A stretch of 64,000 bases of DNA from assembly GCA_019635775.1 (NCBI GenBank), contig JAHBYU010000009.1:1-64000 (forward strand), in the 5' to 3' direction. The translations under genes were made by a program, and so were the position numbers. This DNA is from Rhizobiaceae bacterium. Its GTDB lineage: Bacteria; Pseudomonadota; Alphaproteobacteria; Rhizobiales; Rhizobiaceae. Shown here piece by piece: positions 1-64,000 of the stretch. The notes under the pieces were generated by a model that was given only the letters and a program-made list of their open reading frames with translations, made no database searches and was not told the origin of the DNA. Position 1 is the stretch's first letter. The number at the start of each line of letters is the position of its first letter.

Positions 1-1344
1 CGGAACGACGGCGTTCCACTTGAGCTCGCGGTCGATGCGAACGCGCAGGGCTTCCGAGCCTTCGTCTTCACCATGCACGATGAACACACGTGACGGCGGT
101 CGCCGGAAGCCCGACAGCCATCGCATCAGCTCGTTCGAATCGGCATGGGCTGACAGCATCGACAGTTCCTCGACCGCAGCGCGAACCGGAATCCATTCGC
201 CGTGGATCTTGGTCTCCTGCGCGCCTTGCAGCATGGCGCGACCGCGGGTGCCGGCTGCCTGGAAGCCAGAGAACAGGATCGTGTTGCGGGCGTGTGGAGC
301 GAACGCCTTCAGGTGGTGGAGGACGCGCCCGCCGGTCGCCATGCCACTCGCCGAGATCACGACCTTTGGGTAGGGGCTTGCCGTGATGCCCTTGGAGGCG
401 TCGACGTCTCGCGTGTAAGTGGCGATCGCGCAGACTTCCTTGCATTGCTCGGGCGTCAGGCGATGATCCTCGCGATGGGCGTGGAGAAGGTCGGTGGCGT
501 CGATCGCCATCGGACTGTCGAGATAGATCGGCACCTTCGCCAGGCGCCCAGTCCTTTTGAGCTTCCAGAGATGGTAAAGGAGCGATTGCGCGCGACCCAC
601 GGCGAAGGCGGGAACGACGACCGTCCCGCCGCGCGCGACTGTTCGCTCGACGACGGCGCCGAGCGCTTCGGTGGGATCGGCAGGATCGTGCATGCGGTTG
701 CCGTAGGTCGATTCGATCAACACATAGTCCGCCTCCGGTACAGGGGCCGGATCGGGAAGAACCGGATCGTCATAGCGGCCGAGATCGCCGGAGAAGGCGA
801 CACGGCGTCCGCCCCATTCGATCTCGGCGGTGGCGGCGCCCAGGATGTGCCCGGCATGACGGAAAGTCAGCGTCGCGCCGAACGGGAGCTTGACCGGCTT
901 GTCGAAGGGCACGGGCGAGAAGAATTCAAGGCTGCGCTCGGCATCCCGGATGCCGTAGAGCGCGAGCGCCGGCTTGTGTTTCGAGAAGCCTTTTCTGTTG
1001 GCGTATTCGGCGTCCTTCTCCTGCAGGTGGCCGCTGTCCTTGAGGATGAGCTCTGCCACATCGCGCGTTGCCGCCGTCGCATAGATCTTTCCCTTGAAGC
1101 CGTCGCGCACAAGCTTGGGAAGGTAGCCCGAATGGTCAAGATGGGCGTGCGTCAGGATAACGGCGTCGATGCTCGAAGGGTCGATCGGCAGCGGTTCCCA
1201 GTTTAACTCGCGCAGGTTCTTGAGGCCCTGAAACAGACCGCAGTCGATCAGGATGCGTTTGTCGCCGTTGGTGAGCAGATGTTTCGAGCCGGTGACGGTG
1301 CCTGCGCCGCCGAGGGACGTAAGTGTCAGCATGGCGTCCTTCAT
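1..1344 (-). CDS. MBL-fold / beta-CASP RNase-like metallohydrolase (3' end cut by window edge)
   Basis: The protein starts MKDAMLTLTSLGGAGTVTGS and carries the metallo-beta-lactamase signature THAHLDHSG at about residues 65-73. That layout is typical of the YSH1/CPSF-like RNA-processing exonuclease group (MBL, beta-CASP, RMMBL domains). The last visible residues, around GSEALRVRIDRELKWNAVVP, look like the end of the RMMBL region, so probably only a short tail is missing. Family members are about 450-470 aa; 448 codons are visible. The chosen ATG at 1344 overlaps the stop of the upstream phosphoketolase-like gene (ATGA). This makes it the third gene of the PRPP synthase operon. An RNA substrate is inferred from family; none can be named. 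Confidence 0.85.
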   Translation of the reverse strand, partial: MKDAMLTLTSLGGAGTVTGSKHLLTNGDKRILIDCGLFQGLKNLRELNWEPLPIDPSSIDAVILTHAHLDHSGYLPKLVRDGFKGKIYATAATRDVAELILKDSGHLQEKDAEYANRKGFSKHKPALALYGIRDAERSLEFFSPVPFDKPVKLPFGATLTFRHAGHILGAATAEIEWGGRRVAFSGDLGRYDDPVLPDPAPVPEADYVLIESTYGNRMHDPADPTEALGAVVERTVARGGTVVVPAFAVGRAQSLLYHLWKLKRTGRLAKVPIYLDSPMAIDATDLLHAHREDHRLTPEQCKEVCAIATYTRDVDASKGITASPYPKVVISASGMATGGRVLHHLKAFAPHARNTILFSGFQAAGTRGRAMLQGAQETKIHGEWIPVRAAVEELSMLSAHADSNELMRWLSGFRRPPSRVFIVHGEDEGSEALRVRIDRELKWNAVVP

Positions 1345-3776
1345 TTGGTAGGAGTGGTGAGATCGGCGGGCGAGCCTTTCCCATCGATGGCATTGCGTTC
1401 GGCGACTGTCAGGAAGTCGCGGCGCGACCACCCAGCCAAAGGTGCGGCGGCATCGATCAGATGCGCCCAACTGCAGCGATTGGCGAACAGCAGGCCCGCG
1501 ACATCCAGCGTGCCGCCCCGGCTGATATAGCCGCGGGCCACAGTGTGTTTCGGACCGCTGTCGAGCCGTCGCAGCAGGCCGAGCATCGGCTCGGGCCGTG
1601 TGTGCGAGACGATCAGGCGCGGGACATCGACCGGGAAGAGGCGCACGAGCTCCTCGTCGGACGCCACAAAACGCGCCTCGATGGGATCGCGGGGGATCCT
1701 GAAGCGACCGGGCTCGTTGAGCGCCGTCACCACGACCCGCCGTCCATGCTCTTTCAGGCGGTTCGCCGCCTTGAGCGCCTCTTCGAGCTGGTAAGCGCCG
1801 ATCGCAACGATCTGCAGCTCGGCGCCGTCAACCTGTCCCTCGATGTGGGCAGCGCCGTCGGCGACGAAACGGACGGCGGCAGCGCCGTCGAAGCGGTGCG
1901 GCATGTCGCGCTTTGAGACGATCACGCAGGCGACCTGGCCGCGCCCCTCGAACACCGAGGCCATGGTGGCGACGGCGCTGTTGGCGTCTACCGGAAACAG
2001 CACACGCGCGGTGTCCGACATCTCGCCGAGCAGCGCCTCGCCGACGGTCGGATCCTGATGCGACTGCTCGTTCTTGGAATTCTCCCAGGTATGCGAGGTG
2101 ACGACAAGCGGCACGGAAATCCAGCCCGGGCTCTGGCCCACCGTGCGTTGGTGGCGCGCGAAGATGATCTCCTGACGCAGGCCGCCGAGCATCTTCATCG
2201 CGAAGGCTTCGTAGCTGACGATGAGGTTGATCCCGCCTTTGTTCGCAAGGGCCGCGGCGGCGACCGCTTCCTCGTTGAGTGCGGTGATCACGGCGCCATC
2301 AACGGCATCGGCGACGCCGGCTTCGGGCGTATTGACGCGGTGGCGGAGGCGGTCAAGGGTGGCACCCATGTGGTTGGAGCGCAGTTCGTCCGGATTGCCG
2401 ACGCGCACCCTGTGCGACGGATTTGCGTTGACAAGGCTCACGAACCAGCGGTCGAGCGCATGCATGGCGCAATCGGCCGGCGCGCTTTTGTCGGTCCATT
2501 GCGGCTGCGGCAGGCTCGGCGCAGACGGCCGGCGCGACGCCAGCGGATGCCGGCTCTCCGGGGGACGCTTCTGCTCCTGGTGAATCGCAATTGCTGAAAC
2601 GGCCTCGTCGATCTCCTCCTGCGGGACGAACAGAACCCGCGCCGCTTCGTTGAACGCAGTTCGCGCGGCCTCGTCGCGGGACGGATTTCCGGCAAGCGGG
2701 AGATTGTGCGCGGCGTTCGTGCCAGCGCCTGGAAAGCCGAAGCCTTTCACGGTATTGGCAATGGCGTAGGGAATGGGAGCGGGATAGACGCGGGCGGGGT
2801 CGCCCGCAAAACGGCCAAGGCGCTCCTCGGCCGTCAGGATCGCCCAGACGAAGGCCGCGGGATCGCGACCGTCGATCTCGAACGGATCGAATCCGTTGAG
2901 CCTGAGATGATCAGCGAGCCAATCGGCGCCGCCCTGCTGCGCGATCTGCGCCCGCTCCTCGATGCGTCGGCCGTTAAGGATCATGATCGGCACGACGAGA
3001 CCGCTATCCTCAGCTCGCCACCAGCGCGCCGTCCAGTCCGAGCCGCGCTGCTCCTCGAAGGCGCCATCGCTCAGGAAAGCGACCAGGCTCTCTCCGGGTA
3101 GCGGGGCATGGACGTACTGGACCTCGGCGAAGCCGAGATATCCGCCCTCGGAAATGGCGCCGGCCGTGTTCGGTCCGGCATGGCTGCCGATCGGCACCGC
3201 CGGACGGCCCTCGGCATTGATAGCATAGGAATAGAAGTCGGCGGCGAGCCGGGACAACCCCTTCTCGCTCCGGTCATAGCGCCCTTTCTGCGCATCCGAA
3301 ACGTCGCCGGTCAGCGCGTTGAGCGCCTCGATCGCCGCGACGCAATGGCCCTGTCCCATCACCCAGGAGCGGGTGGTGGCCGAGAGCGTGTTCGCGGCAA
3401 GGTAGCCGACAAAGGCCGGCACCATGTTCAGGGAACCGCCGGTATGGCCTTCAGGGGTTGCTTTGAAGGCTTCTAGCGGCAGCGACGCGCCGGAGAGGTC
3501 GACGCGCTTGGCATAGGTCATGTGAACCACCGTCCACATCGCGGCGGAGGTCAGCCGGTCGGCAGCGGCAAGCAGGCGGTAAAGCGCGTCCGGGTTCTGC
3601 TTCGGCGACTGCGCAAGAGCGCGAATGCGCTCGACGGTTTCGTCGCTATGCGTGATCGGGCCGTAGCCGGCACGCCAATGTTCGAATGCTGGGGAGTGTT
3701 CGAAGGCTGTGGACGTCGTCGCGGCCATGCGCTGCTGCCTTTCCTGGATGTGTCTGCTTTCCGATGCCGATGGCAT
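1341..3776 (-). CDS. Divergent phosphoketolase-family (XFP-like) TPP enzyme
   Basis: About 811 aa, the usual size of xylulose-5-P/fructose-6-P phosphoketolases, which make acetyl phosphate from sugar phosphates. Visible family blocks are EGHTGGSLN (about 109-117), MGQGHCVAA (about 140-148) and ISEGGYLGF (about 208-216). The TPP/Mg motif appears as SDG (236-238) followed about 30 residues later by LNG (267-269); the family's usual first element is GDG, so one glycine is replaced. The ATG at 3776 overlaps the PRPP synthase stop (TGATG). A later ATG at 3728 has a better AGGAAAGG ribosome site and may be the true start. Some relatives are annotated as xylulose-5-P 3-epimerase, so the reaction is uncertain. 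It is co-transcribed with PRPP synthase, which also links it to pentose phosphates. Confidence 0.8.
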   Translation of the reverse strand: MPSASESRHIQERQQRMAATTSTAFEHSPAFEHWRAGYGPITHSDETVERIRALAQSPKQNPDALYRLLAAADRLTSAAMWTVVHMTYAKRVDLSGASLPLEAFKATPEGHTGGSLNMVPAFVGYLAANTLSATTRSWVMGQGHCVAAIEALNALTGDVSDAQKGRYDRSEKGLSRLAADFYSYAINAEGRPAVPIGSHAGPNTAGAISEGGYLGFAEVQYVHAPLPGESLVAFLSDGAFEEQRGSDWTARWWRAEDSGLVVPIMILNGRRIEERAQIAQQGGADWLADHLRLNGFDPFEIDGRDPAAFVWAILTAEERLGRFAGDPARVYPAPIPYAIANTVKGFGFPGAGTNAAHNLPLAGNPSRDEAARTAFNEAARVLFVPQEEIDEAVSAIAIHQEQKRPPESRHPLASRRPSAPSLPQPQWTDKSAPADCAMHALDRWFVSLVNANPSHRVRVGNPDELRSNHMGATLDRLRHRVNTPEAGVADAVDGAVITALNEEAVAAAALANKGGINLIVSYEAFAMKMLGGLRQEIIFARHQRTVGQSPGWISVPLVVTSHTWENSKNEQSHQDPTVGEALLGEMSDTARVLFPVDANSAVATMASVFEGRGQVACVIVSKRDMPHRFDGAAAVRFVADGAAHIEGQVDGAELQIVAIGAYQLEEALKAANRLKEHGRRVVVTALNEPGRFRIPRDPIEARFVASDEELVRLFPVDVPRLIVSHTRPEPMLGLLRRLDSGPKHTVARGYISRGGTLDVAGLLFANRCSWAHLIDAAAPLAGWSRRDFLTVAERNAIDGKGSPADLTTPTK

Positions 3777-4807
3777 CACTCAACCCCGCCGGTCCACGAC
3801 GGAGGATCGCTGGCGGGAAAGGAATCGATGCCGGCGCGTTCGACGTCGTCGAGCGGCTCGGGCGGGCGTCGATGACGGACGAGTTCAGGATCGGGAGCGT
3901 CGGCGATGGCCAGCGCATCCGTGACCAGTCGGGCGAGCCCGATCGCGTTGCTCGGATGACTGACCGAATCGGAGGAGACGATCCTGCCGCAGAGCGGCGC
4001 CAGGCGCGTATAGGAATCACCGGCGAAGATGCCGTGCACGACAGCGACGTCAGGTCGTGCGAATCCAAGCGGCGGCAGCTTTCGCGCCGCCTCGATGAGC
4101 GTATTGCCGGAGGAGGCGATGTCGTCGACCAGGACGGGCTGCAGCCCGCTCGATGAGGAGAGGTCGGGAAACGCGATCTCGACGTCGCGGTCGCCATGCC
4201 GGATCTTACGCAGCACCGCATGCGGCGCGCCGATCTTTGCGGCGATGGCCGACACCCATTGCTCGCTTTCCTCGTCCGGACCGATGATCAGCGGATCGGC
4301 AACCGACGCGGCGATCCACTCCGCCAGGAGCGGCGCCGCATGCAGCGTCAGCGCCGGGATTTCATAGAGCGCGGACAGCGCCGGATAGCGGTGCAGGTGC
4401 GGATCGACGGTGACGAGCCGGTCGAAGCTGGACGAGATCAGGCGCGCAAAGGTTCGGGAGGTGATGGCCTCACCCGACCGGAAACGCCGATCCTGCCGCA
4501 TATAGGCCAGATATGGAGCGATCAACGTCACCGCGGTGGCGCCGAGCGATCGGGCCGCGTCAGCGAGAAAGACGAGCCGGAGGAAGCCCTCATCGGGGCG
4601 AGCGAGCGTCGAGACCAGAAGAACCGATTTTGCTGCGACGTCGCACGCGAGGCGGACATAGCTCTCGCCGTCCGGGAAACTGCGCGTCTCGATCGCCCCC
4701 AGCTCGCCGGCGCCAGCGTTCGCAAGTGCTTGCGCAAATGCTTCATTGCCGGGGAGAGCAATGATGACGGGGACGGAAGTCATCTGGGCTGTGGCAGGGG
4801 CCATCAT
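3776..4807 (-). CDS. prs: Ribose-phosphate pyrophosphokinase (PRPP synthase), accessory copy
   Basis: Transfers pyrophosphate from ATP to ribose 5-phosphate in the cytoplasm. The N-terminal half shows the ATP/ribose-P loop FPDGESYV and the block PYLAYMRQDRRF. The C-terminal half has the PRPP-binding loop LVDDIASSGNT near residue 220. At 343 aa it is longer than the usual 310-320 aa because of a C-terminal extension ending FPASDPPSWTGGVE, a motif otherwise seen at the ends of unrelated alphaproteobacterial proteins. It is the first gene of the operon with the phosphoketolase-like and MBL genes. Two FNR-type boxes lie about 110 and 230 bp upstream. Because it sits in an accessory cluster, it is probably a second copy beside a housekeeping prs. 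Confidence 0.87.
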   Translation of the reverse strand: MMAPATAQMTSVPVIIALPGNEAFAQALANAGAGELGAIETRSFPDGESYVRLACDVAAKSVLLVSTLARPDEGFLRLVFLADAARSLGATAVTLIAPYLAYMRQDRRFRSGEAITSRTFARLISSSFDRLVTVDPHLHRYPALSALYEIPALTLHAAPLLAEWIAASVADPLIIGPDEESEQWVSAIAAKIGAPHAVLRKIRHGDRDVEIAFPDLSSSSGLQPVLVDDIASSGNTLIEAARKLPPLGFARPDVAVVHGIFAGDSYTRLAPLCGRIVSSDSVSHPSNAIGLARLVTDALAIADAPDPELVRHRRPPEPLDDVERAGIDSFPASDPPSWTGGVE

Positions 4808-4919
4808 CGTTCTTTCGCAGTCTCGTTCCGGCGTGCAGCACGACGCGCGGTCAGCTCATGATTTCTTGCCCAAAGGCGAAGACAGGTCTCAGATAAAGCC
4901 CGCACGGAAGCTCGATTCT

Positions 4920-4933
4920 TTAATCGAGATTAA
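4920..4933. promoter_or_regulatory. FNR/FixK-type box upstream of PRPP synthase operon
   Basis: The sequence TTAATCGAGATTAA is a dyad with TTAATC/GATTAA arms that fits TTRAY-N4-RTYAA. It lies 113 bp upstream of the PRPP synthase start. Its right flank, AGTTC, recurs at other boxes of this window. Confidence 0.7.
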
Positions 4934-5038
4934 GTTCTTGCCATTGCGTGCCAACTCGGCCTCGCGTGCGAACGGCATTTCCGGTCATGCACGAAGGGAT
5001 GCATAAAGGCTCCGGCCAGCACCTTTCCGGACGCAATC

Positions 5039-5052
5039 TTGATCTGAGTTAA
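5039..5052. promoter_or_regulatory. FNR/FixK-type box between PRPP synthase and ftsH
   Basis: TTGATCTGAGTTAA fits TTRAY-N4-RTYAA. It lies 165 bp upstream of ftsH and about 230 bp upstream of the PRPP synthase start, so it could serve either gene. Its flanks (CTT before, AGTTC after) have the orientation seen at boxes of minus-strand genes. Confidence 0.65.
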
Positions 5053-5216
5053 AGTTCCGGCCTTCCCAGGCGCGCATTTTGACGACCAAGCAGGCTTCAA
5101 GTGACTTTTAGCAGAGAACCTTGTCGATCCTGATGCTCAATAGACGCGGCGATCCATAACGCGCCTGGCTGATGACATAAATCGCATTGGCCGTCGCGCG
5201 CGAGAGAAGTACGGGA

Positions 5217-7100
5217 ATGCGGCCCATGGAGAATGAGAACAAAGCGCCCGCGAAGCGGGTCTTCAAGTTCGACATCCTGTATTTTATTGCGGTCTTCTTT
5301 GCCGTTCTGCTGATCCGGGATCTGCTTGTCGGCCAAGGCCATATCAAGGTCATTCCGTACAGCGAGTTCCAGAGCCTGATCGAAAGGGACGGCGTCGCCG
5401 ACCTGGTGGTCGGACCGACGGAGATCACCGGCGCTTACAAGCCGCCTATCGAGAAGGATGCGCCCCAGCATTTCTCCACGGTTCGCGTCGATCCGCAGAT
5501 CGCCGACGTGCTAACCAAGAGCAACATTTCCTTCTCCGGCAAACCCGCGCCGGGCCTCTTCGAAAACCTGCTCTCCTGGCTGATGCCGGCTGCGATATTC
5601 GTGTTGATCTGGATATTCCTGCTGCGGCCGATGATGGCCGGACAGCATGGCGGCCTGATGAGCATCGGGCGCAGCCGGGCGAAAGTCTATGGCGAGAAGT
5701 CTGTAAAGGTGACCTTCGCCGATGTGGCGGGCGTCGATGAAGCCAAGCAGGAGCTCGCCGAAGTCGTCGGCTTCCTAAAGGACCCGGCAACCTATGGCCG
5801 GCTCGGCGCGCGCATTCCCAAGGGCCTGCTTCTCGTCGGTCCGCCCGGAACCGGCAAGACGCTTCTGGCGCGTGCCGTCGCCGGGGAATCGGGGGTTCGC
5901 TTCTTTTCGATTACCGGTTCCGAATTCGTCGAGATGTTCGTCGGCGTCGGCGCTTCGCGCGTGCGCGACCTGTTCCAGCAGGCGCGCGCGCAGGCCCCGG
6001 CCATCGTCTTCATCGACGAACTCGATGCGCTCGGTCGCGCCCGCGGCGTCGATATGCCGGGCGGTGGACATGACGAGAAGGAGCAGACGCTCAATCAGCT
6101 GCTCGCCGAGATGGATGGCTTCGACCCGAGCGTCGGCATTATCGTTCTCGCCGCGACGAACCGGCCAGAGATTCTCGATCCCGCGTTGCTGCGCGCAGGT
6201 CGCTTCGATCGCCAGGTTCTGGTCGACCGCCCCGATCGTCAGGGCCGGATCGACATACTGAACGTGCACCTGAAGAAGATCAGCGTGGCGCCCGAACTCG
6301 ACGTCGCGGCGGTCGCGGCGCTCACGCCCGGCTTCACTGGCGCCGATCTCGCCAATCTGGTCAACGAAGCCGCGCTTGTGGCCACGCGCCGCGGCGCGAG
6401 CGCCACCGTGCTCGACGATTTCACGCAGGCCGTGGAACGTATCGTCGCCGGCCTGGAGAAGAAAAGCCGGATTCTCATTCCACGCGAGCGCCAGATCGTC
6501 GCCAATCACGAGATGGGGCATGCGCTCGTCGCCATGGCGCTTCCCCAGACCGACGTGGTGCAGAAGGTCTCGATCATCCCGCGCGGCATTGCTGCGCTCG
6601 GCTACACGCTCCAGCGGCCGACCGAGGATCGCTTCCTCATGAGCCAGTCCGAATTGCAGGATCGCATGGCGGTGCTGCTTGGCGGTCGGGCCGCCGAAAG
6701 CCTGGTGTTCGACGAGATTTCGACAGGCGCGGCGGACGATCTCGTCAAGGCGACGGACATCGCACGCAACATGGTGGTCCGGTTCGGCATGTCGAAGGAG
6801 CTCGGACAGGTCGCATATGAACCGGAAACCGGCAGCTTCCTCGTCGGACAGACCCCGGTCTGGCGGCCGCGCGCCTATAGTGATGAGACGGCCGAGGCCA
6901 TCGATCACATGGTGAAAGACCTGATTGACAGCGCCTTCCAGAAGGCACGCGCGATCCTCGAGCGCAACCGATCCGTGCTCGATACCAGTGCGCGCGAGCT
7001 TCTTGCGCGCGAGACGCTCGGCCCCGACGAGCTCGCCAAGCTGACCACGGGTCTCGAGCGCGAGGCACCGCGAAAGCCAGGTCTCGCTCTGGTCGAATGA
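5217..7100 (+). CDS. ftsH: ATP-dependent zinc metalloprotease FtsH (second copy)
   Basis: Membrane-bound AAA+ protease that degrades damaged or short-lived membrane and cytosolic proteins. Two membrane segments lie at about residues 19-37 and 118-140, flanking a periplasmic domain. Then come Walker A GPPGTGKT (about 208-215), Walker [11 protein letters not shown], the second region of homology ending LLRAGRFDR, and the zinc site HEMGH (about 431-435; most FtsH proteins have HEAGH). At 628 aa it is full length. The frame is open upstream to a TTG at 5187, but the ATG at 5217 (or 5226) is more likely. It leads a plus-strand run with the HlyD/RbbA-type exporter. The accessory setting suggests a stress-specific paralogue, not the housekeeping FtsH. 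Confidence 0.93.
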
Positions 7101-7163
7101 TGCGGATCGAAAATCGCCGGATAGGCCTGCTCGACGGGCGCTCGCTGTTTAAGGGAATCTAAG

Positions 7164-8150
7164 GTGCGCAGATCATCCGTTGTAGTCGTCGCCGTGTTGG
7201 TTGGCACTGCTGTGGCCGGCGGCTATGTCTATTGGCTCGGTACGCAGAACCGGGTTCCAGCAGGCCTGGCGCGAGTGAATGGAAGGATCGAGGTCGAGCG
7301 GGTCGACATCACCAGCAAGTATGCCGGGCGACTGGCTGAAGTCCTGGTCGACGAGGGCGCGAACGTCAACAAGGGCGACGTGCTTGCCCGCCTCGATACG
7401 AGCGAGATCCAGGCCCAGTTGACGGCCGCGCGCGCCGCCGTCCATCGCAGCCATCAGAGCGTCGCCAGTGCGCAAGCGAGTGTTGCCCTGCGCGAGGCTG
7501 AACTCAATCTTGCGCGAATCGAACTCCAGCGGGTCGTCAACCTCATGCGAACGAACACTTCGACCCAGGCCGAGCTCGATCGCCGCACGGCGCAACGCGA
7601 CATCTCAAGCGCGTCTCTGCAGACCGCTAAAGCCGCGGTTGAGGACGCCAAGGCCTCGGTCGAGGTTGCCGAGGCGCAGGTCAGCCAGATCGAAGCCGCC
7701 ATTGCCGACATGACGTTGAAGGCCCCGGTATCCGGCCGCGTCGAGTACCGTCTCGCCCGAACCGGCGAGGTCGTCGGCGCCGGGGGGCGCATATTGACGG
7801 TCTTCGACCTCTCGGACGCCCATATGACGATCTATCTTCCGACGGCCTCCGCCGGTCGTGTGGCGGTGGGCTCGCAGGCCCGCCTCGTGCTGGACGGCCC
7901 AGGCGGCTACGTCTTGCCGGCGATCGTGTCGTTCGTTTCGGCCGACGCGCAGTTCACACCGAAATTCGTGGAGACGGCGAACGAGCGCGAGAAGCTGATG
8001 TATCGCGTCAAGCTGCATCTCGACCCGGCGCTGGTCACCTCCGAGCGCGGCTATGTCAAGGCGGGGATGACCGGCAACGCCTATGTTCCGGTGACCCCAG
8101 ACGCGCTTTGGCCGACCGAACTTGCGCCGAGGCTGCCCGATGGAGGCTGA
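7164..8150 (+). CDS. HlyD-family periplasmic adaptor (membrane fusion protein)
   Basis: Links an inner-membrane exporter to the periplasm or outer membrane. One N-terminal membrane anchor (residues about 5-25) is followed by a biotinyl-lipoyl half-motif VDEGANVNKGDVLARLD. A long alpha-helical hairpin (about 85-180) and the second lipoyl half with a beta-barrel (VSGRVEYRL) come next. The GTG start at 7164 is preceded by an AAGGGA ribosome site. The stop overlaps the start of the ABC ATPase gene. The order adaptor, double ATPase-permease, permease matches the yhiI-rbbA-yhhJ arrangement of enterobacteria. The substrate is unknown. Confidence 0.88.
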   Translation: MRRSSVVVVAVLVGTAVAGGYVYWLGTQNRVPAGLARVNGRIEVERVDITSKYAGRLAEVLVDEGANVNKGDVLARLDTSEIQAQLTAARAAVHRSHQSVASAQASVALREAELNLARIELQRVVNLMRTNTSTQAELDRRTAQRDISSASLQTAKAAVEDAKASVEVAEAQVSQIEAAIADMTLKAPVSGRVEYRLARTGEVVGAGGRILTVFDLSDAHMTIYLPTASAGRVAVGSQARLVLDGPGGYVLPAIVSFVSADAQFTPKFVETANEREKLMYRVKLHLDPALVTSERGYVKAGMTGNAYVPVTPDALWPTELAPRLPDGG

Positions 8151-10908
8151 GCCCGCCACAGCCGTCAGCCTGTGGGGCGTCCAGCATGCCTATGGGAAGG
8201 TGATCGCTCTTCGCAATCTGGCTCTGACCGTTCTGCCCGGGTGCAAGCTCGCCATCGTCGGCCCGGATGGGGTCGGCAAGTCGACCTTGCTCGGCTTGAT
8301 CGCGGGGGTTCGCCGCATTCAGCGCGGTTCGGTCAATGTGCTGGGCGGCGACATGGCTTCGGCGGCGCACCGCAACGAGGCCGCGCCCCGCATCGCCTAT
8401 ATGCCGCAAGGGCTCGGACGCAATCTCTATCCGACCTTGTCGGTCTACGAGAACATCGACTTTTTCGCCCGGCTCTACACCCAGCCGGACGATGGTCGGC
8501 GTCGACGGATCGACGAGCTCATGCGGGTCACGGGGCTGTTTCCCTTCGCCGAACGACCGGCGGGGAAACTCTCCGGCGGGATGAAGCAGAAGCTCGGGCT
8601 GTGCTGCGCGCTGGTTCATGATCCCGATCTCCTCATTCTGGACGAACCGACGACCGGGATCGATCCGTTGTCGCGCCGCCAGTTCTGGACGTTGATCGGA
8701 CGTATCCAGGCCGAGCGGCCGACCATGACGGTGATCGTGGCGACCGCCTACATGGAGGAGGCTGGCGCCTTCGATCGTATCGTGGCGATCGACGATGGCA
8801 CGATCATCGCTGAAGGAAGTCAGACGGACCTGCTTGCGCGCACCGGCGCCACCACTCTCGAACAGGCCTATATCGAGCTACAGCGTCCGGAACGGCGCGG
8901 GGTGCGCGCGGCGCCGTCCGTCCCACGTCTCGAACCCGACGGCGGCCCTCCAGCCATCGTGGCCGAAGGCCTGACGATGCGGTTTGGCGATTTCACCGCG
9001 GTCGACCATGTCAGCTTTCGCATCGAGCGCGGCGAGATCTTCGGCTTCCTCGGCTCCAATGGTTGCGGCAAGACGACGACGATGAAGATGCTGACCGGGC
9101 TGCTTCCGGCGACCGAAGGCCGTGCCGAGCTCCTGGGCAAGCCGGTCGATGCGCGCGACATCTCGGCGAGGACGCGGATCGGCTATGTCTCGCAATCTTT
9201 TTCGCTTTACGAAGAGCTGACCGTGCGCGGCAATCTCGAGCTGCACGGACGACTGTGCGGCATCGGCGGCAATGTGCTGCGTGAGCGGGTCGATGAGGCC
9301 TTGTCACGCTTCGAGCTCGGCAAGGTCGCCGAGACGCTGCCGGACGCCTTGCCCTTGGGCATGCGCCAGCGCCTTCAGCTGGCGGCGGCATGCCTGCACC
9401 GGCCGGACGTCCTGATCCTGGACGAGCCCACCTCGGGCGTCGATCCGGCGGCTCGCGACCGCTTCTGGAGCCTTCTGCTCGAGATGTCGCGCCGCGACGG
9501 GGTGACGATTTTCATCTCGACGCATTTCATGAACGAGGCCGAGCGCTGCGACCGCGTCTCTCTCATGCATGCGGGCCGCGTGCTGGCGGTCGGCGCGCCA
9601 CGCGAGCTCCAGGCCGCACGTAAGGCCGCAAGCCTCGAGGATGCCTTCGTCGCCTATTTGGAAGATGCGGCGGGTACGGGTGCTGGCGAGCCGTCCGTGA
9701 ATGATGAAGCGGTTGGCGTGGTCGAGCCGACCTCAGTGAGGCTGAACAACAATGCCGAGGTGGCGCAAACGCCGCGCCTTGCTTCGATGAAGCGGATCTG
9801 GACGTTTGCACGCCGGGAGGCGCTCGAGCTCAGCCGGGATCGCATCCGGCTGGCCTTCGCGCTAATCGGGCCGCTCCTGCTGATGGCGGCGTTCGGCTAC
9901 GGGATATCGTTTGATATCGAAGGTTTGCGCTACGCGGCGCTCGACCGTGACCAATCTTTGGAAAGCCGGGCGTTTCTCGACCAGTTCTCGAACTCGCGGT
10001 ACTTCGTCGAGCAGGCACGTCTGAACGACGATGTCGAGATCGACCGGCGACTGCGCGCCGGCGAGCTGAAATTCGCCATCGACGTCCCGCCCGGCTTCGG
10101 CCGCGACCTTTTGCAGGGCCACAGGCCCGAGGTCGGCTTCTGGCTCGACGGCGGCAATACCTTCCCCGCCGAGACCGCGCGCGCCTACATTCTTGACACG
10201 CTTCAGACCTATGCCGGCGTGCTGGCGCGCGCCGCCAATCGCGCCAACGGACTGCCAGCCGAGACGCTGCGGGTCGAGCCGCGCTTTCGTTACAATCAGG
10301 ATTTCCGTTCCGTCGTCGCGATCACGCCGGGATCGATCATGCTGCTGCTGATCATCTTCCCGGCGATGCTGACCGCCCTCGGCGTCGTGCGGGAGAAGGA
10401 GATGGGGTCGATCGCGAATGTCTATGCTTCGCCGGCGACGGTCGGCGAGTATCTGCTCGGAAAACAGCTCCCCTATGTTGTGATCGGCGTCCTGAGCTAT
10501 CTCAGCCTGCTGGCTTTCGCCGGTGGCGTGCTGGGCGTCGTGCCGAAGGGCTCGCTGCTGGCGCTCTCGCTCGCGGCCCTGGTCTATGTCTACGCCGCGA
10601 CAGCATTCGGGCTTCTCGTGTCCGCCTTCGTCTCGACCCAGGTCGCCGCGATATTCGGCACCGCCATTCTGACGGCGATGACCGCAGCGCATTATTCGGG
10701 CTTCCTGATCCCGGCCTCCTCGCTCGAGGGGCCGGGCCGCATCATGGGCCTGTCATTCCCGCCGCTTTGGTTCCAGACCATCAGCCTCGGCGTGTTCGCC
10801 AAAGGTCTCGACACGCCAGCGTTCGCCCGCGAGCTTCTGGTGCTGGCGGCGTTCGCGCTTGGGTTCCTGCTGCTGGCGCGGCTCTTAATCCGCAAGCAGG
10901 GGGCGTAG
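8140..10908 (+). CDS. RbbA-type fused ABC exporter: two ATPase domains plus ABC-2 permease
   Basis: 922 aa. NBD1 has Walker A GPDGVGKST (about 40-48), signature LSGGMKQK (about 144) and Walker B LLILDEPTTG. NBD2 has Walker A GSNGCGKTTT (about 305), a degenerate signature LPLGMRQR (about 404) and Walker B VLILDEPTSG. An ABC-2 permease follows from about residue 555, with a large extracytoplasmic loop after TM1. This architecture is that of RbbA/YhiH, named for ribosome association in E. coli but operonic with export components. The ATG at 8140 overlaps the hlyD stop; an upstream TTG at 8122 is less likely. Export of an unknown substrate, together with the adaptor and the second permease, is inferred. 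Confidence 0.88.
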   Translation: MEAEPATAVSLWGVQHAYGKVIALRNLALTVLPGCKLAIVGPDGVGKSTLLGLIAGVRRIQRGSVNVLGGDMASAAHRNEAAPRIAYMPQGLGRNLYPTLSVYENIDFFARLYTQPDDGRRRRIDELMRVTGLFPFAERPAGKLSGGMKQKLGLCCALVHDPDLLILDEPTTGIDPLSRRQFWTLIGRIQAERPTMTVIVATAYMEEAGAFDRIVAIDDGTIIAEGSQTDLLARTGATTLEQAYIELQRPERRGVRAAPSVPRLEPDGGPPAIVAEGLTMRFGDFTAVDHVSFRIERGEIFGFLGSNGCGKTTTMKMLTGLLPATEGRAELLGKPVDARDISARTRIGYVSQSFSLYEELTVRGNLELHGRLCGIGGNVLRERVDEALSRFELGKVAETLPDALPLGMRQRLQLAAACLHRPDVLILDEPTSGVDPAARDRFWSLLLEMSRRDGVTIFISTHFMNEAERCDRVSLMHAGRVLAVGAPRELQAARKAASLEDAFVAYLEDAAGTGAGEPSVNDEAVGVVEPTSVRLNNNAEVAQTPRLASMKRIWTFARREALELSRDRIRLAFALIGPLLLMAAFGYGISFDIEGLRYAALDRDQSLESRAFLDQFSNSRYFVEQARLNDDVEIDRRLRAGELKFAIDVPPGFGRDLLQGHRPEVGFWLDGGNTFPAETARAYILDTLQTYAGVLARAANRANGLPAETLRVEPRFRYNQDFRSVVAITPGSIMLLLIIFPAMLTALGVVREKEMGSIANVYASPATVGEYLLGKQLPYVVIGVLSYLSLLAFAGGVLGVVPKGSLLALSLAALVYVYAATAFGLLVSAFVSTQVAAIFGTAILTAMTAAHYSGFLIPASSLEGPGRIMGLSFPPLWFQTISLGVFAKGLDTPAFARELLVLAAFALGFLLLARLLIRKQGA

Positions 10909-10910
10909 CG

Positions 10911-12038
10911 ATGCGGCGCTGGATCGAAAACGCCTTCCGTCTCGGCGTCAAGGAATTCGCCAGTCTGTCGCGCGACGTCGTGATGGTGGTGCTCATCGGC
11001 TACGTCTTCACCTTCGCTGTCTATTCCGAAGCGACAGCGATGCGAACCGACGTCAACGACGCCAAGGTGGCTGTCATCGACGGCGATCGCTCGACCCTCT
11101 CGGGCCGGATCAAGGACGCGCTCCGGCCTCCCTATTTTCGGCCGGCGGTCGAAATCGACCGCTCGAGCCTCGACGGCTTGATGGACAAGGGCGCCTTCAC
11201 GTTCGTTCTCGACATTCCGCATGGTCTGGAAGCCGATTTTCTCGCCGGCCGCAACCCGGCCATTCAGGTCAATGTCGATGCAACCAGCATCTCACAGGCC
11301 GGCGTCGGCACCGCCTATATCCAGGAGATCGTCGCGCAGGAGACAACACGCTTCCTCAAGCAGGCCTCCGTCGAGACGCTCGCCCCGGTCAACGCGGTGA
11401 TCCGCGCGATGTTCAACCCGAACCTCGAAGCCATCAGCTTCACGGCAAGCATGGGCGTCATCAACAACGTCACCATCCTTGCCATCATTCTGGTCGGCGC
11501 CGCGGTGATGCGGGAACGGGAGCATGGCACGATCGAGCATCTTCTGGTTATGCCGGTGAGCGCCAGCGAGATCATCGCGGGCAAGATCTGGGCAAACGGG
11601 CTGGTCATATTGCTGGCCGCGGCGTTTTCCCTTCACGTCGTGGTCGAGGTTGTCCTGCGCACACAGATCGTCGGTTCGATCGAGCTTTTTCTTGCCGGAA
11701 CGGCCATTTATCTGTTCGCCGTGACGTCGCTCGGCATCCTGCTCGCCACGGTCGCAAACTCCATGCCGCAATTTGCGCTGCTCTCCATCCCGGTCTTCGT
11801 GCTGATGTTCCTGTTGTCCGGCTCCTTCACACCGTTCGAGAGCATGCCCCGAGCCCTGCAGCTGATTATGGACCTTTCGCCGTCCACGCATTTCGTGCGT
11901 TTCGCACAAGCTGTACTCTACCGCGGCGCCGGTCTCGATGTGGTCTGGCGCGATCTTCTGATCATGGCGGGCCTTGGCGCGGGCTTCGTCGCGATTGCCC
12001 TTTATCGTTTCAAAGCCATGCTCGCCCGCCAATCGTGA
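10911..12038 (+). CDS. ABC-2 type transporter permease (YhhJ-like)
   Basis: 376 aa inner-membrane protein. One N-terminal membrane segment (VVMVVLIGYVFTFAVYSE) is followed by a periplasmic domain of about 150 aa. A cluster of five membrane segments from about residue 180 holds the ABC-2 block MREREHGTIEHLLVMPVS. The ATG at 10911 begins two bases after the stop of the RbbA-type gene, with a GGGGGCG-like ribosome site inside that gene's end. Together with the permease half of the previous protein it should form the membrane pore. Confidence 0.88.
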   Translation: MRRWIENAFRLGVKEFASLSRDVVMVVLIGYVFTFAVYSEATAMRTDVNDAKVAVIDGDRSTLSGRIKDALRPPYFRPAVEIDRSSLDGLMDKGAFTFVLDIPHGLEADFLAGRNPAIQVNVDATSISQAGVGTAYIQEIVAQETTRFLKQASVETLAPVNAVIRAMFNPNLEAISFTASMGVINNVTILAIILVGAAVMREREHGTIEHLLVMPVSASEIIAGKIWANGLVILLAAAFSLHVVVEVVLRTQIVGSIELFLAGTAIYLFAVTSLGILLATVANSMPQFALLSIPVFVLMFLLSGSFTPFESMPRALQLIMDLSPSTHFVRFAQAVLYRGAGLDVVWRDLLIMAGLGAGFVAIALYRFKAMLARQS

Positions 12039-12098
12039 CGGTCGCCGTCTAAGCGTATCGCAGGACACGCGCAATTGCGCGTATTCCTGTTTCGGCAG

Positions 12099-13337
12099 TT
12101 ATCGGCTCGCTGCCGGTTCCGGCATCAGGAGCCGGGGCAGCCGGATACTGGCCAGCAGTGTCCCCAGAACAATCAGCGCGGCGAGGACGAAGCTCGCATC
12201 GGGCAGGATCGGCAGATTGAACAGCGCGCCGCCTGCGACCGATCCCAGGGCCTGACCAAAACTCGCGGCGGCGGTCATGCGGCCGAGTTGCGCTCCCTGG
12301 CTGGTCGGGATGCCGAACGACGCCCAGTAGGTTGCGACCGGAGACAGCATGCCGGCACTCGCGGCCACCAGCGCAACGGCAATCGACATCAAGACCGAGG
12401 TGCTTACGAGTGAGACGATGACAAGCCCGATCGACAGGGTCGCCAGCCCAGGCGCGATGAACCAGCGGGTCAGTTCCGGCTTGATGAGAGGCGAGAACAC
12501 CAGGGCCTGGACGATGGCCATCACGAGGCTGCATTCGGCGAACATGATGCCGATATGCGCAGCATCGAGTCCGAGAACCTTTCCGCGCAATGCCAATCCG
12601 ACCTCGAAAACGCCGATTGCGAGCGCCGTCACCAGCGCAATGGCGACAAGCCGCAGCATCGCGCGTCGCTCGATCTGCGCGGCATCGGCTGGCGCACTGA
12701 CACGATCGCGCTGGACTCCGGCGGGGAGGAGGAAAACGACCAGCACTGCTGCGATGACAGCCAGCGCTGTCGCCGTGAGCAACGGCATTGCCAGAGAGCG
12801 GTCAGGCGAGAGTGCCCAGACCTTGCCGGAGACACTCACTGCGAGCCCGCCAAGCAGCGGGCCGATGAAGAAGCCGGCGGTGCCGGCGATGTTGATCAGC
12901 GCGAAGCGGTGGGCGCGCCATTCTTTGGACGGCGCATGATCCCCGACCAGGGCGTAGGCGACAGGGGTGATGGCGGCGGCGAAGAGCCCGGCCAGAAACC
13001 GGCCGAGATAGAGAAGAGGCAGGCTTGCGGTGACGGCGAACAATCCGGTGGTCGCGGCAAAACCCAGAAGGCCCATGAGGATGATCGGCTTGCGGCCGCA
13101 GCGATCGGACATGCGTCCCCAGACCGGCGCGCCGACGAAGATCGCGATGATGTAGACGCCCGTCAGCAGCCCCGTGTGCCATGAAAGAGCCTGCGGCGTG
13201 CTCCTGCCGGCGATCTGCTCGATCAGGAAGGGCAGGATCGGCAACGCGACACCATAGCCGACGGTGATCGCGAACATCGCGACGAGTACCGCTGAGAGCG
13301 CGCTCCAGCTCAGTCGGGTGGGTTCAGCCAGATCCAT
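12099..13337 (-). CDS. MFS transporter, TetA/multidrug-like
   Basis: 412 aa with twelve predicted hydrophobic segments. The loop 2-3 motif appears as GRMSDRCGRKPIILMG at about residues 74-89, typical of drug:H+ antiporters of the DHA1/TetA group. A longer open frame extends upstream to 13454, but it has no membrane-protein character there, and the ATG at 13337 (MDLAEPTRLSW) gives the standard family length. It stands alone, convergent with the ABC exporter operon, and no box is visible upstream. The substrate cannot be told. Confidence 0.82.
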   Translation of the reverse strand: MDLAEPTRLSWSALSAVLVAMFAITVGYGVALPILPFLIEQIAGRSTPQALSWHTGLLTGVYIIAIFVGAPVWGRMSDRCGRKPIILMGLLGFAATTGLFAVTASLPLLYLGRFLAGLFAAAITPVAYALVGDHAPSKEWRAHRFALINIAGTAGFFIGPLLGGLAVSVSGKVWALSPDRSLAMPLLTATALAVIAAVLVVFLLPAGVQRDRVSAPADAAQIERRAMLRLVAIALVTALAIGVFEVGLALRGKVLGLDAAHIGIMFAECSLVMAIVQALVFSPLIKPELTRWFIAPGLATLSIGLVIVSLVSTSVLMSIAVALVAASAGMLSPVATYWASFGIPTSQGAQLGRMTAAASFGQALGSVAGGALFNLPILPDASFVLAALIVLGTLLASIRLPRLLMPEPAASR

Positions 13338-13613
13338 GCCGATGCGACCTGCTGCCCAGCCCACAGCCCGAGCGATCGGGCATCGTCGACATCCGCAGAT
13401 CGGGCGAAACGAAGAGCTGGCCGAATCTTTCGGGCGTTCGAGGCCACCCTGCACCAGCCATCGCTGGCGAGGTCAACGGTGAGGATGCCCCAGGGTAAGC
13501 CTCGTCGACAAGAATCCGATCCCCCGTGCCATTTGAGACGCCAGGAACGGTGACGGCCAGGAAAAGGCTGAGGCCTGGCTGGTCTGGCGAGCAGCTCAAT
13601 GAGCGGACGCTTG

Positions 13614-15731
13614 TCATGAAGCGGCCTTCATGCCTTGGCGCCTGTAAAAGCGCAGGAACTGCGCATTGATGGCAACGATAATGGTGCTGGCTGACATGAA
13701 CACCGCGGCTATGGCCGGCGTCATCAGAAAGCCCGTGCCGAACGTGATGCCGGCGGCCATCGGGATGGCTATGGTATTGTAGCCGGTTGCCCAGATGAGG
13801 TTCTGCACCATCTTTCGGTAGGTCGCACGTGACAGACCGAGGATTGCCGCGACATCGCGCGGATCGCTCTTGACGAGCACGACATCCGCCGACTCCACGG
13901 CCACATCCGTGCCGGCTCCAATGGCCACGCCGAGGTCCGCCTGGACGAGCGCCGGCGCATCGTTGACGCCGTCACCGACCATTGCCACCGAGAGGCCCCG
14001 AGCCTGAAGCTCCTTGATCTTGTCGGACTTCTGATCGGGCAGCACCTCCGCGAAGTACTCGGCGATCCCCAGTTCCTTCGACACGCTCTCGGCTACGCCC
14101 TTTGCGTCGCCCGTCAACATGACCGATTTGATGCCGAGCTGGGTGAGTTCCGCGATGGCGTCTTTCGATTCCGGTCGGACGATGTCGGCGAGCGCGAAGA
14201 GCGCACGCGCTTCGCCGTTGCGCACCAGCGCCACCACCGTTTTGCCCTGCGCTTCGAGCTGCTTCAGCCTTTCATGTGTGATGGGTTTGCCCTGTCGTGC
14301 AAGATGGCCGGGGCTGACGATGCGAATGTCCTGCCCGTCGACCTTCGCGACGATGCCTTCACCCGTGATATTGCTCACCTCGCTGGCTTTCTGGATGTTG
14401 ATATTCCTGCGTTTCGCTTCAGCCACGATGCCGTGAGCGATCGGGTGCTCGGACTGACTCTCAGCTGCCGCGGCAAAGGCAAGCTCGGCGTTCTCGTCGC
14501 CACCCGCGAGCAGCACGACGTCGCTGACGCCGAAGCGCCCCTCGGTCAGTGTGCCGGTCTTGTCCAAAACGACTGCCTGAAGATTGCGGGCACGTTCGAA
14601 CGCCGCCCGGTCACGGATCAGAAGACCATTGCTGGCGCTCAGCGATGTGCTGACGGCGACCACCAGCGGCACGGCAAGCCCAAGGGCATGCGGGCAAGCC
14701 ACGACCATCACGGTGACCATGCGTTCCAGTGCGAACTCAAGCGGCGCGCCAAGCCAAAGCCACCAGACGAACAGCGTTCCGAAGCCGACGACCAGGGCGA
14801 TGTAGGTCAGCCAGGCGGCCGCCCTGTTGGCGATATCCTGTGTCCGCGAACGCGTTGCCTGGGCTTTCTTCACGAGATCGATGACCTGAGCGAGATAGGT
14901 CGCATCACCTGTCTTCGTCACTTTGATGGTCACGGCGTTGGCGCCGTTGATCGCACCGCCAATCGCCGTTGCACCGACCGTCTTGGTGACGGGACGCGAT
15001 TCGCCCGTCAGCATCGCCTCGTTGAAGCCGGACGAGCCCTCGACGATTTCGCCGTCCACCGGAACCTTGGCGCCCGGGCGGACGATGACGCGATCACCGG
15101 GCTTGAGATCGGAGATCGGTACCTCGTGCATCTTGCCGTCGTCGTCGATGCGGGTCGCGCTATCGGGCAAGAGGCGAACGAGCTCTTCCAGGGCGCGCGA
15201 CGCGCCCATCACGGAACGCATTTCGATCCAGTGACCGAGCAGCATGATGGCAATGAGGGTGACGAGCTCCCAGTAGAACGCTTCGCCCGGGAAACCGAAC
15301 GTGACAGCGGCGGAAAAAAAGTACGCAGCCGAGATCGCCAGCGCGATGAGTGTCATCATGCCGGGCTGCCCCTTGCGCAGTTCGGAGAAGAAGCCGGTCA
15401 GAAAGGGCCAGCCACCATAGAAGTAGGCGATGGTCGACAATGCGAACAGGACCCATCCGTCGCCTGGGAAGGAGAGCACGTCCGAGAGCCCGAGCCAGTC
15501 TCTTATCATCGGAGAGAGCAGTAGCACCGGAGGGGTAAGCACGAGGGTCACCCAAAACCGGCGGCGAAAGTCCGCGACCATGGCGCCGTGGTCGTGGCCG
15601 GCGTGATCCGAATGGCTGGACCCTGCCGCAGCAACGATGCTGGAAGCGCCTTGCCCGGCTTCCTGCGCTGCTTCGCCGGATGCATGGTGGTTGTGATTGC
15701 GGTGATCGTGATGGGAGTGCGGTGAACTCAT
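13614..15731 (-). CDS. copB: CopB-type P1B copper-translocating ATPase
   Basis: 705 aa heavy-metal export ATPase. The N-terminus is not an HMA domain but a His-rich stretch ([12 protein letters not shown] and later [10 protein letters not shown]). The membrane metal site is CPH (ACPHALGLA, about residue 344), the hallmark of the CopB/P1B-3 group, which moves copper or silver ions. TGES, the phosphorylation site DKTGTLTEG (about 387) and [10 protein letters not shown] are all present. The ATG at 15731 has GAGGAA just upstream. An FNR-type box lies about 130 bp upstream, so it may be induced when oxygen falls. It sits between the MFS gene and the arc operon, away from the CueR cluster at 32-38 kb. 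Confidence 0.92.
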
Positions 15732-15861
15732 TTTTCCTCGTCCGTATGAGCCCGTCCAGACGTCCATCACAGCGGGCTACAGGGGTTCTGCCGCACTGAT
15801 CAAGGCTTAGGAAGAGACAATGTTTAGATGTGCAACCTCGCTGCCAAACGCACGCGAATCT

Positions 15862-15875
15862 TTAATCCAGATCAA
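15862..15875. promoter_or_regulatory. FNR/FixK-type box upstream of copB
   Basis: TTAATCCAGATCAA fits TTRAY-N4-RTYAA. It lies 131 bp upstream of the copB start, in the gap between arcC and copB, so copB is its only plausible target. The AGTTC flank is shared with other boxes. Confidence 0.7.
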
Positions 15876-15926
15876 GTTCTGGCTTCGCGCGGCATCAGCG
15901 TAGCGTGGGAAGCGGTCGGCCAACCA

Positions 15927-16844
15927 CTATGCCGACTTGACGATCGTGCCGGCTTTGCCCTCTAGAATCGCGCGGGCATCTTCCAGGCGTCCGATACCCG
16001 CGATCCTGCCGGGTGTCCCGGCGAACTGGCAAGCGGCTTCCACTTTTGGCCCCATGGACCCGGGCGGAAACGCAAAGGCCGCCAACTCGGCCGGTTGCGC
16101 CGCTCGAACCGGTCGCTGTTGTGGCGTGCCCCAGTCGAGATAGACGGCATCGACGTCGGTCAGCATCAGGAATGCATCGGCGGCGAGGTCCGCGGCGAGC
16201 AGGCCGGCAGCACGATCCTTGTCGATAACGGCCTCCACGCCCTGAAGGCCGCCCGAGATGTCCCGAACGACGGGAATACCACCACCACCGACGCAGATCG
16301 TCACCACACCAGCATCGACCAGCAGGCGGATTACCTCCATCTGGACGATGCGTTTCGGCAGGGGTGACGGCACCACCCGCCGCCACCGCCCGGGCGCCTC
16401 TTCTGTCATCGGCCAGCCATGCGCAATGCGTGCGCTCTCGGCTTCTGACCAATCGTAGATCTGACCGATAGGTTTTTCCGGCCGGCCGAAGGCGGGATCG
16501 TCCGGGTCAACCTCGATATGGGTCAGCAATGTCGCCAGCCTTGCGCCTTGCGGAAGCGCATTGGCCAGTTCCTGCTCGACCAGATAGCCGATCATGCCGA
16601 TGCTCTCGGCGCTGATCACATCGAGCGGATAAGGCGGTACATCCTTCAGCGCCGCCGCCTGAAGGGCAAGCAGGCCTACCTGCGGCCCGCTCCCATGCGC
16701 CACGACGATGTCGTGATCCTGAGCAAGGTCGGCGAGCGCCGCCGCGGCCTTGCGCACATTGGCACGTTGCACTTCGACCGTCATAGGCTCGCCCCGCTTG
16801 AGAAGGGCGTTGCCGCCCAATGCAACAACGACCCGCACGGTCAT
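15927..16844 (-). CDS. arcC: Carbamate kinase
   Basis: Makes ATP from carbamoyl phosphate and ADP, the energy-yielding last step of the arginine deiminase pathway. 305 aa, the normal length. ALGGNALL at the N-terminus and [10 protein letters not shown] (about 44-53) are family motifs. The start overlaps the arcB stop (ATGA), so it is last in the yfcC-arcA-arcB-arcC operon. No anabolic carbamoyl-phosphate gene is nearby, supporting a catabolic role. Confidence 0.95.
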
Positions 16845-17842
16845 ATCCCCAATGTGGCGACGAGAATCGCCTTGATTGTATGCATGCGGTTTTCCGCCTG
16901 GTCAAAGACGATGGAAGCATGCGACTCGAAGACTTCTTCCGTCACTTCCATGCAGTCGATGCCGTATTGCTCATAAATCTTCTCACCGATCTCGGTCTCG
17001 CGGTTGTGAAAGGCCGGAAGACAGTGCATGAACTTGGCGTGGGGATTGCCCGTGGCGCGCATCAGATCGGCTGTGACGCGGTAGGGTGTCAAAAGCCTGA
17101 TGCGCTCGTCCCAGACCGAATCCGGCTCGCCCATCGAGACCCAGACGTCGGTATAGACGAAGTCGCACCCTTTCGACGCTTCCTGAGGATCCTCCGTGAG
17201 CGTAATCCGTGCTCCGGTCTTCTCCGCCACGGCCCGGCATTGATCGACCAACGCCTCGTCCGGCCAACACGTCTTCGGCGCACCAAGCCGCACGTCCATG
17301 CCGATCAACGTCGCTCCGGTCAGGAGCGAATTGCCCATATTGTTGCCGGCATCGCCGAGGAAGCAGAAGGAGAGTTGCGACAGGTGCTTGCGCGTGTACT
17401 CGCGCATGGTCAGAAAATCGGCGAGAATCTGCGTCGGATGGAACTCGTCCGTCAGGCCATTATAGACAGGCACGCCGGCATGAGCGGCGAGTGTCTCGGC
17501 CTGGACCTGGCCAAAGCCGCGATACTCGATACCATCATACATGCGTCCAAGCACCCGGGCGGTATCCTTCATCGACTCCTTCTTGCCGATCTGCGTTCCT
17601 GACGGCCCGAGATAGGTGACATGCGCACCCTGATCGTAGGCGGCGACCTCGAAGCCGGTCCTGGTACGCGTTGAATCCTTCTCGAAGATCAGCGCGATGT
17701 TCTTTCCTTTGAGCCGTTGCTGTTCGTAACCGCCATACTTGGCCTGTTTGAGCGATGCGGAGAGCCGCAGCAGAAAACGGATTTCGTCCGGTGAAAAATC
17801 GAACAGCTTGAGCACGCTGCGGCCGACAAGATTGACCGGCAT
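16841..17842 (-). CDS. arcB: Ornithine carbamoyltransferase, catabolic
   Basis: Converts citrulline and phosphate to ornithine and carbamoyl phosphate. The carbamoyl-phosphate loop [10 protein letters not shown] lies near residue 55 and the ornithine loop [14 protein letters not shown] near residue 270. At 333 aa it matches catabolic OTCases, which run longer than many anabolic ones. The ATG at 17842 has an AGGGAGA site, 9 bp after the arcA stop. Its position between arcA and arcC fixes the catabolic direction by context. Confidence 0.95.
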
Positions 17843-17851
17843 TCTTTCTCC

Positions 17852-19078
17852 CTAGATCGGATCGCGGATCAGCGGACAAGTCATGCAATGGCCGCCGCCT
17901 CGGCCGCGGCCGAGCTCGGCGCCGGGCACCGTGATGACCTCCACGCCGGCCTTGCGCAGTTGCGTGTTGGTATAGGTGTTGCGGTCATAGGCAACGACCA
18001 CGCCTGGCTCGAGGGCGACGACATTGTTTCCGTCATCCCATTGCTCGCGCTCGGCCACATAGGCATCACCGCCAGTCTGCACCACCCGCAGCTTCTTGAG
18101 GCTGAGCGCCTGCGCCACAACCTCCGTAAGATGGCCCGTCTCCTGCCGCACGTCGATTTCCCCGGCCTTCGCACCCGGCCGCAGCGAGTAGGCGGTGATG
18201 CCGTCCACAACCTCCGCAAACAACGTCACCACGTCGCGATCGCAAAAGGTAAACACGGTATCGAGATGCATGGAGGCCCGCTCGACGCGCAGTTTGCACG
18301 CGATGACGCGCTCGGCGGCCCCTTTGGCGAACAGGGCCCGCGCGATCTGCCCCACGGCGTGCGGCGTGGTGCGCTCTCCCATACCTATCAGCACGAGGCC
18401 GTTTCCAAGCGGCATGACATCTCCGCCCTCTGCGGTAGCCAGTCCGTAGTCCTCATCCGGGTCGCCCCACCAGACAGGAAAGCCGGCATCGCGAAAGTCC
18501 GGATGAAAACGATAGACGGCGGCAATGTTCACCGTCTCGAGCTTGCGGGCATTCCAGCGCATGGGGTTGAGCGTGACACCACCATAGATCCAGCACGTCG
18601 TGTCGCGCGTAAACAAATGGTTCGGGAGCGGGGGAAGCAAGAAATCCTCCGGCCGCAGGACCGGCGCCAGCACGCCGGTTGGCGCGACCGGCAATTCCGC
18701 CCTGCTCATGCCGCCCATGAGGATGAGCGACAGATCGTCGGAATTGATTTCCATCAGGTGGGCGCTGAGATCGTCGGCAAGCCCGACACCCACAGTGTTC
18801 ACGTTGACCCGCCGCTCCAACAACCAGCGGCGCGCCTCCATGTCCTGCATCGTCTGCGCCAACGCCTCGCGCAGGAAGACGACTTCGCTGCCGCGATGGC
18901 GTATCGCATCGACGAACGTCATGTGCTCGACACGGGCCTGCTTGACCCAGATAACGTCGTCGAAGAGCAGTTCATGACAATTGCCAGGGGTCAGGCGGGT
19001 AAGGGCTGCGCCCGGCCGGTCGACCAGAACGCGTCTAAGCTTGCCGACCTCGGAATGAACGCCGTAGGTAATGGTCAT
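17852..19078 (-). CDS. arcA: Arginine deiminase
   Basis: Hydrolyses arginine to citrulline and ammonia in the cytoplasm. 408 aa, typical length. The substrate-guanidinium block [11 protein letters not shown] and the C-terminal nucleophile motif [10 protein letters not shown] (catalytic Cys398) are intact. A strong AAGGAGA ribosome site precedes the ATG at 19078. First enzyme of the ADI pathway, downstream of the YfcC-family transporter. Confidence 0.96.
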
Positions 19079-19090
19079 CCTGGTTCTCCT

Positions 19091-20527
19091 TCAGGCAGCG
19101 AGCAGCACGGCTGCGCTGAGGCTGGCCATGATGATGAGGGTGAGTATGAGGAGCAGCGGCGCCATGAATCGGAGCCAGCGCTCATAGGGAACGCGGCCGA
19201 TGGCGAGCGCGCCCATCACCACGGCAAATGTCGGGTTTATCAGGTTCACCAGGCCGTTGGCCGATTGATAGGCGGTGACGACGAGGTTGCGACCGACCCC
19301 TGCGAAGTCCGCCACGGGTGCCATGATCGGCATCGACAGAACGGCCAGCCCGGAGGAAGACGGTACGAAGAAGGAGAGTAGGACATTGATCCAGTAGATC
19401 ACGTTGATGAACGCGACCTCTCCGAGTCCCGCAACCGAGAGTTCAGCCCAGTGCAGGATCGTATCGGTTATCTTTCCGGCATCCATGATGACGACGATGC
19501 CGCGCGCGAGGCCAATGATCAGCGCCACACCCAGAAGGTCGCGCGCGCCGTTGACGAAGGCGTCGACGAATTTCTCCTCGCCGGGACGCGCGATCAGGCC
19601 AATGAGGATTGCCGAGGCCAGGAAAAGGCCGCTCATCTGGCCCATCCACCATCCGGCGCGCAGCACGCCCCAGATCATGACCACGAAGGTGAGTGCGAAC
19701 ACCGCAAGCACGACCTTGTGCAGGCCGGTAAATTCAAGTGCCTCGCCGCCATGTGCGGCAAGAAAATGCGCCTCGTTGTCCGCCTTGCGATCATAGACGA
19801 GGGAGCGGCTGGGGTCGATCCGGACGCGCTCTGCATAGCGCATGACATAGATGACGCAGGCGAGCCAGGAGAGCCCCAAAATGACGAAGCGCAGCACGAT
19901 TCCCTGGGTGAAGGGAATACCCGCAGCGTCGGACGCAATGACTGTGGCAAAGGCGTTGACCGTGGAGCCCAGCACGCCGACGCCCGCACCGAGCAGGATG
20001 ATCGCCACCGCAGTCACGGCATCGTACCGCGCCGCGATCATGATCGGGATCAGGAGCACATAGAAGGCAAGCGTCTCCTCAGCCATGCCGTACGTGGTGC
20101 CGCCGAAGGCGAACAGCGCCATCAGCACCGGGATCATCCACTTCTCGCGGCCCTTGAGTGACCTCATGGCACTGCTGATCCCGGAGTTGATTGCTCCGGT
20201 GGAGGCGACGACACCGATGAACCCGCCGATGATGAGCACGAAGAGCGCAACGTCGATGGCATTGGCCGCAATGGTCACGGGGTCGTAGAGCCCGCCGATC
20301 GGGGCCATGATGACGTCGAACACGCCCTGCGGGTTCGCCTCGCTCACGCTATATGTACCGGCAACTGGAACTTCGCGGTCCAGTGCGGGGTTTTGCACTC
20401 GTTGGTACTGGCCGGCTGGAATGATCCAGGTCAGCGCTGCGACGAGCACGATAAGTCCGAACAGAATGGTGTAGGCGGTTGGAAACCGCCATTTCCTTGC
20501 TTCGGTCGCCGACGATGCGATGCTCAT
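19091..20527 (-). CDS. YfcC-family membrane transporter, probable arginine/ornithine carrier
   Basis: 478 aa with about 12 membrane segments and the YfcC-family block TYGMAEETLAFYVLLIPIM. Members move basic amino acids or short carboxylates. Being first in the arcABC operon, it most likely replaces ArcD as arginine:ornithine antiporter; this is inferred from position. The ATG at 20527 follows AAGGGGGG. An FNR-type box lies 180 bp upstream, matching the known ANR/FNR control of arc operons in other proteobacteria. Confidence 0.87.
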   Translation of the reverse strand: MSIASSATEARKWRFPTAYTILFGLIVLVAALTWIIPAGQYQRVQNPALDREVPVAGTYSVSEANPQGVFDVIMAPIGGLYDPVTIAANAIDVALFVLIIGGFIGVVASTGAINSGISSAMRSLKGREKWMIPVLMALFAFGGTTYGMAEETLAFYVLLIPIMIAARYDAVTAVAIILLGAGVGVLGSTVNAFATVIASDAAGIPFTQGIVLRFVILGLSWLACVIYVMRYAERVRIDPSRSLVYDRKADNEAHFLAAHGGEALEFTGLHKVVLAVFALTFVVMIWGVLRAGWWMGQMSGLFLASAILIGLIARPGEEKFVDAFVNGARDLLGVALIIGLARGIVVIMDAGKITDTILHWAELSVAGLGEVAFINVIYWINVLLSFFVPSSSGLAVLSMPIMAPVADFAGVGRNLVVTAYQSANGLVNLINPTFAVVMGALAIGRVPYERWLRFMAPLLLILTLIIMASLSAAVLLAA

Positions 20528-20867
20528 GGTGCGCCCCCCTTCTTGCGTGTTGTCAGCGTCACCCTGGCTAGGCTGGGGAGGCGATCGCGTTTGAACCTGA
20601 GCGTGTCGGGAGTCCGCGGATGGTCACCCACGTCGTGCGCAGAGAAGGCAAACGCGGTCGCTCGAAGACCATATCGGTATCTTCTGGTCGAAGCGCCCGC
20701 CATTCCTTGATCGAAGTTAAGTTCGCCTGCCGCGCATCGGCCTATGCCGAGCCACACATCGATTGGACGCAATCGTGGATCTACACGGCAGCGGCACAAC
20801 GGATCCGGTCGACACATATGCATGGAATGCAGATGCGCGGCCGATCGCAGCAGCAAGGAGGCTCGAC
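20528..20867. other. Divergent promoter region with one FNR-type box
   Basis: Between yfcC (minus) and the DUF305 gene (plus). Apart from the box at 20707-20720 and the AAGGAGG ribosome site near 20860, nothing is recognised. Confidence 0.55.
20707..20720. promoter_or_regulatory. FNR/ANR-type box upstream of yfcC-arcABC
   Basis: TTGATCGAAGTTAA fits TTRAY-N4-RTYAA. It lies 180 bp upstream of yfcC and 148 bp upstream of the divergent DUF305 gene. The flanks CCTT and GTTC give it the orientation of the minus-strand boxes, so the arc operon is the likelier target. Confidence 0.7.
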
Positions 20868-21335
20868 ATGCAGCCCAGGATGAGAACGGTGCTGGCGCTT
20901 GCGCTGGTGTTCGCACCGGCAGCGGCGTTCGCCCAGAATGATGCGCACCATGACAACCGATCGGGGGGCGAACAGCCTCCCTCAGCAACCCTGAGCGTGC
21001 CGCAACAATGCGCGCCGATGATGGAGATGATGGACGGCATGATGGGCGACCACATGTCGGCCTGCCTGGCATCGCTGCCGCAAGCCTCGCAGGCCTACAT
21101 GCGCGCCATGATGGGCATGCACGCACCGATGATGGAAGCGATGCAGTCGACGGATCCGGATGTCGCATTTGTCAAAGGGATGATCCCGCACCATCAGGCA
21201 GCCATCGATATGGCCCGGGCCGTTCTTGAGCTTGGGTCCGACCAGCAGAGCAAAGCTTGGGCGCAGAAGATTATCGCGGCGCAGCAGACGGAAATCGATG
21301 ACATGCGTCAGTGGCTGCGGCACCGCGGCGAATAG
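20868..21335 (+). CDS. DUF305 family exported protein, Met/His-rich
   Basis: 155 aa with a signal peptide (MRTVLALALVFAPAAAFAQ). A Met-rich stretch (MMEMMDGMMGDHM) precedes the DUF305 core with MIPHHQAAIDMA. The paired HH and Met clusters suggest periplasmic copper binding; DUF305 genes are common beside copper ATPases. The ATG at 20868 has a very good AAGGAGG site seven bases upstream, which excludes the longer frame from 20763. It is one of three DUF305 genes in the window. Confidence 0.85.
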   Translation: MQPRMRTVLALALVFAPAAAFAQNDAHHDNRSGGEQPPSATLSVPQQCAPMMEMMDGMMGDHMSACLASLPQASQAYMRAMMGMHAPMMEAMQSTDPDVAFVKGMIPHHQAAIDMARAVLELGSDQQSKAWAQKIIAAQQTEIDDMRQWLRHRGE

Positions 21336-21411
21336 ATATGGAACTGATCCTGGCATCAAACCCCGGAAGGGTCGCGGAGCCTCACGGATGTTCGTTGTCG
21401 GAGTAGATCAC

Positions 21412-21879
21412 ATGGCGGTACGGGCATGGCTGCGTAGCTCTGGTGTGCTGATCGCGATGATGCTCGCGGCCGGCACCGCAATGGCAAACGATGGCTATCA
21501 GAAAGCGGGCGGCCTTGCCGTTTACCTTGGCATCGTCCCGGTCCCTGTCGTCCGGGGTCATCCGACGGGTCACCCGGAAAGCACAATGCACGGCGGGCCT
21601 GGAACCGCGCGGCATCAGCAACACCTCGTCGTCGCCGTTTTCGACGAGCAGACGGGCGCACGCGTGGAGAACGCGAGCGTGTCCGCAACGATCAGCGGCC
21701 TGGGTCACGTTGGCCAGCAAACCATCCAGCTCGAGCCTATGAAGATCGAAAACACGATCACCTACGGTGGTTTTGTCACCCTCTCGGGAAACGATCGCTA
21801 CGCCATCGCCGTCGAGATCACTGTTCCGGGACGTTCGCGGCCGATCTCGGTGACATTCTCCAGTGATCACGTCCAATAA
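21412..21879 (+). CDS. Hypothetical periplasmic beta-rich protein
   Basis: 155 aa; no family recognised with certainty. The signal peptide MAVRAWLRSSGVLIAMMLAA ends near AMAND. The rest is a soluble domain with VVAVFDEQTGARVENASVSA and later strands (ITYGGFVTLSGNDRYAIAVE) resembling FixH/YtkA-like Ig folds. Several His and Met residues (HPTGHPESTMHGG, RHQQH) may bind metal. The ATG at 21412 has GGAG eight bases upstream; an ATG at 21388 is the alternative. It follows the DUF305 gene by 76 bp and may be co-transcribed. Confidence 0.65.
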   Translation: MAVRAWLRSSGVLIAMMLAAGTAMANDGYQKAGGLAVYLGIVPVPVVRGHPTGHPESTMHGGPGTARHQQHLVVAVFDEQTGARVENASVSATISGLGHVGQQTIQLEPMKIENTITYGGFVTLSGNDRYAIAVEITVPGRSRPISVTFSSDHVQ

Positions 21880-22081
21880 AGCGACAAACAGGCGTCAGGC
21901 CTTTGCTGCAGCAACGCCCATTTCAATCTGTTCGAATTCGGATCGGAAAGTGTGGCAAAGGTAACAATTTGCCGTTCTCCTGCGAATGACACATCGAACC
22001 CTCGTGCGGCGGCCCTTCATCTGAACCACCCGCCCTAGAGTATCAGCCGGCGATGGGCGCGGCTTTCAGTGGAAACTGACG

Positions 22082-22759
22082 ATGACGCGGCGGCGACTAC
22101 GAACGGAAGATCTGATCGACAGGCTTGCGGCGGATATCAGGCCGCGACACGTTGAAAGCCGAATCCGGACCCGCCGGCTCTGGGTGGTCGTCATCCTTGC
22201 GATCGTGGTGCCGGCGCTCCTCTTGGCGCGGCCGCTTCGTGCCGATCTCGCCACTCGATTGGCGGACGGTATGTTTGTCACCTCAGTTGCGACCTCGGCG
22301 ATGATCTTTGTCACCGGTGTGCTGGCGCTTTTGATCGTGCGCATTTCACCGCTATCCCGGTCCTGGCTCCTCCTGCCCCTGATCGTCCTGGGGCTCTGGC
22401 TCGTGTCGGAATTTACCAGCATCGCCCTCGACGTCTCCCGGGAGGGTTGGCGTGCTTTCGCCTTCGAGACGAGTCCACAATGCCCGCTCGTTATCGGGAT
22501 CGTCGGAATTCCGATCTTCTTCGCGATGCTTGGCCTCGGCGGGATCGGCCTGATCCTGTGGAGGGGGCCGACCATCACGGTCGCCGCTCTGTCAGCCTTT
22601 TCCCTGCCTGCAACCATGCTCAATCTGTTTCATGGCCTGGACACCGGCGCGATGGTCCTGCTTTGGCATTTCGGCGCGATCGCAATCTTCTCCATGACAG
22701 CGGCCTTTTTGCTCAATCGGCGTATTCCTCGCATTGTGTGTGACTGGCTCGCGTTATGA
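22082..22759 (+). CDS. NrsF-like (DUF1109) membrane anti-sigma factor
   Basis: 225 aa with six membrane segments after a short cytoplasmic N-terminus (TEDLIDRLAADIRP), the layout of DUF1109/NrsF. In Caulobacter, NrsF holds an ECF sigma factor at the membrane and senses metal or redox through conserved cysteines. Cysteines here are in SPQCPLV (about residue 133) and near the C-terminus (RIVCDW). The LLWHF block near the fifth segment is family-typical. NrsF genes usually adjoin their sigma gene. Here the only ECF gene is 6.3 kb away on the other strand, so pairing is an inference. Confidence 0.75.
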   Translation: MTRRRLRTEDLIDRLAADIRPRHVESRIRTRRLWVVVILAIVVPALLLARPLRADLATRLADGMFVTSVATSAMIFVTGVLALLIVRISPLSRSWLLLPLIVLGLWLVSEFTSIALDVSREGWRAFAFETSPQCPLVIGIVGIPIFFAMLGLGGIGLILWRGPTITVAALSAFSLPATMLNLFHGLDTGAMVLLWHFGAIAIFSMTAAFLLNRRIPRIVCDWLAL

Positions 22760-22834
22760 TCAGCGAAGCGCGCGACAAAAGATGAACTGGATCAAGGGGG
22801 CACAAGCAGCCGTTTACGGCGAGGCAATGGCTTT

Positions 22835-24109
22835 TCAGCCGACCGCCACGCATGAGTGTTCCTGTGCCGACTCACATTCCGGCTGTGTGGTACTGACCGC
22901 CTGCAAGCGACGCTCTTCCCGCTCGATATAACCCCGCGTCAGCGGGACGGCGTCCTGTCGCCTGGCGATCTGGATCTGGAACACCATCATCCCCTGATAG
23001 CGGAAAGCGAGTTCCGAGACGCCGAGATAATACTCCCACAAGCGCGCAAAGCGCTCATCGAAGAGATCGACCGCCTCAGTGCGGCGGGCGAGAAATCGCT
23101 CGCGCCAATGTCTGAGCGTTTCGGCATAGTGAAGGCGCAGGATCTCGACATCGGTGACCACGAGCCCCGCCCGCTCGATCGCCGGCAGGACCTCGGAAAG
23201 AGCCGGTATGTATCCGCCCGGGAAAATGTATCTGGCGATCCACGGGTTGGTGAAACCCGGCGGATCGGAGCGGCCGATCGAGTGCAGCACGAAAATGCCT
23301 TCATCATCGAGCAGATCGCGGCATTTTCGGAAGAACTCATCGTAGTGATTGACGCCGACATGTTCGAACATACCCACTGACACGATTCGGTCGAAACGTT
23401 CGTTCACGTCCCTGTAGTCCTGCGATCGGAATTCCAGACGCGCCGGATCTGAAGCCGCCGCTGCCCGCCCCCTGGCAAATTCGAGTTGTTCGCTCGAAAG
23501 CGTGATCCCGGTGACATGGGCGTCGAAAGCCTCAGCCAGGTAGAGCGCCAGACCGCCCCAGCCGCAGCCGATGTCGAGCACGCGCGCATGACGACCAGGC
23601 AGGAGCTTCGCGGCAATGTGGCGCTTCTTGGCCTGCTGCGCCTCATCCAAAGACATGTCTGCTCTTTCGAAATAGGCGCAGCTGTACTGCATGTCCTCAT
23701 CGAGGAAGAGTTTGTAGAGCTTGCTGCTGAGATCGTAGTGATGAGCAACGTTTCGCCTGGATTTCTGACGGCCGTTTTTCTGCACCCGCCGCCGGAGAGC
23801 AAAACGCAAGCGGGAGAGTATCTTTGTCGTGATCGGCGCCGCGTCGTTCTGCTCCTGGGACAGAAGCAGCTCGAGCAACTCCGTGATGGTGCCCTGTTCG
23901 ATGATAAGGTCGCCGTCGACGAAGGCTTCGCCAAGCCGCAACTCGGGATCGAGCAGAACCCGACGCTGCGCCGCGGCAGTTCTGAACCGCACTGCCACCG
24001 CCGGACCGGCCCCGTCACCGAAGCTCCTGGTGACCCCGTTGGCGGTTGTTATCGTGAGAGTTCCGGTTTTGACAAAGCGACGAAGGGTTTTGAAAACAAG
24101 GGCATCCAT
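22835..24109 (-). CDS. cfa: Cyclopropane-fatty-acyl-phospholipid synthase
   Basis: Methylates unsaturated acyl chains of membrane lipids using S-adenosylmethionine. The SAM-binding block VLDIGCGWGGLALYLA (about 196-211), the substrate block AHHYDLSSKLYKLFLDEDMQYSCAYF and the C-terminal YIFPGGYIP are all present. At 424 aa it is slightly longer than E. coli Cfa. The C-terminus ends with an odd Cys/His tail (PECESAQEHSCVAVG). A box with one mismatch to the FNR pattern lies 65 bp upstream. Cyclopropane formation is a known stress and stationary-phase membrane change. Confidence 0.92.
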   Translation of the reverse strand: MDALVFKTLRRFVKTGTLTITTANGVTRSFGDGAGPAVAVRFRTAAAQRRVLLDPELRLGEAFVDGDLIIEQGTITELLELLLSQEQNDAAPITTKILSRLRFALRRRVQKNGRQKSRRNVAHHYDLSSKLYKLFLDEDMQYSCAYFERADMSLDEAQQAKKRHIAAKLLPGRHARVLDIGCGWGGLALYLAEAFDAHVTGITLSSEQLEFARGRAAAASDPARLEFRSQDYRDVNERFDRIVSVGMFEHVGVNHYDEFFRKCRDLLDDEGIFVLHSIGRSDPPGFTNPWIARYIFPGGYIPALSEVLPAIERAGLVVTDVEILRLHYAETLRHWRERFLARRTEAVDLFDERFARLWEYYLGVSELAFRYQGMMVFQIQIARRQDAVPLTRGYIEREERRLQAVSTTQPECESAQEHSCVAVG

Positions 24110-24173
24110 GACGGGGCTTTCCAGTCAACGTTGGTATATCCCGACTAGAAAGCGTGCGATCCCGCCGCAGACT

Positions 24174-24187
24174 TTAACGTGGGTTGA
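24174..24187. promoter_or_regulatory. Weak FNR-type box upstream of cfa
   Basis: On the minus strand this reads TCAACCCACGTTAA, one mismatch (second base) from TTRAY-N4-RTYAA. It is followed by AG, as at the other minus-strand boxes. It lies 65 bp upstream of cfa. Confidence 0.4.
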
Positions 24188-24246
24188 AAAGGGTGAGCGG
24201 GAAAAGCCATGATCGATGAAAGACGAACAGTCGCCCGCCATCTTGA

Positions 24247-24903
24247 TCACCCGCTCGCTTTGGCGCGTCGCGCCGACAGGCGGGGAATGAATGCCGGCAC
24301 TTCCCGCATATAGCGCGCATAGGCGTCGCCGAATTCGGCGAGCGACTCGCGTTCTTCGTGTTTGGAAAGGCGCCAATACATGAAGACCAGAATGGGGAAC
24401 ATCGCGAGCGTGAGCAGGGTTGGCCACTGCAGCAGGAAGCCGAACATGACCAGAACGAAGCCGACATATTGTGGATGCCGAACCCAGGAATACACCCCCG
24501 AGGTGGCGAGCGCGCGCTTGCGTTGCGCTTCGTAGAGCATCTTCCACCCGGCCGAGATGAGGACAAAGCCGCCGCCGATGAAGACGAAACTCAGCAGGTG
24601 GAACGGACCGAAATGGGGATTGGCGCGCCAGCCGAACAGCTCCTCGAGCAGGTGACCTGCGTCATGGGAGAACCAGTCGACGCCGGGATAGCGGGACTGC
24701 AACCAGCCGGAGAGCAGGTAGATCGTCAGGGGAAAACCGTACATTTCCGTGAACAGCGCCACGATGAAAGCACTGAAGGCGCCGAAGGACCGCCAGTCCC
24801 GCGGCGTCGACGGCTTGAAGAAGCTGAACGCGAAGAAGATGAAGACGATCGAGTTGAGAATGACGAGGGACCACAGGCCGTACGCGGGAATGTCGTCTTG
24901 CAT
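24247..24903 (-). CDS. ICMT-like membrane methyltransferase (isoprenylcysteine/phospholipid methyltransferase family)
   Basis: 218 aa with about five membrane segments. The C-terminal SAM-binding signature of the PEMT/ICMT family is present: GVYSWVRHPQYVGF near residue 140, then KHEERESLAEFGDAYARYMREVPAFIP. A block TEMYGFPLTIYLL is shared nearly unchanged with the paralogue at 38185. The methyl acceptor is unknown; bacterial members may act on lipids, amines or thiols. It lies 21 bp downstream of the DUF2933 gene, and an FNR-type box upstream of that gene probably controls both. Confidence 0.82.
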   Translation of the reverse strand: MQDDIPAYGLWSLVILNSIVFIFFAFSFFKPSTPRDWRSFGAFSAFIVALFTEMYGFPLTIYLLSGWLQSRYPGVDWFSHDAGHLLEELFGWRANPHFGPFHLLSFVFIGGGFVLISAGWKMLYEAQRKRALATSGVYSWVRHPQYVGFVLVMFGFLLQWPTLLTLAMFPILVFMYWRLSKHEERESLAEFGDAYARYMREVPAFIPRLSARRAKASG

Positions 24904-24924
24904 GGCGCGCTCCTAGATGGAATT

Positions 24925-25200
24925 TCAGTGCTGATGCGGCGACTGCTGTCGCGCGGACGAGCGGTCGTTGTCGCCGCCGCCATGCCCACTATGTCCGCCA
25001 TGCTTGCCGTGCATGAAGACATGCAGGAGAGGGCACGCAAGGATCAGCAGCCAGGGCAGCCAGCCGAGCAAGTGCGCGCGGTGTTCCGTGAGGAGATAGA
25101 ATCCCGCGATTGCGAGGAAGCCGTAAAGGGCGATGTTGGCGGCGCTGAACCGCCGCCCCGGGTTCTCGTCTTTATGCAAGTGGTCTTGGTTTGTTTCCAT
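24925..25200 (-). CDS. DUF2933 family small membrane protein
   Basis: 91 aa. Two hydrophobic stretches (ALYGFLAIAGFYLLTEH and LLGWLPWLLILACPLLHVFM) are followed by a His-rich tail (HGKHGGHSGHGGGDN). The pattern matches DUF2933, often found beside ICMT-like and copper genes. The His tail suggests metal binding; no biochemical function is known to me. First gene of the pair with the ICMT-like gene, 123 bp downstream of an FNR-type box. Confidence 0.82.
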   Translation of the reverse strand: METNQDHLHKDENPGRRFSAANIALYGFLAIAGFYLLTEHRAHLLGWLPWLLILACPLLHVFMHGKHGGHSGHGGGDNDRSSARQQSPHQH

Positions 25201-25322
25201 GGTGCTTCATCCGACAGTTTGAACACGTCGATTACTCCGCGATGCCGGTCGAATGTTGAGGCCAGTCCGCAGGAAGGTGCTCTTCTTAGCCCGGATGATG
25301 CTGTGACAGATGTCTGGAATCT

Positions 25323-25336
25323 TTGACGTGAGTTAA
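25323..25336. promoter_or_regulatory. FNR-type box upstream of DUF2933/ICMT pair
   Basis: TTGACGTGAGTTAA fits TTRAY-N4-RTYAA. It lies 123 bp upstream of the DUF2933 start and 20 bp from the left end of the IS3 element, which left it intact. Confidence 0.6.
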
Positions 25337-25356
25337 GTTTCAGATTGCTTTCCGGC

Positions 25357-25383
25357 TGTAGTGCCCCCCGTTTCACCGGACAG
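25357..25383 (+). repeat. IS3 left terminal inverted repeat
   Basis: Starts TG and contains TGCCCCCCGTTTC, then ACCGGACA. It pairs with 26648-26674 with a few mismatches and a one-base length difference. Confidence 0.85.
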
Positions 25384-25387
25384 CCGG

Positions 25388-26215
25388 CTACTGGGTTTGG
25401 GCTCTGATGAACTCCCTTGGGGAGCGCATCCTGAGCGCTGAGTGAGGATGGATTTCGTTGTAGTCTTCAATCCATCCGGCGATCTGCCGGAGCGCGGATG
25501 GTGCGTCCGGCAAGGGTGATATGCGCAGGTAGTCGCGCTTGAAGGTTTTGACGAAGGCCTCTGACATGCCGTTCGACTCCGGGCTCTTCACCGGGGTGAA
25601 GCAGGGCACGAGGTTCAGGGCGGTCGCAAAGTCGCGTGTCTCCCTGGCGGTGTAGGGGCTGCCATTGTCGGAGAGATGCTCGACCGGATGCGGCGCACGG
25701 ACGGAGCCGAAGCGCTTCTCGACGGCGTCCAGCATCATGTCGCGCACGTCCGAGCCGCTGATACCGGCGCCGCTCACCGCGGTCCAGGCGATGATCTCGC
25801 GATCGAAGGCGTCGATGATGAAGGCCATGCGAATGATCTCGCCGTTCCAGCAGGCGAACTCCAGCCCATCAGAACACCAGCGCAGGTTGGAGCGCATGAC
25901 CATCACCTTGCCGTCATGGACACGGCCCTCGCGCCGTCCGGTATGGGGATCGAGAAGCAGGGATGCCTGCTGCATGATCCGATGCACCCGCTTGCGGTTG
26001 ACGATGGGCATGCCCATTCCCGCCAGCTCCCGGTTCACCAGAGCCGTGATGCGGCGGTAGCCATAGGTCGGCCGCGCATCGACATGGCGACGAATGAGCG
26101 GCAGCAAGCCCTCGTCGTCAGCCTTGCGGTAGGCGCCGCGCGGCCTGGTCCTGCCCCCGTGCCGATCGATGAGGTTGGAGCGCGCCACGCCGAGCGCCTC
26201 GGCGACACGCTTCAC
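25388..26215 (-). CDS. IS3-family transposase OrfB (DDE integrase core)
   Basis: 275 aa. The integrase-core catalytic residues lie in WCSDGLEFACWNG (D), HLSDNGSPYTA (D) and SPESNGMSEAFVKTFKRDY (E). An N-terminal HTH_21-like block (RPTYGYRRITALVNREL) is typical. The start overlaps the OrfA stop by ATGA, so it can be made by translational coupling; a ribosomal frameshift fusion is also common in this family. Confidence 0.92.
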   Translation of the reverse strand: MKRVAEALGVARSNLIDRHGGRTRPRGAYRKADDEGLLPLIRRHVDARPTYGYRRITALVNRELAGMGMPIVNRKRVHRIMQQASLLLDPHTGRREGRVHDGKVMVMRSNLRWCSDGLEFACWNGEIIRMAFIIDAFDREIIAWTAVSGAGISGSDVRDMMLDAVEKRFGSVRAPHPVEHLSDNGSPYTARETRDFATALNLVPCFTPVKSPESNGMSEAFVKTFKRDYLRISPLPDAPSALRQIAGWIEDYNEIHPHSALRMRSPREFIRAQTQ

Positions 26216-26601
26216 CGGGAACCTCCCTTCGGCAACGACAGCGGCCGCAAGGTCGGTTTTTTTGTCTGCGATTTGGCGAGCGCCTCGCGGAGGATCTCGT
26301 TCTCCATCGTCTTGCGGCCGAGCAGCCGCTCCAGGTCACGCACACGCTCTTCGAGCCGGCGCACTTCCGAACTGCCGACAACGGGTTCGTCCGAATCCAC
26401 GGCTGCCGCACCTCCCTCGCTCAACAGGCGGCGCCAACGATACAGAAGATTGGGCGCCACGCCGCTGCGCCTCGCAACCGACGACACCGTCTCGCCCGGC
26501 TCGAAACTCTCCTCGATGATCCGCAGCTTCGCCTCCGTCGACCAATGCCGCCGGCGGGCCGTGCCCGTGATCACCTCGATGCGCTGATAGTCCTCCGACA
26601 T
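26212..26601 (-). CDS. IS3-family transposase OrfA (HTH protein)
   Basis: 129 aa. The N-terminal HTH (HWSTEAKLRIIEESFEPGET, then VSSVARRSGVAPNLLYRWRR) binds the element ends. A C-terminal coiled coil with a leucine zipper (RRLEERVRDLERLLGRKTME) mediates association with OrfB. Full length. Confidence 0.9.
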   Translation of the reverse strand: MSEDYQRIEVITGTARRRHWSTEAKLRIIEESFEPGETVSSVARRSGVAPNLLYRWRRLLSEGGAAAVDSDEPVVGSSEVRRLEERVRDLERLLGRKTMENEILREALAKSQTKKPTLRPLSLPKGGSR

Positions 26602-26647
26602 AAGCCTGTCCTCAAGGATATCCTTGAGCCTTCCTGCTTACGCCAGG

Positions 26648-26674
26648 TGTCCGGTCGAAACGGGGGGCAGTTCA
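26648..26674 (-). repeat. IS3 right terminal inverted repeat
   Basis: Inward reading starts TGAACTGCCCCCCGTTTC and continues GACCGGACA. It ends directly before the CCGGC target copy. Confidence 0.85.
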
Positions 26675-26789
26675 CCGGCGAACCAGGCGATGCCTCGTTT
26701 CCGAAAGCCAGTCGGGTGCTCTTCCCTCTGGCCATTGGCTTGCCGCCCTGGCGCAGAATTCACCCCCATATGCCAAGCTGAAACTCAAA

Positions 26790-27143
26790 TTAAGCTGGAG
26801 GCAAGTCTTCGAACCCGCAGACCAACGTACCGATCGAGCGAGCGCATGATCCGATCCGAACATCAATACCTTGCATTCGAAGGCGATTCCGCTCTGAGTC
26901 CGCGATAAAGCCGCATACGAGATGAGTAGCTCCGCTTCCGACGATCAGGTCGTAGGTGGCCTCGGTCGTGCGTTGCGGGTTCCGCCGAAAATCACGAGCG
27001 CGAGTGGCGGGGTCGATCAGCAGCAGTCCCTCGGATTTCGCGAAGAAGGGGCTGAGCATGGTTCTTCTGCGCGTGCGCACGATGAGCACGCCGATGATGC
27101 GTTTTCGATCTGCCGGCACAGAGGCTATCGATGACATTTCCAT
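26790..27143 (-). CDS. NifX/NifB-C-like dinitrogenase iron-molybdenum cofactor domain protein
   Basis: 117 aa single-domain protein. The family pattern is visible as IGVLIVRTRRRTMLSPFFAK near residue 16, then LIVGSGATHLVCGFI near 65 and GIDVRIGSCARSI near 92. Such stand-alone domains bind Fe-S or Fe-Mo clusters or small metal ligands. No nitrogenase gene is present here, so a nitrogen-fixation role is not supported. The start at 27143 or 27137 is uncertain. An FNR-type box lies 54 bp upstream. Confidence 0.7.
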   Translation of the reverse strand: MEMSSIASVPADRKRIIGVLIVRTRRRTMLSPFFAKSEGLLLIDPATRARDFRRNPQRTTEATYDLIVGSGATHLVCGFIADSERNRLRMQGIDVRIGSCARSIGTLVCGFEDLPPA

Positions 27144-27196
27144 CCCGCGGGAGGATTCTGTGACGATGAGAGAACCATCATTTTGCCGCTCGCTCT

Positions 27197-27210
27197 TTAA
27201 TCTCGATCAA
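27197..27210. promoter_or_regulatory. FNR-type box upstream of the NifX-like gene
   Basis: TTAATCTCGATCAA fits TTRAY-N4-RTYAA. It ends 67 bp before the NifX-like start on the minus strand. Confidence 0.65.
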
Positions 27211-27299
27211 GCATGGCGGGCTGCCTTGGCGGCCAGCCCGTCACGTATTCGCGGTAGGGCTGAGGAGGTGCGCTGTAGCGACGGATTCCACTTGGCGTG

Positions 27300-27313
27300 T
27301 TGATCTGGATCAA
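27300..27313. promoter_or_regulatory. Consensus FNR box upstream of small exported Cys protein
   Basis: TTGATCTGGATCAA matches the classical FNR consensus TTGAT-N4-ATCAA exactly, the best site of the window. It lies 95 bp upstream of the plus-strand gene at 27408. Confidence 0.75.
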
Positions 27314-27407
27314 AGCGGTCTGGCAAACAATGTAGTGAGATGCAAAAATTGCTTTCTCGTCATGTGTGCAGAGAACCTATTCAGCACGCGGAGCGAGTGT
27401 GTGACCT

Positions 27408-27773
27408 GTGAACCGCCGAAAATTCGATTTTATGCTTCGGTACCTGGCACTGCTGATTGTTAGTGTGATCGCTATCCTCGCGCAGGCCGGACCGTCGATG
27501 GCGCACGTCGGTCAGTCGACACCGAGCGTCTCGGAGAGACATCAGGCTACCTCATTGCTAAATGTCGCCCAAGCGGGCGACGACGATTGCGTCTCGGGTT
27601 CAGGTTGCTGCAGCGCCATATGCGCAGCCTGTGTTGTATCCCTCTCAGCGCAGCCCCACGGGTTTTCGCGCTTCCTGTCCACGTCGTCGCGGACGTTGGT
27701 TTCGCGCCAGGATTGCTTGCGCTCGATCATCCTCAGCCGCGATCCGCCAATCCCCCGAAATCAGCTCATCTAA
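27408..27773 (+). CDS. Small exported cysteine-rich protein, unknown (DUF2946-like?)
   Basis: 121 aa from a GTG at 27408; an ATG at 27432 is possible. The signal peptide (YLALLIVSVIAILAQAGPSM) ends near AHV. The mature part has a Cys cluster DDDCVSGSGCCSAICAACVV and a Pro-rich end (SRDPPIPRNQL) that recalls DUF2946-like copper-associated proteins; this family link is weak. A consensus FNR box is 95 bp upstream. The Cys cluster invites metal or thiol chemistry in the periplasm. Confidence 0.55.
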   Translation: MNRRKFDFMLRYLALLIVSVIAILAQAGPSMAHVGQSTPSVSERHQATSLLNVAQAGDDDCVSGSGCCSAICAACVVSLSAQPHGFSRFLSTSSRTLVSRQDCLRSIILSRDPPIPRNQLI

Positions 27774-27886
27774 GGCCATCCAGGTCGATTCGTCAGCCAC
27801 GCCCGTCACACCGGCGTGAAAGGCAACAGGACCATAATGTGCCTTGCCGATCGCTTCGCGCTTCGATCGCGCGAAAGCTCGGTCCA

Positions 27887-27903
27887 TCAATGATCTATTG
27901 ATT
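27887..27903. promoter_or_regulatory. Inverted repeat upstream of the Crp/Fnr gene
   Basis: ATCAATGATCTATTGAT is a perfect 6-bp dyad (ATCAAT/ATTGAT) with a 5-bp spacer, 52 bp upstream of the regulator start. It is inside out relative to an FNR box. It may be an autoregulatory operator. Confidence 0.4.
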
Positions 27904-27954
27904 GGCTGCGCAAGCGCGGCCGCCGCAACGGGCCAGGAGCCCGGGAGGTGTAAT

Positions 27955-28857
27955 GTGAGCTGGCATCAAGCGTCTTTATCAGGAGAGACATCCCGGTCGC
28001 TCCGTTGCGACCATTGGGAAACCGCTGAGAACGCACGGAATGTACCAACTATACCAAGTTTTCCCACTGTCGTGTCCCTCCACAACACGGGCGCGCAGGT
28101 CGATGAGGTGACCAAGCGACGAGGGCGTCACAAAGAGGACAACGACAGCGAGGCGCAGACCGTTGCCTTGCCAGTCGACACGCACAGACTGATTCCCAAC
28201 TACCGCAATGGCGACCGGCGCGTCGAAGCCGGCCGGGATCTGTTCAGCATAGGGTCCGACGGAAAAGCCATCTTCAACCTTCTCGACGGATGGGTAGCCA
28301 TCTACACATTGCTGGAGGACGGCAGACGGCAAATTGTCCAATTCGCCCTGCCGGGCGCGGTTCTGGGTGTCCGTTCGTCGAGGAGCGCACCCGCAACCGT
28401 CGGAGCTCAAGCCCTGACCGACATCGTGGTCTCGGTGATTCCGACCTCTGTCCTGACGTCACATTCGCGCGCGGACCCCGACATTACCATGCGCCTGGCG
28501 CGGTCGCTTGCGCACGACTGCAATCTGGCTTTCGATCATCTCACAAGCATAGGCCGTCGTTCAGCACGCGAACGGGTCGCTCATCTGCTCCTTGAATTGT
28601 TCACACGTTACCGTGCACAATGGCCAGGACATCGCAGCGAGGAAATGGTGCTGCCGCTTACCCAGGAGCAAATCGGCGACGCCACTGGCTTGACCTTCGT
28701 TCACGTCAACCGTGTTCTCAGCGCGCTGCGCAAGGAAGGAATTGTCCAATTCCACTACCGGCGTCTGCGAATAATCGATCCGGATCGTCTCATCGAAGTC
28801 GCTGGCGTCGATCCGGAAATCGCAATGGCCTGGCTTGAACGACGACCCTGGGCGTAG
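27955..28857 (+). CDS. Crp/Fnr-family transcriptional regulator
   Basis: 301 aa from GTG 27955, preceded by GGGAGGT at good spacing; the frame is open upstream but without a better start. The cyclic-nucleotide-like sensor domain includes NLLDGWVAIYTLLEDGRRQI near residue 105. A dimerisation helix follows, then the HTH_Crp domain with GLTFVHVNRVLSALRKEG at about 244-261. The recognition helix lacks the Glu of the FNR/FixK E-x-x-S-R motif (here V-H-V-N-R). No N-terminal Cys cluster for an Fe-S centre is seen. So it resembles the Crp/Fnr 'HVNR' subgroup of Hyphomicrobiales. Whether it reads the boxes in this window is doubtful. Confidence 0.82.
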   Translation: MSWHQASLSGETSRSLRCDHWETAENARNVPTIPSFPTVVSLHNTGAQVDEVTKRRGRHKEDNDSEAQTVALPVDTHRLIPNYRNGDRRVEAGRDLFSIGSDGKAIFNLLDGWVAIYTLLEDGRRQIVQFALPGAVLGVRSSRSAPATVGAQALTDIVVSVIPTSVLTSHSRADPDITMRLARSLAHDCNLAFDHLTSIGRRSARERVAHLLLELFTRYRAQWPGHRSEEMVLPLTQEQIGDATGLTFVHVNRVLSALRKEGIVQFHYRRLRIIDPDRLIEVAGVDPEIAMAWLERRPWA

Positions 28858-29096
28858 CACTTCGTCACAGGTATTTGGCGCAGGATATAACTCGTTGCGG
28901 GGGCGCTCGCCGGCCGCAGGCTGTCTTGTCCACCACTGTGGCGTTCATCGATGGACTTTCGGATGAAATTTCAACCGAGTGCGAACCGAGCCCTGATCGA
29001 GTTTCCCGTCGCTGGCCTATCAGGCGAGGTTCGGCAGCCGCGCAGTTCCGTATCCTAGCAACGGCGCTATTCTGAAATCGAGCCAGTCGAGTGTCC

Positions 29097-29753
29097 TCAG
29101 CGAGATACATCTTCGTGAGCTTTGTGGATCTTCTCCGCTTTCTCGCAATGACAGTCGAGAAAGCCATGGATCGGACAGGTGCGGCACATCTCCTCCAAAC
29201 GCTTGCGTAGCGCTTGCCGCCCGCGGTGGAGTCGCACCGTGACATTGTTGAGCGAGGTGCCAAGGCTTGCTGCCAATCTGTCGCGAGGCTCGCCCAGGAT
29301 ATCAGCCCGCCAGACGATGTCCGCATACTCGGGTTTCAAGGTTGGAAGCAGGCGATACAGGCAATTGCACACAGCTGCATCGAGCTCGGCGTCAACCGGT
29401 TCACTCTCGATCTCGGCTTTGTCGACGGGGGTTTCCCGACGCCGTCGCTTGCTCAGGTTCCGCTGATGGTCAACAAGGGTGGTGGCGAGGATACGGCCCA
29501 GCCAGCCCCGAACGGTCCGGATGTCTCTGAGTTGAGATGCGCGCTCCAGCGCCCGAAGCGAGAAGCGCTGCAGCACCTCCTCCGCATCGTCGCGACTCCT
29601 AAGTCGGCGCTGCAGGAAGACGAGCATTTCCTCTCTCGCCTCGACAAGCGCCCGCTGGACGGCAGCATCAAGAGGTTTCGCCACATCGTCAGACTTATCG
29701 GAACGTTGTGTATCCACACTACCCTTGCTTCCAGTTTCGGTCACCCTCCGCAT
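29097..29753 (-). CDS. ECF-type RNA polymerase sigma factor with Cys-rich C-terminal tail
   Basis: 218 aa. Region 2 is visible as EEMLVFLQRRLRSRDDAEEV, including VRGWLGRILATTLVDHQRN. Region 4 shows YADIVWRADILGEPRDRLAA and a helix NVTVRLHRGRQALRKRL. After region 4 a tail carries CRTCPIHGFLDCHC (Cys190, 193, 201, 203). Copper-sensing ECF proteins such as CorE of Myxococcus also end in Cys-rich domains, so metal or redox sensing is inferred. AGGAGG precedes the ATG at 29753, and an FNR-type box lies about 64 bp upstream. No anti-sigma gene is adjacent; the NrsF-like gene at 22082 is a candidate. Confidence 0.85.
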   Translation of the reverse strand: MRRVTETGSKGSVDTQRSDKSDDVAKPLDAAVQRALVEAREEMLVFLQRRLRSRDDAEEVLQRFSLRALERASQLRDIRTVRGWLGRILATTLVDHQRNLSKRRRRETPVDKAEIESEPVDAELDAAVCNCLYRLLPTLKPEYADIVWRADILGEPRDRLAASLGTSLNNVTVRLHRGRQALRKRLEEMCRTCPIHGFLDCHCEKAEKIHKAHEDVSR

Positions 29754-30285
29754 TTTCCTCCTGCACGGCGACAGCTACCAAACGCCTTATGTTGGACAGG
29801 CGCCGCTGATAAGTCTTTAACTCCAATCAAGCATTACGGCGCCACTACCAACAGGGTAAGCACGCCGGCGATGCAATCCGGCAATGCAGATCAGGCGTGG
29901 CTGTGTTCTATCGGGTGGTTTCGCGGCGTCATGCAGGAACTGCGATCCAGGAGCCGTGCATCATCGTGCCGTAAGCATCTCGGACCGGTGACTCTCTGAC
30001 CCGCAGGACAGAGCGCGCTGCCCACATGCCGCCAGATTACTTTATGATCGCTACTCGCCAGGCAGCCGAGACCGAGAGCGGAGTGATTGCAAAGCGAACG
30101 GAGTCCGACAACCCGACAACCTTGTCAGGTTCGCCGAGAAGCGCTCCATCAAGCAATCCCATCCTGCGCAACAATGCGGAGCATTTCGCGCGCGTTCAAG
30201 CTTTGCTCGAAAGCCTGGTGAGGATTGAAGGCAGGTAACGCCCCATAAAGCAAAGGCGCCCAGGGACGCATGGGAATATGTCCGA
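29754..30285. other. Intergenic region, one FNR-type box, otherwise nothing recognised
   Basis: About 530 bp. Besides the box at 29817-29830 I see no gene. A 70-codon frame at 30026-30238 has no ribosome site and an unconvincing Ser/Pro-rich product. Confidence 0.5.
29817..29830. promoter_or_regulatory. FNR-type box upstream of ECF sigma gene
   Basis: TTAACTCCAATCAA fits TTRAY-N4-RTYAA. It lies 64 bp upstream of the sigma start on the minus strand. The flank after it (GCATTAC) resembles that of the box at 27197 (GCATGGC). Confidence 0.6.
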
Positions 30286-31389
30286 TCATTTGGTTGCCGG
30301 CAACATTCGATGACGAAGACGCAGAAACGTTTGCTCCACACAGAACCAAAGACCGGCCGCGACAGCAACGCTTGCAATCAGATAGGCAGCGAATCCGAAC
30401 CCTCCCTGCAGGCTTTCTTCTCCGACGAACAGGCGCATGACGTGAAAGACGGACTTATGTGTGAGGTAGAGGCTGTAAGATAGTGACGCGCCCAGCTGCG
30501 CTTGAAACACCGGAAATATGCCTTCTCCTGCAAGTGGTCCCCTGATGACGAAGCAGATTAATGCCGCAACCACAAAGGCCAATCCTGCAGGTAGCGTCAC
30601 CTTCAGCGGTAGATACTGCCTGCAAAGCTCGGGCTTAAAGAAGCGCATCGCCGCCAGCAACACGCCGAACAGCAAGCCATCGAGACGCGTGTACGTGGGA
30701 TAGTAGACATCGCGCAGGTACGTCGCGAATGCAGGGCGGAACTGCCCTTCTGCAACGAGGATCCCAATCTGCACATCCCATATCGTGTAGCGCAGTGCGA
30801 TCCCTGCGAGCGTCAGCATTCCGGCAAGACCCAGAACCCATCCTGTACCGACACGCTTATACAGGAGAACCACCAACAGAGGCAGAACGAGGTAGAACTG
30901 CTCCTCCACCGCAAGCGTCCATGCCTGAGAAAAGGCGTTGCCTTCTCTCGGATCAAACCCGAGGTTGACAGTGAAGGTCGCAAACTTCCAGAGCGGCTGC
31001 ATTGTCGGGTTGTCGCGCAGCACCGGCAAGGAGGCATAAAGGGCCAAAACCACGAAGAACGCCGGGAATATACGAAAGGCGCGGCGCAGATAGAACGATC
31101 TGAAATCGACTGCGCCAGTACGACTGATCTCTTTAAACAGTTGCGTTCCAATCAGATAGCCGCTCAGAACGAAGAAAATATCGACACCGAGCCAACCATA
31201 CTCGCGAATGCCTACGAGTATACCGGGGGTCGCGTTCAATGGCAGGTGAACGAGCATCACGAGAAGAATTGCCAGCGATCGCAGAATATCCGGACCGATC
31301 ATCCGCGCTCGAGTCGCCACGGCAGTTGCTTGCGCATGCCGCAGAATTTGGTCCGCATTGGACGGACTACGGGTGGCAAGCACGGTCAT
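30286..31389 (-). CDS. Acyltransferase 3 family membrane protein (OafA/YrhL-like)
   Basis: 367 aa with about ten membrane segments. It transfers acyl groups to surface glycans or lipids. Family signs are MIGPDILRSLAILLVMLVHL with its catalytic His near residue 43, the YGWLGVDIFFVLSGYLIGTQ block, RRAFRIFPAFF and WTLAVEEQFYLVLPLL. The acceptor is unknown. It stands alone between an AT-richer gap and the copper cluster, and its base composition looks lower in GC than the neighbours, suggesting separate acquisition. No FNR-type box precedes it. Confidence 0.88.
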   Translation of the reverse strand: MTVLATRSPSNADQILRHAQATAVATRARMIGPDILRSLAILLVMLVHLPLNATPGILVGIREYGWLGVDIFFVLSGYLIGTQLFKEISRTGAVDFRSFYLRRAFRIFPAFFVVLALYASLPVLRDNPTMQPLWKFATFTVNLGFDPREGNAFSQAWTLAVEEQFYLVLPLLVVLLYKRVGTGWVLGLAGMLTLAGIALRYTIWDVQIGILVAEGQFRPAFATYLRDVYYPTYTRLDGLLFGVLLAAMRFFKPELCRQYLPLKVTLPAGLAFVVAALICFVIRGPLAGEGIFPVFQAQLGASLSYSLYLTHKSVFHVMRLFVGEESLQGGFGFAAYLIASVAVAAGLWFCVEQTFLRLRHRMLPATK

Positions 31390-31626
31390 ACGCGAGGCTC
31401 CAGACGCTCAAATAGAAGGCTGAAGCCGATTATTTATCGCGATCGTTTCTTGAGGGAATGTGCCGTTTTCGAAAGCGTTGATTAAGCAAAATTTTTCGTA
31501 AACTTTGAAACCTTCCTGCAGAAATTGGTCGTGAACCGTCGGTATGCGCATTAGCTGAGGGTGCAACAAGCGCCACGACGCGCCGACTGTGCCAGGGGCC
31601 CGACGCGCTGGGAGATCGGCTTATGC

Positions 31627-32085
31627 TCAGTAGCGAGCGAAAACCTGCCGGCCGGCTTTTCCGAACAGCACGACCTCGTAGACGTCCTTCTCTCCCGCGA
31701 CCTCCATGCCGGGAGAGCCCGCCGGCATGCCTGCTACCGCGAGACCGGTGGCCGCCGGTCGCTCCTCGAGCAGCCGAAGGATCTCCGCCGCCGGGACGTG
31801 GCCTTCGATCACAAAGCCGCCGATCGTAGCGGTATGGCAGGACTGCAGATCGCTCGGTACGCCCAGTTCGGCTTTGACGACATCGAGGTCTTCCCGAACG
31901 GTCTCTCGCATAACGAAGCCGGCACGCCGGACATGCTCGACCCAGGCGCCGCAGCATCCGCAGGTCGCCGAGCGCGCCACCTCCATTTGCGGTATCTCGA
32001 CTTGCGCCCCGGCGCCTCGCGGCATCAGCGTCGCAGCGGCGCCGGCCGTCGCAAGCATCATCATCGAGCGGCGGGTGACTATCAT
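31627..32085 (-). CDS. DUF411 domain copper-associated exported protein
   Basis: 153 aa from the ATG at 32085, which has AGGAG at ideal spacing. The twin-Arg start MIVTRRSMMMLATAGAAATL suggests Tat export. The DUF411 core has TCGCCGAWVEH (Cys42, 44, 45) and SCHTATIGGFVIEGHVPA (Cys and His). DUF411 proteins accompany copper resistance operons and are thought to bind metal. Last gene of the minus-strand copA-cueR-Grx/MauE-DUF305-DUF411 run. Confidence 0.87.
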   Translation of the reverse strand: MIVTRRSMMMLATAGAAATLMPRGAGAQVEIPQMEVARSATCGCCGAWVEHVRRAGFVMRETVREDLDVVKAELGVPSDLQSCHTATIGGFVIEGHVPAAEILRLLEERPAATGLAVAGMPAGSPGMEVAGEKDVYEVVLFGKAGRQVFARY

Positions 32086-32150
32086 CTTGATCTCCTGTTC
32101 TGGTGTCATGTGCTCTCGTTCCGCACGCGGCGGCCCCAAAAGGCGGTGAC

Positions 32151-32651
32151 CTAGCGGAGCCGCTCCGCAATCCTGTCCATCTGCTCGATCTCCTCGCGCT
32201 GGGTCCTGGTGATGTTCTGGCACAACGTGACGAGCTCGGGATCGGTGAGGTTGGCCTCCCGGCACATGAGGATCGCCCCCGAATGGTGGGGGACCATCGA
32301 AGCGACGAACTGGCGATCATCAATGCCTGCCTGGCTGCGCGTCGCCCAGAATGAGCCCGCCGTCAGCACCACGAACGCCACGTAGAGCGCGATGTTGAGG
32401 CTACGTTTCGGGAACATGCCGGGCATCGTCGCCAGCATGAAGATGCCCATCGGCGCCCACATCGTGACGGCCATGTAGAACATATTGAGATTGTTGCGGA
32501 AGTCGATCCAGCCGTCGATCATCGAGAACATGACGATGTACATGACGGCGAGGCCGAGAAGCATGTTCAGCCAGAACATAAGATAGGGTCGGCCGTGCGA
32601 ACCGTGCTCCTTGCCCGGCGATTTCGACATGGCGTGGTCACTATGGGTCAT
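32151..32651 (-). CDS. DUF305 family membrane protein
   Basis: 166 aa. The N-terminal His-containing stretch (HSDHAMSKSPGKEHGSHG) is followed by three membrane segments (about 24-42, 55-78, 87-103) and a C-terminal DUF305 core with SMVPHHSGAILMCREA. It differs from the other two DUF305 proteins in being membrane-anchored. GGAGAG precedes the ATG. Sits 30 bp downstream of the Grx-MauE gene. Confidence 0.87.
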   Translation of the reverse strand: MTHSDHAMSKSPGKEHGSHGRPYLMFWLNMLLGLAVMYIVMFSMIDGWIDFRNNLNMFYMAVTMWAPMGIFMLATMPGMFPKRSLNIALYVAFVVLTAGSFWATRSQAGIDDRQFVASMVPHHSGAILMCREANLTDPELVTLCQNITRTQREEIEQMDRIAERLR

Positions 32652-32681
32652 GAGTTCTCTCCGTTGGGATTTCGGTTTTGA

Positions 32682-33440
32682 TCAGTGGCCCAGACCAGCC
32701 GGCTCGAGGATCATCCAGATCGCCATGCCGACCATCATCAGATTTTCGGTAAGCGAGACGAAGCCGAGCGGAACATTGCTGTCGCCGCCAACGCAGGCGC
32801 ATTTGAGCTCGCGCTTGTCGATATAGACCGCCTTGAACACCGAGATCGCTCCGATGCCGCCGATGAACAGCGCTACCGGAATGGACAGCCACATCAGCAC
32901 GCCCCCGAGCATCAGCAGCCCTGCCAGGGCTTCCGCGAAAGGGTAGATGCTCGCGTAACGCACCCAGCGCTGCGCAAGCAAGTCATAATTGAGGAACATC
33001 GTGGCGAAGCCGTCAACGTCCTTGAGTTTTTGCAGCGCCAGCAGACACATCGCGATGGCGATGAACCACTCGGCCGTTTGCACCGGCATCACCATGCCGA
33101 ATGCGGCCCAGCTCGCGGCCAGCGCCATCAGCGCCGCCATGGCGAAAAGCGCGATCACCGGCGTATAGGTGACGGCGTCCTTGTCGTTGACCATCTTGCC
33201 GAAGAAGCGGACGAGATCGTCATAGCCGCCGATCCTCCTGCCGTCGATAAAGGCCTGCGGCGTCGTGTCGACGCCGTGCTTCTGCTTGAAGTCGTCGATC
33301 TCCTGCCTGTTGGTGAGCTTGTGATCGTCGACCTGGTAGCCCTCGCGTTGCAGCAGGTCGAGCGCCTTCAGCCCCCAGGGGCAGGTGTGCTCGGCGGTCA
33401 CCATCCGATGCAGTTCCGCGCGTTTGGTCGAGGATGTCAT
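32682..33440 (-). CDS. Glutaredoxin-MauE/DoxX fusion membrane protein
   Basis: 252 aa. The N-terminal glutaredoxin-like domain (about 1-85) has a monothiol-like centre TCPWGLKA (Cys20) and the GSH-site blocks DTTPQAFIDGRRIGG. A MauE/DoxX-type four-helix membrane domain (about 95-245) follows, with KCACVGG between helices. It could pass thiol reducing power across or within the inner membrane; this is inferred from domains. Lies 22 bp after cueR in the copper cluster. Confidence 0.85.
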   Translation of the reverse strand: MTSSTKRAELHRMVTAEHTCPWGLKALDLLQREGYQVDDHKLTNRQEIDDFKQKHGVDTTPQAFIDGRRIGGYDDLVRFFGKMVNDKDAVTYTPVIALFAMAALMALAASWAAFGMVMPVQTAEWFIAIAMCLLALQKLKDVDGFATMFLNYDLLAQRWVRYASIYPFAEALAGLLMLGGVLMWLSIPVALFIGGIGAISVFKAVYIDKRELKCACVGGDSNVPLGFVSLTENLMMVGMAIWMILEPAGLGH

Positions 33441-33462
33441 TCACACACTCTCCGGTCGGTTC

Positions 33463-33951
33463 TCAGTTTTGCCTGGAGGCCTGTCGGCGAGGATTGATGG
33501 CTGCCGGAGAACCCGACGCGACCGCACCGCGACGCGGCTCGAGCGAGATGTCTTCGTTGACGTCGTCGGTTTCGAGGCGTTCGATGATCGGGCAGTGCGG
33601 CCGATCATCGCCATGGCAGGCATTGACCAGGCTGGTCAGCGTGTGAGTCATGTCCTGCAGTGCCCTGATCTTCTTCTTGAGTTCCTCGATGTGGCCCTGC
33701 GCCAGGCGCTTGACCTCGACACTCTGCCTGGTGTCGTCGCGCCACAGGCCGAGAAGCTCAGAGATATCTGTCACCGCGAACCCAAGATCCCGGGCTCGCC
33801 GAATGAAGCGCAGCACATGGACATCCCCGTCGGAGTAGTCGCGGTACCCCGATGCCGTGCGGTCGGCGCGCGCAATGAGGCCGGTCTGCTCATAATAACG
33901 GATCATCTTGGCTGAGACGCCCGACGCCTTCGATGCCTGTCCGATGTTCAT
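33463..33951 (-). CDS. cueR: CueR, MerR-family Cu(I)/Ag(I)-responsive activator
   Basis: 162 aa. The winged helix starts MNIGQASKASGVSAKMIRYY. The metal loop NACHGDDRPHCPII places Cys112 and Cys120 as in E. coli CueR, and Ser77 is the residue that marks monovalent-metal sensors. A C-terminal extension of about 40 residues beyond the core is Arg/Ser-rich and unexplained. Located directly downstream of copA; CueR-type operators lie at 36559 and 36604. Confidence 0.92.
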   Translation of the reverse strand: MNIGQASKASGVSAKMIRYYEQTGLIARADRTASGYRDYSDGDVHVLRFIRRARDLGFAVTDISELLGLWRDDTRQSVEVKRLAQGHIEELKKKIRALQDMTHTLTSLVNACHGDDRPHCPIIERLETDDVNEDISLEPRRGAVASGSPAAINPRRQASRQN

Positions 33952-34004
33952 CTTGCCCTGTCTTTCCCGTCAGCGAAGGTCGCGGCAACCTCGCCATTAC
34001 CTTT

Positions 34005-36509
34005 TCAATGCGCTGCCTTGAAACGGCGTAGCCGCAACGCGTTGCCCAGCACGAACACGCTCGACAGCGCCATGGCGCCGGCGGCGAAGATCGGCGACAG
34101 CAGAAGCCCGAAGGCCGGATAAAGCACGCCCGCCGCCACCGGGATCAGCGCCGCATTGTAGACAAAGGCCCAAAACAGGTTCTGCCGGATGTTGCCGATC
34201 GTCGCCTTGGAGAGCGCAATGGCGTTCGGCACGCCTTGCAGGCTGCCCGACATCAGCACGACATCGGCCGCCTCGATGGCGATATCCGTGCCTGTGCCGA
34301 TGGCCAGGCCGATATCGGCCTCGGCCAGGGCCGGCGCGTCGTTGATGCCGTCGCCGACGAAGGCGAGCCTGCCATGCTGCACCTTCAGGCGGCGCACAGC
34401 CTCCACCTTGCCGTCCGGCATCACCTCGGCGACGACCTCGTCGATCCCCAGCCGCGCCGCGATAGCCCGGGCGGTGCGCGCATGGTCGCCAGTGATCATC
34501 GCGACCTTGAGGCCGAGATCGTGCAGGGCGCGGATCGCGGCCGGCGTCGTCTCCTTGATCGGGTCGGCGACCGCCAGGATCGCCGCAAGCCGGCCGTCGA
34601 TCGCGGCATAGAGCGGCGACTTGCCCTCGTCGGCGAGGCGCCCGGCGACTTCGGCGAAGCCGGTCATGTCGTGGCCGAGTTCGGCCATGTAGCGGTCCGC
34701 GCCGATCTCGACCGATCGGTCGCCGGCCAACGCCTTGACACCGAGGCCCGGGACGGCCTCGAAGCGCGAGACGGCGGGCTGCGCGAGGCTTTCCGCTTCT
34801 GCGGCATCGACCACCGCGCGGGCGATCGGGTGCTCCGAGCGCGCCTCGACCGCCGCGAGAAGCGCGAGGACATCGGTGCGCTCGAAGCCTTCGGCCAGCT
34901 CCATGTCGGTTAGCGCCGGCTTGCCTGCGGTCAGCGTACCGGTCTTGTCCAGCGCGACGACGCGCGCATCCTTGAGCGCCTGCAGCGCCTCGCCTTTGCG
35001 GAACAGGACGCCGAGTTCGGCGCCACGGCCGGTTCCGACCATGATCGAGGTCGGGGTGGCGAGCCCCATAGCGCAGGGGCAGGCGATGATGAGGACAGCG
35101 ACCGCGTTGACCAGCGCGAAGCTCAGCGCCAGCGACGGCCCGAACGCGAGCCAGGCGGCGAAGGTCAGCGCGGCCAGCGCCATCACCACCGGCACGAACC
35201 ACATTGTCACCCGATCGACCAGGGCCTGGATCGGCAGCTTGGAGCCCTGCGCCTCCTCGACCATGCGGATGATGCGGGAGAGGACGGTGTCGCCGCCGAC
35301 GGCCGTGACGCGAAAGGCGAAGGCGCCGGTCTGGTTGACCGTGCCGCCCACGACGCCGGCCCCTGTGGCCTTGGCGACCGGCATCGGCTCGCCCGTGATC
35401 ATCGATTCATCGACGAAGCTGTCGCCTTCGACCACCTCGCCGTCGACCGGGATCCGTTCGCCAGGCCTGACCTCGATGACGTCGCCGGCCACGACCCTCT
35501 CGATCGGCAGATCGGCTACCTGTCCGTTGCGACGCACCCTGGCGGTCCTCGCCTGAAGGCCGACAAGGCGCTTGATGGCCTCCGACGTGCGTCCCTTCGC
35601 CCGCGCCTCGAGCAGGCGCCCGAGCAGGACCAGGGTGACGATAACGGCGGCGGCCTCGTAATAGACGTTGATCGTGCCTGCCGGCAGTAAGCCGGGCGCG
35701 AAGGTGGCGACCAGCGAGTACCCATAGGCGGCAAGCGTGCCGACGGCGACCAGCGAGTTCATGTCCGGCGTCAGCCGCCACAGCGCCGGCAGGCCCTTGT
35801 CGTAGAAGCGGATGCCGGGAACGAAAAGGACGATCGTGGTCAGGGCGAACTGAATATACCAACTCCACTGCATGCCGATCGTCGCGACGATCAAGTCGTG
35901 CGCGCCGGGGATCAGATGTGCGCCCATCTCGAGCACGAACACGGGCGCGGTAAGAACGGCCGCAAGCGTGACGTCGCGGCTCAGGCCGCGCCGTTCCGCT
36001 TCCTTTCGGGCGGTCTGATCGTCCGCCACACTTTCCTGAATGCCGGTCGTGGCTTGGGTATGGAGTCTCGCCTCATAGCCGACCGCTTCGATCGCGGCGA
36101 TCAACTCGGCCGCGTCGGCTGACCCGCGAACGGTCGCTTTCTCGGTCGCAAGATTGACTATCGCGTCCGCTACGCCAGGGACATCTCGCAGGGCGCGCTC
36201 GACCCGGCCGACACAGGAGGCGCAAGTCATGCCCTCGATGGACAACTGCAGCGGCGCCGAGACGGGAACTTTCTCGAGGACGGAGTATCCCGCCCCCTCG
36301 ACCGCCTTGACGAGGTCGGCGCGCGCAACACCGGCTTTGGTGATCACGCTGGCGCGCTCGGTCGCCAGATTCACCGACGCGGTCTCGACGCCAGGGACGG
36401 CTTTGAGCGCGCGTTCGACCCGTCCGACGCAGGATGCGCAGGTCATGCCCTCGATGGGCAGGGAAATCGATGCGCCGACAAGATCCGTGGCGCGGATGGG
36501 GGCGTTCAT
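34005..36509 (-). CDS. copA: Cu(I)-translocating P1B-1 ATPase
   Basis: 834 aa. Two N-terminal HMA metal domains each carry GMTCASC (about 21-27 and 92-98). The membrane site is ACPCAMG (about 475), the phosphorylation site DKTGTLT (about 520), and [10 protein letters not shown] is near the end. Exports cytoplasmic Cu(I). The ATG at 36509 has GGGAGG at good spacing; the frame is open upstream, but this start is clear. A CueR operator lies 50-72 bp upstream. Confidence 0.95.
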
Positions 36510-36558
36510 TTTGGCCTCCCTTCGCTTGTTCGAGTTCAAACTGCCGTACAACTTGCGG

Positions 36559-36581
36559 CTTCCAACGATGGGAAGGTCAAG
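36559..36581 (-). promoter_or_regulatory. CueR-type operator/promoter of copA
   Basis: On the minus strand it reads CTTGACCTTCCCATCGTTGG then AAG, the long-spacer MerR-family promoter dyad with CTTGACCTT as -35 element. It is 50 bp upstream of copA. Confidence 0.8.
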
Positions 36582-36603
36582 AGCAATTTTCTGCTCTGGC
36601 GAC

Positions 36604-36627
36604 CTTGACCTTACAACCGTTGGAAAG
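36604..36627 (+). promoter_or_regulatory. CueR-type operator/promoter of copZ
   Basis: Reads CTTGACCTTACAACCGTTGG then AAAG, the plus-strand twin of the copA operator, 41 bp upstream of copZ. The two operators are back to back, so one CueR can fire both directions. Confidence 0.8.
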
Positions 36628-36667
36628 CCCATCTATGCAGCAGGAGACCAAGTAAAGGAGCATTTCT

Positions 36668-36862
36668 ATGGAACTTCGGATCGAAGGCATGACCTGCGGC
36701 GGTTGCGCAAGGTCGGTCACCAAGGCCATCCAGGGCGTTGACCCCGACGCCAAAGTGGAGCCCAACCCCGCAACGCGGAAGGTCAAGGTCGAAACCACAG
36801 CCAGCGCAGCACAAGTAGAGCAGGCGCTTGCAAGGGCGGGTTATCCCGTAACAACGACATGA
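36668..36862 (+). CDS. copZ: Copper chaperone CopZ-like HMA protein
   Basis: 64 aa single HMA domain: [20 protein letters not shown] with the CxxC pair at Cys10/Cys13. Binds Cu(I) in the cytoplasm and hands it to CopA. AAGGAG precedes the ATG. Followed after 13 bp by a DUF305 gene. Confidence 0.92.
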
Positions 36863-36875
36863 AGAGGTCAAACGA

Positions 36876-37265
36876 ATGAAAAAGCTGACCATCGTATTTA
36901 TCGTCGCAGCGGTTGCTGTCGCAGGCGGCTTGGCAATCGCTCAAGGCCAGATGAACATGGATTCGATGCCAGGGCACGACATGTCACAGATGGACATGTC
37001 GAAGTCAGACAATGCTGCGGTAAAAGGCTACACCGAAGCAATGCAGCGTATGCAGCAAAACATGGTGATGGACTACTCCGGCGATCCCGATGTGGACTTC
37101 ATGCGCGGCATGATCCCGCACCATCAGGGGGCGATCGATATGGCAAAGGTGGTTCTCCAGTATGGAGAGGACCCAGAGGTGAAGAAACTCGCAGAAGAAG
37201 TGATCAAGGCGCAGGAGAGCGAGATCGCGACGATACAGAAGTGGCTTTCGGATCGAGGGCAGTAA
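36876..37265 (+). CDS. DUF305 family exported protein
   Basis: 129 aa. Signal peptide [20 protein letters not shown], a Met/His-rich stretch ([19 protein letters not shown]), then DUF305 with [13 protein letters not shown]. Likely periplasmic copper binding by Met/His, inferred from composition and operon with copZ. Confidence 0.9.
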
Positions 37266-37662
37266 CTCGGCGAGCGCGCCACAGTCCACACGACGGCAAA
37301 CCTCGCCGCCACTCAGCGTTTAAAAATGGGTGGGGCGCATCCTTGTCCAAGACACAGCCTGGGCAAGGACAGTCAATACTTTGACGCCTCACGCCGGACT
37401 GCGTGACGGTAGGTCGGCAGTTCTGAAGAGCTTGTCCTGCCTATTCAAACGCCTGATTTCCCAAACAGGATTTCTCAACGAACCAAGCAGACGACCCGAC
37501 CAGAATCCTTCGTGAATGAAGCTTGACCTTGCCACGCTGGAACGTCGTAAAAATGCTGACATCGCCCGGTGGACATATTCCATTCGGCTCTGTGCGTCAG
37601 AGTGTCACCGAAGTCGATGGGATCAGGCACCGCGCTCATCGGAATAGTAAAGGGACGAGATT
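37266..37662. other. Intergenic region with a third MerR-type operator
   Basis: About 400 bp between the DUF305 gene and the CPVC membrane protein. Only the operator-like site at 37522-37544 is recognised. Confidence 0.5.
37522..37544 (+). promoter_or_regulatory. Putative CueR-type operator
   Basis: CTTGACCTTGCCACGCTGGA then ACG shares the CTTGACCTT half and the spacing of the other two operators, but the right arm is weaker. It lies 118 bp upstream of the gene at 37663. Confidence 0.55.
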
Positions 37663-38124
37663 ATGATTGCGCCTCGCTGGCCCCAAATCTATCCGACGAG
37701 TTTAGCCGTCGGAGTTGGAACCCTATCCTTCGTGGTGCTGGGCACCGTCTCTGCCCTATGGCCAAATCCACTGTTCATCCGGATGACACCTGCGGGCGGG
37801 TGGGAAATCGTTCTCCTTGGACTGCAGTCCATTCTACTCGGGCTTTATGCCGCCATCTGGCGACCGACGTGCTCGATCCGGACCGCGGGCGTCGGCGGCG
37901 TGCTCAGCTTCCTCGGCATCGCATGCCCAGTTTGCAACAAGGTGCTTCTGCTCTTGTTCGGCGCGAGCGCGCTGATGACTTATTATGAGCCGCTGCGCCT
38001 GTATCTTGCCCTCCTGGGCGTCGTCGTCACGGCTTTTGCCCTGGCTCGCGAGTGGACGTTGCGTTCTTCCGAGCGCTCGAAAGGACGGTCCCGGCTGCAC
38101 AGCCCAGCGATCGAGGGGCTGTGA
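37663..38124 (+). CDS. Membrane protein with CPVCNK motif, unknown
   Basis: 153 aa with four membrane segments (about 14-32, 45-65, 72-100, 108-128) and a basic C-terminus. Cysteines occur in RPTCSIR and GIACPVCNKVLLLLFG; the latter is a CxxC at the mouth of a membrane segment, reminiscent of membrane thiol or metal carriers. No family name can be given. AGGGACGAG precedes the ATG at 37663. A MerR-type operator upstream and the copper neighbours suggest a role in metal stress. Confidence 0.7.
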   Translation: MIAPRWPQIYPTSLAVGVGTLSFVVLGTVSALWPNPLFIRMTPAGGWEIVLLGLQSILLGLYAAIWRPTCSIRTAGVGGVLSFLGIACPVCNKVLLLLFGASALMTYYEPLRLYLALLGVVVTAFALAREWTLRSSERSKGRSRLHSPAIEGL

Positions 38125-38184
38125 TGCAATCGAAATCGCGTCTCGGAAGAGAGGCCCCGTAAGCCGCTTAGGAACCCAACTTCG

Positions 38185-38835
38185 ATGATCGGTACGCCTG
38201 TCCAATGGGCCGGGCTCGACCTTTGGCCCTACGCCCTGCTCATCATCGCCGTGATGTCCTGGGCCCTCTATCACTTCCTGGCACCCTCAGGTTGGCGCGA
38301 ATGGACCGGCGCCGGAGTCGTCCAAGCCTTCATCATAGCGCTCTATGCCGAGATGTATGGGTTCCCGCTGACGCTCTACCTCCTAGGTGGCCTGCTTCCG
38401 TTTCAATTTCCCTTCGCTCCGTCGAACGGTCACCTCTGGTCTGCGTTGCTCGGCGCGGGAGAGGCAGGCGCCGTCATCGAGGCAATCGTCGGATACGCCA
38501 TTCTTACCGTGGGCGCCCTTCTTATCGTCAAAGGCTGGGTCCGCATCTACTTTTCGGGCCAACGACACGTTGATACGGGCGTCTACAGCGTGATGCGGCA
38601 TCCCCAATATACTGGCATCTTTCTCATCGTTCTGGGCGAGCTGATAAACTGGCCGACAATCCTCACAGTCGTTCTCGCGCCCATTATCCTGCTCTTGTAC
38701 CTCAACCTGGCAAGACACGAGGAACGGGCGCTCGTTGCCGAGTTCGGATCGGTGTATCGCGACTATCAGGCACGGGTCCCGATGTTCTTTCCCAATCTAC
38801 GGGAACTCGCCCTGCGCCTCGTATTGCCTCGCTGA
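38185..38835 (+). CDS. ICMT-like membrane methyltransferase, second copy
   Basis: 216 aa, same family as the protein at 24247. Shared features are YAEMYGFPLTLYLLGG, GVYSVMRHPQYTGIF and RHEERALVAEFGSVYRDYQA. The SAM-binding C-terminus is intact. It follows the CPVC membrane protein by 60 bp in the same direction, placing one copy in the copper cluster and the other next to DUF2933. Confidence 0.8.
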   Translation: MIGTPVQWAGLDLWPYALLIIAVMSWALYHFLAPSGWREWTGAGVVQAFIIALYAEMYGFPLTLYLLGGLLPFQFPFAPSNGHLWSALLGAGEAGAVIEAIVGYAILTVGALLIVKGWVRIYFSGQRHVDTGVYSVMRHPQYTGIFLIVLGELINWPTILTVVLAPIILLLYLNLARHEERALVAEFGSVYRDYQARVPMFFPNLRELALRLVLPR

Positions 38836-39345
38836 GTTGGGCGCCTACGCAGGCTTTTCTAGCCCCCACGTCACGAGCGAGCGCCTCCCCAGACAAGGAA
38901 TTGAGGACCGGCCAGTAAATCAAGTACCGGAATCAGACCAGTGACCCACCTTCCTCAGAGTAATATCGGCAAGAGTACCCAGCATTATCGTCATGCGCGG
39001 ATGAAGAGGAACGGTCAACTTAGCATGACGACGAGAACTGTCACAGGAGAAACACCGAATAGTATCGACAGCCGCAGATACGCCCAGTTGCGTAAGCATG
39101 CCCGCGTTACGACCACTCGCATCTGTCCCGCCCTCAACAACCGCCAACCACACCGCCAGCGCCGAAACAGACAAGTGAAATGAGCCTCTCGCGACCTGGA
39201 ATCGTGCTTGCCAACGCGGCAAGGCCGACAAAGTTGTCATGCTTCAGAGGTGGAAGGTGTCCGCACGATTTGTCGGATTCGGATTGGATCGTTCGTCGTT
39301 ACGGTGAAGACAGCCAACCGGCCCGCCACAACAGAGGAAAACGCG
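38836..39345. other. Intergenic region, nothing recognised
   Basis: About 510 bp before gst. Short frames on both strands lack ribosome sites and recognisable products. No box, repeat or hairpin stands out. Confidence 0.5.
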
Positions 39346-39996
39346 ATGACTATTACGATTACGGCCTTTGATGAAAGCTCGCCGGATCGCGGCCAGGGAC
39401 TGGCGAGGGACATGCGTGTGCGCTGGGCGCTGGAGGAAGTGGACCAGCCTTACGAGGTGCGGCTCGCTCCGTGGAGCACATTCAGGGAGCCCGCGCATTT
39501 GGCACGCAATCCGTTCGGGCAGATACCGACTTATGAGGAAGGTGATCTCACGCTGTTCGAGTCAGGCGCGATCGTGCTTCATATCGCAGAGCGCTTTCCG
39601 GGCCTGCTGCCGGCGGATGCGAATGGGCGGGCGCGTGCGATCATGTGGATGTTCGCTGCGCTCGATACGGTGGAGCCGCCGATCGTCGATCGCGACGTCG
39701 TCAAGAACTTCGAGGAAGGCAAGAGCTGGCAGGGCGAGCGCTTCGAGATGGTCGATGAACGCATTCGCGAACGGTTAAATCAACTTTCCGCGCGCCTGGA
39801 CGACAGCGAGTGGCTCGATGGCGATTTCAGCGCTGGCGACCTTCTGATGGTGCATGTGCTGCAAAGGTTGCAGGGGTCGGAAATATTGGAGGAATTTGCG
39901 AACCTTTCCGCCTATGTCGCCCGTGCAGAAGCGCGGCCGGCGTACAAGCGCGCTTTCGCCGCTCAATTGGCGGTGTTCACCGGCGCGTCGCGATGA
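39346..39996 (+). CDS. Glutathione S-transferase
   Basis: 216 aa cytosolic GST. The thioredoxin-like half has the cis-Pro/GSH block NPFGQIPTYEEGDLTLFESG (about 52-71), then IVLHIAERFPGLLP. The helical half has WLDGDFSAGDLLMVHVL, the N-capping motif. The ATG at 39346 has AGAGGAAA upstream. It is coupled by ATGA overlap to the next small membrane gene. Conjugation or peroxide detoxification is a family inference; the substrate is unknown. Confidence 0.9.
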   Translation: MTITITAFDESSPDRGQGLARDMRVRWALEEVDQPYEVRLAPWSTFREPAHLARNPFGQIPTYEEGDLTLFESGAIVLHIAERFPGLLPADANGRARAIMWMFAALDTVEPPIVDRDVVKNFEEGKSWQGERFEMVDERIRERLNQLSARLDDSEWLDGDFSAGDLLMVHVLQRLQGSEILEEFANLSAYVARAEARPAYKRAFAAQLAVFTGASR

Positions 39997-40361
39997 AAGT
40001 TCTAACCGTTCTTCGCGTCTTGCCTTTTGCGGCCCTCGCTCTGGCCAGCATTTGGGCTGCCAACCGGGCTCCTGAGGGTCGCCGTTCCCCACAGATGGAC
40101 TTCACGGTTACGTTCGAGGCACTCGCCAATGCCCTGACCAAGGCGCCGCACATAGCCTCCATGGCTATGCTGTTCGTTCTCGCCGTACTCGCAACCGGCT
40201 ACGCGCGCATCTGGCTTGCTGTCGTGCTGACTTTTCTTGTGGGCGTGTTCTGGGAACTGGTTCAGACCACGGTAATCGGCATTGCCGTTGCCTGGATCAT
40301 CGTATCCGTGTCGGTTTTCCTCTGGCGCTCAGCCCGTTCGCGCTTGCTGCGCAAGTCCTAA
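39993..40361 (+). CDS. Small membrane protein, unknown
   Basis: 122 aa with an N-terminal signal-like segment and three hydrophobic stretches (about 5-22, 52-70, 74-110), ending RSARSRLLRKS. No family recognised. Its ATG overlaps the gst stop, so it is translated with gst. Confidence 0.6.
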   Translation: MKVLTVLRVLPFAALALASIWAANRAPEGRRSPQMDFTVTFEALANALTKAPHIASMAMLFVLAVLATGYARIWLAVVLTFLVGVFWELVQTTVIGIAVAWIIVSVSVFLWRSARSRLLRKS

Positions 40362-40622
40362 AATCTGCGTCACGTCCGCAGCAGCCCGGAATCCGAGCCG
40401 CGATGTGCCGAAAGTCAGGAGTTGTGCGACAGCCGGTGAATTAGACATCGAACGCGGCAAGGATCGGACAGGAATAGATTTCCCGTCCACACATTGCATT
40501 GCCAGCAGTTGCAAGCTCTGCCGGGCGCGCTGTAGTTCCGCGATCTGCTCATCGAGCTTGACCATCCGCTTCTCTGCCATCTCATGGGCGCGGTGACTGC
40601 CAAAGAGATGTGACCAGAAGCG
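40329..40622 (-). pseudogene. Remnant of a MerR-family regulator (C-terminal helix region)
   Basis: The frame reads SHRAHEMAEKRMVKLDEQIA, then ELQRARQSLQLLAMQC, the long antiparallel coiled-coil and Cys end of MerR proteins. The DNA-binding half is absent. The frame from an internal ATG at 40580 would give 83 aa without function. Confidence 0.5.
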
Positions 40623-40693
40623 GTTGCGTCAACGACCGCTTTGAGAAGGCCCAAACCGTCAGGAGAAAGGGGTTCCGTTGTTGTTCGCGCATC

Positions 40694-40942
40694 TCAGAAA
40701 AGCCCCAGCGTTATGGCAGCAAGAGCGACATAGCGACCTGCCTTGGCTATCGTGACCAGTAGTAGGAAGCTCCAGAATGGTTCGCGTAACACGCCGGCTG
40801 CCACAGTCAGTGCGTCGCCGCCTATGGGCGCCCAGGACAACAGAAGACTCCATCGGCCCCATCGCCGATACCAGCCTGTCGCCCGGGCGAGCGCATGTTC
40901 ACTCACAGGGAACCAGCGCCTTTGACGAAAATGCTCGATCCA
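40694..40942 (-). pseudogene. YqaA-family membrane protein, C-terminal fragment cut by Tn3 element
   Basis: The fragment begins exactly at the Tn3 end with WIEHFRQRRWFPVSEHALAR and runs to the natural C-terminus. It is nearly identical to the second half of the intact YqaA-like protein at 57417 (shared WYRRWGRWSLLLSWAPIGGD). The N-terminal half is gone. Confidence 0.85.
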
Positions 40943-40981
40943 GGGGTCGGAACAAGATTTGCTTTCCCAGACACGCTAAGC
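40943..40981 (+). repeat. Tn3 left terminal inverted repeat
   Basis: Begins GGGGTCGGAACAAGATTTGC and continues TTTCCCAGACACGCTAAGC. It pairs with 44086-44124. Confidence 0.9.
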
Positions 40982-41091
40982 TCGAACGAAGCACGAACAT
41001 CTGTTTGTCCCCTGAATAAGATTACCGACTCGATTGCGATCGATCTTGCAGCGACCATAAGCTCGGCTCCTTCGTAGCGAGGAGCGAACGA

Positions 41092-44067
41092 ATGGGCCGA
41101 AGAAGGCTGGTCAATGCGGCAGAGGCGAAGGTTCTTTTTGGCCTCCCGGCTGACGAGGATAGTCTGCTCCGGCACTACACTCTCGATCCAATTGACCGGT
41201 TGGAATGTGAGGTGCGTCGCCGCCCGCATAATAAACTGGGCTTCGCCGTCCAGCTTTGCGTCATGCGTCATACTGGCCGTCTCTTGGGAGAAGAAGAGCA
41301 GCCTCATGCGACGGTCATCCGCTACCTGGCCGACCAGCTCGGAGTAGACTCGCAGGATTACGCCATCTACGCGCGTCGAGTGCAGACACGTTTCGAGCAC
41401 AGCCGCTTCCTGACCGAACATCTCAGCCTACACATAGCCAACAAGAACGACCGGCGTGCAGCACTTCTGGCTGCGATCGACGCAGCGGCTGCCGGGGACA
41501 AGGGGTACCCGATTGTCACCGCGGTGATATCTGCGTTTCGGCAGCGCGGGGCACTACTCCCTTCTCAGGCGGCGATCGAGACGATCGGATTGGCCGGTCG
41601 CGCCATCGCACGCCGGCGCGCAGAAATCACACTCCTCGAAGATATCGCCGCCGAGAAGTTGGAAGCGCTCGACGCTCTGCTCCACGTCGATCCAGCTATT
41701 GGTCAAACGCGATTTTATTGGTTGCGATCAGCGCCGGACGCGCCCGGTGCTTCGAACCTAATTGGACTGACCGAACGGATTGCCTTCCTGCATACGCTCG
41801 AAATCGATCCCCAATTGCAGGCGCGTATTTCATCTGGACGCTGGGGTCAGATCATTCGGGAAGGTGACGCCACTCCTGCGTGGCTCGCCACAGATTTCGG
41901 CGCAAATCGCCGGCGTGCGACGATCGTGGCGCAGGTCATCAAACTCGGTCAGAAACTCACCGACGATGCCGTAACGATGTTCATCAAGCTGATTGGGCGG
42001 CTGTTCTCACAAGCCAACAATCGCAAGAAACAGCGTCACATGGACGCTCGGCCGGAGACTTCAAAGATACTGCGAATGTTCCTCGATACGATATCCGCCC
42101 TCCAGGCGGCGAATGACAATGGCGACGATGCGATCGAGACACTCGACCGCGAAATTGGCTGGACACGACTGCTTCGGATGAAGCCCGAGTTGGCCGCTAT
42201 GGTCGAAGACAACGAGACTTCACCTCTGGCTTTAGCAGCCGAGCAGTATGCGACCGTCCACAAATATGCGGGTGCGTTCCTGCAGGCATTCACGTTCCGC
42301 TCGGCCCGCCGACACGATCCACTTCTTGCGGCGGTCGGTGTGCTGAGACGCCTGTACTCGGAGAGGCGCCGGACACTCCCGGAGCGCGCCCCGATCACGC
42401 ACCTCAGCCAAGCCGATCGGAAGCTCATCTTCGGACAGGAAAAGCCAGACCGCCGTCTTTATGAAATTGCAACACTCGCCGCCTTGCGAGACAGGCTTCG
42501 TTCGGCCGATGTCTGGGTCGACGGCAGCCGCTCGTTCCGCCCGATCGATGAGCACCTCATGCCTCGGCCAACCTTCACTGCGATGAAGGAAGAAGACCGA
42601 CTTGGCCTTGGCGTGCAAGCTGATGGAGCGGCCTGGTTGGCGGAAGCTCGCCAACTGCTGGACTTCAACCTCAAACGCCTTGCCCATAGGGCACGAGTTC
42701 GAAAGCTTGAAGGCGTTCGCCTCGAAGCCGGGACGCTGGTCGTCACGCCAACCGCCGGTGATGTTCCCGTGGCCGTCGAGGAATTGAACGCCGAGATCTC
42801 CGAGTTCTATCCGCTGGTTGAGGTACCGGACCTCTTGAGGGAAGTGCACGAATGGACCGGGTTCGCCGACCAGTTCACCCACGTCCGAACTGGAGATGCA
42901 CCCCGCAACGTATCCGCCATGCTGGCCGGAGTATTGGCCGATGCGACCAACCTCGGCCCGAAGCGTATGGCCAGCGCGTCCAAGGGCATCAGCGCCCATC
43001 AGATCGGCTGGATGCGCACATTCCACGCTCGCTCAGAGACATACCGTGCTGCACAAGCATGCGTTACCGATGCGCACACTCGTCACCCCCATTCTCGGCT
43101 CTGGGGCACCGGAACGACTGCCTCGTCTGACGGGCAGTTCTTTCGCGCGAGCGACAGAGCGGCAAAGCGTGGCGACATCAACCTGCATTACGGAAGCGAA
43201 CCGGGTTCGAAGTTCTACAGCCATCTATCCGATCAATACGGCTACTTCAGCATCCTGCCCATTAGTCCGACCGAAAGCGAGGCGGCCTATGTACTCGACG
43301 GCCTTTTCGATCAAGACACGGCCGTCGACATACAGGAGCACTTCACCGACACAGGCGGCGCGAGCGATCACGTCTTTGGCTTATTCGCCCTGATTGGCAA
43401 ACGGTTTGCGCCTCGGCTACGCAATCTGAAAGATCGCAAGTTCCACACATTCGAGAAGGGCGATGCCTATCAGGCGCTGTCGAACCACATCGGCGCGCCG
43501 ATCAACACCACCCTGATCCTCGACCATTGGGATGATCTGCTCCACCTGGCAGCGTCGATCTCCACCCGAGCAGTTGTGCCATCTACAATCCTGAAGAAGT
43601 TGTCGGCGTCACCGAAGGAAAGCCAACTCGCAAGGGCTCTGCGGGAACTGGGCCGCATCGAGCGCTCGCTGTTCATGATCGAATGGTACTCGAGCCCAGC
43701 ATTGCGACGGAGGTGTCAGGCCGGTCTCAACAAGGGCGAGGCCGCCCACAAGCTTAAGCGAGCGGTATTCTTCCACGAGCGAGGCGAAATCCGCGATCGG
43801 TCGTTCGAAAGTCAGGCCTTTCGTGCCTCCGGCCTCAATCTCGTCGTCAGCGCGATCGTGCACTGGAATACAGTTTATCTCGACCGCGCAGTCGCGCATC
43901 TGAAACAGGCGGGCAGAACCGTCCCCGACATGTTGCTGAAGCACATATCGCCGCTCAGTTGGGAACACATCAACCTTACAGGCATCTACACCTGGGATAC
44001 CGAGCATCAAATGCCCGAAGGCTTCCGGTCGCTCAGGCTGCCAGCGCGCCGCCTTCGCGCCGCATGA
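41092..44067 (+). CDS. tnpA: Tn3-family transposase
   Basis: 991 aa, full length for TnpA. The N-terminal DUF4158 domain starts [20 protein letters not shown]. The C-terminal DDE_Tnp_Tn3 domain includes [20 protein letters not shown] and the closing [26 protein letters not shown] precedes the ATG at 41092. It appears intact. Confidence 0.95.
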
Positions 44068-45925
44068 CGTTCATGCTCTGTTCGGGCTTAGCGTGTCTGG
44101 GAAAGCAGATCTTGTTCCGACCCCTGGTTACCGCCAGACCTGCGGCCAGGGCACGCAGCTCCTCGAGTTCCCTGGCGCTGTTCAGACGTGCGGCCGCGGC
44201 TGTATCCGTCACTCGCATTCGGGTCTCGAAGTGATCGGCCGTTTCCCGATCGAGGACCGACAGATGTCGCGCCCAGGCTTCTTCCCGTTCGAGAAGGGCG
44301 GCCTTCGCCTCATCATCATCCATGATGTCGATCGATTCGCGGAGGGCAGCCAGCCGTGCTGCATCTTCCTTCTGTTTCGTCGAGAGCTCTCGTTCACGCT
44401 CGATGATCTGCGAGCGACGCTTCTCTAAGTCGCCGGAGGCCCGCTTCCAGAATTCAACGCGATCGGTAGCGGGTGGCGACACACGCCGAAGCTCGTTACC
44501 GTCACCAGACCATGGATGCAGCCCGCCGACGGCATATTCAAAATCCTGGCGTTTGGTGGGAACACCTCGTTCGGCAAGGCGGAGTTCAGCAACAAGATTG
44601 CCATCGCGCAAGCGGCGCAGCACAGATTGAAGCTGTGCCACTTTGCCAGCATCGATCTGGGTGCCCTGGCCATCTAGTGCTTGGCGGGCGCGCTGCTCTT
44701 TCTCAAGAGCCTGCCGGGCCGCCTCATGTTCCTTTTCGGCCGATTGTCGTGCGACATCGATGCCGGACTTTTCGCTGATCAGATCACGCAGCGTCCCGAT
44801 CGTGGCGGCCGGTATGAGGAGCGACTTCGGATCGTCGACATCCGACTGGCCCAGCGTGGCGAGGATGAGATCGACCTTCCGGCTCGATTCCGACAGCGCC
44901 TGCTTCCTTTTCGGCAGATCTTCTTGCGCGGTCGCATATCGTGCGGCTGCGTCTGTCAGCTGATCGAGGCGATCCGCCATCTCAAGCACGCGGTTCTCGA
45001 CCACGAGCCCTTGGAGTTCCTCTTGGGCCTTCTGCTCGCGCTGTCCAATGCCGGCGAGCTGGGTTTGTAGCCGCGTCTCTTCGACAATCAGGTCTGGAAG
45101 TGCGGACGCCCATTCAGTTGGCGGATGCGGCAGATCCACGTATCCGGAAAGCTGCTCGTCTCCCTGACGGTATTCAGCCACCAGGGGGTGGGCACGCAGG
45201 ACGCGCGCGATCTCGTCGTGCCGGGCCTTCGCCGTACCGATCTCCTTCATGGCAGCGTCATAGGCCGCTTCAGCCTGCTCGAGCGCTGTCATCAGCGTTC
45301 TGTAAGCCGAGGCCTGGACGTCGATATCATCGCGCTGCGATTTGAGTTCCGCGATCTGGCGTTTCAGGCCGGCGATCTTCGTTGAGCTGGCGCGTTTTCG
45401 GAAGATGCCGTCGGCTTCGGCGATCGCGGTCTCAAGAATGGAACTGATGCCGGCAAGGCCAGCGCTCGCCGAGAACAGCAACTCCCCCAGATCGCCCTTG
45501 CTTTCCAGAATGGCGTTGCCGCCATCCTCTAGCGTCTGATCGTCGAGCGAGAACATCATCCGATAGGCGTCGCGCGCCAGCCCGGCGAGTGGGACGCTAA
45601 GCAAGGCCTCGTTCACCGGCTGACCGTGCTCGTTCAGAAGGGAATTGCTGCGCTGCTTGACGCGCTTGAATTCATGCGCCTGCCCGTCAAATTCGAGGCA
45701 GGCGCCGACTTCCATCGTCTTGCCCTGGTGCAGGAAGCCGTACTTCGTGCGCTCCTCGATCCCGAACAACAGATCGAGATAGGCTGACAGCGACGTGGAT
45801 TTTCCCGCCTCGTTTAGCCCGTAGACGATGTGCAGATCCGGCGTGCCGGCGACGTGCTCCCCGAAGTCGATCGAATAGTCGGTGAACTTGCCGTAGCGGG
45901 TGAGGTCGAGCCGGCGCAGGCGCAT
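44033..45925 (-). pseudogene. YhaN-like SMC/Rad50-type ATPase, truncated by Tn3
   Basis: Only the N-terminal part remains: Walker A GLNEAGKST near residue 38, the AAA_27 block and coiled coils to about residue 600. The frame then runs into the Tn3 repeat and ends in about 30 foreign residues ([20 protein letters not shown]). Full YhaN proteins are about 1100 aa with Walker B and signature near the C-terminus; these are missing, so ATPase function should be lost. Overlaps the yhaO stop by one base. Confidence 0.88.
44086..44124 (-). repeat. Tn3 right terminal inverted repeat
   Basis: Inward reading begins GGGGTCGGAACAAGATCTGC and differs at one or two positions from the left repeat. Confidence 0.9.
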
Positions 45926-47196
45926 CAGCCGATCTCCGACGCTTCCGGTTTGAGCCGGGCCAGCATGTCCTCGCTACCCTCCGTCAGCAACTGGTCGACC
46001 AGGCCTTCGAATGCGGCTTCGTCATCGCCGCTGAAACCGCGTGCTTCAGGTGGCAAATCATCGCGAAGTTCCTTCACAAGTTCACGCACGGCCTCGCGAA
46101 CACCATGCTGATGAATGATGTCACTGCGCATCAGCTCGCCGAGTTCCAAGATCGGGTCGGCGGGAGCACCTCCAACGGGAGTGCTGACGGGCGCCGTGGT
46201 CGCGATCTCGATCTTCTCGATCCAGGTCTTGCCGAGCCCTTCGGCGCGCTGCTCGGTCTCCGCCAGCAGCAGATCGCCATCACGGCGTAGCTGCCATGAC
46301 AGAGGCGTAGCACCCGTCAACCGAAGGCGGCCGACAAGATGGGCCGAGCGTGTCCGGTCGCGGGCGACACCTATGCTCTGCTCAATGAGTTCGGCCGCCT
46401 CGCGCCAGGTTGCGGCGGATGACAGATCGACCGGGATCCGTTCGAACTGAGCAATGCTCGTCGCGCGTTCTTCGATGGTGAGACTGCGATCGTCATTGAC
46501 CGTGACGAGGGTGACGGACTTTTCGCCGGCTTCGTTGATATCGCGGCCTTGTGGCATGCCCGGCATGATTACCATCCGGTCGCCGGAATGTTGGGCACGA
46601 ACATGGACATGCCCTAGGGCCCAGTAATCGAAGCCCCAACCATGAAGGTCTGACGCCTTGCAAGGCGCATAGAGATCGTGGCCGGGCGCGCCGGCGAGAC
46701 TCGTATGCATAATGCCGATATTGATCGCGTCCGGGGTAGGGTGGTGATATTTCTCGAGGAGGCTTTCCGGTGCTTGCGGTTTTGCAAAGCTCAAGCCGTG
46801 AACTGAAATACTGAGGTTCCCTTTAGTGAAATTGATTGCCTCGGCGCGCCCACCAAATCTCGTGACCAAAGGTGGCAGGATCAGCTCCTGAGTGATCCTC
46901 GACATGGCATCGTGATTGCCGCGAATGATGAACGTTGCAATGCCGGCTTCGTGAAGCCGCTGCATCTGGCTTGCCAGAAAGCGGGCAGTTTTCATCGACG
47001 TCTGATCGCCGTCGTAGAGATCGCCTGCGATAATCAGTGCATCTACCTGCTCGTCGACACAGAGATCGACTATCGCGATCAGCGCCTGGCGCGTCGCATC
47101 GCCAATCAGCTCGGCGAGATCACCATTGCGCATCGCCAGTGAGCGCAATGGGGAATCCAGGTGAAGGTCGGCCGTGTGAACAAATCGAAATGCCAT
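45925..47196 (-). CDS. YhaO-like DNA repair metallophosphoesterase (SbcD/Mre11-type)
   Basis: 423 aa from ATG 47196 (MAFRFVHTADLHLDSPL). Metallophosphoesterase motifs: ADLHLDSPL, IAGDLYDGD, FIIRGNHDAMS, IMHTSL and ALGHVHVRAQ. Its normal partner is the YhaN ATPase, here broken, so it would act alone or not at all. The C-terminal third is YhaO-specific. A longer frame to 47235 is less likely. Confidence 0.88.
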   Translation of the reverse strand: MAFRFVHTADLHLDSPLRSLAMRNGDLAELIGDATRQALIAIVDLCVDEQVDALIIAGDLYDGDQTSMKTARFLASQMQRLHEAGIATFIIRGNHDAMSRITQELILPPLVTRFGGRAEAINFTKGNLSISVHGLSFAKPQAPESLLEKYHHPTPDAINIGIMHTSLAGAPGHDLYAPCKASDLHGWGFDYWALGHVHVRAQHSGDRMVIMPGMPQGRDINEAGEKSVTLVTVNDDRSLTIEERATSIAQFERIPVDLSSAATWREAAELIEQSIGVARDRTRSAHLVGRLRLTGATPLSWQLRRDGDLLLAETEQRAEGLGKTWIEKIEIATTAPVSTPVGGAPADPILELGELMRSDIIHQHGVREAVRELVKELRDDLPPEARGFSGDDEAAFEGLVDQLLTEGSEDMLARLKPEASEIG

Positions 47197-47464
47197 ACAA
47201 TGATGTTTGTCCGATTTCAGGGAGATATTGAACAAGAGTCTATCGTACTGTCATCGACAGCGCACAGAATACTCGTCCACGATACGCGGCGTCGGTGCAT
47301 CCGCCTCTCTGGTGACGTCGGCTTGATGCTGCTGTTCGCATTGGACGCCTTGGTCCACACCATCAGTTCCATGATCTCGGTCCATCTGCTCACGATACTT
47401 CAGGCGCGCGAGATAGCGCTTGTCGCTGCCGTGGCGCTCGGCGCGATCGTCAGTGTTCGGCTGG

Positions 47465-48481
47465 CTACCGCCCTCTATGGCCGCTGCCGGGTTGCATGAT
47501 CCGAAAATAGGCAGCGAACAGCGCGGTTCTGTCGGCGGCAGGCGGCGGGCGCTTCCGCCGCCGCGAACCCTGGTGCGCGTCCAGGAAATCCGCAAAGCGC
47601 GAGATCAGCGCCTCATGGCCGCCTGCGGCCACGATCATCCAGCGCCGGTATGCGCCGGCGGCGTCCATGTTGTTCAGAAGCCAGTCAGGAGGTTTTGCTG
47701 CGAGCGCCTCGAAGCAACGAATGCGCGCGGCGGTCGACAGATTCGTGAGCGTCCTCCCCGAGCGGACTTCGGCGGCGACCGGCATGCTCAGCACGCGCGA
47801 GACCGCGTCATTGGTTTTCGCCGGAGCCCTGGCCGCCTCCACCCTGCATATATCCACGATCGCGCGTTCCAGCCGACGTGCGGCCGCCTTCACTGAGGCC
47901 TTCGGAACAGCGCGCAGGTCGAATCGGCACCACGCGCAGAAATGCTGCGGGACCAGCTCGCCCTGATCGAAGGCCGCGACGCCGGCGTGGCAGGCCGGGC
48001 ATCGATCTCGGAGCCCGCAGCCATGCGCGAAGCATGACACGCGCGATGCCAGCCGCCACGGCCGCCGAAAATACGGCGCATCGTCCGCTGCAAGGCATTC
48101 GGGGCAATACTGCATCCACGTCGAACGGTTCCGGTGCGCACTGTCGCGCAGCGGCAGCAGGAGCGGGGCCATGGCGCCGCCGCTCATCGTCATCGCCGAG
48201 ATGTCGTCGGGCGGTAGACCTGTCTGATGACAGAGCAACGTAGCGACCGTGTGCGGTAGGCGAAGGTCGAGGCGCGGCGACCACATCCTCCCGCCGAGGC
48301 CGAGGACGCCGGCGAACGACCGCGGCGCGATGCCGTTTGCGAGCGCAAGACGGTGAAGCCAGCTCGACAGCAGCTCGCCCGGAAGCGGGTCGATGGCAAC
48401 CGGCCAGCGGTCTCGCGCGACATCGCCATATCGCTCGCGTATCTCGATCGCGAAGCCCGCGCGGCTCGCGTCACCCCTCAC
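47465..48481 (-). CDS. tniQ: TniQ-family transposition targeting protein
   Basis: 338 aa. The TniQ domain opens PLPGELLSSWLHRLALANGI. Zinc-knuckle pairs follow: YCPECLAADDAPYFRRPWRL, then CFAHGCGLRDRCPAC and HFCAWC. In Tn5053/Tn7-like systems TniQ links transposase to target. The start overlaps the tniB end (ATGA-like, 4 bp). Last gene of the tniA-tniB-tniQ module. Confidence 0.88.
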   Translation of the reverse strand: MRGDASRAGFAIEIRERYGDVARDRWPVAIDPLPGELLSSWLHRLALANGIAPRSFAGVLGLGGRMWSPRLDLRLPHTVATLLCHQTGLPPDDISAMTMSGGAMAPLLLPLRDSAHRNRSTWMQYCPECLAADDAPYFRRPWRLASRVSCFAHGCGLRDRCPACHAGVAAFDQGELVPQHFCAWCRFDLRAVPKASVKAAARRLERAIVDICRVEAARAPAKTNDAVSRVLSMPVAAEVRSGRTLTNLSTAARIRCFEALAAKPPDWLLNNMDAAGAYRRWMIVAAGGHEALISRFADFLDAHQGSRRRKRPPPAADRTALFAAYFRIMQPGSGHRGR

Positions 48482-49353
48482 AACAGGTTGTCTCTCACTC
48501 GCGCCCGGCGGCGCTTCGTGACGGGGACGTAGCGCAGCGCCTCGATGCCCGATTTCGTGATCCGCTCTTCACCGGACCTCGCCGCGGCTGCGGCCGCCGC
48601 AGATACGATCGCCACGATCTCGCCGATCAGTCCCTCGGAGAGCTGAAAGATGGTGCGCGCCAGGGGTTCATCCGAGAGATTTGACGCGCGGGCGAGCGGC
48701 AAGGCGCTTTCAAGGCTGTCGAGCAGCGCCAGGAACTCCTCGCAATACTGCCAGCGCGGCACCGCGTGCAGGTCGAACCGGGTCGCCATTTCCGCGGTCT
48801 GGTTGACGATGTCGTACACTGCCACCTCGCCGATCAGAACCGGCGAGATATCGAACTGGCGGCCCATCCTCCGAAGGAAGGCAAGCACAGCCTCGACATC
48901 GCGCGCCCGGCCGCGCAGAGCATTGTGGAACTCATCGAAGATCAGGATCCTGGGCTTCAGCTTGTCGAGCAGATGATCGATCTGTTCTGCTTTGCGGCCG
49001 ACATCCCGACTGCTGCCCGTCGGCGCACGCAATGCCTGCAGGATGCTTCCGTAGAAATGGGAGAGACCTGCGCCCTCGCGCGTCTGCACCACCCACACCC
49101 GCTGCTGCTCAGCCGTTCTCAGATGGCCAACGGCGAACCGTTCGGCGATCATCGTCTTGCCGTTGGCGTAGGGGCCGACGAGCATCAGGCCCCGGGTTCG
49201 CAATGATGGCGGCCGCGACAGAAGCTCGGCAAGACGTGCATGCGCCGTGACCGCCACCTGATGTCCGATCCACCGCGGCGCCTGTAAGTAGGAGATCCGC
49301 TCTTCCTTGCTGTGGTCGAGGTGCGGCCGGACATGATCAAGAAGATGGTCTGC
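48478..49353 (-). CDS. tniB: TniB-type AAA ATPase of a Tn7/Tn5053-like transposon
   Basis: About 292 aa from a TTG at 49353 that directly follows the tniA stop; the start is uncertain because no ATG is near. Walker A VGPYANGKTMIAERFA and Walker B ILIFDEFHNAL are intact, as is the sensor region SPVLIGEVAVYD. It regulates TniA and target choice. Confidence 0.85.
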   Translation of the reverse strand, partial: ADHLLDHVRPHLDHSKEERISYLQAPRWIGHQVAVTAHARLAELLSRPPSLRTRGLMLVGPYANGKTMIAERFAVGHLRTAEQQRVWVVQTREGAGLSHFYGSILQALRAPTGSSRDVGRKAEQIDHLLDKLKPRILIFDEFHNALRGRARDVEAVLAFLRRMGRQFDISPVLIGEVAVYDIVNQTAEMATRFDLHAVPRWQYCEEFLALLDSLESALPLARASNLSDEPLARTIFQLSEGLIGEIVAIVSAAAAAAARSGEERITKSGIEALRYVPVTKRRRARVRDNLL

Positions 49354-49357
49354 CAAA

Positions 49358-51011
49358 TCACCAATCCTCAACAGGCAGACGGCGCTTCGGACGGACGGGA
49401 TGATCGGCAGGCGCCGGCGTTGCCGGCCGCATCGCGTCGTAGGGCTTGGGGGCGTCTGCCGCGTGAGCTTTGCGCACGGCATTGCGCAGCTCGGCCTTCG
49501 ACGGCTTCGATCCGCCTGCGATCTCCGCGATCCGGCGGCGAAGCGTCACCTTCTCGACGTCCGTGCGCGCGTTCGTGGTGCGTCGCTGCAGCCGGTCGGC
49601 CTCGTGTTCCCACGACGTCATCGGAGCAAGCATACCGTCCCTCCGCTCCACCGATCGAAACTCCCTGGTTTCGGGATCGCGGACGTAGATGTGGCTGATA
49701 TCGCGTGGATCGTACCGAACATCGAGCTTGCCCAGCCGATCTCGCTGCGGAACAAGCTCGCCCAGCCATGGTGAGTAATAGTCGAGCGCGAACATGCTGA
49801 CGCCCTGCGGAGTGATGCGCCGCTCCGTTCCGGGCATGAATGCCAGCAGGACCCGCATGGGGTCATCATCGAAGCGTGCAAGATCGTGCGCGTGCCGGTC
49901 CCATTCCGATGCCGGCACCTTCAGGGTCCTCGTGTTCTCGTGAATGTTGTGGTCGATCACAGCGAGTGCGACGCATCGCTCGAGATCGGCGAAGCTGAGG
50001 CGCGCCCGCCGCTCCGCGGGATATTGGTCACGATCCGCCACGGATCGGCCGGTCGTGCCGGGCTGGGTTGCCAGAACCGAATTGAGCTTTCCGAGCAGCC
50101 TTTCGACCACGCCGCCTTTGGTGGACGCGGCCGCGATCCCGGTAGCGGATACGGATGCCGTAGTCCTCGCAGCCGCGCTGGAAGGCATTGCCCTTGAACT
50201 CCTTGGCGGAGTCAGTGACCAGCAACCGAGGCCGACCGAACATCGGCCAACCATGCTCAATGCCGCGCGCGGCCAACCATCCCTCCTTCGGACACATCGC
50301 CTGCGCCAGGCACAGTGCGACCGACAGCGCCGACGGCTTTTCGAGCGTGAGGCAGAAGCCGAGAATGCAGCGCGTCGCCACGTCGGTGACGATCGTCAGG
50401 TATGCCCGGCCGACGAACGTTCCGCCGCCCTCGACGACCTCGACGAAGTTGATGTCTGTCGGCGTGTGATCGATCTGGCAGACTTCCAGCGCCTGCGCCG
50501 CGTGAATGTATCCGGGCCGCGCCTTGAGCCGATGAAGATGCTTCGGGTTCGCGGACCGCTTCTTCGCGATTTCCTCAGGGCCAAACAGTGCGGGTATTCG
50601 GCGGGCGATAGTGACATAGGACGGAGAACATAGGCCGGCCTCCTCGCAACGAGCGCGGATCTCGGCCACGACCGGAGCAAGGGGCGGAGCCTCCAGCGCC
50701 AGCCACTGCTCTCGCAGCGTCGTCGCGATGATCTCCTCGATGTCGAGCTGAAGTCGCTTCTTCCGGGTCCTGTTACCGCTGGGCAAGAGCGAGGCCACGG
50801 TCCGTTCGCCGCGGTAGCGTGCCAGCAGATTGTAGACCTGTCGGGTCGAGAGACATAGCTCGGCCGCCGCGCGCGCGATCGCGGATCCCCGCGGACTCGA
50901 CCCGTCCAGAATCCGGTCCAGCTCGCGAGCGACCCGTCGCGCCGCCAACCATGCTTCATCGGAATGCGCCGGCGCCAGCGCTGCAATTCGGCTTTGCAAT
51001 CGGTAGGTCAA
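49358..51011 (-). pseudogene. tniA: TniA-type DDE transposase, frameshifted
   Basis: Upstream frame: HTH region STRQVYNLLARYRGERTVAS, then core aspartates in VCQIDHTPTD and LLVTDSAKEF. It breaks after CEDYGIRIRYRD. The downstream frame resumes with GGVVERLLGKLNSVL (the catalytic Glu) and a Mu-type C-terminal domain ending RRLPVEDW. The break maps to about 50115-50125, where one extra base in a CCAAAGG context would explain it. The first frame starts with a TTG at 51011. A sequencing error or rare programmed shift cannot be excluded. Confidence 0.82.
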
Positions 51012-51110
51012 ATTATGCGGTCAGTGAAATCGTTAGCGAAAAATGATGGCCATAGTAGCGCTCAAACCTAAACAGCACATGACTATCGCGCGATTGAAAT
51101 CGGGAAGTGA

Positions 51111-51617
51111 AAGCGACACGGGGACTACCGGCAGCGTTGCGGGCCGCGCTGGCATCTCGATGCTTGGACTAACATCGAAGTCCTTCAGCGCGGCGACTGG
51201 ATTGGTGGATTGCTCGCCGGAGCGCTGCTGCGAGAGGAGGGTGTCACAGCACACCATATCGCTTGCCTGCATCTTGGCGCCCAAAAAATCCCGCGCGAGC
51301 GCCGTCGATCGCGTGGTCGCACCGAGCGGGTGGTCGCGCTCCTTGATGCCATCCGTGAGGCTGCTGTTGCCGGGCTGAAGGAGCACGATCGGCTGCTGCT
51401 CGCCAGGGAGCGTATGGAGCGCGTGCTGCGCGGCCGCCGCGCCAGCTCGAAGCTGCCTGCCCTGGTGGACCTCGTGCTCTCCCGCCCATTGGTCTCCACC
51501 AGCATGGTCCAGGCGGCGCTGAAAGTGTCGCGGCAGGGCGCGCTCGATCTGATCGGAGAACTCAGCCTGCGCGAGCTGACGGGAAAGAATAGCTTCCGCG
51601 CCTGGGGTATCGTGTAG
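51111..51617 (+). pseudogene. DUF1612 / RHE_PE00001-family protein, 5'-truncated
   Basis: The frame is open from 51111, without its start, and shows the C-terminal pattern of this rhizobial plasmid family: WIGGLLAGALLREEGVTAHH, then LKEHDRLLLARERMERVLRG, RRASSKLPALVDLVLSRPLV and an HTH ending LTGKNSFRAWGIV. Full members are about 350 aa. The upstream part is lost at the tniA side. Confidence 0.75.
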
Positions 51618-52146
51618 AGGGACCGACCTTCGCATACGAAATCTGACGTCAGCGGCGCGCAATTTAGCCAGATCGGGAGCGGCCTCATAGCTCAACCCGA
51701 ACGGTGGCACGGCGTAAATTGGCGTGGCTAGCCCCACCGTTTTCGTTGAGAGTGTCGAAGTGAAGCGACCCATGTGTCCTATTGATGTCATTAACAGGAA
51801 ACATTCGATGGCCGCGTTTCGGTTTCGTGATCCGGATCGCGAAGGTTTGGCCTTGCCGCTCGCCACTCGCATGCGGGAAAACCAGAACTTCAGCTGTCTT
51901 TCGCCAATCGTCCTCACGCGGCCCGACGTCTGAGTTTCTTTTTGGACGGTTGCCGGATGCGGCACAGCATAGGCATCTGCCGGATTGAGATCGACGCCGG
52001 GCGGCACGATCGCGTCGATGCAGTCGAGGACGTCGCCGGAGAGCGTCACGTCAACGCCGCTCAGCACGCTGTCGGACGCCGATATAATCGACCGATGGTC
52101 TCTTGTGAATGGCTGGTATGGTTGTCGGGAATGAAGGAGAGAAAAC
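51618..52146. other. Scrap region, one aldo/keto reductase relic
   Basis: About 530 bp. Except for the relic at 51957-52061 nothing is recognised. A 371-codon antisense frame over 51033-52148 is a by-product of composition and of the DUF1612 remnant. Confidence 0.45.
51957..52061 (-). pseudogene. Relic of an aldo/keto reductase C-terminus
   Basis: Reads LSGDVLDCIDAIVPPGVDLN then PADAYAVP, which matches the C-terminal end of AKR proteins. No other AKR part is in frame. It is too short to function. Confidence 0.45.
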
Positions 52147-52707
52147 ATGCCAGTGGTGCCAACGAACGAAGCCGAACTGCGTCTGGAGCAGCAGAAAATC
52201 TATTGGCGGAGTGGAGTGGCGTTTATTCTTTGTGCCATCAGTCTCTGCGTCGCACACTTCCTGCTGCCTCGAATCATAGATTTCCCTAGTGACGACCTGG
52301 AATCGCGATTGGTCTTCCTGGCAGTTGCAAATCTTCTTCTCGTTGCCTGGGTCATTATCGGCGTCAGAATGGTGTCCAACGGCAGACGCGGGTCCGCTGA
52401 AGACATTGGTGGATCTGCGTACTCCCGTCCCAGTCCTAATATTGCGGTTGCCAGCGCCTTTCTTCAAAACACGCTCGAGCAGTTCGTGATCGCATCGGTC
52501 ACGCTGTCAGCGCTTCTAAGTCTGTGGGGCGCTCCGGCGATGCCCTTTGTCGCCGTTTCAATCTTGCTGTTCAGTATCGGGCGCGTCAGCTTTCTCATGG
52601 GCTATCCAAAAGGTGCGGGCGGTAGAGCGTTCGGGATGGCGTTGACGGCATTACCGAGCGTAGCAGCCTTCCTGTTGTCGATCGGTATCATCATCGTTCG
52701 CCTCTGA
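52147..52707 (+). CDS. MAPEG-family membrane protein
   Basis: 186 aa with four membrane segments (about 24-42, 57-76, 100-135, 158-184). The block NIAVASAFLQNTLEQFVIAS is the MAPEG signature helix. The family includes glutathione-using membrane enzymes; a specific reaction is not evident. Stands alone. Confidence 0.7.
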   Translation: MPVVPTNEAELRLEQQKIYWRSGVAFILCAISLCVAHFLLPRIIDFPSDDLESRLVFLAVANLLLVAWVIIGVRMVSNGRRGSAEDIGGSAYSRPSPNIAVASAFLQNTLEQFVIASVTLSALLSLWGAPAMPFVAVSILLFSIGRVSFLMGYPKGAGGRAFGMALTALPSVAAFLLSIGIIIVRL

Positions 52708-52819
52708 CGCCTTGGCGGCTCGCAGTTTTCCGAGGACGTTTGGATGAACGACTTGCTATAGTCTCAATTCATCCCTAGATTGGATATGAATTGGAAACGG
52801 AGATTTTTGGGAGCGTCTG

Positions 52820-53458
52820 ATGTCCGCGGCTCAAGCCCTTACATTGTCCGAGGCGGGCTACGTCTTGAATCGCGCCCCCGCATTGCTCAACAAGGCGGTG
52901 GACACCGGCGTTATCCGGGCACGCCAGCGGCGCGTTGGGAGTGCCGTACAACGCCTGCTCGGTCCCGCTGAGATGCGCTTCCTGCTCGTTGCGGAACGGT
53001 TGGACAAGGACCTCACGCCCAAGGGTCGCCGGCGCCTCTACGATGCGATCAGGCAGCTCGACGTCGATGCCCACCGGGTCTCGCTGGGAGAAATCGTGCT
53101 CGATCTTGGGAAGGTCGATCGCGATCTCGAAGGTCGACTCGAACGGCTCGAGGCGTTGCGTGGATGGGTCGAGCCTGCAGCCGACGGAACCGACCCCGTC
53201 GTCAAGGGCACTAGAATCCCTGTCTATATGGTAGCGGCACTGGCGCGAAAGCAGTCGGTTTCCGAGATCGGAGAGGATTTTCCGTCGCTTACCCACGAGC
53301 AGATCGAGGGTGCAATCGAATATGCGAAAGCATACCCCAAGCGCGGCCGGCCCTATCCGACGACAAGCTTAAAGCGCGCCCTTGCCGATCTGGCAGACCT
53401 TGGCGCTTTCGACGAGAGTCCCGACGAAACGACCGCCTCTCCCCGCGAGATTCCGTGA
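52820..53458 (+). CDS. DUF433-domain antitoxin
   Basis: 212 aa. The N-terminal HTH-like part (LTLSEAGYVLNRAPALLNKA) is followed by the DUF433 domain DPVVKGTRIPVYMVAALARK ... EIGEDFPSLTHEQIEGAIEY. It likely binds its own promoter and masks the PIN toxin encoded next, whose GTG start overlaps its stop by 4 bp. Confidence 0.82.
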   Translation: MSAAQALTLSEAGYVLNRAPALLNKAVDTGVIRARQRRVGSAVQRLLGPAEMRFLLVAERLDKDLTPKGRRRLYDAIRQLDVDAHRVSLGEIVLDLGKVDRDLEGRLERLEALRGWVEPAADGTDPVVKGTRIPVYMVAALARKQSVSEIGEDFPSLTHEQIEGAIEYAKAYPKRGRPYPTTSLKRALADLADLGAFDESPDETTASPREIP

Positions 53459-53886
53459 ACGGCTATCTCCTCGACGAGAATGTGCTGCGCGAGCTCAGGC
53501 CGCGTGGCAACGTCAACGTTCGAAAATGGCTGGCGTCGGTCGATGACTCCGATCTGCGCTTAAGCGTGGTGACCCTGTTCGAGAAGCGCCGCGGCGCCGA
53601 GATGCTGAAGCGTCGCGACCCGGAGCGTGCGACCGCGCTGCTTAAGGCCATTGCCAATGTTGAGAGGGCATATGCGGATCGGATCATGCCCGTCGACGCT
53701 GCGATTGTAGCGGAGTGGACGCGGATGATAGGCTCGAAGAACAAGGATCGGTGGGACCTCGCATTGGCGGCAACGGCGCGAGTCCATGACCTCATACTGG
53801 TAACGCGCAATACCAGGGATTTTGCGGGCCGTGGCGTGCGGCTGCTCGATCCCTTCCGAGATCCGCCGCTCGCATCTGAAGCGTGA
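53455..53886 (+). CDS. PIN-domain toxin, FitB/VapC-like RNase
   Basis: 143 aa. The acidic metal site of PIN RNases is visible in YLLDENVLRELR (Asp7), LFEKRRGAEML (Glu), WTRMIGSKNKDRWDLALAAT (Asp) and LVTRNTRDFAGRGV. Translation is coupled to the DUF433 gene (GTGA overlap). Probably cleaves an RNA when free of antitoxin. Confidence 0.85.
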   Translation: MNGYLLDENVLRELRPRGNVNVRKWLASVDDSDLRLSVVTLFEKRRGAEMLKRRDPERATALLKAIANVERAYADRIMPVDAAIVAEWTRMIGSKNKDRWDLALAATARVHDLILVTRNTRDFAGRGVRLLDPFRDPPLASEA

Positions 53887-53952
53887 CAGGGCTGTCGCTC
53901 ACTTCGAAGATCGAAGGACGCGCCTGAAGGCTCCCAGCTTCCGGGCGCCGCG

Positions 53953-54609
53953 TTATCGCAGAAAGCGGCGCACGACCAAGAGGACCACCGCGGCTCCGGC
54001 GGCCGAAAATGGCGCCCAGGCCTGAGGATCGCCCATGGTGTGAAGCGTGAGCCCACTCAGCAGCAGCCAAAGCAGCGGGATCAGAAACAACAGCACAACG
54101 AGCCGGCCACTCGTGGCGAGGAGGACGCCGAGGGTGACGATCGCCGTGGGGTCGGGGGCGATGCCGAAGACCTCCGCGTCCGCCCATCGACGTCCAAGAA
54201 TCGGCGACATGAGCGGATAGGCGAGCATGCCGGAGGCCGCCAGCAACAGCCCGAGCCTGCCGGCGGCGCCGCGCCGGTCAAGGGTAAGCCGGCCCCCGGC
54301 GGCGCCGGCTGCAAGCAGCAGCGCCTGCAGCCAGAACGCGGGCGCCACATAGGCGATCGCCCAATTGATCCCCGCATAGCGGCTCCACAGGAAGGACCAG
54401 CCGACTAAGACCCACAGCGCGGCGAGGGCGATCCAGGGGCTGCGGGCCTGCGGCCGACTGAGCCCGAACAAGACGATGGCCAGCCCGACAACGAGGGTGA
54501 CGACATGCAGCGGCCACCAGGCGGCATTGTGCAGCTCGAACATGCGCCAGTAGACACGTGGCGAGAAGAGCAGGAGGTCCTCTGGCCGGTAGGTCCACCA
54601 TTCCGACAT
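53953..54609 (-). CDS. DUF6064 family membrane protein
   Basis: 218 aa with six to seven membrane segments. It opens WWTYRPEDLLLFSPRVYWRM and includes WSFLWSRYAGINWAIAYVAP, as in DUF6064. Function unknown. It abuts the aldo/keto reductase stop-to-start (54609/54610), so the two are one transcript. Confidence 0.78.
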   Translation of the reverse strand: MSEWWTYRPEDLLLFSPRVYWRMFELHNAAWWPLHVVTLVVGLAIVLFGLSRPQARSPWIALAALWVLVGWSFLWSRYAGINWAIAYVAPAFWLQALLLAAGAAGGRLTLDRRGAAGRLGLLLAASGMLAYPLMSPILGRRWADAEVFGIAPDPTAIVTLGVLLATSGRLVVLLFLIPLLWLLLSGLTLHTMGDPQAWAPFSAAGAAVVLLVVRRFLR

Positions 54610-55527
54610 TCACAAATCCCGTACGTAGGCCGCCATCCGCTCGCGCATCGCGGCGTCCGGGAGGGGATCGGCACAGGCGGCCATGTTCTCGCGCACATGG
54701 TCCACGCGTGTCGTGGCGGGAATGACGACGGTGACCGCAGGATGGGCGAGGATGAATTTGAGGATGAACTGCGCCCAGCTCGCCGCGCCGATCTCGGCCG
54801 CCCAGTCAGGCAGCGGTTCTCCGTCGAGCGCCTGCGTAAGACGGCCCTGCCGGAATGGCCGATTGATGATCACGGCCATGCCGCGCTCAGCCGCTAACGG
54901 CAACAATCGCTCATCTGCCTCGCGATCGACGATGTTGTAGCTGAACTGCACGAAGTCGAGCGGATGGGCCCGCATGATGCCCTCGAACAGGTCGTGGCGC
55001 CGGCCTTCCGAAGTGGTGATCCCGACATAGCGGATAAGCCCCTCCGACTTCATGGCGAATAGCGTCTTGAGATGCGCCTCCCAGCCGACGAGGTTGTGGA
55101 TTTGCACGAGATCGAAGCGCGCGACACCCCACAAGCGGCGCGACTGCTCGATCTGCCCCGCGCCGCTGGCGGCCGAGGAAGTCCAGACCTTTTCGGCGGA
55201 GAACAGCGCGTCCGGCCGCCCCAGCCTTTCGAGGGCATGGCCGACGACCGGCTGCGAGGATCCGTACATGGGCGATGAATCGATCATGCGCCCGCCGGCC
55301 TCGAAAAAGGCGGCCACCACGTCGGTGCACTCGTCGCGCAGAACCGGATCGTCGCCGACATTGAAGGTGATCCAGGTACCGAGCCCGACGGCGGGGATCG
55401 CCTCTCCGGAGGACGTGATCGTCCGCGTCATTGGCGTACTGGGAGCGGCCAGCGCCCATCCGGGCAGGGCGGAGGCCATGCCGGAACCTGCGGCTGTCTG
55501 CACGAATCTCCTGCGGGTGACGATCAT
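54610..55527 (-). CDS. Tat-exported aldo/keto reductase
   Basis: 305 aa. The twin-Arg signal TRRRFVQTAAGSGMASALPG ends near ALAAPS. AKR catalytic residues lie in MIDSSPMYGSS (Asp/Tyr), FSAEKVW (Lys) and LVQIHNL (His), followed by GVSRF-type cofactor loops. A periplasmic AKR is unusual because NADPH is cytoplasmic; the cofactor may be carried in folded form through Tat. First gene of the pair with DUF6064. Confidence 0.88.
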   Translation of the reverse strand: MIVTRRRFVQTAAGSGMASALPGWALAAPSTPMTRTITSSGEAIPAVGLGTWITFNVGDDPVLRDECTDVVAAFFEAGGRMIDSSPMYGSSQPVVGHALERLGRPDALFSAEKVWTSSAASGAGQIEQSRRLWGVARFDLVQIHNLVGWEAHLKTLFAMKSEGLIRYVGITTSEGRRHDLFEGIMRAHPLDFVQFSYNIVDREADERLLPLAAERGMAVIINRPFRQGRLTQALDGEPLPDWAAEIGAASWAQFILKFILAHPAVTVVIPATTRVDHVRENMAACADPLPDAAMRERMAAYVRDL

Positions 55528-55840
55528 CTGTCCACCTCAGACCAAGGGACATCTCGTAGGAGCAAGGCGATTGCCGGCATCATACTGCATCAGGCTCGCG
55601 AAACGTTCGGCCATCAACAACCGTTCCGGGCTTCTGCTTTATCTCGGCGCGCGGGATCGCATATGCCCCGACAACACGCTTGCTCTGCCGAGATCGAGAG
55701 GGTCTAGCGCGTCGGCAACTTTCCATACGCGCTACTAGATTTGGCACTCCAGCGCCGATCGACATACAGGTTCTCACATTCTTCCGAACTCGCTTTCAGC
55801 CTGTCTTGGCATATCCTCTACAGGGGGATAGCATATATCA
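55528..55840. other. Divergent intergenic region with a CsoR-type operator
   Basis: About 310 bp between the aldo/keto reductase and csoR-like genes. Only the operator next to the csoR start is recognised. Confidence 0.5.
55811..55836 (+). promoter_or_regulatory. CsoR/RcnR-type operator overlapping the ribosome site
   Basis: Contains ATCCTCTACAGGGGGAT, a dyad with a G-tract centre as bound by CsoR/RcnR-family repressors. It lies 4-29 bp upstream of the regulator's ATG, and its GGGGGA is the only candidate ribosome site. Confidence 0.65.
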
Positions 55841-56122
55841 ATGGATCAAACGCCGCACATTCACGAAACCCACCCTCATATCGTCAAGCGATTGAAGCGT
55901 GCCGATGGCCATCTGCGCGGCGTCATCGACATGATCGAGGCGGGCAGGCCATGCCTCGACATTGCCCAGCAACTCCATGCCGTCGAGAAGGCCATCGCCC
56001 AGGCCAAGAAAACGCTGATCCAGGATCACCTCGATCATTGCCTTGAGGAAGTGGTCGGGCCGCTCGCCCGCGACCGCCGGCGGTCGATCGAGGAGTTCAA
56101 GGAAATCGCGAAGTATCTGTGA
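55841..56122 (+). CDS. CsoR-like metal-sensing repressor (DUF156)
   Basis: 93 aa all-helical repressor. The ligand set Cys38-His63-Cys67 (spacing 25 and 4) is that of Cu(I)-CsoR; nickel RcnR has His at the last position. Extra N-terminal His residues (PHIHETHPH) recall RcnR, so specificity is open. Controls the overlapping MFS gene and yqaA-like gene by an operator at its own start. Confidence 0.87.
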   Translation: MDQTPHIHETHPHIVKRLKRADGHLRGVIDMIEAGRPCLDIAQQLHAVEKAIAQAKKTLIQDHLDHCLEEVVGPLARDRRRSIEEFKEIAKYL

Positions 56123-57435
56123 TGCTGGCGATCCTGAAGAACCGCACCTATCGGCACCTCTTTCTCGCCCAGGTCATCGCGCTGGTCGGAACGGGTCTCG
56201 CCACGGTCGCGCTCGGATTGCTGGCGTTCGAGTTGGCGGGCGAAAATGCCGGTGCCGTGCTGGGAACGGCGCTCGCCATCAAGATGATTGCCTACGTGAC
56301 GGTCGCGCCGATCGCATCGGTTTTCGCCGAACGCATGCCGCGCCGCGCCATGCTGGTTGCGCTCGATCTAGTCCGCGCCGGCGTCGCGGTGCTTCTACCC
56401 TTCGTCACCGAGATCTGGCAGGTCTATGTCCTTATCCTCGTCCTTCAATCGGCTTCGGCCGCCTTCACGCCGACCTTCCAGGCGACGATCCCCGACATCT
56501 TGCCCGATGAGAAAGAATACACGCGCGCGCTGTCGCTCTCGCGGCTGGCCTACGATCTGGAGAGCGTCGTCAGTCCGATGCTGGCCGCGGCATTGCTCGC
56601 CTTCATTTCCTTCCACAATTTGTTCGCCGGCACTGTGATAGGTTTCCTGATCTCGGCGGCGCTGGTGGTGTCTGTCGCGCTGCCGACCCCAAGGCCGGCG
56701 AAGTCGCGCGGCATCTACGACCGCACGACACGCGGCATGCGCATCTATCTGGCGACACCGCGGCTGCGCGGCCTGCTCGCAATCAACCTCGCGGTCGCCA
56801 GCGCTGGCGCGCTGGTGATCGTCAACACCGTGATCTACGTGCAGGCCGCCTTCGGTCTCGACAACCAGGCGACGGCATTGGCGCTCGCGGCCTTCGGCGG
56901 CGGCTCGATGGTTGCGGCGTTCGCACTGCCCAAGCTGTTAGAAGCCATTGCGGACCGCACCGTGATGCTGGCGGGCGCGACGCTTCTGACCGCCGGAACG
57001 CTCACGGCGGCGATGCTGCCCGGCTACGGCTGGCTGCTGCCGCTCTGGTTCGTGCTCGGCTTCGGCTATTCGACGGCGCAGACGCCCGCCGGCCGGTTGC
57101 TCCGGCGCTCTGCCAATCCCGAAGACCGCCCTGCGCTTTTTGCCGCGCAATTCGCGTTGTCGCACGCATGCTGGCTGATCGCCTATCCGCTCGCCGGTTG
57201 GGCGGGCACCACCGTCGGGCTTCCGGTAACGGCGATCGTTCTCGCGGCACTTTCTGCCGTTGCGATCGCCATCGCTGTTGTGATCTGGCCAGCCGACGAC
57301 CCGGAGGTCGTCGAACATAGTCACGCCGATCTGCTGCCCGACCATCCGCACCTTGCGGAGACTGGGCACCAGTATCGTCATGCCCATGCCTACGTGATCG
57401 ACGACATGCATGCGGCGTGGCCGCGCAAGCGCTGA
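56122..57435 (+). CDS. MFS metal/drug exporter with His-rich C-terminus
   Basis: 437 aa, twelve membrane segments. The start overlaps the csoR stop (TGATG). The cytosolic C-terminus is His-rich (HSHADLLPDHPHLAETGHQY, then RHAHAYVIDDMHAAW), like NreB-type nickel exporters. Metal efflux is inferred from this tail and from the metal repressor in front. Confidence 0.85.
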   Translation: MLAILKNRTYRHLFLAQVIALVGTGLATVALGLLAFELAGENAGAVLGTALAIKMIAYVTVAPIASVFAERMPRRAMLVALDLVRAGVAVLLPFVTEIWQVYVLILVLQSASAAFTPTFQATIPDILPDEKEYTRALSLSRLAYDLESVVSPMLAAALLAFISFHNLFAGTVIGFLISAALVVSVALPTPRPAKSRGIYDRTTRGMRIYLATPRLRGLLAINLAVASAGALVIVNTVIYVQAAFGLDNQATALALAAFGGGSMVAAFALPKLLEAIADRTVMLAGATLLTAGTLTAAMLPGYGWLLPLWFVLGFGYSTAQTPAGRLLRRSANPEDRPALFAAQFALSHACWLIAYPLAGWAGTTVGLPVTAIVLAALSAVAIAIAVVIWPADDPEVVEHSHADLLPDHPHLAETGHQYRHAHAYVIDDMHAAWPRKR

Positions 57436-57881
57436 CAGAAATCGTGGAAGATCTGCTCCCGCTGATCGGGCTGTTCGCCGTTGCTTTCGTCGCTGCCACC
57501 GTCCTCCCGGCCCAATCAGAGGCCGCGCTTGTCGGACTTCTGGTCCTAGGCAAGCAATCCCCGGATCTGCTTGTGATCGTAGCGACGGTCGGCAACGTGC
57601 TGGGCTCGGTAACCAACTGGCTGCTCGGCCGCTTGGTCGAATACTATCGCGAACAACGCTGGTTCCCGGTCAGCGAGAAAGCGCTCGAACGTGCGAGGGG
57701 CTGGTACCGGCGATGGGGCCGCTGGAGCCTACTGCTCTCCTGGGCGCCGATCGGCGGCGACGCTGTGACCGTCGCTGCCGGCGTGCTGCGAGAGCCGTTC
57801 TGGAGCTTCCTGCTGCTCGTGACCATTGCAAAGGCCGGACGCTACATCGTGCTCGCGCTGCTGACGATGGGTTTGCTCTGA
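57417..57881 (+). CDS. YqaA-family (DedA/SNARE-associated) membrane protein
   Basis: 154 aa with three to four membrane segments and the core VGNVLGSVTNWLLGRLVEYY. The GTG start overlaps the MFS stop by 19 bp, so it is the third gene of the csoR operon. The family is linked to lipid scramblase-like DedA proteins; function unproven. A fragmentary near-copy lies at 40694. Confidence 0.85.
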   Translation: MAAQALTEIVEDLLPLIGLFAVAFVAATVLPAQSEAALVGLLVLGKQSPDLLVIVATVGNVLGSVTNWLLGRLVEYYREQRWFPVSEKALERARGWYRRWGRWSLLLSWAPIGGDAVTVAAGVLREPFWSFLLLVTIAKAGRYIVLALLTMGLL

Positions 57882-57956
57882 TGTGGGGACTCTATCAGGG
57901 TTCGCCATCCAGCGGGAAATCTACGGAATGCATCAACGAATTTCCATGCAAGAGCA

Positions 57957-57970
57957 TCGATCAAGATCAA
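57957..57970. promoter_or_regulatory. FNR-type box with one mismatch upstream of 58047 gene
   Basis: TCGATCAAGATCAA has one mismatch (second base) to TTGAT-N4-ATCAA. It lies 77 bp upstream of the gene at 58047. Confidence 0.5.
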
Positions 57971-58046
57971 AACAGGGGCTGGGGTCCTTGAAACTCTAGC
58001 TGCTGGAGCTCCTACCTTCTCGTCGCAATTTACGAGGAGACCACCG

Positions 58047-58457
58047 ATGAGTGAATTTCGACGTGGATGGAGGCCCGATCGGGAAATTCAGACGCAGCCC
58101 GATCGGACGACAAGGCAACGTCCCCGGTTCAGTGCTGTATTGGTTCTGATGCTAGGCTGGACAGCCCTATGCGGGTTCGCCCTACTTTTCGCTGCCCCTT
58201 CGTTGGATTGGCTACAAGCGATCACGACGACCGTGATCGACAATAGCCGGGAAGTGGCGCGAGCTATTGGCGGAGAAGCCGCAGGCGAGATAGTAGGTGC
58301 TTTGCAATCGAGCGATCTGGTTGGTCAACTATTTGGAGCTGCCAACATCCTCGCAGCTCCGGCCATAATTGTCGTTTGGCTGGTTGGGATGCTTGGGCTC
58401 ATGATGCTGCGGCTATTGATCGGGCTCATAAGGAGCCGTTCAACGCACCGCACCTAG
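58047..58457 (+). CDS. Small membrane protein, unknown
   Basis: 136 aa. A charged N-terminus (SEFRRGWRPDREIQTQPDRT) is followed by two membrane segments (about 30-50 and 100-125) with a helical stretch between. No family recognised. GAGGAG precedes the ATG. An FNR-type box upstream suggests low-oxygen expression. Confidence 0.6.
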   Translation: MSEFRRGWRPDREIQTQPDRTTRQRPRFSAVLVLMLGWTALCGFALLFAAPSLDWLQAITTTVIDNSREVARAIGGEAAGEIVGALQSSDLVGQLFGAANILAAPAIIVVWLVGMLGLMMLRLLIGLIRSRSTHRT

Positions 58458-58569
58458 AGACGTGGGAAACGCCGTTTAGGCGGATCCGCCCATGCATGCA
58501 GCGCTCCTAGCAGTTAACCATCTTTGCCGTTTTGTTATACGTCTGGATTGACGCAATTCGTTACTTTGC

Positions 58570-58586
58570 CTTAACTTTTTGTTAAG
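58570..58586. promoter_or_regulatory. Inverted repeat at the cysteine peptidase start
   Basis: CTTAACTTTTTGTTAAG has perfect 6-bp arms around a T5 spacer, ending one base before the ATG at 58588. It may be an operator or an mRNA hairpin; too short to call. Confidence 0.3.
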
Positions 58587-58587
58587 C

Positions 58588-59217
58588 ATGAGCAAGGGCA
58601 TGTTGCGTAAAATGTATAGCCGTAGATGCTTTGGTACATTGGTAGCAGTCACAATTGGTTTGGGTATGTCGACAGCTCTGGCAGCAGCCACCTCTCCAAT
58701 GGAGACAGGTAAGCTGACATCCCAGCCAATTGGTCACTACAAGTTCTGCCAAACCAATCCAGGCGAATGTTCTGTCAAGACCCGTGACCCAAGACCCGAG
58801 AAGTACTCAAATGCTCTCTGGCGTAACATCATTTCCGTCAACACTACGGTTAACAAGGCCATAAGGCCTATGACTGACGAAGAACTCTATGGTGTTGAGG
58901 AATATTGGACCTATCCGACGAAAGGCGCCGGCGATTGCGAAGAGTACGTCCTCGCTAAGCAATTAGAACTGCGCAATTTGGGCCTGGCCATGTCGAACCT
59001 ATTGATAACAGTTCTTCGCAGGCCAGACGGGGAAGGTCACGCAGTGCTGACAGTCCGTACAGACAATGGCGACTTCATTCTCGACAACCTCAACGAAAAG
59101 GTCGTTGAGTGGCATCAGACCGACTATACCTACCTCAAGGTGCAATCAGATCGCAACAGCGGCCGATGGGTATCAATTACAAATGCGGACGTTCCGGCAA
59201 CCGCAGCGTTGCCCTGA
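58588..59217 (+). CDS. Transglutaminase-like cysteine peptidase (BTLCP/DUF920)
   Basis: 209 aa exported protein (signal peptide LVAVTIGLGMSTALAAA). The catalytic triad is Cys in GAGDCEEYVLAK, His in GEGHAVLTVRT and Asp in DFILDNLNEKV. Common in alphaproteobacteria, often linked to surface proteins or adhesins; the substrate is unknown. GC looks lower than in the neighbours. The start could also be the ATG at 58600 or 58612. Confidence 0.87.
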   Translation: MSKGMLRKMYSRRCFGTLVAVTIGLGMSTALAAATSPMETGKLTSQPIGHYKFCQTNPGECSVKTRDPRPEKYSNALWRNIISVNTTVNKAIRPMTDEELYGVEEYWTYPTKGAGDCEEYVLAKQLELRNLGLAMSNLLITVLRRPDGEGHAVLTVRTDNGDFILDNLNEKVVEWHQTDYTYLKVQSDRNSGRWVSITNADVPATAALP

Positions 59218-59556
59218 CAAACGGAGCCAAATCCCGCTTTCCGGCCTGACGACCGCCTGTTTGGTGTCTCGTGTGGCTGCTGTCCGCATTGAACCCCAAA
59301 GTAGTTGGTCGATCACCTACAGATGACCCGCCGGTTCCACGCGGGAATGGCGACGCTTTGACAGGGGAGACAAAGAAATAGTCTGTAACCCAGCGACGTT
59401 TGATCGCTTCGGCAACAAATGGCACTGGCCGCGACGACCGGCGACAGCAATATTCCGAAGAATGGATAGTGGATGAATGCCCGCTACGGTTTCACCCGTT
59501 ACGTTAGCCAAGACGCCGAGCGTCACGTCAAAATCTTGAAGTCGGACGATAATTTA
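59218..59556. other. Intergenic region, nothing recognised
   Basis: About 340 bp between two convergent genes. A 46-codon frame at 59474-59614 (starting MNARYGFTRYVSQ) overlaps aapP and has no ribosome site. Confidence 0.45.
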
Positions 59557-60321
59557 TCAATGCCCAAGTATCTGGCTGAGAAACAGCTTCGTCCGTTCGT
59601 TGCGAGGTGCTGAGAAGAAGGCTGCCGGCTGGTTCTCCTCGACGATCTGGCCGCTGTCCATGAACACCACGCGATCGGCAACTGCCTGCGCGAAACCCAT
59701 CTCATGCGTTACGCACACCATTGTCATGCCCTCGTCCGCCAGTTCGATCATTGTGTCGAGCACTTCCTTGATCATCTCGGGATCGAGCGCGGACGTCGGC
59801 TCGTCGAACAGCATGATCCGCGGCCTCATGCACAAGGCCCGCGCGATAGCGACACGTTGCTGCTGGCCGCCCGAGAGCTGCCCCGGATATTTGCCGGCCT
59901 GTTCGGGTATACGTACCTTGCGCAGGAAATGCATGGCGGTCTCCTCAGCTTCCTCCCGCGGCAGCTTCCGCACCCAGACGGGTGCAAGCGTACAGTTCTC
60001 GAGGATCGTCAGGTGAGGAAAGAGGTTGAAATGCTGGAACACCATGCCGACCTCCGAACGAATCTTCTCGATCCCCTTGAGGTCGTTCGTCAGCTCGGTG
60101 CCTTCCACCACGATCCGGCCGGTCTGGTGTTGTTCCAGCCGGTTTATCGTCCTTATGAGCGTGGATTTGCCTGAACCCGACGGGCCGCAGATGACGATCC
60201 TTTCGCCCTGGGCGACCGTCAGCGTCACATTCCGGAGCGCCTGGAAGTCGCCGAAGGACTTGCCGAGATTTTCGATACTGATCGCCGCGCTGCGATCCTT
60301 CTGGCTCTCCACATCTTTCAT
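59557..60321 (-). CDS. aapP: General L-amino acid ABC transporter, ATP-binding protein
   Basis: 254 aa. Walker [11 protein letters not shown], signature [15 protein letters not shown], Walker [15 protein letters not shown] and the switch His ([11 protein letters not shown]). It powers uptake of a broad range of amino acids with AapJ, Q and M. Overlaps the aapM stop (ATGA). Confidence 0.95.
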
Positions 60322-61406
60322 CCACGCTTCTCCGCGCCGCTGCGTTCAAGGAAATCTGCAAACCGCGCGAACGAAAAGGCGAGCGCGAAGTAGATCAGGC
60401 CAATAAAGAGAAAGGTTTCGGTGGAAGGCGCCGGCCATGCCGGGTCGGAGAGTGCCGCCTTGCCTGAGCTGATCAGGTCGAACAGGCCGACCACCAGCAC
60501 GAGACTTGTGTTCTTGATCATCACGATGATCGTGTTGGTCAGCGCCGGTATGACGATTCGGATCGCCTGCGGCAAGATGATCAGCCTTTGCGTCTTCCAG
60601 TAGCCTAAGCCTAGGGCCTCGGCCGCTTCCGACTGGCCGCCCGGGATTGACTGCAGGCCGCCGCGGAGGACCTCCGCCAGATAGGCGGCGGCAAAGATGG
60701 TGAGCGCGATCAGAGCGCGCACAAACTTATCCGGGAGCAGTGAGTCCGGCAGGAACAGCGGCAGCAGGATAGATGCCACGAGGAGCAGGCTGAGCAGCGG
60801 CAGCCCGCGGATCGTCTCGATGAAGAGTACGCTCAGGGTGCGAACGACCGGAAGAGCCGACCGGCGGCCCAATGCGAGCAGGATGGCGGCCGGAAAGCCG
60901 AGCCCTATGGCAAAGACGGTAAGGATCAGCGTCACCGGCAACCCGCCCCATGAGCTTGTGGGCACAGTGGCCAGCCCGAAGCCGCCGCCCATCAACCACA
61001 GGACAACCACCATCATGCCGACCCAGACGAGCCCCAGGCTGGGCCGCCATGCGGAAGGGCGAGCCGATGCGACGAGCGTCGTGATGATGAGGACGCATAC
61101 CAGCCCGGCGCGCCATCTTTCCGTCGGCGGGTAGATGCCGAACAGGATCTGGCCGGACTTGGCGATCACGAAGCTCCAGCAGGCTCCGGACGTGCCTGCG
61201 CACGTTTCTGGTTCGGCGGGGAATATGGCGGCCTTGAGGACAGCCCAGTCCAGCAGCAGCCATCCGAATCGGGCCATTAGCCAAAGCAGGACGATCGTCA
61301 GGGCGGCATTCAGCGGCGTGCCGAAGAACGGCGCGAGACGACGAAGCAGTGAGCGCATGTCAGTCCCGGCGGCACGCGGGATCGCATTGGACGCTGTATC
61401 GGCCAT
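60318..61406 (-). CDS. aapM: General L-amino acid ABC transporter, permease AapM
   Basis: 362 aa, about eight membrane segments. The EAA loop shows [20 protein letters not shown]. Length and order fit AapM of Rhizobium. Three bases follow the aapQ stop. Confidence 0.93.
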
Positions 61407-61409
61407 GTC

Positions 61410-62552
61410 TCAGCGCTCCACGATGGCGATACGGCGATTGTATGCGTTGAGCAACGCGGACAATGCCAGGTTTACGGCTAGAAAGACCCCGAGGATGATT
61501 GCCACGCCTTCGATCGCATGGCTGGTCTTGTTGATCATGGTGCTGACGACCGTCATGAAATCCTGGTAGCCAACGACGATTGCCAGAGTGGAGTTCTTGA
61601 CCACGTTGATGTACTGGCTGTTCAGCGGCGGAACGATGCTTCGCAGCGCCAGCGGCACGACCACGAACCGGTAAGTCTGGCCTCGCGACAGCCCCAGCGC
61701 GGTCGCCGCCTCCCACTGCCCCTTGCGAACGGCCAGAATTCCGCCTCGCACGATCTCGCCGATAAAGCCGGCGGTGTAGAAAGTGAGGCCGATCAGGATC
61801 GTGGTCAGTTCCGGCGTCAGCGACCAGCCGCCCGCAAAGTTCGCTCGGCGGAATTCCGGGATGTCCAGAGAAGCAGCGTCGCGATAGGCGAACAGAAATA
61901 TGCCGGCGCCGACTGCAATGAGCACCCACGCCGCGCGCACATAGGCGGGGCGGAAACCTGTCTCGATGTGGCGCCGCCGCGCCGCATAGGAAGCCGACAG
62001 GAGAACGGCGACACTCGTGGCAAGGAACGCTGCTGGTGCGAGCGCCGAAGCCGACCAGGTGAGAGCCGGCATCGAGAGGCCTCGCACCGAGATGTGCGTG
62101 CCGGGCGCGAGCTTCCATGCCTCGGTGGCGAGCGGCAGGACCTCCCACCAAAGCGCGTAGTTGAAGATCAGCAGGACGACCAGCGGCGTGTTTCGGGCCA
62201 CCTCCACCCAGACACGGCACAGACCGCTCACCAGCGGGTTGCTGCTGAGGCGGCCAATGCCGATGAACAGGCCGATCACACTGGCCAGCAGTATGACAAG
62301 GACGGAGATGAATATGCTGTTTGACAGGCCGACAACCGCGGCCCACCAGTTCGGATCGGAAGACGAATAGGGCAGGATCGTTTCGGCAATCTGGAAGTTT
62401 GCCGGCCGCCAGAGAAACCCGAAACCGAGAGGGATTCCGCGAAGCTCAAGGTTTCGCGCCGTGGCTGTGAGAAGCACGTATCCGAGAGCGGCGACGCCTG
62501 CCAAAAGAGCGGCCTGAACCGTGATCGCCCGAATTCGAGCATCCTGCAGCAT
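61410..62552 (-). CDS. aapQ: General L-amino acid ABC transporter, permease AapQ
   Basis: 380 aa. Membrane segments flank a long insert typical of AapQ; the EAA loop is WEAATALGLSRGQTYRFVVV. Pairs with AapM to form the channel. Confidence 0.93.
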   Translation of the reverse strand: MLQDARIRAITVQAALLAGVAALGYVLLTATARNLELRGIPLGFGFLWRPANFQIAETILPYSSSDPNWWAAVVGLSNSIFISVLVILLASVIGLFIGIGRLSSNPLVSGLCRVWVEVARNTPLVVLLIFNYALWWEVLPLATEAWKLAPGTHISVRGLSMPALTWSASALAPAAFLATSVAVLLSASYAARRRHIETGFRPAYVRAAWVLIAVGAGIFLFAYRDAASLDIPEFRRANFAGGWSLTPELTTILIGLTFYTAGFIGEIVRGGILAVRKGQWEAATALGLSRGQTYRFVVVPLALRSIVPPLNSQYINVVKNSTLAIVVGYQDFMTVVSTMINKTSHAIEGVAIILGVFLAVNLALSALLNAYNRRIAIVER

Positions 62553-62605
62553 CTCTGCCTCCTTGCCCTATGGCCGCCCGACCTTTGCCGGACGGCCGTC
62601 GACGG

Positions 62606-63637
62606 CTACTTGAACGGGATGGGGAATAGTATTCCGCCGTCGCGCGGAAGCGCGTTGAGACGGCGTTCGGCCTTCAAGGGGCTCTCCTCGCCGAGATTAC
62701 GCGCGAACACCTCACCATAGTTGCCGACTTGCTTGATCACGTTGTAGATCCATTTGTCGTCGAGCTTGAGAGGCTCGCCGATACCCGGTTCCACGCCAAG
62801 CGCCTTGCGGGTTTCGCCGTCCGTCGCGCTTGCGGCGATTTCATCGACATTCTTGGATGTGATGCCGCGATCTTCCGCCCATACCATGGCGTTGAAGGCG
62901 TAGCGAACGATGTCGAACCAGCGGTCGTCGCCGCGAGGTATAGCCAGAGCAAGCGGTTCCGTCGTCGCGCCGCTCTGGAAGATCGCATGCTCGTCAGGAT
63001 TGCCCGCCACCGCTGCCCTCTGCCCGGCGATTGCGAAACCGTCGCTCATGTAACCGTCACACCGCCCGCCGAAATAGGCGTCGCGCGCGAGGATCGTCGA
63101 GTCGAAGTAGACGCGTTCGACCTTTACCTGATTTTGCTGCTCGATCAGGTCGAGCGCATTTTCCACAAGGCTGCCGCCGCCCTGAAGGCAGATGGTCAGT
63201 CCGTCGAGATCGGCTGCGGCCCCGACGTTCAACGACTTGCGCAGCATGATCGCGTCACCGTCCACCAGGTTGATGGCGACGAAACGGACTGCCACGTCGC
63301 GGGTATACGTCCAGGTCGTGGTGCGAGCCAGCACGTCGACTTCGCCGGTCTGGACGGCCGGTATCCGCTGGGCGGCATTCAGCGGCACGAACTGGGCCTT
63401 CTGGCTGTCGCCGAAAAAGGCAGCGGCGACGGCGCGGCAGCTGTCCACATCGAACCCAGTCCACACCCCCTTGTCGTCGGGGCGGGAAAGCCCTGGCACC
63501 CCCTGACTGGCGCCGCAGCTGACATATCCGCGTTGACGGACCTTGTCCGTGATGGATTGCGCGTTCGCCGACCCGGCCCCGATCAAGACCATTGCCGCGG
63601 CGGCGGCAAACTGAGTTGCACGTTTCATCTGCGTCAT
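62606..63637 (-). CDS. aapJ: General L-amino acid-binding periplasmic protein
   Basis: 343 aa. Signal peptide QFAAAAAMVLIGAGSANAQS, then the SBP_bac_3 fold with GYVSCGASQGVPGLSRPDDK and GVWTGFDVDSCRAVAAAFFG. The start overlaps the metC stop (ATGA). This metC-aapJQMP order is common in Hyphomicrobiales. Confidence 0.95.
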   Translation of the reverse strand: MTQMKRATQFAAAAAMVLIGAGSANAQSITDKVRQRGYVSCGASQGVPGLSRPDDKGVWTGFDVDSCRAVAAAFFGDSQKAQFVPLNAAQRIPAVQTGEVDVLARTTTWTYTRDVAVRFVAINLVDGDAIMLRKSLNVGAAADLDGLTICLQGGGSLVENALDLIEQQNQVKVERVYFDSTILARDAYFGGRCDGYMSDGFAIAGQRAAVAGNPDEHAIFQSGATTEPLALAIPRGDDRWFDIVRYAFNAMVWAEDRGITSKNVDEIAASATDGETRKALGVEPGIGEPLKLDDKWIYNVIKQVGNYGEVFARNLGEESPLKAERRLNALPRDGGILFPIPFK

Positions 63638-64000
63638 CGCTCCTCTTTCTGTAGTTCCCTCTGATCAACGACATGTTTGCGCACGCTGTGCGTGGTACTG
63701 GCGGACAAGACCGCCAGAGCCGCTTCGATGTCCGCCTGAAGATCCTCGACGGGCTCGAGGCCGATCGAGAAACGGATGAGCTTTGTCGACGCAGAGCCGG
63801 GTGCGCCGTTCGATCTGAACGGAACCTGGGGCGTGACGATGCTCTGGGTGCTGCCCCAACTCGCTCCAATGCGGAAAATCCGCAGAGCGTCCACGAATGC
63901 GGATATGCATTCCTGATAGGGGGGCGCCGGTTCGATGGAGAAGAGGCCGCTCGCTCCGCGGAAATCTCGTTTCCAGAGATGATGCCCGGGATCGCCCGTC
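63634..64000 (-). CDS. metC: Cystathionine beta-lyase, C-terminal part (5' end outside window)
   Basis: About 121 codons are visible, ending the trans-sulfuration PLP-enzyme fold. Recognisable are SGLFSIEPAPPYQECISAFV, then DALRIFRIGASWGSTQSIVT and RFSIGLEPVEDLQADIEAAL. It cleaves cystathionine to homocysteine. The PLP lysine lies outside the window. Confidence 0.9.
   Translation of the reverse strand, partial: TGDPGHHLWKRDFRGASGLFSIEPAPPYQECISAFVDALRIFRIGASWGSTQSIVTPQVPFRSNGAPGSASTKLIRFSIGLEPVEDLQADIEAALAVLSASTTHSVRKHVVDQRELQKEER

Follow-up and report, generated by a model that had tools for sequence, protein, structure and literature searches.

Results

Exact boxes lie at 4.9–29.8 kb of the window

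Which protein reads the FNR-like boxes that lie among energy, membrane and copper genes on this rhizobial contig, and what does it respond to? A preliminary description of the 64,000-nucleotide stretch analysed here (the window), which probably sits on a repABC plasmid, had tied most of it into one FNR/FixK-type regulon. We favour, with a probability of about 0.6, a reading in which the boxes are the operators of a plasmid-borne regulon under the Crp/Fnr protein encoded at 28072–28857, itself fed by a relay from the chromosomal FNR.

A pattern scan of the 64 kb found eight exact matches to TTRAY-N4-RTYAA (0.18 expected), precisely those of the preliminary description and no others; its arithmetic of about one match per 65 kb at equal base use is correct. 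None of 100 shuffles of the window gave eight. The whole genome (4.95 Mb) contains 33 exact matches, 25 of them outside the window, versus 8 for a reversed control pattern, and at the rest-of-genome density the probability of at least eight in the window is 2.5e-9. All eight are intergenic, as had been claimed, in a window that is about 85% coding by our own gene model. There are four one-mismatch sites, two of them intergenic (24174 and 57957). Chance and composition were rejected as the source of the boxes in view of the window, genome, shuffle and single-mismatch counts. Note that some permuted half-site patterns also gave 5–7 matches in the window, which may overlap the same boxes. Exact boxes span 4.9–29.8 kb, with none at 30–64 kb; "most of the window" was therefore too broad, and the predicted regulon covers about 1–30 kb. 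An Rfam scan of the window returned nothing at gathering thresholds. The boxes are:

4920..4933, minus: double-TTAA box, PRPP synthase/phosphoketolase/MBL genes (scan, promoter map)
5039..5052, plus: TTRAY box, ftsH-hlyD-ABC genes (scan, promoter map)
15862..15875, minus: TTRAY box, copB-type P-ATPase (scan, promoter map, recurrence)
20707..20720, no strand assigned: TTRAY box between arcD (minus) and the DUF305 gene (plus) (scan, alignment)
24174..24187, minus: one-mismatch box upstream of cfa (comparative support)
25323..25336, minus: TTRAY box, DUF2933-ICMT genes (scan, promoter map)
27197..27210, minus: TTRAY box, divergent 117-aa gene (scan, promoter map, conserved block)
27300..27313, plus: TTGATCTGGATCAA, sole canonical FNR box of the window, 5' of the genes for the small Cys protein and regulator
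29817..29830, minus: TTRAY box, ECF sigma gene (scan, promoter map)

The genes are:

1..1344, minus: MBL/beta-CASP/RMMBL hydrolase, running past the window edge
1341..3728, minus: phosphoketolase
3776..4807, minus: ribose-phosphate pyrophosphokinase (PRPP synthase)
5226..12038, plus: ftsH, hlyD, ABC ATPase/permease, ABC permease
13614..15581, minus: copper/heavy-metal P-type ATPase (copB)
15927..20527, minus: arcD-arcA-OTC-arcC, arginine deiminase genes
20868..21335, plus: DUF305 protein
22835..24109, minus: cyclopropane fatty acid synthase (cfa)
24247..25200, minus: ICMT-type methyltransferase and DUF2933 protein
26790..27143, minus: 117-aa protein, divergent to the regulator operon (weakly "NifX-like")
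27408..27773, plus: small Cys-rich protein, between the canonical box and the regulator
28072..28857, plus: Crp/Fnr-family regulator (Pfam; start uncertain, frame open from 27844)
29097..29753, minus: ECF sigma factor, SigZ-like, below the NCBIfam cut-off

The label "NifX-like" is backed by a sub-threshold Pfam match (E 0.025); the 117-aa gene itself is present in most mapped stretches.

Diverged islands again have boxes at the homologous promoters, in good agreement with the single regulon that had been proposed. The canonical box at 27300 belongs to a block conserved in eight islands, the 27300 and 27197 boxes being conserved blocks amid 54% mean identity; the 20707 box is backed by alignment, and the double-TTAA arrangement of 4920 before PRPP synthase genes is also found in L052 and L053. 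The preliminary description had further included the two intergenic one-mismatch sites. That at 24174 stands: a one-mismatch box of its type precedes cfa by 64–66 bp in L132, L133 and G326, an exact box does so by 69 bp in L058, and G398 has a cfa box with two mismatches. Site 57957 was dropped because no conserved counterpart was found.

The island encodes a Crp/Fnr regulator with an unusual recognition helix

The regulator gene at 28072–28857 had been overlooked in the preliminary description. Its product belongs to the Crp/Fnr superfamily, as recognized by the Pfam domains cNMP_binding (4.2e-12) and HTH_Crp_2 (1.4e-17), and does not reach the cut-offs of the NCBIfam models FixK, FnrL and Fnr (92.9 bits for the Caulobacter FixK model, cut-off 300). 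Its recognition helix reads LTFVHVNR. Alignment with the structures matches FVHVNR to LETVSR of FixK2 and VETISR of FNR, which places a Val where both have a Glu; the E..SR of the FNR helix is thus absent from the window regulator. So are the FNR Fe-S ligands (C-X2-C-X5..9-C and a fourth Cys): the protein has one Cys, residue 150 counted from the GTG start, and the longer open frame from 27844 holds no Fe-S cysteine motif.

Relatives were scored on at most six candidates per genome among the matches listed. Within the clade, the second G364 copy, G228, G224 and G098_C3b carry C-X2-C-X7-C and a Cys in the FNR fourth-ligand segment, and the L057 and G334 regulators carry a related N-terminal motif without a Cys in that segment; the start codons of these copies are uncertain. 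As the regulator tree does not fix the order of its branches, we make no claim on the number of losses of the Fe-S cysteines.

TTAA half-sites follow the regulator clade

A TTAA half occurs in 7 of the 8 exact sites of the window and in 1 of the 25 elsewhere in the genome, that one being coding by our gene model; the canonical TTGA-N4-TCAA is found once among the eight, at the regulator promoter. When ten island stretches (262 kb) were scanned for single mismatches to the canonical box, position 3 to A was met 41 times (including one double count from two overlapping stretches) against 0.5 expected, and each other class at most 4 times. G to A at position 3 is thus the only enriched single-base departure in the islands. 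Note that the exact count of 10 in the control stretches reflects selection, since these were mostly chosen for holding exact sites.

The same base tracks the regulator on homologous genes. Within 350 bp of the starts of island-gene homologues, boxes were TTAA-type in 14/14 cases with the clade present and canonical in 12/12 with the clade absent (all 80 loci, some homologues being weak; 11 loci behind the latter 12 were screened for the clade). At PRPP-synthase loci, 18 of 20 sites were TTAA-type in five clade genomes versus 3 of 37 in 18 genomes without the clade (P 7e-10). L063, L107 and L110 lack the clade yet have one TTAA-type site each, and AT-rich L118 (two such sites) and L121 (one) were left out of the clade screen. 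Places matching TTRAY-N4-RTTAA lie near the regulator in G326 (12/14), G334 (5/6), G364 (8/15), G031 (14/16) and G098 (4/14), a count that leaves out G224; G228 showed no such clustering. G228 and G224 have clade regulators with Ile/Val at the same position and only canonical sites nearby, and for the second G098 regulator copy 39 kb were free of sites. In all these comparisons, related islands are not independent.

A single regulon, as had been proposed, is well supported; FNR or FixK as such is not the best reading of its control, and a generic FNR/FixK regulon was rejected as the main reading on account of the helix (VHVNR, not ETVSR) and of the TTAA halves that track the regulator clade. 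In another explanation, the chromosomal Fe-S FNR (C31) itself binds the boxes as ordinary FNR operators, with the island regulator playing a minor part and the TTAA halves being tolerated variation. The C31 protein does have the cluster cysteines and an ETVSR helix, and FnrL may read hybrid boxes directly, because FnrL-dependent activation in Dinoroseobacter needs an active TTAAC-N4-GTCAA site, according to the available part of PMC5398030. However, outside the window the canonical form makes up 24 of the 25 sites, and on homologous genes TTAA-type sites go with the clade regulator (14/14 versus 12/12); we regard direct control by FNR as unlikely.

Sites with one TTGA and one TTAA half are in excess (51/66 versus 32.8 expected, P 7e-6), as would be seen if hybrid boxes were read by heterodimers in which the chromosomal FNR took the TTGA half and the island regulator the TTAA half; Fnr1-Fnr3 heterodimers with hybrid sites have been proposed in Herbaspirillum (PMC5934665, in part). 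The same excess could arise, though, if GC-rich DNA simply avoids canonical boxes; double-TTAA boxes exist (10/66), and the order of the half-sites relative to the gene varies by eye among islands for copB and DUF2933. We consider heterodimers highly improbable.

The regulator promoter carries a canonical box

The regulator-proximal site is canonical in 17 of 21 stretches, as against 8 of 103 other sites; in a non-redundant set the figures are 11/15 and 5/66 (P 4e-7). The underlying table was hand-assembled, with the proximal site picked by eye; it left out G098_C3b, which has no site, G400_C75, whose regulator frame is broken, and the copy G400:C22:3446-4090, and did not tally the second G364 copy apart. 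As the proximal site is TTAA-type in 4 of the 21 stretches (L057, L093, G031_C7b and G031_C1), a relay would not be universal.

The chromosomal C31 protein combines C-X2-C-X7-C with its ETVSR helix; canonical boxes precede its gene and cydA. The putative labels FnrL/FnrN and Dnr of the chromosomal proteins were given by motif, with HTH_Crp_2 as the only family model. Taken together, a regulator devoid of Fe-S cysteines and a canonical box at its own promoter suggest a relay from the chromosomal Fe-S FNR through the island regulator to the TTRAY targets, although autoregulation is another possible role of the canonical box.

Autoregulation is also part of a further alternative, in which the island regulator runs the boxes in response to a cue other than oxygen (copper, redox, nitric oxide or a ligand). 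The window and related islands hold many copper genes, the regulator lacks Fe-S cysteines, and a Cys-rich protein, secreted-looking by eye, adjoins it in many islands. Against this, the regulator box is of the same canonical type as those at the chromosomal FNR-type gene and cydA, and homologous genes elsewhere carry canonical FNR boxes; we consider another signal improbable. Low-oxygen control is plausible from the canonical FNR box at the regulator, the arginine deiminase genes and a parallel in Bradyrhizobium, where similarly annotated genes are induced microoxically (PMC6515984).

Discussion

The sites, their conservation, the base-specific enrichment and its co-occurrence with the regulator clade are established. 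The energy, membrane and copper genes appear to form a block with a switch of its own, an FNR-like regulator whose DNA-reading helix is changed and which the usual oxygen sensor of the cell probably turns on. In the mechanism that we propose, the helix has Val at the position from which Glu reads G, the third base of the half-site TTGAT, in FNR; A would therefore be tolerated at that base, and the regulator would bind TTRAY-N4-RTYAA boxes, usually with one TTGA and one TTAA half. A fall in oxygen, the presumed signal, would lead the chromosomal Fe-S FNR (C31) to activate the operon that encodes the small Cys protein and the regulator, and the latter would in turn activate the copper, arginine deiminase, PRPP/phosphoketolase, membrane-lipid and ECF sigma genes, a low-oxygen programme that may be able to travel as one package. 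A bolder form of this idea, which we hold to be unlikely, is a travelling programme with its own operator code: a re-specified regulator plugged into the host oxygen sensor by a single canonical box, with targets under hybrid boxes that are poorly read by host FNR alone and perhaps read by heterodimers of host FNR and island regulator. In the heterodimer version, if true, both the oxygen sensor and the plasmid would be needed.

The cascade and the base–residue rule each have precedents; we did not find their combination on a mobile island in the open-licence literature. Ebright reportedly obtained CRP Glu-181 mutants. The accessible text of PMC1274295, which cites mutagenesis of the CRP Glu-181 type, links residue 181 to a half-site base: in HcpR2, Glu-181 is Pro and the motif is GTAAC-N4-GTTAC, so that, in our reading (GTAAC vs TTGAC), loss of the Glu accompanies A at the third position. 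HcpR2 differs in having Pro where the islands have Val/Ile, and in its motif and regulon.

As to the cascade, the FixLJ/hFixL-FxkR relay (PMC7888657, in part) likewise leads to a FixK without N-terminal cysteine cluster; low oxygen induces this FixK itself, as is proposed for the island regulator, and the FixK/FnrN proteins described there likewise have plasmid copies and targets with 14-bp inverted repeats. FixK and FnrN, however, share the canonical anaerobox TTGAT-N4-ATCAA, whereas the island has TTRAY targets and a VHVNR helix; its regulator promoter, examined for FNR-type boxes, carries an FNR box. As proposed for the island, an Fe-S FNR induces further Crp/Fnr regulators in Dinoroseobacter (FnrL to Dnr) and Pseudomonas (ANR/DNR), but the Pseudomonas Anr/Dnr boxes are called indistinguishable in what is available of PMC5398030, whereas island target boxes differ at position 3.

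The islands could offer a natural test of a specificity change in a transcription-factor family (one helix residue, one operator base), with homologous target genes on either side of the switch across many genomes, and suggest how mobile copper/energy islands may insulate their regulon from the host yet heed its oxygen sensor.

The lxa locus of Burkholderia cenocepacia is a cluster of hypoxia genes that, like the window, includes one for a metallo-beta-lactamase superfamily protein; the excerpts of PMC6127331 and PMC9104464 mention no private operator variant, and name BCAM0049, outside the locus, as a potential oxygen sensor. That locus is rich in universal stress proteins; there is none among the 50 of 62 window gene models scanned, and the annotation of the R. 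rosettiformans island includes one.

Placement of the boxes and the window regulator

Eight exact TTRAY-N4-RTYAA sites, reported in the preliminary description, are indeed present (4920, 5039, 15862, 20707, 25323, 27197, 27300 and 29817), against 0.18 expected from dinucleotide shuffles. Genome-wide (4.95 Mb in 36 contigs) there are 33 such sites, 8 of them in the window (C36:1-64000), versus 8 matches to the reversed pattern. As described, all eight are intergenic, although about 85% of the window is coding in our own gene model; with a similar gene model, the 25 sites outside the window divide into 15 intergenic and 10 coding. The one-mismatch box at 24174, before cfa, was also borne out: it is kept in loci L132 (Pseudorhizobium flavum) and L133 and in genome G326, G398 has a weaker form of it, and locus L058 an exact one. 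By contrast, the boxes do not tie together most of the window, as had been claimed: exact boxes cover 4.9-29.8 kb only, and the right half has none. Other features of the window are:

25388-26601: IS3-type transposase gene pair between the DUF2933 box (25323) and a 117-aa gene; among the genes listed for L132, a partial set, none lies between the two
31627-36509: second copper block (DUF411, DUF305, glutaredoxin-MauE fusion, MerR/CueR-like, HMA P-type ATPase), with no exact TTRAY box
41092-50999: mobile segment adjoining the island (Tn3 transposase, AAA_27/metallophosphatase pair, TniQ/TniB/integrase-core genes)
52820-53886: DUF433/PIN gene pair, likely a toxin-antitoxin module

A Crp/Fnr regulator, overlooked in the preliminary description, is encoded at about 28072-28857 (+). 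Since contig C36 (198.6 kb) bears the genome's only RepC match, the replicon is probably a repABC-type plasmid. Three other clear Crp/Fnr proteins are encoded in the genome:

contig C31: C-X2-C-X7-C, helix LTIETVSR
contig C7: helix STLHTVSR
contig C1: helix SAVHVNR

The FNR cysteines are absent from the window regulator and from its closest relatives. Within its clade (related island regulators with an altered recognition helix), the FNR-type cysteines are complete in four copies and partial in two; in this clade, oxygen sensing therefore seems separable from altered specificity.

Box type and the regulator

Distinct TTRAY-N4-RTTAA places, counted by hand, lie near the regulator in 7 of 8 cases in the window genome, 12/14 in G326, 5/6 in G334, 8/15 in G364, 14/16 in G031 and 4/14 in G098; clade-bearing G228 has none in the regulator's neighbourhood, and 0-3 places occur in each of four genomes that lack the clade. 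At PRPP-synthase loci, 18 of 20 sites are TTAA-type (at least one TTAA half-site) in five clade genomes, versus 3 of 37 in 18 genomes without the clade (P 7e-10). A Paracoccus island (48 kb fetched, containing no clade regulator) has a single site, which is canonical (TTGA-N4-TCAA). Finally, across 80 loci, sites less than 350 bp from island-gene starts (projected by tblastn from homologues with an E value of 1e-8 or better, some of them weak matches) are TTAA-type in 14/14 cases with the clade and canonical in 12/12 without it, the latter from 11 loci whose genomes were screened and lack the clade. Homologous genes thus change box type together with the regulator.

Independently of the initial pattern, we tallied all single-mismatch variants of TTGAY-N4-RTCAA in ten island stretches (262 kb). 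Position 3 to A was found 41 times (40 once a doubly counted site is removed) versus 0.5 expected, and once in control stretches; the remaining 13 classes gave 0-4 each (0.2-3.0 expected). A Val of the regulator aligns with the helix Glu of FixK2 (4i2o) and of FNR. The residue-181 rule is a known precedent: PMC1274295 ties this residue to the half-site base, with GTAAC-N4-GTTAC where Glu-181 is Pro. As a counter-case, the G228 and G224 regulators have Ile or Val at that place, yet nearby sites are all canonical.

A proposed relay

The window's one canonical box, at 27300, precedes the operon of the regulator and a small Cys-rich protein (27408-27773; secreted-looking, no Pfam family), which lies between canonical box and regulator in many islands (30-89% identity) and is a possible sensor partner. 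In 22 stretches, one lacking a regulator-proximal site, that site is canonical in 17/21 cases versus 8/103 other sites; in a non-redundant set the figures are 11/15 versus 5/66 (P 4e-7). Islands that are related do not count as fully independent cases. Both boxes of the divergent promoter are conserved blocks in an eight-island alignment (54% mean identity), as is the arcD box in a five-island alignment. Chromosomal canonical boxes stand before cydA and before the FNR-type gene itself. Together with the canonical box at the regulator, they lead us to propose a relay in which chromosomal FNR would act on the island regulator, which in turn would act on the island target genes. Four stretches depart from this scheme. 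Cascades of this kind have known precedents in FixK/FnrN and FnrL-Dnr.

Function and distribution

Arginine deiminase is a known anaerobic source of ATP, and the reduced form of copper is the more toxic one; the island is likely a survival package for low oxygen and copper stress. Similarly annotated Bradyrhizobium genes (MBL, PRPP synthase, thymidine phosphorylase, phosphoketolase) are induced at 0.5% oxygen (PMC6515984), and the available part of that source names none of them among the direct FixK2 targets. We found no description of the island regulon in the accessible portion of the open-licence literature.

A P. flavum plasmid matches the window over 14.4 kb at 97.6%, and orthologous regulators (66-94% identity), surrounded by many genes that the window has as well, are encoded on plasmids of P. 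flavum, Ancylobacter, R. rosettiformans, Ciceribacter, Rhizobium X9 and A. tumefaciens. Among the matches listed, the clade is present in 8 of 397 genomes drawn from the order, the present one included, with 12 copies scoring at least 217 bits and the next match 124 bits. The four members that combine FNR-like Fe-S cysteines with the altered helix are at loci L174, L175, L177 and L182-L183. G031 has three copies (L178-L181), with box types varying from copy to copy, and at L191 (G400 C75) a clade regulator is disrupted (its gene is spread over different frames and has a stop), with two TTAA-type boxes still nearby.
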